Of a DNA stretch of 38,184 bases, positions 1 to 38,184 are shown in pieces (positions within the stretch are counted from its first letter, which is position 1; each line of letters opens with the position of its first letter). The DNA is from Pseudorhodobacter ferrugineus DSM 5888. GTDB lineage: Bacteria; Pseudomonadota; Alphaproteobacteria; Rhodobacterales; Rhodobacteraceae. Both the position numbers and the translations under genes were made by a program. The notes under the pieces are model-generated. The model was not told the origin of the DNA, did no database searches, and was given only the letters and a program-made list of their open reading frames with translations. The stretch covers positions 1 to 38,184 of the forward strand of contig NZ_ATVN01000026.1 in the NCBI RefSeq assembly GCF_000420745.1, given 5' to 3'.

Positions 1-92
1 AGCATTGACGCCATCATGACATAGAGAACATAACTAATGGGTGGGTCAAATCGCGGTGACAATGCCGGGTCAGTTCTCAGTGACAATCAACA
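1..92. mobile_element. Terminus of an IS21-like element (body lies left of the window)
   Basis: Two related end repeats are visible, 42-63 and 66-87, both containing GGGTC...GTGACAAT. The repeat at 66-87 is the exact reverse complement of the repeat at 38096-38116 at the other end of the window. The element appears to end at 92 with TCAACA, the complement of the TGTTGA that starts the right copy at 38091. Multiple end repeats next to a TGT.../...ACA tip are typical of IS21-type elements. The family assignment is inference because no transposase is in view. Confidence 0.6.
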
Positions 93-95
93 CCC

Positions 96-1148
96 ATGGA
101 TGCCTCACTGGCCGAAGATGTATTTCTTGATTTGACCGAAGCGCAAGTGATTGCGGAGGTACAGAAGTCAAAGAGAAGTAAGCTCATTGTAGAGGAATAT
201 ATCTCGGGAACTGAGCTGCGCATAACCGTTGTCGGCGGAAAGGTCGTTGGAGCCTACATTCGGAATCCCCCGAACGTGGTGGGCGACGGCGTTCATACGA
301 TCGCAGAGCTGGTAGATCTAAAAAATAAAAAATTCGAGACTTTTATCTATCCGAAACGAATTCATCTTGAACAAGAAGCAGAGGGTCACTTGGCAAAAAG
401 TGGAAAAAAGACCTCTGATATACCCCGCGACGGAGAGAAAGTTACGCTGTGGCATTATCGCAATAATCGCCATGGTGCCGAATTCGAGACGGCAACGCAT
501 TTATTGAACGACAGTTTGAAGCAAGTGGTCATCTCGGCATCACAGGCAATCGGCCTGCCTGTCACCGGAATTGATATCGTCATATCAGATGACGAAAATA
601 CGCCTGGCTCATTCATCTTGGAAATAAATGAACGCCCGAATTTTTCCCAACATGTGTTCCCGGATTTGGGGGCGTCGGCGGGTATGCTCCCTTTCGATTC
701 GATTATTGACCTCTATTTCCCAAAAAGTACTTTCAACAAATTTAACAACGCGATGTTCGATTACAAGCCTGTGTTGAATACCATGCAATCTGGGGCGATG
801 GACAGTGTCGCACTTCCTGTAATACGAGATGACTTTCAGCATTTTCGGATCAACTTCCGCTCTGAATTGGTGGCAGAGGCTGTAGCATTAAAATTGCGAC
901 GCTCGGGGGCATTTATAATAGTCAAACCACAAACGGCGGGCGCCGAATATGTGTTAGATGTCTTATTCTCGCCTAGAAGCTTGATGTTTCTGCAAAGTGA
1001 TCGCAAAATTATAAAAGAACTTGCGCCCGAGCTAGAGAAAGTCATCTCTTGGCCAAGTCCGGATCTGGTAAAAGCAACATTTACGTCCGAAGCTCGGGGG
1101 CAATGGGCAAGGATAGACCCTCTTTCTGAATTGCCCCTGAGTTTTTAG
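96..1148 (+). pseudogene. ATP-grasp ligase fragment, truncated at both ends by IS insertions
   Basis: The reading frame encodes the middle and C-terminal part of an ATP-grasp enzyme of the cyanophycin synthetase / glutathione synthetase-like kind. It shows VEEYISGTELRITVVGGKVV (residues 32-51), then a lid-like NPPNVVGDGVHTIAELV segment (58-74) and the metal/ATP-binding EINERPNFSQH (about 175-185). Such enzymes join an acid and an amine through an acyl phosphate. The pre-ATP-grasp domain and the first strands are missing. The IS21-like end stops at 92, and the ATG at 96 is only the first ATG left in frame. The 3' end is also lost: from 1127 (TGAATTGCCCCTG) the sequence is the tip of an IS3-type element, so the last residues ELPLSF and the stop codon come from the IS. 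The gene is visibly AT-richer than the hut genes, which suggests transfer. The region after residue 225 has no domain I recognise. Confidence 0.7.
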
Positions 1149-1186
1149 ACGCGTTGCTTGGCAAGCTCTGAAACGATGAGGACGAG

Positions 1187-1282
1187 ATGTCCAAAATAAA
1201 ATGTACAGACGAGTTCAAGCGCGAGGTGGCCGAGCGGTTAGGGGGCGTTGGCCAGCATACGAATGCTGCTGACAAAGGATGA
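1187..1282 (+). pseudogene. IS3-family OrfA N-terminal stub
   Basis: The frame reads MSKIKCTDEFKREVAERLGG and then runs into unrelated residues and a stop. The TDEFKREV segment is the start of the helix-turn-helix OrfA of IS3-family elements. It sits 60 bp inside the tip at 1127, the normal place for OrfA. The rest of the element has been lost or replaced. Confidence 0.5.
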
Positions 1283-1449
1283 AAGGCCACACCTACACCG
1301 ACCTGCCGCTGCAAACCCTTTTGGACCTGTCGCGGTTCTGTTCCGGTCAGGTGCTCATGTTAGGCGGCCTTTCGTTCGAATGCCACGGGGCTTTTCCAGC
1401 CCAAAGCTGAGTGTCTGCGTTGCGGGTTGTAGAAACTGTTGATGTATTC

Positions 1450-1489
1450 CGTTCCCCTCTCATGGTTTGCCTGCAAACCATGAGAGGGC
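1450..1489. repeat. Hairpin insert A in IS3 OrfB
   Basis: A perfect inverted repeat has arms of 16 bp (1455-1470, CCCTCTCATGGTTTGC, and 1473-1488) with a 2-nt loop. Comparison with the family's usual ...EV-L-F-EYINSFYNP reading shows about 39 nt of extra sequence here, in frame. Both ends carry the GAGAGGG motif, so this copy is symmetric. Its stem core GGTTTGC/GCAAACC is the same as in insert E at 21971-21990. Confidence 0.8.
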
Positions 1490-1579
1490 AAGAGGGTAAC
1501 TTCGACCTCTCTGCGGGTCTGCCAGTTTCTGCGCCAGACCATTTCCGCCTTGAGGGATTTGAAAAAGCTCTGGACCGCT

Positions 1580-1615
1580 GCCCTCGCCATTGGGCTTGAA
1601 CCAGTGGCGCCTATC
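1580..1615. repeat. Hairpin insert B in IS3 OrfB
   Basis: Arms CGCCATTGG (1585-1593) and CCAGTGGCG (1601-1609) pair with one wobble or mismatch around a 7-nt loop. The insert adds 12 codons between CFDRA and AVQSFF of the transposase. Its ends are only weakly like the family consensus (GAGGGC on one side), so it may be a diverged member. Confidence 0.55.
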
Positions 1616-1725
1616 GCTCGATCAAAACAGTTGTCCTTTGCGCTCATGGATGCTGTTAGGCCGTGTCTTCCCAGGATATTCTGATAGTCGTGCGAACAGT
1701 ATTGGCTGCCGCTATCCGTATGGTG

Positions 1726-1766
1726 CCCTCTCGGCAGATTACTCCGTAATCGCCTGCCGGGTAACA
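1726..1766 (-). repeat. Hairpin insert H in IS3 OrfB
   Basis: On the minus strand the insert reads TGTTACCCGGCAG, a stem GCGATTAC / GTAATCTGC, then CGAGAGGG. It lies between KGCI and HHTDSGSQY of the transposase, which are adjacent in intact relatives. The added 41 nt breaks the reading frame. The flanks match the consensus of the family, while the stem sequence is its own. Confidence 0.8.
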
Positions 1767-1822
1767 AATGCAGCCTTTGGGCGGCCTGCGCAGCGCAATG
1801 GCCATAGTCAGGGCACGGATCG

Positions 1823-2122
1823 CTAGGTGTTCAGTCCCAGCATCTGGTGGATCGGATTTAGGATGAATCGATCTGGCTCTGAAGTCCAGATCTTGCAGAT
1901 GTATTCGTAGGGTGTGAGCCCACCGAGGGTCTTGAGGCTGCTAGCGAAGTTGTAGGCTGCCATGAAGTCCGCGAGATGGGTGCGTCGTTGGTTGTGGTCG
2001 TCGTAGTGGAAACGCTTGACCGTCGCGTCTTTGATTGTGCGGTTCATGCGCTCTACCTGACCATGGTCCACGGATGGTTTGGCTTGGTAAGGCGATGTTC
2101 GATAAACACGCCTGTCAGGCAA
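1823..2122 (-). pseudogene. IS481-type transposase, C-terminal fragment, frameshifted
   Basis: The frame contains GQVERMNRTIKDATVKRF, the catalytic Glu region of the integrase core, then HLADFMAAYNFA, LTPYEYICKIWTSEPDR and the ending NPIHQMLGLNT, all typical of IS481-type transposases. Just upstream, another frame reads EHRLTKPNHPWT, which should precede it. A single base appears lost at TGGACCATGG (about 2063), so the two are out of frame. The N-terminal two thirds are absent; the sequence meets an IS3 OrfA end at hairpin insert D. Confidence 0.75.
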
Positions 2123-2156
2123 CGGGCAGCGGATGTTTACATCCGCGAGAGGGGGG
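2109..2156. repeat. Hairpin insert D at an IS3/IS481 junction
   Basis: Arms GCGGATGT (2129-2136) and ACATCCGC (2139-2146) pair perfectly around a 2-nt loop, followed by GAGAGGGG (2147-2154). On the left, CCTGTCAGGCAACGG is the reverse complement of the usual left flank, so this copy looks rearranged about its hairpin. It separates the end of an IS3 OrfA (...YFARES) from an IS481 transposase end. Confidence 0.7.
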
Positions 2157-2469
2157 ATTCCCTGGCGAAGTATGCGGTCGCCTTTTTTAGGATGTCCCGT
2201 TCCTCCGTGAACCTAACGAGATCGCGCTTCAGACGGCGGATCTCATCGGCTTGGGCATCGACCTCTTTGATCACCTTCGCGGGCCGCGAAAACAGCTTTT
2301 GCCAACTGTAGATCGACTTGGTGCTGCTTCTCGGCGATTGCATTCGCAATGCGCCTGTCAGCCAACGGACACCCAATCGCTCGGCCACATCGCGCACCGG
2401 ATAGCCCCGATCCTCGACTTGGGCCACCGCATCGCGCTTGAACTCATCTGTGAATTTAGCTCCGGACAT
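2137..2469 (-). pseudogene. IS3-family OrfA with an in-frame hairpin insert
   Basis: The protein reads MSGAKFTDEFKRDAVAQVEDRGYPVRDVAERLGV, then a foreign RWLTGALRMQSPRS, then STKSIYSWQKLFSRP and a coiled-coil VDAQADEIRRLKRDL, ending ILKKATAYFARES. Without the foreign 14 residues it is a normal OrfA (helix-turn-helix plus leucine zipper) that would be fused to OrfB by frameshifting. The insert falls between recognition helices and would be expected to inactivate DNA binding. The start is placed at ATG 2469, where family similarity starts; a preceding GAGGACGCG can serve as the ribosome site. The C-terminus runs into insert D and its partner OrfB is missing. Confidence 0.75.
2327..2368 (-). repeat. 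Hairpin insert C in IS3 OrfA
   Basis: On the minus strand it reads CCGTTGGCTGACAGG, a stem (GCATTGC / GCAATCGC, slightly bulged), then CGAGAAG. It adds 42 nt between the codons for ERLGV and STKSIY. The left flank matches the family consensus; the right flank is one base off. Confidence 0.75.
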
Positions 2470-2580
2470 CGCGTCCTCCTTGCTTCCAAAATTACCAAGC
2501 AAGGCGTTTACAAATCTAGGGGCTATTCAGACTGTGAAATTGATGCATGGTCCATGCACCGCAAAGAGAAGGAGCCCACC

Positions 2581-3705
2581 ATGCCCGCCGAAGCGACCCG
2601 TTTTGACAGACTTTCAACCCCCGCGCTGCTGCTCGATGACGCGAAAATGATGCGCAACATCGAACGGCTGGCGGCGCGTGCGCAAAAGCTTGGCGTGACG
2701 CTGAGGCCGCATCTGAAAACCGCAAAGTCGGTCGAGGTTGCGCGGCGTCTGAACAAAGGTATGGCAGGTGCGATCACCGTATCCACCTTAGCCGAGGCCG
2801 AGGCGTTCCATGCCGCTGGCTTTCTCGACATCCTGTATGCCGTGGGCATTGCCCCGCAAAAACTGGCGCGCGTGCAAGCGTTGCGTGCAAAGGGCTGTGA
2901 CCTGGTTGTTATCCTAGACAACGTCGAACAGGCACAAGCTGTTGCACAAGCGGGGGTGCCTGCCATGATCGAGATTGACTGTGACGGCCATCGCGGCGGG
3001 CGACAGCCAGATGAGGCGGCACTGATCGATATAGGCCGCATCCTGCATGCACAGGGCTGCTTGCGCGGCGTCATGACCCATGCCGGCGAAAGCTATACCG
3101 TGCGGGGTAAGGCGGCCCATGCCGCATTTGCCGAGCAAGAGCGCAGCGCAACCGTTCGCGCGGCAGATGCCTTGCGAGGTGCAGGTTTGCCCTGCCCCAT
3201 TGTGAGCGTTGGGTCGACACCGACGGCCCATAGCGCCCGCGATTTGTCTGGCGTGACCGAGTTGCGCGCCGGGGTCTACATGTTCTTTGACCTGGTGATG
3301 GCTGGCATCGATGTTTGCCGACTAGAGGATATTGCGCTCACGGTGCTGACATCGGTTATCGGGCACCAGAAGGACAAGGGCTGGATCATGATCGATGCTG
3401 GCTGGATGGCAATGTCGCGTGACAGGGGTACTGCGACACAAGATGTAGATCATGGTTACGGTTTGGTGTGTGACGCGGATGGGCGGATCCTGCCCGATCT
3501 GATCATCAGCGGGGCCAATCAAGAACACGGTATCCTTTCGCTGCGCCCTGGCGCAAAAGGCGCATTGCCAGATTTGCCTGTTGGAACGCTGTTGCGTATT
3601 TTGCCCAACCACGCCTGTGCGACAGCCGCCCAGTATGACCGCTACACTGTGCTTTCGCCCGATGGCGGCCCGTTGCAGACCTGGCAGCGTTTTGGCGGCT
3701 GGTAA
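2581..3705 (+). CDS. PLP-dependent D-threonine aldolase / D-serine dehydratase-like enzyme
   Basis: This is a fold-type III (alanine-racemase barrel) PLP enzyme of 374 residues. The PLP lysine lies in LRPHLKTAKS (K46), and a C-terminal PNHACATA (342-349) supplies the His and Cys that bind a divalent metal in D-serine dehydratases (DSD1) and D-threonine aldolases. It should cleave or deaminate a 3-hydroxy-D-amino acid in the cytoplasm. The start at ATG 2581 has AAAGAGAAGGAG just upstream and is where family similarity begins; the open frame extends further up only into IS DNA. The next gene is a decayed ornithine-cyclodeaminase family member. The pairing recalls the beta-hydroxyaspartate cycle (bhcC-bhcD), but this protein looks closer to general DSD1-like enzymes, so the substrate is open. 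The upstream IS may have removed its promoter or partner genes. Confidence 0.85.
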   Translation: MPAEATRFDRLSTPALLLDDAKMMRNIERLAARAQKLGVTLRPHLKTAKSVEVARRLNKGMAGAITVSTLAEAEAFHAAGFLDILYAVGIAPQKLARVQALRAKGCDLVVILDNVEQAQAVAQAGVPAMIEIDCDGHRGGRQPDEAALIDIGRILHAQGCLRGVMTHAGESYTVRGKAAHAAFAEQERSATVRAADALRGAGLPCPIVSVGSTPTAHSARDLSGVTELRAGVYMFFDLVMAGIDVCRLEDIALTVLTSVIGHQKDKGWIMIDAGWMAMSRDRGTATQDVDHGYGLVCDADGRILPDLIISGANQEHGILSLRPGAKGALPDLPVGTLLRILPNHACATAAQYDRYTVLSPDGGPLQTWQRFGGW

Positions 3706-3714
3706 GCGGCCAGA

Positions 3715-4380
3715 ATGAGTAATGAAGCCAGCCTTTTTGATGCCATGCGCAGCGCCATCATCACGGCCATGGGGACGGATGCCCTCAGCTTTGCGGCGGT
3801 CCTTGCCCATTGCGGCGACACACAAAACCATTTCACCATCACATCGGCAGCGGAGGCCGGTCCGGCCGGATTCAAACTCGGTGCTTTTTTCCCAAAAGTG
3901 ATGCCGCGCCATGCCTTGGCAAGTCTGCTGATGGATCAATTCTCTGACTGAATCGGCGCAGTGGTCGAAGGGCCGAACCTGAACGGTTTTCGCACCGCTA
4001 CGGCCGATGCCGTTGCCACGGGCCCCTTGCATGACGAAATGCGAACGCTCTGACGGTTTTTGGCATTGGCACCCGGTCGCATTCGTGGGGTCAGGCAATC
4101 GCCCGTATTTGCGCCTTGTCGCGCGTGCTGGTGGGGGGATCCCGTCGCGCGCCGCGGGGTTTGGAAAATGCTGCAACGGGCAAAATCTATTCGCTGATAG
4201 TGTCGCCCGGTCTTTGCCGCCAAGGTATGGGTCGGCATAAATGCACGATCCGACTGCGCACAGTTCAGGCCAAACAGTTCAAAACGCAAGCTTCCGTTGC
4301 CCGCCACAGGCTTGCCAGCCGCACCACTATTTGGTCAGCGAAAGGTTGAAATCGGTGGAACAATCGAGCCAAAAAAACAT
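3715..4380 (+). pseudogene. Ornithine cyclodeaminase / mu-crystallin family gene, decayed
   Basis: The first frame (3715-3951) contains GFKLGAFFPKVMPRH, typical of the N-terminal part of this family, and ends in a TGA at 3949. Directly after the stop the same frame reads GPNLNGFRTATADAVA, the conserved xLTxxRTAAxxA region that follows in intact proteins. A second frame then gives VFGIGTRSHSWGQAIARICALSRVLVGG, the Rossmann NAD(P)-binding part, and a further frame gives PVFAAKVWVGINA. At least one stop and two frameshifts therefore break the gene. Intact members are NAD(P)H-dependent cyclodeaminases or imine reductases. It lies 10 bp after the PLP enzyme and was probably its operon partner. The 3' boundary is approximate. 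Confidence 0.7.
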
Positions 4381-4622
4381 GCAATTCCACACGGGGCCCA
4401 GCCTCCCGGCCTTTAGACAAGCAATTGATTCGATCAAAGGTTTCAGCCCCCTTTGCGAGGCTGCTTTCTGGAGTCTTGACCGCACTATTTGATAATTATG
4501 TGTAGATGTCGGCCTGCCGTTTTGGATTCTTTCCAAGACGTGACCCGCACATCCGAAACTTGCCCTTGAACAGCGGCGGGTTCATCGTAAACTTGCGCAA
4601 CGAGTGATTTGGGAGTGTGAAG
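4381..4622. other. Intergenic stretch with no recognisable gene
   Basis: This gap holds the faded end of the pseudogene and presumably the promoter of the lytic transglycosylase. A TTGACC at about 4475 followed by AT-rich sequence is a possible promoter, but the -10 element is unclear. GGGAG at 4610-4614 is the ribosome site of the next gene. Confidence 0.4.
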
Positions 4623-5426
4623 ATGTCGGTTATAAGACAAATGGTGATGGCGCTGGCTTTGGCGACAGCAAGCGGGGGGACGGCGCTGGCTGCGACCTGT
4701 TCCAATTCGGGTGGCGGGTATGAGACCTGGAAATCCGAGATTGCAGCCGAGGCCGCGGCGCAAGGGGTTGGGGCCAAGGGCATTCAGGCGTTGATGGCGA
4801 CCAGCTATTCCAAAGAGACCATTGCGGCAGATCGCAACCAAAAGAGTTTCAAATACACGATCGACAAGTTCATGCAGGTGCGCGGCGCCGATACGATTGT
4901 AAAGCAAGGACGCGGACATAAGGCAAAGAATTCTAAACTGTTCAACGCGTTAGAGAGCCAGTACGGCGTGCCTGCGGGGGTGTTGGTGGCCATTCACGGG
5001 ATGGAAACTGCGTTTGGCAGTTATATGGGCAGCACCAATATCGTGGCGGCGATTTCAACCCTGACCTATGATTGCCGGCGGTCTGCGTTCTTTCGTCCGC
5101 ATATGATGGCGGCGCTGGTGTTGGTGGATCGCGGGTCGATCACCGCCAATTCAACCGGGGCCAAGCATGGCGAATGGGGACATACCCAGTTCTTGCCAGG
5201 CAACGCGCTGAAATACGGGGTTGACGGGGATGGTAATGGCAAGGTTGATTTGAATAACCGCACCGATGCGCTGGCCTCGACCGCGAATTATCTGCGCAAA
5301 AAGGGGTGGAAACCGGGGCAAGGCTATCAAAAGGGCCAGCCGAACTATGCCGTATTGAATGAATGGAACGCGGCGAGCGTGTACCAAGAGGCGATTGCGA
5401 TTATGGGCGCTCGGATTGACAATTAG
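4623..5426 (+). CDS. Lytic murein transglycosylase, MltB/SLT_2 type
   Basis: The 267-residue protein starts with a signal peptide (MSVIRQMVMALALATASGGTALA, cut near residue 23) and no lipobox, so it should be periplasmic. The catalytic glutamate is in HGMETAFGS (E128). Later it has GAKHGEWGHTQFLPGNALKYG and DLNNRTDALASTANYLRKKGW, the standard MltB-type substrate-binding segments. It cleaves the MurNAc-GlcNAc bond of peptidoglycan with 1,6-anhydro ring formation. The ATG at 4623 is preferred over GTG 4617 because GGGAG lies 8 bases before it. It stands alone, convergent with the flavin reductase 15 bp downstream. Confidence 0.88.
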   Translation: MSVIRQMVMALALATASGGTALAATCSNSGGGYETWKSEIAAEAAAQGVGAKGIQALMATSYSKETIAADRNQKSFKYTIDKFMQVRGADTIVKQGRGHKAKNSKLFNALESQYGVPAGVLVAIHGMETAFGSYMGSTNIVAAISTLTYDCRRSAFFRPHMMAALVLVDRGSITANSTGAKHGEWGHTQFLPGNALKYGVDGDGNGKVDLNNRTDALASTANYLRKKGWKPGQGYQKGQPNYAVLNEWNAASVYQEAIAIMGARIDN

Positions 5427-5441
5427 AAGTGTAGGCGCGTC

Positions 5442-6098
5442 TTAACGGACGCGCCCTTCTAGCCCTGCATCGGCGATGCTGTTGTCACCGGGGATGCGCA
5501 TTTCAAATGTTTCCGTAATGGTGGCATAATCGTAATAGCCCATGCGGGCGAGCGGCTGGATTTGTGCGATATCCAGCTTGCCATCGGGGCGGATGACCTG
5601 ATCGGCGACATGGATGCGCATAACTTGGCCAAACACCACATCGACGGTGCCCACGGGGCCATTGCCCGGCAGCTGCGTGGTAGAGATATATTTGCATTCA
5701 AAATGCGCGGGGCTTTCGGCGACACGCGGGCCCGGCGCGTCGATACAAGCCGCTTTGGTGACGCCCGCATGGATAAATTCATCCTGCCCGTAAGGCAGCG
5801 CTTGGGCCGAGAGGTTGACCGCATCGCGCAAGGCGAAGGTTGCCATGTTCCAAACAAACCAACCCGTTTGCTGTGCATTGATCACCGTGTCTTTGCGGCG
5901 GCCATCGGGGTAGCCGTTGGCGGCAAACATGACCATCGGCGGGTCAAACGTGAGATTTTGCCATTGGCTGTAGGGGGCAAGATTGGCGCGGCCGTCGCAG
6001 CTGATGGTGGACAACCAGCCGATCGGGCGCGGCACGGTGCAGCTTTTGAACGGGCTGAAGGGGAGTGGGCACGGGTCGGTGGCGGGGGCGTAGTGCAT
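5442..6098 (-). CDS. Flavin reductase-like domain protein (FMN-binding)
   Basis: The 218-residue protein has the split-barrel flavin reductase fold. It shows VPRPIGWLSTIS near residue 25, FDPPMVMFAANGYPDGRRKDTVINAQQTGWFVWN (flavin-binding strand and loop) and a C-terminal GYYDYATITETFEMRIPG. Relatives bind FMN and reduce it with NAD(P)H or act as small oxidoreductases; the substrate cannot be read from sequence. It lies 100 bp downstream of hutU on the same strand, behind a GC-rich hairpin, so it may or may not be read with the hut genes. No role in histidine breakdown is known to me. Confidence 0.8.
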   Translation of the reverse strand: MHYAPATDPCPLPFSPFKSCTVPRPIGWLSTISCDGRANLAPYSQWQNLTFDPPMVMFAANGYPDGRRKDTVINAQQTGWFVWNMATFALRDAVNLSAQALPYGQDEFIHAGVTKAACIDAPGPRVAESPAHFECKYISTTQLPGNGPVGTVDVVFGQVMRIHVADQVIRPDGKLDIAQIQPLARMGYYDYATITETFEMRIPGDNSIADAGLEGRVR

Positions 6099-6124
6099 GT
6101 TTTGGCCTTTTCTTGTGAGACAGG

Positions 6125-6167
6125 CCGGGGGGCTGTCTGCCCCCCGGACCCCCCGAGGATATTTTTG
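6125..6167. terminator. GC-rich hairpin between hutU and the flavin reductase gene
   Basis: CCGGGGGGC (6125-6133) pairs with GCCCCCCGG (6139-6147) around a 5-nt loop, followed on the plus strand by ACCCCCCGAGGATATTTTT. Similar sequences recur between genes in Rhodobacterales. A T-run follows only on the plus strand, so termination of the minus-strand hut transcript is uncertain. Confidence 0.45.
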
Positions 6168-6198
6168 CCGAAAAGAACGCGGGGGACCGGTGTTGCGG

Positions 6199-7878
6199 TT
6201 ATTTCAGGATGCCTGGCAGGTTGAGGTTGTGGTCACGGGCGCAATCGAGCGCGACATCATAGCCCGCATCGGCGTGGCGCATGACACCTGTGGCGGGGTC
6301 GTTCCACAGCACATTGTGCAGGCGGCGGGCGGCATCATCTGTCCCATCGGCGACGATAACCATGCCGGAATGTTGGGAAAAGCCCATCCCAACGCCGCCG
6401 CCGTGGTGGAGCGACACCCAAGTCGCACCCGACGCGGTGTTGAGAAGCGCGTTGAGGAGCGGCCAGTCGGAAACAGCGTCGGAGCCATCCTTCATCGCCT
6501 CGGTTTCACGGTTGGGGCTGGCGACCGAGCCTGAATCCAGATGGTCGCGGCCGATGACGATGGGCGCTTTAAGTTCGCCTGAAGCGACCATCTCATTGAA
6601 CATCAGCCCCGCTTTGTGGCGGTCGCCAAGGCCGATCCAGCAGATGCGGGCAGGCAGGCCTTGGAACGCAATACGGTCGCGGGCCATATCCAGCCAGTTG
6701 TGCAGGTGGTGATTATCGGGGAAGAGTTTTTTCATCGCCGCGTCGGTTTTATAGATATCTTCGGGGTCGCCGGACAGGGCCACCCAGCGGAACGGGCCGA
6801 TACCTTTGCAAAACAGCGGGCGGATATAGGCAGGCACAAACCCCGGGAAAGCGAAGGCGTTTTCCAAGCCTTCATCGAGCGCGACCTGGCGAATGTTATT
6901 GCCGTAATCCAGCGTGGGCACACCTGCGTTCCAAAAGTCGACCATCGCGGCGACATGGGTTTTCATAGAGGCGCGGGCGGCTTTTTCCACCGCTTTGGGG
7001 TCGGTTTCGCGCATTGCCTTTGCCTTTGCCACCGTCCAGCCTTGTGGGAGATAGCCGTTGAGCGGGTCATGGGCCGAGGTTTGGTCAGTCACAATATCAG
7101 GGCGTGCGGTGCCTGCCTGCATGCGTTTGACCAGTTCGGGGAAGATGTCGGCGGCGTTGCCCAGAAGGCCCACGGATTTCGCCTCGCCCGCCGCAGTCCA
7201 ATCTGCGATCATCGCCAAGGCTTCATCCAGATTCTTAGCTTTGGCATCTACGTATCTGGTACGAATACGAAAATCGATACGGGTTTCATCGGACTCTACT
7301 GCCAGACAGCAGGCACCGGCCATAACGGCGGCCAGCGGTTGCGCGCCACCCATGCCGCCCAAGCCAGCCGTCAAAATCCATTTGCCGCGCAGATTGCCGC
7401 CGTAGTGCTGGCGGCCTGCCTCGGCAAACGTCTCATACGTGCCTTGCACGATGCCTTGGGTGCCGATGTAGATCCACGAGCCAGCGGTCATTTGGCCGTA
7501 CATCGCAAGGCCGCGTTTATCGAGTTCATTGAAATGGTCCCAGGTCGCCCAATGCGGCACGAGGTTGGAATTGGCGATCAGCACGCGCGGGGCATCTTTA
7601 TGGGTTTGGAAAACGCCCACGGGTTTGCCCGATTGCACCAGCAAGGTTTGATCGTCGTTCAAATCGCGCAGCGACGCACAGATTTGGTCGAAATCCTCCC
7701 ACGTGCGGGCGGCGCGGCCGATGCCGCCGTAAACCACCAATTCATGCGGGTTTTCGGCGACATCGGGGTGCAGGTTGTTCATCAACATGCGCAAAGGGGC
7801 CTCGGTCAGCCAGCTTTTGGCGGTAATCTCGGTTCCGGTGGCGGGATAGATATCGCGGGTGTTGTGGCGGGTGTTCAT
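6199..7878 (-). CDS. hutU: Urocanate hydratase
   Basis: At 559 residues this has full family length. It catalyses the second step of histidine degradation, hydrating urocanate to 4-imidazolone-5-propionate with a tightly bound NAD+ acting as electrophile. The NAD-binding [10 protein letters not shown] (about 173-182), the catalytic-site [14 protein letters not shown] (Cys near 408) and the ending [17 protein letters not shown] are all present. The ATG at 7878 is followed by [17 protein letters not shown], the normal N-terminus, and the rc of CCTTT (AAAGG) sits just upstream. It lies 10 bp after hutH in a minus-strand operon (hutI-hutH-hutU). Cytoplasmic. The operon should be controlled from the hutI-hutF gap by HutC. 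Confidence 0.97.
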
Positions 7879-7888
7879 GGCGTTTCCT

Positions 7889-9406
7889 TTACAGCGAGAA
7901 ATCGGTGAGGCCGGCAGCGGCAGTTAGTGCGCCAGAGCGGATGAGGGCGGTTGCGGCCTCTATATCAGGGGCGAGATAGCGGTCATCGGTGAGCGCGGGC
8001 GACACGGCGCGGAGGGTTTTGACCGCCGCCTGAAGGGGCCCAGAGGTTTGCAAAGGCGCGCGGAACCCGATGCCTTGGGCCGCGCACAGCGCCTCGACCC
8101 CCAAGATAACCGACAGGTTTTCGTTCATGCGGATCAGGCGGCGGGCCCCGTGGGCGGCCATGGACACGTGATCCTCTTGGTTGGCCGATGTCGGCGTGCT
8201 GTCGGTGGAACAGGGGTTGGCGAGGTGTTTGTTCTCACTCATCAAGGCCGCTGTTGTCACCTCGGCGATCATAAAGCCCGAGTTGAGGCCGGGTGCAGGT
8301 GTCAGGAAAGGCGGCAGGTCATGGCTAAGGGTCGGGTCCACCATCAGCGCCACGCGGCGTTGGGCGATAGCCCCGATTTCGGCCAAGGCCAATGCGATGA
8401 TATCTGCTGCAAAAGCAACGGGTTCGGCGTGGAAGTTACCACCGGAAATGATGCCTGCACTGACCACCAAAGGGTTATCTGTGACGGCGTTCGCCTCGGT
8501 TTCCAAGGTCGTCGCGGCAAAGCGGAGCAGGTCCACGGCGGCCCCCACCACTTGCGGCACGCAGCGGATGCAATAGGGATCCTGGACGCGGGTATCACCT
8601 TCGACATGGCTGTCACGGATGACCGAGCCTGCCATGATGGCGCGCAGGGCGGTGGCCACGTCGATCTGGCCACGGTGGCCGCGCAGGGTGTGGATTTCGG
8701 GTTGCAAGGGGGCGGTGGAGCCCATGATTGCATCGGTCGACATGGCGGCGGTGATCAGCGACCCTTGCGCATTGCGCCAACCGTCGAACAGGCCCACCAG
8801 AGCAAGGGCCGTGGAAAACTGGGTGCCGTTGATCAGGCCCAGCCCTTCCTTTGGGCCAAGGACAAGCGGCTTTAATCCCGCCGCATTCAGCGCGTCCATG
8901 CTGGGCATGCGGGTGCCATTATAGGTGGCTTCGCCCGCGCCGATCATGGTGGCGGTCATATGGGCCAAGGGGGCCAGATCGCCGGACGCGCCCACCGACC
9001 CTTGGGCCGGCACAACGGGGGTGACGCCGTGTTCCAACAGCGCCTCGATTTGCGCAATCACGTTCCAGCGCACGCCAGACGCACCGCGCCCCAAAGACAG
9101 CAGTTTCAGCGCCATCATCAGGCGGGTGGTGGGCGCATCCAGCGCCTCGCCCACGCCGCAGCAATGCGACAGGATCAGGTTGCGTTGCAAGGTGGCGGTG
9201 TCTTTGGCGGCGATTTTCACCGAGGCCAGTTTGCCAAAACCGGTGTTGACGCCGTAGACCGCATCGGTGCCAGCGGCGGCGGCGGCGACCTTTGCGCAGG
9301 CGCGGTCCACCCCAGCCCGCGCGTTGGGGTTCAACGTGGCGGCGGCCCCGCTGCGCCAGAGGGATTCGAGCTGTTCCAGCGTTGTTGTACCCGGTGTCAG
9401 TTGCAT
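7889..9406 (-). CDS. hutH: Histidine ammonia-lyase
   Basis: This 505-residue enzyme removes ammonia from L-histidine to give urocanate, the entry step of the hut pathway. The Ala-Ser-Gly that cyclises to the MIO electrophile is at 140-142 in [12 protein letters not shown], and the active-site Tyr is in YGVNTGFG (51-58). [19 protein letters not shown] and EDHVSMA are also conserved. Its start (ATGCAACTGA) overlaps the end of hutI by 10 bases, so the two are translationally coupled. Confidence 0.97.
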
Positions 9407-10602
9407 AGCATGCCCCCAAAGATCCGCCGATGTAGCGGGTTAAAGCCAAAGCGATAGGCAAGCTCGGCCGATGTTTCGACGTTCCAAATGGCAAGGTCCG
9501 CGCGCATGCCCGCGGCGATTGTGCCGGTATCTGTAAGGCCCAGCGCGCGGGCGGCATGGCGTGTGACGCCGTTCAACGCTTCCTCTGGCGTTAGGCGGAA
9601 CAGGGTGCAGCCCATGTTCATCGCCAGCAAAAGCGAGTTGAGCGGCGAGGAGCCTGGGTTGCAATCGGTGGCAAGCGCCATCGGCACGCCATGCGCGCGA
9701 AAGGCGGCCACGGGCGGCATTTGCGTTTCACGGATGGCATAATATGCCCCCGGCAGTAGAACGGCCACGGTGCCACTGGTCGCCAGCAGCTTGGCATCGG
9801 CATCGGTCGCGTATTCGACATGGTCCACCGACAGCGCGCCGTATTGGGCCGCAAGGGCCGTGCCACCCATGTGCGACAGTTGTTCGGCATGCAGTTTGAC
9901 CGGCAAACCCAGTTCGCGAGCCACATCAAAGACGCGCCCTATCTGATTGGTATCAAAGGCAATACCTTCACAGAACCCATCCACAGCATCGACCAGACCT
10001 TCGGCATGGGCGGCGCGCAAGGCGGGGATGCAAACATCGTCAATATAGGCATCGGCGCGCCCCTTGTACTCGGGCGGAACCGCATGGGCGGCAAGGAATG
10101 TGGTGCAAATACGCACGGGGCGCAGCTGCCCCAAGGCGCGGGCGGCGCGCAACATCCGCAGTTCGGTTTCCATATCCAGCCCGTAACCGGATTTGATTTC
10201 AACACAAGACACGCCTTCGCCAATCAGCGCATCCAGCCGCGGCAAGGCCTGCGCTATCAGATCACCCAGCGATGCCGCGCGGGTGGCCGTGACGGTAGAC
10301 ACGATGCCGCCCCCTGCGCGCGCGACCTCTTCATAGCTTGCGCCTTGCAAGCGCAGCTCGAATTCTCGGGCGCGGTGGCCGCCGTGGATGATATGGGTGT
10401 GGCAATCGATAAGGGCGGGTGTCAGCAAGCGGCCTTGCAGATCATGCTGCGGCCACGCGGTAAAGGCTGCGGGCAGATCGGCCTGCGGGCCCACCCAGAC
10501 CACGCCGCCCCCTTGCACAGCCACAGCCCCTTGCGCAATGACGCCTTGCATTGTGCCCGCCACAGCGCCGCCCGATATCACCAACCCCGCCCCGATTTCC
10601 AT
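9397..10602 (-). CDS. hutI: Imidazolonepropionase
   Basis: This 401-residue amidohydrolase opens 4-imidazolone-5-propionate to N-formimino-L-glutamate, the third step of histidine degradation. Metal-binding HTH (residues 68-70, in [12 protein letters not shown]), the substrate region [17 protein letters not shown] and [10 protein letters not shown] are present. The ATG at 10602 is chosen because AAAGGAATCAAG precedes it and the N-terminus fits the family; longer open frames run into the regulatory gap. It is the first gene of the hutIHU operon and diverges from hutF across an 84-bp control region. Confidence 0.95.
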
Positions 10603-10625
10603 CTTGATTCCTTTTGCGTTTGGAT

Positions 10626-10645
10626 TATTATGTACATACATATTA
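10626..10645. promoter_or_regulatory. Probable HutC operator in the hutI-hutF gap
   Basis: A perfect 10-bp palindrome TATGTACATA (10629-10638) lies in AT-rich sequence between the divergent hutI and hutF. Known HutC sites in Pseudomonas centre on TGTATATACA, and GntR/HutC proteins bind such TGTAxxTACA-like palindromes. The hutC gene is the last gene of the divergent transcript, so both operons could be repressed from one site and induced by urocanate. Binding is inferred. Confidence 0.55.
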
Positions 10646-10686
10646 AATCTGTCAACGTGGGCAGAGGCAGAAAAAGGGGTCAGCAA

Positions 10687-12045
10687 ATGACGGTACTTTG
10701 GGCAGAGCAGGCGTTGCTGGCAAATGGCTGGGCGCAGGATGTGGCGATCACGTTGCACGGCGACCGGATTGCCAGCATCACACCCGACGCCCCGCCCCAA
10801 GGCCAGCGGGTCGGCATCTTGCTGCCCGCGCCGACCAACCTGCATTCCCATGCGTTCCAACGCGCGATGGCAGGGCTGACCGAACGGCGCGGCCCCGACC
10901 CGCGCGACAGTTTCTGGACATGGCGGCAATTAATGTACCGCTTTCTGGACCGGCTGACCCCTGATGATGTGCAGGCCATTGCAGCCTTTGTGCAAATGGA
11001 AATGGCGCAAGCGGGCTATGCCGCGGTGGCCGAATTTCACTATCTGCATCATGCGGCAGATGGCCTGCCCCATGCCAATCTGGCCGAAATGGCGGAACGG
11101 GTTGCGGCGGCCGCGGATCAGACGGGGTTGGGGCTGACGCTGCTGCCGGTGCTGTATGAATTTGGCGGCTGTGACGGGCGGCCTTTGGGTGCAGGCCAAA
11201 ACCGCTTTGGCAATACGCCCGACAGGTTTGCCCGTTTGATGGACGGGGCGGCGGCGGCCTTGCGGGGGCTGCCCGCCGATACCGTGCTGGGCGTCGCGCC
11301 GCATTCCTTGCGCGCGGTATCTGTGGACAGCTTGGCCTTTATGGCCCAACTGCGCCCCGATGCGCCAATCCACATGCATCTGGCCGAACAAATGGCCGAG
11401 GTTGACGAGGTTCTGGCCCATCGCGGCGCGCGGCCCGTGGAATGGTTGCTCGATAATGCGCAAGTTGATGCCCGCTGGTGCCTGATCCATTGCACACAGA
11501 TGTTGCCGCATGAAACCAAAGGTTTGGCAATGTCCGGCGCGGTGGCAGGCCTGTGCCCGATCACTGAATCCTCGCTGGGTGACGGGATTTTCGATGGGGT
11601 GGCCTATACCGCCCAGGGCGGACGTTGGGGCATAGGGTCTGACAGCAATATCCGTATTTCACTGGCCGAGGAGCTGCGCACGCTCGACTATTCCCAGCGC
11701 CTGCGGGATCGGTCGCGCGCAGCACTGGCCACAGCCGATAAATCGACAGGGCGCGTGCTGTTGGAAGGGGCGACACAAGGCGGCGCGCAAGCGGCGGGGC
11801 GTGATGCGGGGATGATTGCGGTGGGCAAACTGGCCGATCTGGTCGCCTTGAACAGCGCAGGCCCCGATATGGCGGGGCATCGCGGCGATACCGCGCTGGA
11901 TGCGTATATCTTTGCAGGCGACGACAGGATGGTCAGCGATCTGTGGTCGGCGGGGCGGCATTTGGTGACTGGCGGGCGGCATTTTGCGGCTGATGCGATT
12001 ACGGCGGCCTATCTGGCCACCATCACCAAACTGCGCGCCCAATGA
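10687..12045 (+). CDS. hutF: Formimidoylglutamate deiminase
   Basis: This 452-residue amidohydrolase converts N-formimino-L-glutamate to N-formyl-L-glutamate and ammonia, the five-step branch of the hut pathway. Metal ligands are visible in [10 protein letters not shown] (H53, H55), [14 protein letters not shown] and [15 protein letters not shown]. The start ATG 10687 has AAAAGGGG a few bases upstream. The next enzyme, N-formylglutamate deformylase (hutG), is not in the window, so it must lie elsewhere or be lost. The stop overlaps the hutC start by 4 bases (ATGA). Confidence 0.95.
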
Positions 12046-12734
12046 CGGCCATCACGTGGCAATCGGTACAGGCCGAGGCGCTGCGCCGCATCCGCACTCG
12101 CGAATGGCCGCCCGGCGGGCAAATCCCGCATGAAGCAGACCTTGCCGAAGAGTTGGGCTGTGCGCGGGCCACCGTAAACCGCGCCTTGCGGGATTTGGCC
12201 GAATCAGGCCTGCTGGAACGCCGCCGCAAGGCGGGTACGCGTGTGCCGCTGAACCCCGTGCGCAAGGCGACGCTGGAAATTCCGATCATCCGGCTGGACG
12301 TTGAGGCGCGGGGGCAGGCCTATGGCTACCGCCTGCTGGCGCGCGAAACGACCCTGCCCCCGCCGGACGTCTGCGCCACGTTAAAGCTGCAAGCCAAAAC
12401 ACCCCTCATCCGCATCCTTGCGCTGCATCTGGCTGATAACACGCCCTTTTGCCTTGAGGATCGCTGGATCAATCCGCTGGCCGTGCCAGAAATTGTAAGT
12501 GCAGACCTGACCACGATCAGCGCGAATGAATGGCTGGTGCAGAACGCCGCCTTTTCACGCGGGGATTTCGCCTTTGGCGCAACCCTTGCCACCGACACCA
12601 CCGCCCTACGTCTGAGCTGCCCGCAAGGGGCTCCCCTGTTCACCGTCGACCGCACAACATGGGCCGCCGCCTTGCCCATCACTGCCGTGCGCCTGTCCTA
12701 CGCCCCCGGCTACCAGATGCGCGCGGAAATCTGA
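12042..12734 (+). CDS. hutC: Histidine utilization repressor, GntR/HutC family
   Basis: The 230-residue protein has an N-terminal winged helix (IPHEADLAEELGCARATVNRALRDLAESGLLERRRKAGTRV, about 28-68) and a C-terminal UTRA ligand-binding domain (PLIRILALHLADNTPFCLEDRWINP). Family members repress hut genes and are released by urocanate. It is translationally coupled to hutF through an ATGA overlap, so it would regulate its own transcript. It ends 28 bp before the convergent LysR gene. Confidence 0.92.
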   Translation: MTAITWQSVQAEALRRIRTREWPPGGQIPHEADLAEELGCARATVNRALRDLAESGLLERRRKAGTRVPLNPVRKATLEIPIIRLDVEARGQAYGYRLLARETTLPPPDVCATLKLQAKTPLIRILALHLADNTPFCLEDRWINPLAVPEIVSADLTTISANEWLVQNAAFSRGDFAFGATLATDTTALRLSCPQGAPLFTVDRTTWAAALPITAVRLSYAPGYQMRAEI

Positions 12735-12762
12735 CCCCGCCATTTCATCTTTGCACAAATAC

Positions 12763-13626
12763 TCATTGCCTAGCCACCGCCCCATAGCCCGCCTGTAAGG
12801 CAGACCGCAAGGCATCGGCCAAATCACCCTTGGCCTGCCCGCTGTCATAAAGACAAATGTAGGAATGCCCCAAATCGGGCAACCCCGCCTGCGCACCTAT
12901 AGCCACACAGCCTGCCGCCACTTGCCCCTCAATCCGCACCGACACGCCAAGCCCTGCGGCGACCGTCGCCTCGACCACGGTTTCGCTGTCACCGTCAAAG
13001 GCGTTTTCCCACGGAATACCCGCCGCATCCAAGGCCGCATGCGCGACGGGGCGGAAAAAGCAGGTTTCTTTGAACGCCAACCGCAAGGGCCGGTCGCGGG
13101 CCGCGCGCAGATCGGGCGACCCGATCCAAACCAGCGGGCGTTTGGACAGCACCTCTACCCCTTCGGGCGCGGGAAATTCCGTGGTCAGGATCATGTCAAA
13201 TTCGCCCGCGGCATAGCCCTCTTTCAAGGTCCGGCTGTAAGATGACACCAGATTGATCCGCATTTTCGGATAGCCAATCGACAGATCGCGCAGAATGGTC
13301 GGGATTTGCGGGGCGACAATATCGTAAGGCACGCCTAGCCGCAGTTCAGCGTCAAAGGTTTCGGGCGCCAGCCGCATCAGCACCTCGTCATTCAACAGCA
13401 TGATGCGGCGCGCGTAGGATATCAGCTTTTCGCCTTCGGGCGATGGCACCATCTTGCGCGCGGCACGGATGAACAGCTGCACGCCCAACGCCTCCTCAAG
13501 CCGCCGTATTTGCATGGAAACGGCCGATTGGGTCAGGTTCAAAATACCTGCCGCGCGGGTCACGCCGCCGCTATCGGCCACCGCCAGAACGGCGCGCAGT
13601 GCAGATGTATCAAGGTTTCGCGACAT
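12763..13626 (-). CDS. LysR-family transcriptional regulator
   Basis: The 287-residue protein has the N-terminal helix-turn-helix LRAVLAVADSGGVTRAAGILNLTQSAVSMQIRRLEEALGVQLF (about 7-49) and a periplasmic-binding-like effector domain from about residue 90. The ATG at 13626 is chosen because MSRNLDTSAL begins the family alignment; the longer open frame (from 13659) adds 11 unlikely residues. No clear ribosome site is visible. It is convergent with hutC and faces away from the BAX-inhibitor gene, so its target cannot be read from context. Confidence 0.88.
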   Translation of the reverse strand: MSRNLDTSALRAVLAVADSGGVTRAAGILNLTQSAVSMQIRRLEEALGVQLFIRAARKMVPSPEGEKLISYARRIMLLNDEVLMRLAPETFDAELRLGVPYDIVAPQIPTILRDLSIGYPKMRINLVSSYSRTLKEGYAAGEFDMILTTEFPAPEGVEVLSKRPLVWIGSPDLRAARDRPLRLAFKETCFFRPVAHAALDAAGIPWENAFDGDSETVVEATVAAGLGVSVRIEGQVAAGCVAIGAQAGLPDLGHSYICLYDSGQAKGDLADALRSALQAGYGAVARQ

Positions 13627-13820
13627 ATAAGCATCCGTGAGGTAAAGGCACAACACCATTCCAAACCATGATGCCTGTGGCGCCCCGCAGGATCAAGGCC
13701 CGCACGCGCGCGGCATTCGTTCTTTTTGCCCGAACGCGGCCTTAGACCGTTGCAACCCAAAGGAATTGTACCCAATCGAAAAATCTTATGCCGGAAAATC
13801 GGATTTACTGACCAAAACAC

Positions 13821-13849
13821 TTGATATTGCGGCCCCCTCCCCCAATATT
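13821..13849 (+). promoter_or_regulatory. Candidate sigma-70 promoter of the BAX-inhibitor-like gene
   Basis: TTGATA (13821-13826) and AATATT (13844-13849) are separated by 17 bp, about 60 bp before the start codon. The rest of the 284-bp gap (13627-13910) shows nothing recognisable. Confidence 0.4.
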
Positions 13850-13910
13850 CCATGGTAGTCGGGTTCGAACGATAAAAACCCACCCGACAAGAGTTTTAAC
13901 GGAGGCTTTA

Positions 13911-14690
13911 ATGGCTGAGTATCAAACCATCAATTCGGTCGGCGCAGGCACCCGTAGCGCGCAGATCGACGCGGGGCTTCGCGCCCATATGAATAAGGTC
14001 TATGGCCTGATGTCGGTTGGCATGTTGCTGACGGGCGCTGCGGCTTGGGCAATTTCGGGGCTTGCGACCACTGTTGATCCGGCGCTGGCCACAGTCCAGC
14101 TGGGCAATGGCACAATGCTGACTAGCCTTGGCCAGACGCTGTATATGTCGCCGCTGAAGTGGGTGGTGATGTTTGCGCCATTGGTTATGGTCTTTGCGTT
14201 CAGCGCCGCGATCAACCGTCTGTCCTATAGCGGCGCGCAGCTGTTCTTTTACGGCTATGCCGCGCTGATGGGTCTGTCGATTTCGTCGATCTTCCTTGTC
14301 TATACCGGCGCGTCGATTGCACAGACCTTCCTGATCACCTCGATCGCCTTTGCGGGTCTGTCGCTCTATGGCTACACCACCAAAAAAGATCTGTCGGGCA
14401 TGGGCACCTTCCTGATGATGGGTCTGATTGGCCTGTTCGTCGCGATGATTGTGAACCTGTTCCTCGCCTCATCGGCGCTGGCCTTTGCGATTTCGACCAT
14501 CGGTGTGCTGATCTTTGCGGGTCTTACCGCCTATGACACACAGTCAATCAAGAACGAATATATCCAGCACGCACAGCATGCCGATCAGGCATGGTTGGGC
14601 AAGTCGGCGATCATGGGTGCGCTGCGCCTGTACCTCGACTTCATCAACATGTTCATGTTCCTGCTGTCGTTCCTGGGCAACCGCGAATAA
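13911..14690 (+). CDS. BAX inhibitor-1 / YccA family membrane protein
   Basis: This 259-residue protein has seven hydrophobic segments and the family motifs near its C-terminus (FAGLTAYDTQSIKNEY, residues about 200-215, and GALRLYLDFINMFMFLLSFLG). Bacterial TMBIM-type relatives act as pH-sensitive calcium leak channels or interact with the membrane protease FtsH; the exact role here is unknown. ATG 13911 is preceded by ACGGAGG. It is monocistronic, closed by a strong terminator. Confidence 0.92.
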   Translation: MAEYQTINSVGAGTRSAQIDAGLRAHMNKVYGLMSVGMLLTGAAAWAISGLATTVDPALATVQLGNGTMLTSLGQTLYMSPLKWVVMFAPLVMVFAFSAAINRLSYSGAQLFFYGYAALMGLSISSIFLVYTGASIAQTFLITSIAFAGLSLYGYTTKKDLSGMGTFLMMGLIGLFVAMIVNLFLASSALAFAISTIGVLIFAGLTAYDTQSIKNEYIQHAQHADQAWLGKSAIMGALRLYLDFINMFMFLLSFLGNRE

Positions 14691-14713
14691 GCCACCCAGG
14701 TTTTTTAAACGTC

Positions 14714-14747
14714 AAAGGCCGAGGTAATGCCTCGGCCTTTTTCTTTT
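14714..14747 (+). terminator. Intrinsic terminator after the BAX-inhibitor-like gene
   Basis: AAAGGCCGAGG (14714-14724) pairs with CCTCGGCCTTT (14730-14740) around a 5-nt loop and is followed by TTCTTTT. Confidence 0.9.
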
Positions 14748-14778
14748 GGTCAGCACTTGCTACCGGCTCTGCATGCAT

Positions 14779-14806
14779 AAAAAAAAGCCGCCCCCTAAGG
14801 TGCGGC
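14779..14806 (-). terminator. Intrinsic terminator of rpmG
   Basis: On the minus strand GCCGCACC pairs with GGGGGCGGC around TTAG, then a run of eight T. It lies 26 bp downstream of the rpmG stop. Confidence 0.88.
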
Positions 14807-14832
14807 CTATTTGTCTTAGGGTCTGGCAGATC

Positions 14833-15000
14833 TTACTTGATCTTGCCTTCCTTATACTCAACATGCTCGCGCTTAACCGGATCGTACTTACGTACAACCA
14901 TCTTTTCGGTCATCGTGCGGGCGTTCTTTTTGGTCACATAAAAGTGCCCAGTGCCCGCAGTCGAGTTCAGGCGGATTTTGATTGTCGCCGGCTTCGCCAT
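14833..15000 (-). CDS. rpmG: 50S ribosomal protein L33
   Basis: The 55-residue product reads [20 protein letters not shown], then [20 protein letters not shown] and [15 protein letters not shown], the standard L33 sequence of the cysteine-free (zinc-independent) type. It is a small protein of the large ribosomal subunit near the E site. AGGAGAAATACT precedes the ATG. It stands alone with its own terminator. Confidence 0.97.
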
Positions 15001-15178
15001 AGTATTTCTCCTGCGTGCGAGGGAAAACGTATTTTCCCCGCGAAATTCTCTTGAACCGCGCTTATGCCCATGTCAGCCGCCCGAGTCAACTTGATATTCC
15101 CAAATTTGTCTGAACTTTTCGCAGAAACCGCCATGGCGGCAGTTGGCCCCTTAACGGTCTGTTACAGGATGGTAATTC

Positions 15179-16681
15179 GTGCATTTCGGTATTGATTTAG
15201 GGACCACAAATTCACTTATCGCGGTGTTTAGGGACGGTGCGCCGAAACTGATTCCCAATACGCTTGGGTCGGTGCTGACCCCGTCAGTCGTCGCCATCAA
15301 AGACGGCCGGCTGGTTGTGGGCGATACGGCGCGCGATGGGCACGGAACGGCGGTACAAGCTGGGGCGCGAAGACTTTGGCGGGGCGGATTGCGGCGCGAA
15401 ATGTCACCCGCCGTATCAATGAACCCACCACCGCCGCCGCCCTTGCCTACGGGCTGCATGACCGCGAGGCGGACGGGTCCATTCTGGTGTTCGACTTGGG
15501 CGGCGGCACCTTTGACGTGTCGATTCTGGACCTGTTCGACGGGGTGATGGAGGTCAAGGCCAGCGCCGGTGATGCCTTCCTTGGCGGTGAGGATTTTACC
15601 GACACTCTGGCGCGCTATATCGCCACGCAATCGGGGTTGGATGTGAATGACGCAGCCCTGCGCCCCGGTCTTTTGACGCTGGCCGAACGCGCCAAGCGCG
15701 GCTTGTCGCAGGATATGCAGGTGGTGCTCGAGGCCGATTTGCAAGGGCATAAGGTGGCGCTGACCATCACCCGCGACAGGTTTGACGACCTGACAGGGCA
15801 GTTGATGACCCGCCTGTCGGCGCCATTGGACCGCGCCTTGAATGACGCCAAGATGACGCCGGAAAAGACTGGCAAAGTGGTGCTGGTTGGGTGAGGCCAC
15901 GCGCATGGCCGCCGTGCGCGCCTTCGCCAGACGCAAGCTGCGCCAGTTTCCGATGATGGGGTTGGACCCTGATCATGTGGTCGCTTTGGGTGCGGCTGTG
16001 CAGGCGGCATTGGTGGCCGAAGATGCAGCGCTGGATGATGTGGTGATGACCGATGTATCGGCCTTTACCCTTGGGGTCGAAACCGCGCATCAGGTTGGGC
16101 AGCATTTTCGCCCAGGGTATTTCGCACCGCTGATTGAACGCAATTCCATTATCCCGACGTCGCGCGAACAAAACTTTGCCGTGGTGACTTTGGGCCAAGA
16201 GGAACTGCGCTTTGCGATTTATCAAGGCGAGTCGCCGTTGATCATGAACAACCTCTATCTGGGCGAGGTAAAGGTACGGGTGCCGCGCAATATGGCCCGT
16301 GCCGAATCTGCCACCGTGCGGTTTACCTATGATGTGTCGGGCTTGCTCGAGGTGGATGTGACCGTCGATAGCACGGGCAAAAAGGCGCATCGGGTGATTG
16401 ACCAGCTGGCGGGCGAAATGTCGGACAGTGATATCAAGGCCGTGCTGGCCAAGATGTCCAAGGTAAAGGTGCACCCGCGCGATGATGCCGCAAACCTGCA
16501 TCTGCGCGCGCGGCTTGAGGCAGCCTATGCGATGGCGCGGGCCGACGGGCGGCAATGGGTGACACAAATGCTGGTCGATTTTGACACGGCAATCGACGCG
16601 CAGGATAAACAGGCGCTAGAGGCTATGCGCAAACGGATGCATCAAGCGATTGACGACTTCGAGGCCCATCATGTCACCTGA
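15179..16681 (+). pseudogene. Hsp70 (DnaK/HscC-like) chaperone, broken by deletions and frameshifts
   Basis: The GTG-started N-terminus FGIDLGTTNSLIAVFRDGAPK is the Hsp70 phosphate-1 motif. After TARDG, fragments of the next region appear in other frames (GTERRYKLGREDFGG), then RRINEPTTAAALAYGL and FDLGGGTFDVSILD (phosphate-2). About 65 residues of the ATPase domain are missing between 15331 and 15414. A second frameshift lies at 15890, where a GG appears lost in the GGEATRM motif. The rest (DPDHVVALGAAVQAAL, substrate domain) is open to 16681. HscC-type chaperones are ATP-driven and work with a dedicated J protein; the following overlapping gene looks like such a partner. No intact product can be made. 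Confidence 0.85.
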
Positions 16682-17663
16682 GGGCAAGTGGCCGTGGTCG
16701 GTTTTGGGGCTGGACGCCATGCCAAGCGATGCCAAAGACATCCGCCGCGCCTATGCCCGCGCGTTAAAGCAGATTGACCAAGCGACAGATATTGAAGGGT
16801 TTTCCAAGCTGCGGGCGACTTATGAAAACGCCATCGCGCTGCGCGAAGGGCGCACGGCGCGCAATGACCACACACGGGCCCGCAAGGCCGAGGCCAAGGT
16901 GGTGCAAAAGGCGGCTGACGCACAAGAGACGGAGAGTGCCGCAATTCAGCCCCCCTCCCCCCTGCCCAGCTTTGAACCACCTGCCCCACCGCAGCCCACG
17001 CCCGAGGAACTGGCCGCAACCGCCCGCGCGCAAGAGCTGGAAACCTTACTGACCTTCCTTGCCACCGATACGATTGTCATGTCGGGGGGCGCGCGGATCA
17101 ATCAGGCCTTGGACAATCCACTTTCACGCGACCCTGACCATGCGGATGCAATCCCTTTTGCCATTGTGCAGGTCATCCGCAGCCGGTTTCGCCAAAGCAG
17201 CGAAGAGGCCGTCTTGTCGCCCCAGATTGACCGGGACACCATGCTGCGGCTGAATGATACCTATGGCTGGCTGTCCGATTTCGGCGCGTTCCGGCGGGAT
17301 TTCTGGAACAATACCAACCTGCTGGACGCAATGGCGACCCGCGCCTATGGGTCGATCCGTGTTGCGACCCCGCCGCCGCTGCCGCCCAAAACAAAGGCCG
17401 GTCGCGCATGGCTTTGGGCCAAGACCCATGCGACCCTGCTGACCGTTTGCTATATCGGGGTGATCGTTGCAGCCAGTGCTGTCGCCGATGATGGCCCCGC
17501 TGGCAGCTTGGTCTTTAACGTCTTGATCTGGGTGATTGTTTTGCCAATCGCACTGGCCGTTCCGGCCACGATCTTCATCGTCTTGAACGGCGCATTTAAC
17601 CTGCTGCGCGGCGTTTGGGGGCGCAGCCTTTGGCTTCGCTCTCGGTTTGGACCAAAGAAATAG
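16671..17663 (+). CDS. J-domain-like membrane protein, probable partner of the broken Hsp70
   Basis: The 330-residue protein starts WPWSVLGLDAMPSDAKDIRRAYARALKQIDQATDIEGFSKLRATYENAIALR (about 6-58), which has the helix pattern of a J domain, but the HPD tripeptide needed to stimulate Hsp70 is absent. A Pro-rich linker (about 95-112), a globular segment and two transmembrane helices near the C-terminus follow (LLTVCYIGVIVAASAV and VFNVLIWVIVLPIALAVPA). Its ATG overlaps the Hsp70 frame by 11 bases, which argues for a former chaperone/co-chaperone operon. With the Hsp70 broken it may be on its way out. Confidence 0.75.
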   Translation: MSPEGKWPWSVLGLDAMPSDAKDIRRAYARALKQIDQATDIEGFSKLRATYENAIALREGRTARNDHTRARKAEAKVVQKAADAQETESAAIQPPSPLPSFEPPAPPQPTPEELAATARAQELETLLTFLATDTIVMSGGARINQALDNPLSRDPDHADAIPFAIVQVIRSRFRQSSEEAVLSPQIDRDTMLRLNDTYGWLSDFGAFRRDFWNNTNLLDAMATRAYGSIRVATPPPLPPKTKAGRAWLWAKTHATLLTVCYIGVIVAASAVADDGPAGSLVFNVLIWVIVLPIALAVPATIFIVLNGAFNLLRGVWGRSLWLRSRFGPKK

Positions 17664-17680
17664 GGGCAAAGCCATATATT

Positions 17681-18084
17681 GCGCGGATGGCCTGTAAGCC
17701 GGATTTTGTTCCAGACGTTTCCGTCCTTCGATGACCATTCCTCTGGGCCCGCCATTGCTGACGCGCTCTAGCTGCCAACCCGGACCTCTGGGCTGAGGCA
17801 TCCCTGCATGTGCCCGAAAGCGCCTGCACGAGGTCCCTATTCGGCATTGCTCCGGGTGGGGCTTGCCATGCCAGCCGTGTTGCCACGCCTGCGGTGGGCC
17901 TTACCCCACCGTTTCACCATTCCCCTGACATGCAGGGGTGTCTCTTCTCTGTGGCGCTTTCCCTTGGGTTACCCCAGCCGGGCGTTACCCGGCACCCTTG
18001 CCTTATGGAGTCCGGACTTTCCTCGCATCTGGCGGTTTCCCTTACGGGACTACGCCAAACACGCGATCATCCGGCCATCCGCGC
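17681..18084 (-). ncRNA. rnpB: RNase P RNA (bacterial class A)
   Basis: On the minus strand the conserved GAGGAAAGTCCGGACTCC lies near the 5' end (around 18015-18030), followed by GGCAAGGGTGCCGGGTAACG and a 3' part with AAATCCGGCTTACAGGCC. The ends GCGCGGATGGCC (5', 18084-18073) and GGCCATCCGCGC (3', 17692-17681) pair as helix P1, which sets the boundaries. It is the catalytic RNA that trims tRNA 5' leaders. Open frames across it on both strands are not genes. Its 5' end lies only 11 bp after the amidase stop, so its promoter must lie inside that gene. Confidence 0.95.
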
Positions 18085-18094
18085 GAGGAGTGGC

Positions 18095-18760
18095 TTACGC
18101 CTGCGGCGGCGTTTGGTCAACGGACAAGTTTGCAAACGATTGCGCAAGGGCCGTATCAACCCTGTCCAACGGCCCCCGCGCCATCGGACGAAAGCGCAAG
18201 CGAAAGGCCGCAAGCAAGGCGTCATCCGCCACGTCTGCAGGGTATCCCGCGCGCACAGCCGCCGTGCGAAAGCTGTCTGTGCCAGCAGCGTCGGCATCCG
18301 GCCAAATCGACAGCCCCGCCCGTGCAAGGCGCTGCCAGTCAAACCGCACGCCAGGGTCAGATTTGCGGCCAGGTGCCATATCGGAATGGCCAAGAATGCT
18401 CCTTGCCGGAATATCCCAGCGCGCCATGATCCCCGTAATCAAAGTTTCCAGCGCAGCCATCTGCGGCTCGGGGAACGGTTCAAACCCGTCATTGGCCAAT
18501 TCAATCCCGATCGATCGAGAGTTCATATCCGCCAACCCGCGCCACGTGCCCGCCCCCGCATGCCACGCGCGGGCTACCTCATCCACCAGCGCATGGACTG
18601 TGCCGTCATAATCAATCAGGTAATGCGCAGACACCTCAAACTCTGGATCGCACAGCCTTGCATGGGCCGCATCGCAGCTTTCCATTGCGGTGTAATGGAT
18701 CACCACAAATTCGGGCAACAAGCCCCCGCGCCGTTCGCCGAAATTCGGTGAAACGGGCAT
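18095..18760 (-). CDS. N-acetylmuramoyl-L-alanine amidase (Amidase_2, AmpD-like)
   Basis: The 221-residue enzyme has the zinc ligands of the Amidase_2 fold: His in FVVIHYTAM (H22) and His/Asp in GHSDMAPGRKSDPG (about 124-137), with RAWHAGAGTW in between. NSRSIGIEL is the typical central strand. There is no signal peptide, which fits a cytoplasmic, AmpD-like enzyme that cleaves the amide bond of recycled anhydro-muropeptides. It lies between the lipoprotein gene (8 bp) and rnpB. Confidence 0.9.
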   Translation of the reverse strand: MPVSPNFGERRGGLLPEFVVIHYTAMESCDAAHARLCDPEFEVSAHYLIDYDGTVHALVDEVARAWHAGAGTWRGLADMNSRSIGIELANDGFEPFPEPQMAALETLITGIMARWDIPARSILGHSDMAPGRKSDPGVRFDWQRLARAGLSIWPDADAAGTDSFRTAAVRAGYPADVADDALLAAFRLRFRPMARGPLDRVDTALAQSFANLSVDQTPPQA

Positions 18761-18768
18761 GGGCCGCG

Positions 18769-19524
18769 TTACTTCAACGCGTTGCGGAACGGGCGCGGAT
18801 CCCAGCCACAGGCAAAGCCGTCGCCGTCATTGTCCAACCCGTCACGGTCTCTTTGCGGCCCGCCTTTGGACAAAAACACCTCTTGCGCCAAATCGGGCGA
18901 GGCGTATTGCGCGCAAGCCGAGGCAGAGTCTTTTTGGAACAACCCACCGCGCTTGTACATCTGGACGCCCGGTGCATGGTTGGTCGACAAGGCAAATTGT
19001 ACGATGTTTGATCCCGTATCGCCATTGCGCTGGGGCAAGGCGGTGGGGGCAATCACTTCGTATTGCGCGCGCTGGTTGGCTAGGCGCTCGGCATCACTGG
19101 CAATAGACTCGCGCGACGAAACCGCGCTGAAATCCTGCTCGTCCGAAATGCGCGCGCCCCCTTGCAGCAATTCGCCGCCCTCTTGTTTGATACCAATCGG
19201 GGCATCCCCACGCGGACGATTGGCGGCCAAAGACCCGTTCGCTGCGGGCGAGGTTTGGCCGATGACGCGATCAACAGGGGCGGCTGTTCGGTTTTCGGCG
19301 TTATCAAGTGCCGCACCCACGGCCCCTGCTGAAAAGGTGGTCTGGCTTGGGGCCGCATTTGGCACGCCGTTCAACGGTTGGCCCGATGGCGGGGCAAGCC
19401 CTGCTTCGCGCTGACGCACATAGTCGGAATAATTGCCAAACCCGACCCCTGCCCCGCTGTCAGGAACAGGTGTGGCGCAGGCGGATAGGGCCAGCAAGGC
19501 CACGATCACTGTATAAGGTTGCAT
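18769..19524 (-). CDS. Lipoprotein with a C-terminal Asp-rich (excalibur-like) motif
   Basis: The 251-residue protein begins with a lipoprotein signal (MQPYTVIVALLALSAC, lipid cysteine at 16), so it should be an envelope lipoprotein. The middle (20-150) is low-complexity, rich in Ala, Gly and Pro, and probably disordered. The end contains DRDGLDNDGDGFACGWDPRPFR, which resembles the calcium-binding excalibur motif (DxDxDGxxCE-like). Function unknown. It stands directly before the amidase gene on the same strand and could anchor or help a cell-wall enzyme, but that is a guess. Confidence 0.8.
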   Translation of the reverse strand: MQPYTVIVALLALSACATPVPDSGAGVGFGNYSDYVRQREAGLAPPSGQPLNGVPNAAPSQTTFSAGAVGAALDNAENRTAAPVDRVIGQTSPAANGSLAANRPRGDAPIGIKQEGGELLQGGARISDEQDFSAVSSRESIASDAERLANQRAQYEVIAPTALPQRNGDTGSNIVQFALSTNHAPGVQMYKRGGLFQKDSASACAQYASPDLAQEVFLSKGGPQRDRDGLDNDGDGFACGWDPRPFRNALK

Positions 19525-19560
19525 AAGCTACTCCGGCAGCATGTACGTTTGCGCTGGCAT

Positions 19561-21042
19561 CTACCACCATTTTGCAGGCTTGGCCACAAAACCAGCCGCT
19601 TGCTCCAGCACATAGGCGTGATTTAGCAAGCCTGCCTCATCCCAGGGCTTGCCAATCAGTTGCAGACCCAACGGCAGGCCTTGCGCATTTTGGCCCACAG
19701 GCACCGAAATGCCGGGCAGGCCTGCAAGGTTGACGGTCACAGTGAACACGTCATTCAGGTACATCTGGATCGGGTCGGCATTCGCCATTTCGCCCAAGCC
19801 AAAGGCGGCGGATGGCGTGGCAGGCGTCAGGATCGCGTCAATGCCCGCCGCAAAAACCTGATCGAAGTCGCGCTTGATCAGCGCCCGCACACGGCGCGCG
19901 CGGTTGTAATAGGCGTCATAAAACCCCGCCGACAACACATAGGTGCCCACCATCACGCGACGCTGCACCTCATGGCCAAATCCTTCGGCGCGGGTGCGCT
20001 CATACATCTCGGTGATGCCATCGCCGGCCTTCAGATTGGCGCGGTGGCCATAGCGGACGCCATCATAGCGCGCGAGGTTCGAAGACGCCTCGGCGGGTGC
20101 GATTACGTAGTAGGCAGGCAGCGCGTATTTCGTGTGCGGCAAGGCGATATCGACGATTTCCGCGCCTGCATCTTTCAGCATCGCAGTGCCATCGGCCCAC
20201 AGCTTTTCAATCTCGGCTGGCATGCCGTCCATGCGGTACTCTCGCGGGATACCTATCTTTTTGCCCCGAATATCGCCGGTCAACGCCGCCTCAAAATCCG
20301 GCACGGCCAGATCAGCGCTGGTACTGTCTTTGAGGTCATGGCCACACATCGCGCCCAGCATGATCGCCGCATCGCGGACCGATTTGGTCATCGGTCCCGC
20401 TTGGTCAAGGCTGGAGGCAAAGGCCACCACGCCCCAACGGCTGACACGGCCATAGGTCGGTTTGATCCCGACGATGCCAGTAAAGGCCGCAGGCTGGCGG
20501 ATCGACCCGCCGGTATCGGTGCCGGTCGCAGCCAGGCACATATCGGCCGCAACAGCCGCCGCCGACCCACCCGAGGAGCCGCCGGGGGTCAAATCGCGAC
20601 CGTCGACCTTCCACGGGTTGATCGCGTTTCCGTAACAGGATGTTTCATTCGACGAGCCCATCGCGAATTCATCCATGTTCAACTTGCCCAACATCACCGC
20701 ACCCGCATTGAAAAGCTGGGTGGTGACGGTGGATTCGTATTCAGGCTTGAAGCCCTTCAGGATATTGCTGGCGGCCTGCGAAGGCACGCCCTTGGTGCAA
20801 AACAGATCCTTGATTCCCAGCGGAATGCCGCACATATCAGGCGCATCGCCTGCCTTGATACGGGCATCGGCGGCACGGGCCATATCCAGCGCAATGTCGG
20901 GGGTTTTGTGGACAAAAGCATTCAACCCGTCACCCGCATCAATCGCGGTCAGGCAGGCCATGGTCAGGTCCACGGCGGTGGTTTCACCGGCCCGCAGGGC
21001 ATCGCGGGCGGCGGCGATGGTGAGTTCGTTCAAATGTGTCAT
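19561..21042 (-). CDS. gatA: Asp-tRNA(Asn)/Glu-tRNA(Gln) amidotransferase subunit A
   Basis: This 493-residue amidase-signature enzyme frees ammonia from glutamine for the GatCAB complex, which amidates Glu-tRNA(Gln) and Asp-tRNA(Asn). The Ser-cisSer-Lys triad is present: Lys in [10 protein letters not shown] (K78), Ser in [13 protein letters not shown] (about 153) and Ser in [13 protein letters not shown] (about 177). Its start overlaps gatC by 4 bases (ATGA). gatB is not in the window. Confidence 0.97.
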
Positions 21043-21326
21043 TCCACCACCTTCGGCACTGCAAAAAACCCTTCGCGGGCATCGGGTGCGTTTTTCAGAA
21101 TCTGCGCCTGAATATCGCCATCCGTGACCACATCGGCGCGGCGTTTCAGGCGCATCGGGGTGACCGAGGTCATCGGCTCGATGCCCTCCACGTCCACCTC
21201 GTTCAACTGCTCCATAAAGCCCAAGATGCCCGAAAGCTCGGTCGCCAGCGCGGGCAAATCCGCCTCTTCGACCCTGATGCGGGCGAGTTTCGCGACCTTG
21301 CGCGCGGTATCAATATCGATGGACAT
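21039..21326 (-). CDS. gatC: Asp-tRNA(Asn)/Glu-tRNA(Gln) amidotransferase subunit C
   Basis: The 95-residue product ([20 protein letters not shown] at the start, [20 protein letters not shown] near 55-75) is a typical GatC, the small subunit that wraps GatA and GatB together. It is the first gene of a gatC-gatA operon with a 4-base overlap. The 200 bp upstream (21327-21534) hold no gene I can recognise and presumably carry its promoter. Confidence 0.95.
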
Positions 21327-21534
21327 TTGGGCCCCTTTTTCAGCGTTTCCCCCGTTTAACGCCGCGAAAGGAGAGGTGCAAGCGGGGCTGGGTGTTTGGC
21401 GAGATGTCCGCGCGCGGTCATTTTGGAGTTTTGTTTTGTGCCAAGGGCTTAGCGTTTCGCGTTAACCGCGTGTTAAGGTGCGGACGCGGGCGCGCAAGGG
21501 TGGGTCTCCGCCGTATATCAATGGATTTTTAACC

Positions 21535-21795
21535 ATGTTGGAGCAGAATGCGGCGATGTCGCAGTACATCCGCCCCCATATTGCCGGTGCCACCGTGTTT
21601 TTCACGGTCGCCGTGGCCGCGCGGGGAACGGATGTTTTGAGCACGCATGTTGAGACTTGCGCGACACCGTCCGCGACACCCACAACGAGCGCCCGTTCGG
21701 CGTGGCAGCATGGGTGGTGTGGCCCGACCATATGCATTGCGTGTGGCAATTGCCGGAGGGGGATTGCGATTATTCGACACGGTAGAGTGTGATTA
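21535..21795 (+). pseudogene. REP-associated tyrosine transposase (RAYT, Y1_Tnp), frameshifted and truncated by IS5
   Basis: The first frame reads MSQYIRPHIAGATVFFTVAV (ATG 21556), a common RAYT N-terminus. A base appears lost at about 21657; the next frame continues LRDTVRDTHNERPFGVAAWVVWPDHMHCVWQLPEGDCDY, with the HxH (HMH) of the HUH nuclease. The gene then ends at the IS5 tip at 21796 and its 3' part, with the catalytic Tyr, is not found on the other side of the IS. RAYTs are single-copy host-domesticated relatives of IS200/IS605 transposases that move short palindromic repeats. Confidence 0.75.
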
Positions 21796-21957
21796 GGCTC
21801 CAGACCCATTAATCGGCTTGAAGTCGCGGTGCCTGCGTGATTCACGCACCCGAATTTGGGGGAAATAAGGCGCAATCTTTTCTGGTTGACGGACGAGCAA
21901 ATGGCGCGGCTTCGGCCCTACTTTCCAAAGAGCCAAGATATGCCGCGCGTGGATGAT

Positions 21958-21998
21958 GCGTTGCCCGGCAACGGTTTGCACGCAAACCGTGAGAGGGG
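21958..21998 (+). repeat. Hairpin insert E in IS5 transposase
   Basis: GCGTTGCCCGGCA is followed by a perfect 9-bp stem ACGGTTTGC (21971-21979) / GCAAACCGT (21982-21990) with a 2-nt loop, then GAGAGGG. It separates PRVDD from RVLxGIIFIN, which are adjacent in the IS5 copy at 36603-37502, where the same place has no insert; the net gain is about 39 nt in frame. This gives an internal empty-site comparison. Confidence 0.85.
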
Positions 21999-22182
21999 GC
22001 GTGTCTTGATTGGAATAATATTCATCAATCACAATGACTTGCGGTGGCGCGACGCATCGAAAGAATAAGGCCCGGCGAAGACCCACTGGAAGCGGTGGGG
22101 TGACATGAGCGTCTTCTCGAGGATTATGGAAGGGTTGGCCTCGGCGGCAACAGTTCCGTAGACGCTAATGATCGACCCGACC

Positions 22183-22200
22183 TATCCGCTGCCCGGCAGT
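22183..22200 (+). repeat. Remnant of a hairpin insert at a deletion junction in IS5
   Basis: CCGCTGCCCGGCAGT, the usual left flank of the insert family, stands between the codons for MIDPTY and the codons for DENG. About 35 codons of transposase are missing here, together with the hairpin and right flank of the insert. The other IS5 copy has a full insert (F) a few codons away. Confidence 0.6.
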
Positions 22201-22488
22201 GGATGAAAACGGCGGCACTATCCACTTCTTCATGACCGCAGGCGAGATCAGCGACGATATTGGCGCTGCGGCCTTGTTGGGCGGCTTGCCAGTGGCAGAA
22301 TGGTTGCTGAGCGACCGTGGTTATGATGTCTATTGGTTCAGAGATGCGTTGAAATACAAAGGGATAAAGCCGTGCATCCCAGGTCGGAAGTCCCGCAGCA
22401 AGCCGGTGAAATACGACAAGCGTCGCTACAAACGCCGCAACCGCATCGAGATCATGTTCGGGCGTTTGAAGGATTGGCCAATCGTCGG

Positions 22489-22513
22489 GAAAACAGTCCC
22501 CTAGACTGTTTTC
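22489..22513. repeat. Second-type palindrome in IS5 transposase
   Basis: GAAAACAGTC (22489-22498) and GACTGTTTTC (22504-22513) form a perfect 10-bp stem with a 5-nt loop. It sits inside about 45 nt that split GRLKDW from the following part of the transposase and add a stop codon. Its flanks (CGTCGG..., ...GGACCC) differ from the main insert family. Confidence 0.7.
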
Positions 22514-22661
22514 GGACCCTCCTCATAGGTGGCAACCTGCTACGACCGATGCCCAAAAGTCTTCCTCTCCGCCAAAGCCCTTACCGCAACTGTCCTGTTC
22601 TGGCTTTGACGGTCAATGAGTCTGGACCCTACGAATGCACCCCGTTAAAAATGGGAGGATT

Positions 22662-22897
22662 ACCGATGGAGCGGCTATCACCGACAAAGTCTGGTCGAAA
22701 CAAAAATGCGCTGCTTCAAGCTACTCGGCGAGCGCGTCATGGCACGTGACTTCGACAGGCAGGTGGCGGACCTGCAGATCAGGGCCGCAATCCTGAACCG
22801 CTTCACAGCCCTCGGAACGCCCCAAACCCAACGCGTAGGACGCGTTTGTCCAAAGGAAGGGGAAGCTCGATCTCAGGCGGATTTGTGCAACAGAGCC
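22662..22897 (+). pseudogene. IS903-type (IS5 family) transposase, 3' end only
   Basis: The frame gives MRCFKLLGERVMARDFDRQVADLQIRAAILNRFTALGTPQTQ, the C-terminus of IS903-group transposases, preceded by a YHRxSLVETK-like stretch. The terminal repeat GATTTGTGCAACAGAGCC, read as GGCTCTGTTGCACAAATC on the other strand, ends at 22897. The 5' two thirds are missing. A longer inverted copy lies at 26612-27340. Confidence 0.75.
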
Positions 22898-22924
22898 AGC
22901 GGCCTGGCAAAATGCGCGCATGAG

Positions 22925-22997
22925 GCGCTTTGCCATTTCTTGTCTCCTTCATCGCAAACATTGTTTGAATGAGACCGGAACAAAAACGGGGCAAGAC
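22925..22997 (-). mobile_element. Tip and OrfA start of an IS3-type element
   Basis: The minus strand reads TTGCCCCGTTTTTGTTCCGGTCTC..., then GGAGACAAGAA and an ATG (MAKRLMRAF). The stretch matches the tip and OrfA leader of the IS3 remnant at 35571-35660, including the GACCGGAAC and CATxGCAAACATTG blocks. OrfA is cut off after a few codons by the IS903-type piece. Confidence 0.65.
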
Positions 22998-23073
22998 CAG
23001 CTCCCCTCTGGATATCTTGTGAGAATCTGTGTCATTGTATAGGCCCCGATAGTGAAGAATGGATAAAGGGCAA

Positions 23074-23940
23074 ATGGCTGAACTGCGACCCAAGGTTTGT
23101 ATGCTGCCCTATCGGAAAAAACTGGGGTGGCGGCCGTCCCAAATGCTATTGTCGGATTTGCAATGGCCGCTTGGTGTGCCTTCGGAAATTGACGGGCAGA
23201 CGCTCGCCGATCTTTTGCCGACGGATCATCTGCTGATCCACCCCCACAGCACATTGTATTTCCGACCCTCTTTCGGAACTGAAGCGCAGGTTTCACTCGT
23301 TATTCAGGAACCCCGCGCGATACACCGGCGCCACATGACTATGGCACAGCTTTTCCACCGCCGGTTTCACCGTATATTGACCTCTGACAGCCACTTGATG
23401 GCAAGCCTTCCGAATGCGGTTTTTTTTCCGGTGGGCGGTTCATGGGTGCCGGACTGGCGGGGCATCGACCTAACGAAACGCGCCATGTGTTCGCTGATTG
23501 CATCGGGAAAGAAAAAGCAGATTGGCCATAAGTTGCGCCATGAGCTGGTAACATGGGCCCGCAAAACAGACCAAAATATAGCCATTATGGGAAGAGGCTA
23601 TCAGCCGTTTTTGAACAAATCTGACGGATTGGCCCCTTTTCGCTATTCTGTTGTCATCGAGAATACACGTGAAAAGGGGTATTTTACTGAAAAGTTGATA
23701 GATGCATTCCTGTGCAATACCGTTCCGATATATTGGGGCAGTCCTAATATTTCTGATTTCTTTGATACCGATGCTATGATGGTGTGTGAAAACCTGACCG
23801 ACATCCAATGTGCGATAGAAAAAATGTCGCTAGCAGATTACGCTTCTCGTCTGCCCGCTTTGGCTGCGGCACGTCAGGCGGCTGCCGGTTATATGGACAT
23901 TAATTTGCGCGCGGCCCAGACGGTTCTGGGCGAGGCTTGA
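23074..23940 (+). CDS. Glycosyltransferase family 10 (fucosyltransferase-like)
   Basis: The 288-residue protein carries the GT10 donor-binding signature FRYSVVIENTREKGYFTEKLIDAFLCNTVPIYWG (about 188-221), followed by PNISDFFDTDAM. GT10 enzymes transfer L-fucose or a related deoxysugar from the GDP-sugar to N-acetylglucosamine-type acceptors. The start at ATG 23074 has AAAGGG a few bases upstream; ATG 23059 is possible but has a poorer site. It is probably used for lipopolysaccharide or capsule decoration, together with the next three genes. It lies immediately after IS debris, so its promoter is recent or borrowed. Confidence 0.85.
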   Translation: MAELRPKVCMLPYRKKLGWRPSQMLLSDLQWPLGVPSEIDGQTLADLLPTDHLLIHPHSTLYFRPSFGTEAQVSLVIQEPRAIHRRHMTMAQLFHRRFHRILTSDSHLMASLPNAVFFPVGGSWVPDWRGIDLTKRAMCSLIASGKKKQIGHKLRHELVTWARKTDQNIAIMGRGYQPFLNKSDGLAPFRYSVVIENTREKGYFTEKLIDAFLCNTVPIYWGSPNISDFFDTDAMMVCENLTDIQCAIEKMSLADYASRLPALAAARQAAAGYMDINLRAAQTVLGEA

Positions 23941-23961
23941 TCTGCGGCGCCCGCCGCTCCG

Positions 23962-24729
23962 CTATTTGCCCGCTCGGCCTAACAAACGGTGCCAGTGTAG
24001 TTTTGCGAGGTAATTCAGTCTGAACCGAACAAGTGCAATTATCCGACGCAGGACGCCGCCACTTTTCTGTTTTTCTGTCCGGCGTCTGGCCGCTGTGATC
24101 GTGCCCGTTTCGGCTGACTGTTCGCCAAAGGAAAGAGGGCTAGGCGTTACCAACATTATCTTCAGGTCGAACTCCCAAAAGTGCTTATGATCTTCATCGA
24201 TGGGGCGCGACATTGGCAACGATCCTGCCGCGAGCCGCCCCGCGGCGTCGCGCCGGATGGCATAACCGAGTGTGGTGTTGGGCACCTTATAGGGAACAGC
24301 TATATCGCGTCCGGCGACCAGCGGGCGGCGGTCAAACACCTGCTGGTTAACACGTGCCGAAAAAAGCTTGGCTATGTCCCAGTCCGCGCGGTCAGAGGCG
24401 AGCGCCGCAAGGACGGCGCCAAGGTCAGTTGCCGCTGAAAAATCATCTTCCAAGATGATGCCGCCCGGTGCATCGCTGCTTGCAATCTTGTTCCAGATCG
24501 CGATGTGGCTCAGATAGCAGCCAATTTCAGGTCCGACCATTGGGTGACGGGCACGGCGAAGATTGGCCGCAGGATCATAGACCCGCGCGCGTTCATCCGG
24601 TGACAAAGCCCGACCGTCAACGGCCTCGAACCGCGTGAAGGGAATATCCAGACGCTCAAGCTCGTCCGCCACGCGCGTCATACGCGTCGTGTTGGCCGCC
24701 ATGTTGATCACATAAACCGGCCAGATCAT
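23962..24729 (-). CDS. Glycosyltransferase family 25 (LOS-type)
   Basis: The 255-residue protein starts MIWPVYVINMAANTTRMTRVADELERLDIPFTRFEAVDG, contains GPEIGCYLSHIAIWNKI and IILEDDFSA (the DxD-like metal site), all standard for GT25 enzymes that add galactose or related sugars to lipooligosaccharide. IDEDHKHFWEFDL is the later conserved part. The start at 24729 overlaps the stop of the upstream glycosyltransferase by 4 bases (ATGA). The C-terminal 40 residues are basic, perhaps for membrane contact. Confidence 0.87.
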   Translation of the reverse strand: MIWPVYVINMAANTTRMTRVADELERLDIPFTRFEAVDGRALSPDERARVYDPAANLRRARHPMVGPEIGCYLSHIAIWNKIASSDAPGGIILEDDFSAATDLGAVLAALASDRADWDIAKLFSARVNQQVFDRRPLVAGRDIAVPYKVPNTTLGYAIRRDAAGRLAAGSLPMSRPIDEDHKHFWEFDLKIMLVTPSPLSFGEQSAETGTITAARRRTEKQKSGGVLRRIIALVRFRLNYLAKLHWHRLLGRAGK

Positions 24730-25679
24730 TGTCCTACCTCCAGCCAATGCCGCCAGCCCGGTGCGGACGCATCAAGCGCAGCCTCCAGGTCGCTTTGCGC
24801 GAATGCCGTTCCGAGCGCGTTGTCCCGTGTCACCGCCAGTCGTTCTTTGGCATCAAACACCGCACGCAAACGCCGCAACGGGCCAGGCTTTAGGCCATTG
24901 ATGGTTTCGGGTAACGACCAAAGTGCACCGGCTTGCAATCGCGCCTGTCGCCGCACATAGCGCGACCCCGGGTTGGCGCCCAACTCGTAGTTGGCAAAGC
25001 CTCCGCCCGATTTCAGAAATTTTAGATGCCAATAGAACCAGCCCGCAAAACGACGCACGATGTTGCCGCGGACAAACCGCTCGAACCGCGGGTCATGGGC
25101 GAAATGGGTGCCTTCGCCTACACGGAAATAACCGATATCGCCCTTGCCAGAAACGGGTGCCGCCGCGGGCACGTGCCAAGCACCCAAGGGCCCGCGCACA
25201 AGGTTAAGTCCCGAAAAGCAGTGCATCACCTGCGGATCCGCCGCCCCTGCTCGGATCTTGCCCACCATCTCCCCGACCGCCTGCGGGATGGCGAGATGGT
25301 CGTCATCAAGTTTCACCGCCCATTCGTGCCGGGTCTGGCATAGGGCGAAGTTCGAATAGGTGACAAGCGAATGTGGTGCATCGCCAGGGGTGCGGGCGTG
25401 GCCGTCGCTGCCGGCAGGGTTCACTTGGGGCAAATAGTGAAACACCCGCAGGCGTGGCCCCATCTCGGCCGAGAGTCGCGCGAGAATGTCGGCAGTCGCA
25501 TCATTGCACTGGTTGTGGACTGCGACGATCTCGTCATACAGGGCCGCATGGCTGCGGATCGTCGCCTCAAGAAAATCTGCACCATTGCGGATGCGCATGA
25601 ACGCCGAGATCCCGGGCAACCTTTTTGCTGGGGCCAGCATATCCGGCGTGAAGCGGAAGGTCTCGACGGTCTCTTGCAT
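24726..25679 (-). CDS. Family 2-like glycosyltransferase
   Basis: The 317-residue protein has a GT-A fold start (LPGISAFMRIRNGADFLEATIRSHAALYDEIVAVHNQCNDATADIL) and the DDD metal site in HEWAVKLDDDHLAIPQAVG. The C-terminal half is rich in aromatic residues (FAGWFYWHLKFLKSGGGF). The sugar cannot be read. ATG 25679 (MQETVETF) is chosen over the longer frame to 25733 because similarity starts here; neither has a strong ribosome site. It is coupled to the GT25 gene. Upstream it diverges from the FkbM gene across about 160 bp (25680-25837). Confidence 0.8.
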   Translation of the reverse strand: MQETVETFRFTPDMLAPAKRLPGISAFMRIRNGADFLEATIRSHAALYDEIVAVHNQCNDATADILARLSAEMGPRLRVFHYLPQVNPAGSDGHARTPGDAPHSLVTYSNFALCQTRHEWAVKLDDDHLAIPQAVGEMVGKIRAGAADPQVMHCFSGLNLVRGPLGAWHVPAAAPVSGKGDIGYFRVGEGTHFAHDPRFERFVRGNIVRRFAGWFYWHLKFLKSGGGFANYELGANPGSRYVRRQARLQAGALWSLPETINGLKPGPLRRLRAVFDAKERLAVTRDNALGTAFAQSDLEAALDASAPGWRHWLEVGQ

Positions 25680-25837
25680 GCCACGCAGGCCCTTCTTTTC
25701 AATCTGGTGTACTGATATCGGCGGTGCGACCAAGGGTCAACGGATCTTTAGGGCGCTGAGGGCTTCGACGCTTGCCCAATGCCTGAGATGGGCACTATAG
25801 AGGTTGGGTGCCGCGGGTTGGAAAGGACATACAAGAC

Positions 25838-26506
25838 ATGCGAAGATTTCTCAGTCGGTGGTTGCGCAAGCGCCGCGAACCCTGGTCGGAAGTTTTCTAC
25901 ACGGCTTTCAAACGGTGGCGCGCCGACCGGATGGAACCTGTCCGCATGCAGTTTTCCAACATCGGACCCACATCCGTGGTTTTTGACATTGGCGGGTTTC
26001 AAGGCGATTGGGCCGCGGACATCCATGACCGTTATGGTGCCCATCTCCATATCTTCGAGCCGCATCCGGCCTTTGCCAAAGAAATACGCAGTCGTTTCCA
26101 AGGCAATCCCGATATCACCACGCATGATTTCGCGCTTGGGCCAGCAGAGGCCAACATAACCCTGCCTGATGATGGGAATGCTTCATCAAGCTTTCGCGCG
26201 GCGACACGCACCGTAACCGGACGGGTGGAACCCGTCGCGCGCTTTTTTGCAAAGACCGCCATCAACCGTATCGACCTGATGAAGATCAACATCGAAGGCG
26301 GCGAGTATGATCTTTTGCCAGCGCTGAATGAGGCAGGTATTTTGCCCCGCATCGGGATCTTGCAGGTGCAGTTTCACCTCTTTGCCGCATCGGACATTGC
26401 TCGGCGAGACGCGATCCGCAGCGTTTTGGCAAAAACTCATTCCTGCGATTGGAGCTATGATTTTGTCTGGGAGCAGTGGTCCCTGCGACGCCCCGACCCA
26501 TCATGA
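25838..26506 (+). CDS. FkbM-family SAM-dependent methyltransferase
   Basis: The 222-residue protein has the SAM-binding motif VVFDIGGFQGDWAADI (about 47-62) and the acidic IFEPHPAFAKEI, then IDLMKINIEGGEYDLLPAL, the FkbM signature. FkbM enzymes O-methylate sugars or small molecules; beside three glycosyltransferase genes, methylation of a surface glycan is likely. ATG 25838 follows AAAGGACATACAAG. The gene is followed at 26612 by IS DNA. Confidence 0.87.
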   Translation: MRRFLSRWLRKRREPWSEVFYTAFKRWRADRMEPVRMQFSNIGPTSVVFDIGGFQGDWAADIHDRYGAHLHIFEPHPAFAKEIRSRFQGNPDITTHDFALGPAEANITLPDDGNASSSFRAATRTVTGRVEPVARFFAKTAINRIDLMKINIEGGEYDLLPALNEAGILPRIGILQVQFHLFAASDIARRDAIRSVLAKTHSCDWSYDFVWEQWSLRRPDPS

Positions 26507-26611
26507 ATGACCAGAAGTGTTAAGGCCCCGTTGGTCGGTCATATCTACCGGATCAACCTTAGCGGGGCTGTAAAGTAGGGGTTCGGCTCTTGATTGCTGT
26601 GCAAGGCCGCT

Positions 26612-27340
26612 GGCTCTGTTATACAAATCCGCCTGAGATCGAGCTTCTCCTTCCTTTGGACAAACGCATCCCACGCGTTGGCTTTGGGGCGTTCCAAGGG
26701 CTGTGAAGCGGTTCAGGATTGCGGCCCTGATCTGCAGGTCCGCAATCCTGCCTGTCGAAGTCACGTGCCATGACGCGCCCGCCGAGTAGCTTGAAGCAGC
26801 GCATTTTTATTTCGACCAGACTTCGTCGGTGATAGCCGCTCCATCGGCGCCAGATCGTGCGACTGATGCGGCGGATGGCACGAAGGATTTCGTTCCGGGC
26901 CTGTGCGCCGGGTGTATTGTCCAACCATGGCCGCGCGTTCTTACGGGCGGGTCTGACGGCACAGGCGCTACGTGCCGCACTTGCGGCGCGACAATGTGCT
27001 GAAGTCCGGCATCGACCAATCCAGGCCGGCAAGTTCCAAGGCGCTCGTAACCAGCCCCGTGGCTTGCCGCAGAGGCAACCCAAACAGCGCCTTCAACGTC
27101 AAGCATGCCTAGATCGCCGCATCGGCACAAATGGGAGATCGGCCCCGCCTGCCGGATGGCGCGGCCAACCACGGCGTCTCAGGATCGAACCAGATCAGCA
27201 ACAAATCACGCTGCTTGAGGGCCGCATTGTCGCTGCACCAGTTGGTCGTGCGGTAGGTAGGTGGTCTGGGTTTGCTTGTACAACCGGACTAACACCTTGG
27301 AGTCCTGTAGGGAATTCCCTGCGATTTGTGCAACAGAGCC
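26612..27340 (-). mobile_element. IS903-type (IS5 family) element, nearly full length, decayed
   Basis: Inverted ends GGCTCTGTTATACAAATCCG (26612) and, on the other strand, GGCTCTGTTGCACAAATC (27340) bound a 729-bp unit. The transposase reads from right to left. The 9 bp on the two sides (AAGGCCGCT and CAACCGAAG) do not match, so no target duplication is visible. The flank beyond the left end shares AGCGGCCT (read outward) with the copy ending at 22897. Confidence 0.8.
26690..27235 (-). pseudogene. IS903-type transposase, frameshifted
   Basis: One frame gives MVGRAIRQAGPISHLCRCGDLGMLDVEGAVWVAS, another RARNEILRAIRRI..., then a third gives GYHRRSLVEIKMRCFKLLGGRVMARDFDRQ and, after a further shift (GGATTG where the sister copy has GGTGGC), IRAAILNRFTALGTPQSQRV. 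Several frameshifts make it inactive. Boundaries are approximate. Confidence 0.75.
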
Positions 27341-27514
27341 CAACCGAAGTCACAAGCAGTTCGCCGAGGCCATTCGGCGCATTCATGCGTGAAACCATCC
27401 CAAACGAATGGAAAACCTTCCGCGACAAAGTGTCAGACAACTTCCACGATATAACACACGAAAAAGTTCGGCTTTTGGGGTGAAGGCGGTATGGCGGAAA
27501 TCGATACTCCGTAT
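27341..27514. other. Short gap between IS903 and the transporter gene
   Basis: An open frame ending at 27481 (MRETIPNEWKTFRDKVSDNFHDITHEKVRLLG) crosses this gap, but most of its upstream part is IS DNA and I recognise no family. No terminator is evident for the phosphonate operon, whose last gene stops at 27515. Confidence 0.3.
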
Positions 27515-28354
27515 TTATCCGGCCTGCGACACCGCGATGACCCCCACGGCAACAACCACGGCCGCTAACATCCGCCCCTGCCACGGGCGCTCTCCAAAAA
27601 CCACAACCCCGATCATTGCAGCAATTATGACGCTGGATTCGCGCAATGCCGAGACGGCGCCCAACGGCGCGATGGTTTTGACATAGAGTACCAAGCCATA
27701 CGCCGTGACAGCCGCCACGCCGCCCAACAGCCCAAGGATCAAGGTGCGTGGCGCAAACTGGCCCCGATTGCGGTGGCGATGCAGGGCGATAGCCAAAGGG
27801 ACCGGCGCCTCGAATAAAAACAACCAGCCCATATAGCCTGTCGCAGTCCCAGACTGCCGTATGCCAATACCATCGGCCACCGAATATGTGCCGATACAAA
27901 CCCCCAACAGCAACGCCAACCCGATGGTGGAACCCGGTGCCTGCGCTGCCCCGCGCAGCATCGCCAACAGGCAGATCCCCGCACTAATGGCGGCCAAACC
28001 CACCCAGCCCAACGGCGACAAGGTTTCGCCAATGATGAACCATGCCGATAGCGCCACAAAAGCTGGGGCGAGCCCTCGTGAAATCGGATAGACTTGGCTT
28101 AGGTCGCCATGTCGATAGGCCCGAAACAAAAGCAGATAGTAGCCGTAGTGCACAAGAGTTGATATAAGGATTGAGGGCCAGCTTGCGCGATCAGGAAGGG
28201 GTGACACCGCAATCAGCAACACCCCCACCAGTGCGTGTGCGAGCGACACCGCCCCCAGCACACCGGCCCGATCGTCAACCGCCTTTAGCATCGCATTCCA
28301 ACTTGCATGCAGCAACGCCGAAAACAGCACCAATCCAAGAGCGAATGCGGTCAT
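27515..28354 (-). CDS. EamA/DMT-superfamily transporter coupled to the phosphonate operon
   Basis: The 279-residue protein has about ten hydrophobic helices and two EamA repeats (first from LGLVLFSALLHASWNAMLK, second from LALLLGVCIGTYSVADG). GETLSPLGWVGLAAISAGICLL and GERPWQGRMLAAVVVAVGVIAV are the typical fourth/fifth helices of each half. It belongs to the drug/metabolite transporter superfamily of the inner membrane. Its start overlaps the stop of the upstream PLP enzyme by 4 bases (ATGA), so it is translationally coupled to AEP catabolism. Substrate unknown: uptake of hydroxylated AEP, or export of an intermediate, are both possible. AEP uptake systems known to me are ABC-type or other families, which makes this link unusual. 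Confidence 0.85.
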   Translation of the reverse strand: MTAFALGLVLFSALLHASWNAMLKAVDDRAGVLGAVSLAHALVGVLLIAVSPLPDRASWPSILISTLVHYGYYLLLFRAYRHGDLSQVYPISRGLAPAFVALSAWFIIGETLSPLGWVGLAAISAGICLLAMLRGAAQAPGSTIGLALLLGVCIGTYSVADGIGIRQSGTATGYMGWLFLFEAPVPLAIALHRHRNRGQFAPRTLILGLLGGVAAVTAYGLVLYVKTIAPLGAVSALRESSVIIAAMIGVVVFGERPWQGRMLAAVVVAVGVIAVSQAG

Positions 28355-29700
28355 GCCTCGGCCAAAATGGCGGATTCGACGATAGTTAGAGCGCGATCCA
28401 GATCGTCCTGCCGGATGGTCAGCGGTGGCGACATCATCAACACGCAACCCGCGCTGATTTTGAACGACAGCCCGGCCTCAAGACAGCGATAATAGATGCG
28501 CTCTGCCCGGTCTCGAGCCTCGGCTTTCGTTGCTCGGTCTTCGACAATTTCCACGCCAAACATAAGCCCCCTGCCCCGCACATCACCGACAATCGGGCTT
28601 CGGCAACCAAAATCCCGTAGTCGGTCCAGCGCATAGGTTCCGAGCGTGGCGCTGCGTTCCACCAACCCCTCATCTTCAATAATTTGTAACGTGGTAAGGG
28701 CTGCCCGCGCGGTCACTGGGTTTTTTTCATGCGTGTAATGGCCGATCGCAAAGTCACCGCACACATCCAAACCTTGCCGCGCGATGACGGCGGCGATGGG
28801 CAATATGCCACCCCCAAGCGATTTTCCAAGGGTAACGATATCGGGAATAACCTCATCATGTTCAAAGGCAAACATGCGACCCGTTTTGCCCAATCCGGTG
28901 GGAATTTCATCCATTATCAATAATGCGCCGTGGCGATTGCAGGCGGCGCGCACCGCTTGCCAAAACCCCGGTGGCGGCACGACAGGCACGGCACGCATGG
29001 GTTCTGCAATCACCGCTGCGACATCACCTTCACGGCCCAAAACATAATCGACCATGCCGGCACAAGCCAAACCGCAGCTTTGCGGGCTCGCGTGATTATA
29101 GGGGCAGCGATAGCAGTTGAAGGGCGCAACATGCTCAGTCCCCGTCATCAAAGGTCCTGCGATATGGGATCGAAACGTGGCTTCGCCGCCGACACTTGCT
29201 GCACCAAAGCCGGCACCGTGAAACGCATCCCAAAAACTGATGGTCTTAAACCGTCCCGTCGCTGCCCGCGCAATTTTGAGCGCCACCTCATTGGCGTCTG
29301 ACCCGCCCGTGGTGAACAGCACCTTGTTCAAATCACCGGGCGCGATTGTCCCCAGCTTTTCGGCCAGTTCGACCGCCGGCTCATTGGTAAACCGGCGTGG
29401 CGCAAAAGGAAGCGCATCAAGCTGCGCTTTGATCGCGGCAATCAAGCGGGGGTGACCGTAACCGATGTGATGCACGGAATTCCCATGAAAGTCCATGTAG
29501 CGGCGGCCCGCAGTATCTTCGATCCAGATGCCTTCGGCCTTTGCAATCGTTGACACACAAGGGCTGGACAGCGCTTGATGCAAAAACGCATTGGCATCAC
29601 GGGCCAGCAGGTCACGGGTGGCCGCATCGGGGTGTTTAGCGGCCCAAGCGATGCGAGCTGCGGATTGGTTACTCTCACCTTCCGTGTGCGTGATCCTCAT
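28351..29700 (-). CDS. pbfA: Class III aminotransferase-fold enzyme, probable (R)-1-hydroxy-2-aminoethylphosphonate ammonia-lyase
   Basis: The 449-residue protein has the class III fold: TTGGSDANEVALKIARAATGR (about 130-150), the PLP-binding MDEIPTGLGKTG (D264) and the Schiff-base lysine in VTLGKSLGGG (K293). The Cys cluster CYRCPYNHASPQSCG (196-210) is also typical of this subgroup. In the same operon lie phnY, phnA and phnW, which handle phosphonoacetaldehyde. The known enzyme in that position is PbfA, which eliminates ammonia from (R)-1-hydroxy-AEP to give phosphonoacetaldehyde and so lets the host use the hydroxylated substrate that PhnW rejects. The assignment rests on fold plus context; a true aminotransferase is possible. 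An intrinsic terminator separates it from phnY. Confidence 0.75.
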   Translation of the reverse strand: MRITHTEGESNQSAARIAWAAKHPDAATRDLLARDANAFLHQALSSPCVSTIAKAEGIWIEDTAGRRYMDFHGNSVHHIGYGHPRLIAAIKAQLDALPFAPRRFTNEPAVELAEKLGTIAPGDLNKVLFTTGGSDANEVALKIARAATGRFKTISFWDAFHGAGFGAASVGGEATFRSHIAGPLMTGTEHVAPFNCYRCPYNHASPQSCGLACAGMVDYVLGREGDVAAVIAEPMRAVPVVPPPGFWQAVRAACNRHGALLIMDEIPTGLGKTGRMFAFEHDEVIPDIVTLGKSLGGGILPIAAVIARQGLDVCGDFAIGHYTHEKNPVTARAALTTLQIIEDEGLVERSATLGTYALDRLRDFGCRSPIVGDVRGRGLMFGVEIVEDRATKAEARDRAERIYYRCLEAGLSFKISAGCVLMMSPPLTIRQDDLDRALTIVESAILAEA

Positions 29701-29717
29701 TCGCCAAGCCTTTGTGT

Positions 29718-29748
29718 TAAAGAAAAATCGCGGCCCCGCGGGGCCGCG
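29718..29748 (-). terminator. Hairpin with T-run between phnY and the PbfA-type gene
   Basis: On the minus strand CGCGGCCCC pairs with GGGGCCGCG around GC (29729-29748) and is followed by ATTTTTCTTTAAC. It lies 24 bp after the phnY stop and would stop or reduce reading into the PbfA-type gene and the transporter. Confidence 0.7.
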
Positions 29749-29772
29749 TAAGTCACAGGAAGACTTGTCGCA

Positions 29773-31224
29773 TTAGTTTGGCCAAGGCAGGGAATAGGTT
29801 TTGACATTGGTAAAGAATTTCATTGCTTCGATGACGCCTTCTTTCACCGCGTTGCCGCTGTCCTTGATGCCGCCAAAGGGCGACATTTCGATCCGGTAGC
29901 CGGGCTGTTCCCAAATGTTGCAAGTGCCAACATCAAGCCCGTTAATATAGGCAATCGCCCGGTGCAGGTCATTGGTGCAAACCCCGGAAGACAACCCGAA
30001 CGGCGTCGAATTAGAGATCCGCATCACCTCGGCGTCATCATCGGGCACGCGCACGATGGGGATGATCGGACCAAAGGTTTCTTCCATAACCAGCTCAGAT
30101 CCGTGTGGCACCCTATCGACCACAATGGGCGGCAAAAGTGCGCCTTGACGACCCGGATGATACAGGATCTCAGCCCCGTCCTTCTCGGCCATGAACACGC
30201 GTTTTTCAAAAAGTTCCGCCGCTTTAGCATGGATCACGCAGCCCAGTTCTGTCGCCGGATCTTGAGGGTCACCGAATTTGATAGCCTTTGCCTTGGCAAG
30301 CACCATCGGGACGAAACGATCCGCTACGCTTTCTTGCACCAAGATGCGCTTGATAGCGGTGCAGCGCTGCCCCGAATTCCCGGTGGCCCCGGCCACGGCG
30401 ATGGTTGCGGCCTTTTCCAGATCTGCATCGGACAAATCATTGCAGATGATCAACGGGTCGTTGCCGCCCAGTTCCAGGGCCTGGCGTTTGTACCCAGCCT
30501 TTGCGGCGATTAGCTTGCCCACGGGAACACCGCCGGTAAAAGTTATGATGTCGATGTGTTCGTTAACCATCATTTCTTCGCCGATGTCTTTCGGCCAACC
30601 GGTCACAATTTGGAACATTTCAGGCGGCAACCCCGCCTCGTACAGAATATCGGCCAGCGCAATTGCGGTCAGCGGCGTTAGTTCCGTAGGCTTGCACACC
30701 ATACAGTTGTTGGTCGCAATCGACGGCGCGATTTTATGGCTGACCATGTTCAGCGGGTGGTTGAACGGCGTGATCGCCGAGATAGCCCGCACCGGTTCGC
30801 GTTTGGTGAAAATCTTACGCTCTTTGCCGTTATGGGTCAGATCGCAGGAAAAGATTTCACCATCATCGTTCAGCGCCTGCTGGGAGGCAAATTGATAGAC
30901 GTCCTGCGCGCGCTTGGTCTCATAAATCGCGTGCTGGTGGCAGATGCCCAATTCCAACACCAACCATTTCGCCAGATATTCGCGGCGCTCGCCAATCAAT
31001 TCCCCTGCACGGCGCAGGATCTGGCTGCGCTCATAACGACTGAGTTTTGACTTGTAATTCGCGGCAATCTCAAAGGCGCGTTTGACGTGTTCGGCCTTGC
31101 CGGCAGGCACGGTGCCGATTACCTCATTCGTATAGGGATAGCGCACCTCGATCACCTCATCGGTGAAGATAATTTCTCCACCGATACGCATGCCTTCATG
31201 TCTGATCTCTGTCTTATCTTTCAT
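29773..31224 (-). CDS. phnY: Phosphonoacetaldehyde dehydrogenase
   Basis: This 483-residue NAD-dependent aldehyde dehydrogenase oxidises phosphonoacetaldehyde to phosphonoacetate. The catalytic Cys is C288 in [10 protein letters not shown], the general-base Glu is E251 in ALELGGNDP and the oxyanion Asn is N155 in TPFNHPLN. Placement beside phnA and phnW supports the specific substrate. Start ATG 31224 follows GGAAAGCCGC. It lies 15 bp after phnA. Cytoplasmic. Confidence 0.93.
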
Positions 31225-31239
31225 TTGCGGCTTTCCAGT

Positions 31240-32484
31240 TCAAAGTGCTGCGGCAGTGGTCGCATAAAAGAACGCATCAAAGTTGCGCAGAACCGGCTGG
31301 CTTGGCAAATCGATGACGCGGTTAACGATGAAGGGCACCACTTGTTCGGTCAGCCCGCCATGGCTGCGCAGCGGTTCATTCAATGCGGCCAAATCATGGC
31401 GATGCGCCGAAGTGCCGATGGTCATGTTTTCGGTGGAAATCATCACAATATCGCCGATCCGGTCGGCAGGCAGCTCAAAGCGCTTTACCGCTTCGGCTCG
31501 GTCCATCACCTCCATAATTTCCGGACGTGCGGCAAGGCGCGCGATGATGTCAGCCTGATTGGCCCCTTTGGGAAGATAGGCCGTCCCAAAACCGCCCAAA
31601 GCACCATGATGCACAACATAGGGGTCGGTGATCGGCAAGATCACGCGGGCAGCAGCCTCGCCCAACCAGCCATCCAGCAGATCTTGCACATAAATCACCT
31701 GCGGGTCGCCATTGGCATCATGCTTGGGCTTCATACCATGATCAGCCGTTACAACAATTGCTGCCCCCATCGTATCCAACTGCGCAAGGTAGCGATCAAA
31801 CATTTCATAAAACGCCTGTGCTTCTGGCTGATGTGGGGCGTATTTATGCTGTACATAATCGGTGGTCGTCAAATACATCACATCCGGCTTCCATTCGGCC
31901 AGCAATTTGACTCCGGCGGCAAAGACAAATTCTGAGAGCTCTGCCGAATAGACCTCGGGCTGCGCCATCCCGAGCCATTTTGAAGCCGCGTCTTGCCCAT
32001 GTTCGGCTTGCGTCGAACTATCAGATTTCTCGGCCGAAAAACATTTCGCGCGGTCATCCCCGAACTCCAAGCCTGCACCCAACAATGCGCGCAATTTGTC
32101 CTTGGCGGTCACAATCGCAACGCGTGCCCCGGCATCATAGAATTGCTTGAACACGGTTGGCGCGCGCAAAAACCGCACGTCATTCATCATCACCTCTTCG
32201 CCGGTTTCCGGCTCGTACAGGTAATTGCCGCAAATACCATGCACTGCGGGCGGACGGCCCGTAGCGATGGACAGATTGTTGGGGTTCGTAAAGGACGGGA
32301 TCACCGAATGCGCCAAACGGTCGGTTCCTGTTTCGCGCATTTTCTTCAGCGTAGGCATCAGGCCTTTGGCGATGGCTTGGGTCAGGTACTCCGGTTCACA
32401 TCCATCAAGGCAAATCGCAATCGCGGTCACTTTGGGCCAAGGATAGCTGCGCTCATTGGCGATAACGGGTTGTTTTTGGGTCAT
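31240..32484 (-). CDS. phnA: Phosphonoacetate hydrolase
   Basis: The 414-residue enzyme belongs to the alkaline-phosphatase superfamily. It splits the C-P bond of phosphonoacetate to acetate and phosphate with two zinc ions. Visible ligands are Asp in ICLDGCEPEY (D27), the nucleophile Thr in PSFTNPNNLSIATG (T66), Asp/His in TADHGMKPKHD (about 241) and the C-terminal His in GTSAHRHDLAALNEPLRSHGG. Start ATG 32484 is preceded by AAAGGACTGACC. It comes second in the operon after phnW. The phn symbol used here is the hydrolase, not the unrelated E. coli phnA. Confidence 0.94.
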   Translation of the reverse strand: MTQKQPVIANERSYPWPKVTAIAICLDGCEPEYLTQAIAKGLMPTLKKMRETGTDRLAHSVIPSFTNPNNLSIATGRPPAVHGICGNYLYEPETGEEVMMNDVRFLRAPTVFKQFYDAGARVAIVTAKDKLRALLGAGLEFGDDRAKCFSAEKSDSSTQAEHGQDAASKWLGMAQPEVYSAELSEFVFAAGVKLLAEWKPDVMYLTTTDYVQHKYAPHQPEAQAFYEMFDRYLAQLDTMGAAIVVTADHGMKPKHDANGDPQVIYVQDLLDGWLGEAAARVILPITDPYVVHHGALGGFGTAYLPKGANQADIIARLAARPEIMEVMDRAEAVKRFELPADRIGDIVMISTENMTIGTSAHRHDLAALNEPLRSHGGLTEQVVPFIVNRVIDLPSQPVLRNFDAFFYATTAAAL

Positions 32485-32517
32485 GGTCAGTCCTTTAGTT
32501 TATCTGTGTGTGCCAGA

Positions 32518-33708
32518 TCAGGCGGCAAGTTTTGCGCGTTCGGCAAGCGCTTCGGCGGGGGGGGCAGCCGAGGCCACCCCCATTTCCCCCAGCGCCTCGG
32601 CCGCAGCTTTGACAACACGGGTCATGATCGAGCCATCCATCCGGCCAATGCAGCCAACACGAAAGCTTTCCACCACGGTCAACTTGCCGGGATAGATGAT
32701 GAAACCCTTGTCTTTCATCCGCTCATAAAACTCGGCGAACACGAATTTCGGATCGGCAGGGCAAAAGAAGGTTACGATGATCGGTGACAACCAGCGATCT
32801 TTCAGCAAGGTTTCAAAGCCAAGGCTCCGCATCCCCGCCACCATCACATCGCGGTTGTCGGCATAACGCGCCCCCCGCCCTGCCACGCCGCCCTCAAGCG
32901 CATGAATGCGCAACGCCTCAAGAAATGCGGCGACAACATGGGTGGGCGGCGTATAGCGCCACTGGCCCGACTTCACCATATTCGCCCATTGCGCGTATAG
33001 ATCTAGCACGAGGGAGTGAGAGTTGCCCTTGCAGCCCTCAAGTTCCGCCTTGCGGGCAATTGCAAAACCAAAGCCAGGAACGCCTTCGATACATTTGTTC
33101 GCCGAACTGACCATCGCCTCGTATCTGATCCGTGTAACATCCAGATCAACCGCACCAAACGCCGACATAGAGTCGATCAACAGCTTGCGGCCAGCGGCAT
33201 AGGTCGCTTCGGAAATTTCGGCCACAGGGTTCAGAATACCAGAAGACGTCTCGCAATGGCACACAATCACATGGGTGATTGCAGCGTCAGCGGCCAGCGC
33301 CTCGGCCACCTCTACCCCGCGCGGCGGCATGTAATCGCCCTTGTCTATCAGTGTATAGGCCCGCCCCAGATAGCGCATGGTTTCCGCCGCACGCAGACCG
33401 TATGCGCCATTGGCAAGCACCAAAACCTTGCCATCCCGTGGTACAAATGTCCCCAACATCGCCTCTACGCAGTAACTGCCCGACCCTTGCATCGGCACGC
33501 AAACATAAGCGCCATCAAGATCACCTGCCAAGTCAAGCAGTTGATCGCAAACCGATTTGGTCATGGCACGGAAATCACCATCCCAAGACCCCCAATCACG
33601 CAACATCGCCTCTTTCACCGACAGCGCAGTGGTCAACGGGCCGGGCGTCAGCAAGAAGGGCTCACCTTTTGCTGGGTTTGGAAACGCGTCGTTTGGGAGG
33701 GAAGACAT
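32518..33708 (-). CDS. phnW: 2-aminoethylphosphonate--pyruvate transaminase
   Basis: This 396-residue class V aminotransferase transfers the amino group of AEP to pyruvate, giving phosphonoacetaldehyde and alanine. TPGPLTTALSVKEAMLRDWGSWD (21-43) is the family N-terminus, and the PLP lysine is K205 in SSANKCIEGVPGFGF. QGSGSYCVEA and IDSMSAFGAVD are further conserved segments. It is first in the operon phnW-phnA-phnY-(pbfA-type)-(transporter) and faces a LysR regulator across 435 bp. The extreme C-terminus is Ala-rich and slightly longer than usual. Confidence 0.95.
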   Translation of the reverse strand: MSSLPNDAFPNPAKGEPFLLTPGPLTTALSVKEAMLRDWGSWDGDFRAMTKSVCDQLLDLAGDLDGAYVCVPMQGSGSYCVEAMLGTFVPRDGKVLVLANGAYGLRAAETMRYLGRAYTLIDKGDYMPPRGVEVAEALAADAAITHVIVCHCETSSGILNPVAEISEATYAAGRKLLIDSMSAFGAVDLDVTRIRYEAMVSSANKCIEGVPGFGFAIARKAELEGCKGNSHSLVLDLYAQWANMVKSGQWRYTPPTHVVAAFLEALRIHALEGGVAGRGARYADNRDVMVAGMRSLGFETLLKDRWLSPIIVTFFCPADPKFVFAEFYERMKDKGFIIYPGKLTVVESFRVGCIGRMDGSIMTRVVKAAAEALGEMGVASAAPPAEALAERAKLAA

Positions 33709-33767
33709 ATGCGCGGCCTCATTCTTGAAAATGGCGGTGTGAAAAGAGGTTTCCCATAGGTCAATAT

Positions 33768-33791
33768 ATATGTAAAATCGTTATTTTATAT
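33768..33791. promoter_or_regulatory. AT-rich imperfect palindrome before phnW, candidate LysR site
   Basis: TAAAAT (33773-33778) and ATTTTA (33783-33788) face each other around CGTT within an AT-rich block about 60-80 bp before phnW. LysR regulators bind T-N11-A palindromes upstream of the divergent target. The site is a guess from symmetry and place. Confidence 0.35.
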
Positions 33792-33900
33792 TAGACCATC
33801 GCAAAAATCGATACATTGTGTCGGCATTCGAAAACGGCTTTCCAACAAGAGCCTGCTTTGCGTCAAAATTGGATAAGCGACGGTGCGAGGAGCGACGATT

Positions 33901-34008
33901 TCAGTCGCGTCCCATGATCGCGCTCAACCCCAGTGCAAACCATGCGACCGGCCCACAAAAGCGCACTACTGCGCCAGCAAGACGGATCAGAAACGCGCAA
34001 GGTAGCAT
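33901..34008 (-). CDS. Small hydrophobic peptide (35 aa) between phnW and its regulator
   Basis: A 36-codon frame reads MLPCAFLIRLAGAVVRFCGP, then VAWFALGLSAIMGRD and a TGA. GAGGA stands 8 bases before the ATG. The peptide could form one membrane helix. It runs in the phnW direction and stops about 190 bp before phnW. I recognise no family; it may be a chance frame. Apart from this peptide and the operator candidate, the 33709-34143 gap shows nothing else. Confidence 0.3.
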   Translation of the reverse strand: MLPCAFLIRLAGAVVRFCGPVAWFALGLSAIMGRD

Positions 34009-34143
34009 TATAAGTTCCTCAATTCAGGTCCAAAACCGGGCCGCGCCTACCGTGTCGGCACGCCATACAACACACTTGATCTGCATAAGATAGATCGTTA
34101 AATTCAATCAAAGTATAAGAAAATATTATAGAAAGAGCCCGCT

Positions 34144-35031
34144 ATGCGTTATGTACAGCTTCGCGCATTCCATTATGTCGCTATTTATGGCGGCTTTTCC
34201 CGCGCGGCCAATGAGCTTTTTCTAACCCAGCCCGCGATTTCTGACCAAGTCCGCAAGCTGGAAGAGGAATATGACATCCTTTTGTTCAACCGCCACAAAA
34301 AACAAGTCGAGATAACACCTGCAGGCGAAAAGCTTTTGGAAATCACACGGCGCATGTTCGACAGCGAAAAACAGGCGCAGGAGTTATTGACCGAAAGCCG
34401 AGCCACACGTACAGGCACCTTGCACATAATGGCCGACAGCGCGGTACACGTGCTTAAGATACTCGCTAGGTTTCGTGAAAAATATCCCGGCGTCGTGGTA
34501 AAGATCAGTCAGGGCAACACAGAAACCGTAACTGAAAGCCTGTTCCGCTATGAGGCTGATATTGGCATTCTCGGCGAACTTCCCCCAGCCAGCGATTTTG
34601 AAACAATAGCCCTGAATTCCAGCCCCATTTCCGCATTTGTCGCGCTTGATCATCCGCTCGCCATGCGCAAATCTTTGAGTTTTGCGGACCTTTTGGGTCT
34701 GCCCTTGGTGATGCGCGAAGCAGGATCCAAAACGCGCAAAAAGTTTGAAGACGCCGCGGAAGCAAAAGGATTTTCGTTTACGCCCACCATTACGGCAGAG
34801 GGTCGAGAAGCCGTGCGCGAGATTGTCGCTTCGGGTGCTGGTGTAGGGTTTGTGTCAGCCGCCGAATTTGGCGACGATCCCCGTCTTATTCGTATTCCAC
34901 TTGAAGATGAAGGGCAGATGATGATGGACGAAACCTTGATTTGCCTGCGCGAGCGCCGTGGAGGCAAGCTCGTCAGCGCCTTTCTGTCAATCGCACAAGA
35001 CCACGCAAACGACATCGTGCCTGACACTTAA
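34144..35031 (+). CDS. LysR-family regulator, probable activator of the phosphonate operon
   Basis: The 295-residue protein starts MRYVQLRAFHYVAIYGGFSRAANELFLTQPAISDQVRKLEEEYDILLFNR (helix-turn-helix, about 3-50), followed by an effector domain with FREKYPGVVVKISQGNTETVTESL and AGVGFVSAAEF. It diverges from phnW, the usual place for the LysR regulators of AEP operons, which respond to AEP rather than to phosphate starvation. ATG 34144 follows AGAAAGAGC. Its target is inferred from position. Confidence 0.85.
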   Translation: MRYVQLRAFHYVAIYGGFSRAANELFLTQPAISDQVRKLEEEYDILLFNRHKKQVEITPAGEKLLEITRRMFDSEKQAQELLTESRATRTGTLHIMADSAVHVLKILARFREKYPGVVVKISQGNTETVTESLFRYEADIGILGELPPASDFETIALNSSPISAFVALDHPLAMRKSLSFADLLGLPLVMREAGSKTRKKFEDAAEAKGFSFTPTITAEGREAVREIVASGAGVGFVSAAEFGDDPRLIRIPLEDEGQMMMDETLICLRERRGGKLVSAFLSIAQDHANDIVPDT

Positions 35032-35216
35032 ACACTGGTGCTGCGCAGCAGCCGAGCATCTCTACCGCCATTACGTCCCGCCAAGGCGTCAAGGCTCAAA
35101 GTTTGCAACAGAATCTGAAGCACTGCTAAATTGGCGGTTTAGCGTGCCATGTCGCCGCAAACCTGACCCCTGCAAGATCAATCTCGAATGCGCCTTCGGA
35201 CAGATAGGTACGGTCG

Positions 35217-35237
35217 ATTGCATGCGCGAGAGGGGGC
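35217..35237 (-). repeat. Partial hairpin insert G3
   Basis: CCCTCTCGCGCATGCAATCG on the minus strand carries the CGAGAGGG end (in reverse) and a short self-complementary GCATGC, right after the FFAGQS codons of OrfA. It looks like half of an insert. Confidence 0.45.
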
Positions 35238-35254
35238 TTTGGCCAGCAAAGAAG

Positions 35255-35294
35255 CCTAACGGTGAATGTTCCATTCACCTACCGGCCAACGGAT
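35255..35294 (-). repeat. Hairpin insert G2 in IS3 OrfA
   Basis: On the minus strand CCGTTGGCCGGTA is followed by a perfect 8-bp stem GGTGAATG / CATTCACC (35279-35272 and 35268-35261) with a 3-nt loop, then GTTAGG instead of CGAGAGGG. It splits LKKAAI from FFAGQ. Confidence 0.7.
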
Positions 35295-35409
35295 TGCCGC
35301 CTTTTTTAACACTTCCCTCTCCTCGCGCGAGCTATGCGGACTTCTTTGCGAAGGGGTTCGTTCTCTTTCTCAACGTCCTTGTGCGGACCCGCCATAAGAG
35401 CATCGTGCT

Positions 35410-35451
35410 CCCTCTCGGGACATTGCTGCGCAATGCCCTGCCGGGCAACGG
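35410..35451 (-). repeat. Hairpin insert G1 in IS3 OrfA
   Basis: On the minus strand CCGTTGCCCGGCAG, a stem GGCATTGC / GCAATGTCC with a 3-nt loop, then CGAGAGGG. This is the best match to the family consensus. It enters after WVQKH and changes the length by a number not divisible by three. Confidence 0.85.
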
Positions 35452-35755
35452 ATGCTTTTGAACCCACGTGTTCAGCGTCGAAAGCCCAACACCCAAACCT
35501 GATGAAACTTGCGGTCGTGTTAAGCCGCTTGTAACCGCAATCCGCACGGCATCACGCCGAAACTCGTCTGTGTGTCTCGTTGCCATTCTTAATCTCCTTC
35601 ATAGCAAACATTGCTCGAAAAAGACCGGAACTAAACCGTAGCAAGACCAATCGATCGCCAATATTTTAATCTCCGACATAAATGCCTCCCTCTTGGTGGT
35701 TACAACAACACCATCTTTGCACAATTGGTGCCGTTGGGTGGGGGAATCCACCGCA

Positions 35756-36478
35756 TCAATTCACGCCCCTATCATATCCGGTAAGAAGGCTGGGCCACTC
35801 TACGCCTGAAAATAGGGGCTCTAGCTGCTTGGAACTTTCCTTCTCAAGTGAACGCTTCAACCGGGCCAAATTTTGCAACGGCCAACTACCTGTCTCTCGG
35901 CGCCTGCATTTGTCGAAATCGATTAACCACACCTGCATATGTGCGTCCACAAGGATATTCCGACAGTTCAGATCCGAGTGATCGACGCCCAGAGCATGCA
36001 TTTGGCGGATAGCAGAGCCAATTTTCGACCATGTCTTTAGCGGCAGTGGTGTTGTTTGCAGAATATCTGCTAGAGGGCTCGCCTGAGGGATGCGTTCGGT
36101 TATCAAATCCGCACTATAACATAGTCCCGCAGGCGAATACCGCGCCGCCACAGGGCGCGGAACGGGGAGTGCATGACTCCGCATCCAGTTCAGCAAGCTA
36201 TATTCTCGGAAAGAACGACTACGTTCGGCTCCAAGACGAAGGTACTTATTGGCATTAACCTTTCCAATCAAACCACCCCTTCGGAATGGACGTAGAACCA
36301 ACTCATGCCCCTCAGAACGAAAGAAAATCGCATGGCCTCTCCCCGGAGCACTGCCGTACACGTCCCCATTATTCTGTTGCCACTCTGTATCAAAAAATTG
36401 TGGGCTTATGTTCGGCAGAACTTGCGTGTCATACCAAATGACCTGTCCTGCAACTTTTTTTACCGCGCCCGTATGCAT
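35756..36478 (-). CDS. kdkA: 3-deoxy-D-manno-octulosonic acid (Kdo) kinase
   Basis: The 240-residue protein has the small lipopolysaccharide kinase fold. The catalytic loop is GVDHSDLNCRNIL (about 170-182), the metal Asp is in WLIDFDKCRRR, and GRGHAIFFRSEGHELVLRPFRRGGLIG is the nucleotide-binding N-lobe. KdkA phosphorylates the 4-OH of Kdo in the LPS core when only one Kdo is present. ATG 36478 is used because CACGAGGCAAAA precedes it and similarity begins here; the open frame goes on to 36562. The gene is AT-richer than the host background and lies alone between an IS3 remnant and an IS5 element, consistent with transfer. Confidence 0.85.
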   Translation of the reverse strand: MHTGAVKKVAGQVIWYDTQVLPNISPQFFDTEWQQNNGDVYGSAPGRGHAIFFRSEGHELVLRPFRRGGLIGKVNANKYLRLGAERSRSFREYSLLNWMRSHALPVPRPVAARYSPAGLCYSADLITERIPQASPLADILQTTPLPLKTWSKIGSAIRQMHALGVDHSDLNCRNILVDAHMQVWLIDFDKCRRRETGSWPLQNLARLKRSLEKESSKQLEPLFSGVEWPSLLTGYDRGVN

Positions 36479-36623
36479 TTTTGCCTCGTGAAACTTTTTT
36501 AAGTTGCTATGAAAGTAATAAAGTCTATGAAAAACTTGGGCTGACTGACTTGCGATTATCATGTATCTCTATATTACCAAAACTGAAATAAGATAATATT
36601 TAGGGTCAGGACTCGTTCTTATT

Positions 36624-37429
36624 TCAAAGCCAGAACATGATGGTCGCGGCGAGCGCGACAGCTGAGAGAAAGACCTTTGGACACCTGTCGTAGCGCGTGG
36701 CGACGCGCCGCCAGTCCTTCAATCGCCCAAACATGATCTCGACCTGTTGCAGCGTTTCTATCGCGCTTGTCGTGCTTGATGGGCTTGGCGCGAGACTTCC
36801 GGCCCGGGATGCAGGGCTTTATCCCCTTGTCTTTCAACGCATCTTTCAACCAATCGGCGTCATAGCCCCGATCTGCGAACAGCCACTCTGCCTTTGGCAA
36901 ACTGCTCAGCAGGGCTGCGGCACCAGTGTAATCGCTGACTTGGCCTGCGGTCATGAAAAAGCGGATCGGGCGCCCCTCGGCATCCGCCACCGCATGCAGC
37001 TTGGTGTTCATGCCACCCTTGGTGCGACCAATCACACGGCCCCGCTGGTCGTCGGGCTCCCTTTTTTCAACCGCAGGCTGGTCGCCGTGCCCCTCTCGCA
37101 TATGCCGTGCATGTGCTGCCGGGCAATGGGTGCGCCTTCAAATATGTTGCATCAATCATCACCGTCTTCGGAACCGCCGCCTCGGTGGCCAGACCCTCCA
37201 TGATCCGGGCGAAGATGCCCTTGTCGCTTCATCGCTTCCAACGGTTGTAAAGGGTCTTCGCCGGCCCATACTCCTTCGGCGCATCACACCAACGCAAGCC
37301 ATCGCGATTGATGAAAATTATACCGCTCAGAACGCGGCGATCGTCAACGCGTGGCACGCCATGGCTTTTTGGGAAGAACGGCCGAAGCCGGGCCATCAGT
37401 GCGTCCGTCAGCCAGAAAAGATTGCTCAT
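36624..37429 (-). pseudogene. IS5-family transposase, broken
   Basis: The start MSNLFWLTDALMARLRPFFPKSHGVPRVDDRRVLSGIIFINRDGLRWCDAPKEYG is intact and runs to a stop near 37229 through a frameshift. The next frame has TVMIDATYLKAH, then insert F, then RGRVIGRTKGGMNTKLHAV, FADRGYDADWLKDALKDKGIKPCIPGRKSRAKPIKHDKR. A further change near 36765 disrupts the RRNRIEIMFGRLKDW block, which reappears in another frame and ends at 36624 (ATIMFWL). Catalytic Asp and Glu regions are recognisable but not in one frame. Confidence 0.85.
37090..37130 (-). repeat. Hairpin insert F in IS5 transposase
   Basis: On the minus strand CCATTGCCCGGCA, a stem GCACATGC / GCATATGC (one wobble) with a 3-nt loop, then GAGAGGGG. 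It splits TYLKAH from the following codons and shifts the frame (about +38). Confidence 0.8.
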
Positions 37430-37504
37430 CACCCCCCCGTCTTTGCGACGGCTTGAATCACGCAGTAACGGCAGCTTCAAGCAGATCAATGGGTCCTGAC
37501 CCTA

Positions 37505-37761
37505 GGGGACAGCCCTCGGCAAAGGCGCATCTTGGTCAAGTTGTTTTGAACATGAGCCGGACCATCTCGATCAAGAGCGGGCACCCAAGCCGTTTCAGCA
37601 TGCGTTTTTTCGGTAATACCTGCAGTGTTGAAGCTACCATTGTTGATCAGGACCTTCCTTGCAAGCCGCTTACCTCAGGCGATGACACAAGCTCGGGTAC
37701 TGACCATAACCTGTCCCTCACATCGAGCAGACAAATTATCAGAAAAAATGCAGAAAGGTTC
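37505..37761. other. Gap between IS5 and tRNA-Asn, no gene recognised
   Basis: An open frame crosses the gap (ending at 37821, inside the tRNA), but it shows no family resemblance and runs through the IS end. Apart from the tRNA promoter I see nothing. Confidence 0.4.
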
Positions 37762-37790
37762 TGGACCCTACTGAAATGGCTTGCTATAGC
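37762..37790 (+). promoter_or_regulatory. Candidate promoter of tRNA-Asn
   Basis: TGGACC (37762-37767) and TATAGC (37785-37790) are 17 bp apart, 10 bp before the tRNA start. Confidence 0.45.
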
Positions 37791-37800
37791 CTGCGCATGG

Positions 37801-37875
37801 TCCGGCGTAGCTCAGCGGTAGAGCAGTTGACTGTTAATCAATTGGTCGTAGGTTCGATCCCTACCGCCGGAGCCA
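37801..37875 (+). tRNA. tRNA-Asn (GTT)
   Basis: The acceptor TCCGGCG (37801-37807) pairs with CGCCGGA (37865-37871). The anticodon arm TTGACTGTTAATCAA gives GTT, and GGTTCGATCC is the T-arm. An encoded CCA ends the gene at 37875. The gene is followed by an integrase stub, so it was probably an attachment site. Confidence 0.97.
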
Positions 37876-37995
37876 ATATCTTCCTAAGTATCTGATCTCA
37901 TTAGCGTTCCCCTTCGGGGGTCCGTTACTGTGACACCAGACTGTGACACCGCTGCGGCGGTGAAAGGCGCGTCGGTCTCCAATTCGGAGCCCGTA

Positions 37996-38106
37996 ATGAC
38001 TGCCCTGCCTCACCTCACCCGCCGCGGCGACGTCTACTACTGGCGGCGCAAGTTCCATCCTCTATCCACATCTATCTGCGACCTGAGGGTTGTTGATTGT
38101 CACTGA
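37996..38106 (+). pseudogene. Tyrosine integrase, N-terminal stub cut by IS21-like end
   Basis: The frame reads MTALPHLTRRGDVYYWRRKF, the N-terminal arm-binding segment of phage-type tyrosine recombinases (R-G-x-V-Y-Y-W-R-R), and then enters the IS21-like tip at 38091 and stops. It lies 120 bp downstream of tRNA-Asn in the same direction, the classic arrangement for an integrase of a tRNA-targeting island. The rest of the gene may continue beyond the IS, outside the window. Confidence 0.6.
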
Positions 38107-38184
38107 GAACTGACCCGGCAACAGCAAAAATTGTCACTGAGAACTGACCCATGTGCAACCTTGCCTCAGCTTGAATCAGCTGGG
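38091..38184. mobile_element. Start of an IS21-like element (continues beyond the window)
   Basis: TGTTGATTGTCACTGAGAAC opens the element at 38091. The repeat TTGTCACTGAGAACTGACCC occurs twice, ending at 38116 and 38150. It mirrors the left end of the window. Confidence 0.65.

Follow-up and report, generated by a model that had tools for sequence, protein, structure and literature searches.

The window, which comprises the whole 38,184-nt stretch of Pseudorhodobacter ferrugineus DSM 5888 that was analysed, contains transposase genes interrupted by short hairpin elements. One clear copy lies in an IS5-type transposase at 21958-21998 on the forward strand; it has a ACGGTTTGC/GCAAACCGT stem, its insert proper spans 21959-21997 (39 nt), it has an R1 E-value of 4.3e-10 in its own genome, and its site is also filled in loci L068, L110 and L020. 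Another IS5-type transposase carries a copy at 37090-37129 on the reverse strand (insert proper 38 nt), retrieved by a flank-only pattern and by R1, and its site is likewise occupied in L015 and L091. The remaining two clear copies are in IS3 genes, both on the reverse strand and both with a bulged T and an insert proper of 41 nt: the one in orfA (35409-35451) is of a long type and was found by the flank-only pattern and by R1 (E 4.6e-4), and the one in orfB (1725-1767) belongs to the T..A..C subtype (TTGTTACC) and is absent among the R1 matches listed. These four are the copies that a first-pass annotation had singled out as the clearest, and all of them are real.

As for the weaker copies in that annotation, the one at 1449-1489 (forward strand, R1 E 7.5e-5) is a fully palindromic variant with TCTC in place of GGCA, so that the internal loop is closed, and the one at 2116-2154 (forward strand, E 0.065) has a rearranged left end; L180 and L223 hold an intact form at apparently the same site. 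Two others are degenerate, namely 2325-2368 in IS3 orfA (reverse strand, R1 18.5 bits) and 35253-35292 (reverse strand), which by eye retains the left end and the stem and has a decayed right end. The halves placed at 22183 and 35217 stand as such: a weak left half alone (CTGCCCGGCAG) is in an IS5 remnant at 22186-22202, and a right half alone (GCGAGAGGGGG) can be read at 35220-35235, both on the forward strand; the proposed copy at 1580-1615 is unsupported.

Regarding its anatomy, the element is 36-46 nt long and has the layout CCRYTGCCC-GGCA-(variable stem-loop)-GAGA-GGGG, in which the stems and the clamp covary. The GGCA/GAGA mismatch zone is present in 277 of 335 elements, the upper stem is variable, and the left end reads CCRYTG in most elements and YTRTTA in a second subtype. 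L1, L5 and the base after the insert covary in a guide-like manner, being C, G and not C in 296/335 and T, A and C in 22/335. The genome of the window has 14 matches to the flank-only pattern, for which pairing is not required, against 0 for the reversed control, and chance palindromes were rejected on this basis; on visual inspection each of the 14 pairs between its flanks, in some cases through wobble pairs or around a bulge or mismatch. Among 252 distinct cores, supplied by a scanner that, unlike the flank-only pattern, required pairing, the 18-, 20- and 22-nt classes show up to four Watson-Crick types at their pairs, and mutual information at the variable pairs is well above that of shuffles; these compensatory types agree with the earlier description of one family with shared flanks and stems that vary and still pair. 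RNAalifold on a MAFFT alignment detected the outer clamp alone, and in the five sources compared with Rfam no match of E 1 or better lay on an element.

The host genes are best seen in G007, a nearly closed sister genome, where 105 hairpins were collected, of which 95 could be attributed to IS genes, from many families, and 10 to nothing. For 59 of these attributions BLASTP provides the link to a transposase frame that was itself verified or chained, and the other 36 were made via a representative, a same-site relative or reading. The IS256 assignment in this set depends on a representative whose Pfam match, at E 0.0016, misses the cut-off; two sequences taken for IS6-like and IS3-like gave no match in Pfam and were counted as unassigned, five further ones had no Pfam match either, and one more had a weak IS66 match. 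Across all loci, verified host genes include IS3-, IS5-, IS21-, IS66-, IS91- and IS110-type genes. The matches cluster in IS genes instead of being spread evenly through host genes or intergenic DNA, and the initial claim that the family occurs only in transposase genes thus holds in the main and widens to many IS families, with the exception of a few matches elsewhere in places not recognised as IS genes. The family is concentrated in Rhodobacteraceae, mostly marine bacteria.

Insertion is precise, without target duplication, and in the main subtype it falls mostly between RYC and G. For 143 inserts a gap-free empty site exists in another locus, and therefore the inserts are not normal protein sequence, a point the first-pass annotation had marked for checking. 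In-silico removal that keeps one base of each end leaves a net gap of zero with respect to insert-free relatives for 119 of 162 inserts; 33 of the others are off by one and 10 by more. A MITE-type target-site duplication does not fit with these empty sites and net lengths. Over 138 placements, 37 inserts are sense and 101 antisense, with every codon phase used; the frame is kept, the length being a multiple of three, by 33/135, and stops in the frame entered occur in 14/135, compared with 22 and 15 for the two alternative frames. Place and orientation are common to diverged copies in 152 of 152 recorded pairs.

Once the inserts are removed in silico, transposase frames become open over their full length, through as many as four inserts. 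After such removal, dN/dS was below 0.3 in 43 of the 69 insert-sharing locus pairs that gave a ratio (75 pairs in all, which are not independent), as in L120/L187 (0.077), L099/L112 (0.05) and L100/L202 (0.062); the other 26 had values of at least 0.3, two exceeding 1, even with the choice of whichever frame gave the lowest ratio. L187 and L228 have a ratio of about 0.21 at a dS of 1.18, and their two common inserts differ in the loop only. In 76 orthologous same-length pairs, identity is 69% in the flanks, 72% in the loop and 92-94% in the stems, and the end segments except the boundary bases and L2-L3 are 92-99% identical, a conservation that is partly selected because most named loci were fetched, among the matches listed, by an exact-end pattern. 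A flank-only search across loci, mostly fetched for carrying elements, gave 193 whole inserts, 273 empty sites, 11 longer ones and 1 partial, so that inserts seldom decay in place; 177 of the whole inserts had been detected previously, and the other 16 comprise, by eye, 10 members of this family, 3 hairpins of another kind and 3 that are neither. Other lesions are present in some insert-bearing genes (L081, L227, L229).

Around the junction, identity between same-variant pairs is 0.91 at 1-6 nt and falls to 0.69 at 61-90 nt (30 pairs); over the same distances it goes from 0.80 to 0.68 for different-variant pairs (31) and from 0.74 to 0.65 for empty-site controls (472). Pair by pair, the rise is over within ∼10-20 nt, and long co-conversion tracts, as in gene-conversion homing, are not supported by an increase so confined.

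Insert-bearing IS copies have multiplied. G021 contains six copies of one IS with the same four frame-breaking inserts (38, 40, 38 and 38 nt), all 24 sites being filled; the tree of the copies is mirrored by the insert variants, this genome yielded no insert-free relative of full length with more than 36% identity, and orfB differs among the six copies by 5 amino-acid-changing and 2 silent substitutions, with no sign of selection. G007 holds an insert-free open relative for one IS family. For one IS in G002, each of the ten best relatives has a 39-nt insert; it does not break the frame, which in some copies runs open across it. An eleventh relative, an 88% fragment that contains a stop, covers the site and leaves no room for the insert. 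G002 was dropped as a second case like G021, its common insert being in frame.

With a probability of roughly 0.4, these sequence comparisons point to precise, REP-shaped mobile hairpins that act as putative intervening sequences in IS genes, and that would not abolish expression because they would be skipped or removed during it. In the predicted fold of the insert, the L1-L5 pair spans an RYT triloop and stacks on the CCC/GGG clamp and on the upper stem; folding would bring the two flanking bases together, allowing the insert to be removed or skipped. A step at the level of RNA or the ribosome is judged likelier than DNA excision, because a gene whose frame is broken by four inserts would call for efficient removal, and because none of the 24 sites in G021 is empty. 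If efficiency were low, only genes needing little product, such as transposases, would tolerate the inserts, which would explain their restriction to these genes. Movement would probably occur by single-strand, guide-like insertion by some enzyme. Counting against removal in expression, the occurrence in both senses and all codon phases fits DNA recognition better than a process of RNA or the ribosome; identical variants in diverged genes could, on the same side, be recent re-insertions. Also weighing against it are the 26 ratios of 0.3 or more, the lack of a selection signal in orfB of the G021 copies, the open relative in G007, the in-frame insert and the eleventh relative in G002, the other lesions in some genes and the lower conservation of codons split in phase 2. 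More doubtful is the broader proposition that Rhodobacteraceae harbour a populous class of minimal intervening sequences, ∼40 nt, non-coding, removed or read across by a putative machine when IS genes are expressed, in either orientation and any phase, with the host IS tolerating or profiting from low expression.

Alternatively, and quite possibly, the hairpins are a DNA parasite of IS genes, precise and recurrent in site and orientation, that uses REP/IS200-like single-strand chemistry and inactivates each IS it enters; insert-bearing copies would then move by transposase supplied in trans or since lost, and the frames would look intact because the insertions are recent. The use of both orientations and all phases agrees with such a parasite, as do the identity raised only near the junction, the neutral-looking differences among the G021 copies and the insert-free open relative in G007, and the covariation of L1, L5 and the next base (296/335 and 22/335) resembles the IS200/IS605 guide/cleavage pairing described in PMC8266576. 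It accounts less well for same sites and variants retained at dS ∼1 with loop-only change, for stems and ends conserved where loops are not, for 1 partial against 193 whole inserts, and for the absence of a helper among the findings in G021.

Precise excision of DNA at a low level, in the manner of ciliate IES or of peel-and-paste, that restores genes in a few cells would make orientation and phase irrelevant and would suit the precise presence or absence of inserts and the near lack of partials; the 24/24 filled sites, the four excisions that one copy would need and the occurrence of Y1_Tnp in only 2/37 genus and family genomes make it unlikely. The earlier idea that a host process scars repeated DNA by insertion, RIP-like, has lost ground and is now very improbable: it would agree with the restriction to IS genes of many families and with several inserts in one gene, and it is opposed by sites where different genomes have an identical or similar variant, by place and orientation shared between diverged copies (152/152 recorded pairs), by copies multiplied after insertion and by the low dN/dS of most pairs (43/69 below 0.3). 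Codon-matched ribosomal bypass as in T4 gene 60, suggested by out-of-frame hairpin inserts of ∼40 nt and by a Shine-Dalgarno-like GAGAGGGG seen by eye in sense copies, can hardly apply, given identical take-off and landing triplets in 2/135 (shuffled mean 1.75), antisense copies and split codons; an unmatched, structure-driven ribosomal skip may be possible.

Among known systems, integron attC sites are recognised by structure and have variable stems and an extrahelical base; the element would share these traits and, by eye, differs in having no GTTRRRY core. Rickettsia palindromic elements are in-frame and reside in host genes; like them, the hairpins are palindromic inserts within alphaproteobacterial ORFs, and they are distinct from them, as the first-pass annotation had suggested: 33/135 keep the frame and IS genes are the hosts, so that in-frame insertion of this type was set aside. 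One R. conorii gene is named in this connection in PMC3733652. The T4 gene 60 coding gap, which is 50 nt long and non-coding and has stem-loops and an SD-like motif, is similar as a structured insert of about this length, and is a single case with matched codons, whereas the element is a dispersed family without them. Hairpins are also a feature of byps in Magnusiomyces mitochondria. PMC5009743 describes byps as many short frame-breaking inserts in genes that are open once these are omitted, as here, and as imperfect, in several cases, in the matching of take-off and landing codons; the element is instead bacterial, in IS genes, in both orientations, and without matching take-off and landing codons.

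In form the element also resembles REP and IS200/IS605, for which PMC8266576 and PMC3733652 give a short 5' tag before an imperfect hairpin, 20-50 nt and guide/cleavage-site pairing; the element has an equivalent tag, a mismatched stem zone, a free upper stem, the same size range and a guide/cleavage-like covariation. It departs from REP with TnpA-REP (RAYT) in its tag, RYTG or RYTA, whereas that of REP is GTAG or CGTC, from the mainly intergenic REP in lying inside IS genes (95/105 in G007), and from RAYT-linked REP in that 16 of the 18 genomes with elements, four of them less than 90% complete, gave no match to Y1_Tnp (PF01797) at E 1e-5. A resident RAYT/IS200 (Y1) mobiliser is accordingly unsupported, G015 and G023 alone among the 18 having a match, and so is RtcB-type RNA splicing, with PF01139 in 3/30 genomes and in G011 alone among the 17 element-bearing ones searched. 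Full-text literature searches, Octadecabacter included, gave no paper among the matches listed that, as judged by title or start of abstract, describes this family, in a collection with a minority of the subscription journals and no bioRxiv preprints.

If frame-broken genes with four hairpins do make working transposase, bacteria would skip or splice tiny structured inserts, which no bacterial system that we know of explains, and calling such "broken" transposases pseudogenes would be wrong in these genomes. If the inserts instead kill their IS, they would be a precise, structure-defined parasite of parasites with a putative mobiliser.

Finally, some details of the sites deserve mention. No clear covariation emerged for a guide pairing of the target RY with that of the element. 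The base after the insert matches empty sites at 0.53-0.69, compared with 0.80-0.87 for the flanks (two better identity bands), and a change of this base into G upon insertion was considered and is not claimed, because in the many antisense copies of phase 0 this base is at a wobble position. Codons split by the insert are conserved in 15/19 cases in phase 1 and less often, in 10/18, in phase 2.

Regarding its anatomy, the element reads, in its own orientation, [C]-C-RYT-G-CCC-GGCA-[stem-loop-stem]-GAGA-GGG-[G]. When the two ends alone served as the search pattern, the window's genome (3.43 Mb, 42 contigs) gave 14 places, and the reversed control gave none; judged by eye, end-to-end pairing is present at all 14, in some cases including wobble pairs, a mismatch or a bulge. 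Among 252 distinct cores (18-, 20- and 22-nt classes), mirror columns are Watson-Crick in ∼80–100% of the sequences over most of the stem, and stem pairs take up to four pair types, which bears out the variable, still-pairing stems described in the first-pass annotation. The 22-nt class has an additional base, usually T, three positions in from the 3′ side; in variant elements, TCTC stands in place of GGCA and closes the internal loop. As for the ends, the clamp of 335 copies was CCC/GGG in 266, CCT/AGG in 10 and GCC/GGC in 3, and the L1-L5 pair of the left end was C-G in 302 and T-A in 23; the base 3′ of the insert was C in 22 of these T-A copies versus 6 of the C-G ones. Given this covariation, a single strand could fold with the RYT triloop and the main hairpin stacked and the flanking bases side by side. 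In five sources compared with Rfam at E ≤1, no family matched on an element. REP elements, in the available text of PMC8266576, have the same plan of tag, mismatch zone and free upper stem, but the element departs from them in tag, place and enzyme.

The search of the genome and its relatives proposed in the first-pass annotation was run with R1, a covariance model built from four real copies; it gave 50 matches at E ≤10 in the window's genome, many clustered, with several per IS. At E ≤0.001, 18 of 61 genomes matched: every one of the nine in the genus, the window's own among them, then 9 of 28 in the rest of the family, and 0 of 24 in other families. A class-wide draw at E ≤1e-4 gave 6 matching genomes out of 289, three within the family (own included) and three from other families, one of the latter 10% contaminated. 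A pattern scan of GTDB found at least 116 stretches; of the 80 titles listed, almost every one points by its name to Rhodobacteraceae or Rhodobacterales, and the few outliers among them include a Niveispirillum and an Acetobacteraceae assembly. The scanner recorded 271 hairpins in the first loci (267 without two duplicate loci, 261 with distinct flanks) and 141 in 59 further loci from genomes G007 and G021, some overlapping the earlier ones.

For 143 inserts, alignment to empty sites, also suggested at first pass, found an empty counterpart without gaps at another locus. Leaving one base from each end gave a net zero gap for 119 of 162, and shifting the assumed insert length by one moved this peak by one. 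Flank-only searches from detected inserts returned 273 empty places, 193 whole (28–56 nt), 1 partial and 11 longer, so that inserts are mostly whole or absent. The target motif upstream is C-R-Y-C; it predicts ∼51% antisense placements, versus 101 antisense and 37 sense among 138. Insertions fall in each of the three codon phases, most often in antisense phase 0. Orthologous sites form 44 groups, and in each of the 152 recorded pairs the two members have the same orientation.

In G007, a nearly closed sister genome (4 contigs, 99% complete), R1 brought loci with 105 hairpins: 59 lie in frames linked to verified transposases, 36 in IS110-, IS66-, IS256-, IS3- and IS5-type genes (by representative, same site or reading), and 10, at least one a likely chance hit, have no assigned host gene. 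Frames verified by Pfam after insert removal include IS3-type, DDE_Tnp_1_5, IS21-type IstA and IstB, IS91-type Y2 and DUF772-type, the family names being in part presumed. The initial restriction to transposase genes thus holds in G007 for IS genes (95 of 105), but a tyrosine-recombinase-like gene, recognised by eye beside IS91-type elements, carries an insert too (L112 4010, L135 1729); the hosts are therefore IS-associated genes, not transposases alone.

Two main readings were weighed: the inserts may be intervening sequences skipped or removed in expression, or they may be a precise DNA parasite that inactivates its IS. Genome G021 (2 contigs, 99% complete) holds six copies of a 1.39-kb IS3-type element, 99.1–99.8% identical to L251, each with the same four inserts (38, 40, 38 and 38 nt), of which two lie sense to the gene and the other two antisense. 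A search for relatives there (E ≤1e-5) gave 33 matches, including pieces of the six copies; beyond these, full-length relatives had 26–36% identity and short fragments (27–62 aa) 53–78%, and no full-length insert-free close relative was among the 33. Two copies have in common two changes within inserts and several outside, and therefore insert-bearing copies transposed. Removal in silico gave a 308-aa frame across the four inserts in L251–L253 and in L073 and L088, two of the same six copies; likewise, L187 gave 313 aa across four inserts, L228 318 aa across three, and L112 404 aa across two. The orfB differences among the six copies, 5 amino-acid-changing and 2 silent, are a point against function. 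The draft genome G002 does not decide between the readings: ten best relatives of another IS have the same 39-nt insert with frame kept, some of them open, and the eleventh is an 88% fragment with a stop and no room for it. G007 has one IS family with both insert-bearing and insert-free open copies.

Over 75 insert-sharing locus pairs, taking the lowest-ratio frame for each, dN/dS was below 0.3 in 43 and at least 0.3 in 26 (two above 1, several high values coming from short or decayed frames), with no ratio in 6 because silent sites were saturated. The clearest case of selection is L187/L228 (amino-acid identity 68%, dS 1.18, dN 0.24), whose inserts at two shared sites differ in the loop only. 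Median stem edit distance was 0.25 at orthologous sites (158 pairs) versus 0.44 at random; in 53 same-length orthologous pairs, 375 stem pairs were unchanged, 17 had both sides and 22 one side changed with pairing kept, and 23 were broken. Identity in 76 such pairs was 69% in flanks, 72% in the loop, 76% at L2-L3, 82–88% at boundary bases, 92–94% in stems and 92–99% in the remaining end segments. Loops that drift as flanks do while ends and stems persist are expected under in-place selection on a removable insert; a fixed element with a variable loop that re-inserts repeatedly would leave this pattern too.

As for mechanism, there is no support for matched-codon hopping (2 matches among 135 inserts, against 1.75 on average after shuffling), for in-frame reading as the general case (33 of 135 inserts have a length divisible by three), for RtcB splicing, or for a Y1 enzyme, which was not found in most element-bearing genomes. 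Among the remaining options, structure-driven skipping or RNA removal is our tentative choice, since genes with several inserts would require efficient removal; what speaks most strongly against an RNA or ribosome step is the occurrence of both orientations and of all codon phases. Rare DNA excision and no removal at all are the remaining alternatives. Byps and T4 gene 60, as far as the available text of PMC5009743 goes, are alike in effect but differ in a codon rule absent from the element. Among the papers listed for such inserts and for an Octadecabacter host, no title or abstract opening described this family.

Seven distinct copies make up a second family of hairpins, which read GGGAAAA-variable stem-TTTTC and in most cases continue with about TGATCCTCCTCA: window 22487–22513 (context 22478–22527), L016 3430, L063 672, L079 1819, L135 2318, L158 1983 and L243 280. 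The window copy splits an IS5-type transposase downstream of the LKDW stretch of that gene. The 45-nt insert at L158 1972 belongs to this second family; this insert and that at L168 7411, of the same length, occupy sites homologous to a detected insert but form another hairpin, with a GATCC/GGATC core, so that such a site is used by hairpins of other kinds. Hairpins of the form CCGTTGCCCGGCA-GGCC-rich stem-GAGAGGGG with a similar flank lie where no IS gene was recognised in L094, L129, L164 and L171, three from one MAG according to titles; hairpins of the form GGTGTTTGC-nn-GCAAACACC-GAGAGG, of which two have a weak left end, lie likewise outside recognised IS genes at L052 2181, L074 682 and L083 1501. 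PF01797 had no match at E 1e-5 in the window's genome; the window ORF at 21540–21790, adjoining the IS5 remnant, resembles a truncated REP-associated tyrosine transposase. Window 17679–18082 matches RF00010 and is the RNase P RNA gene, an ordinary host gene.
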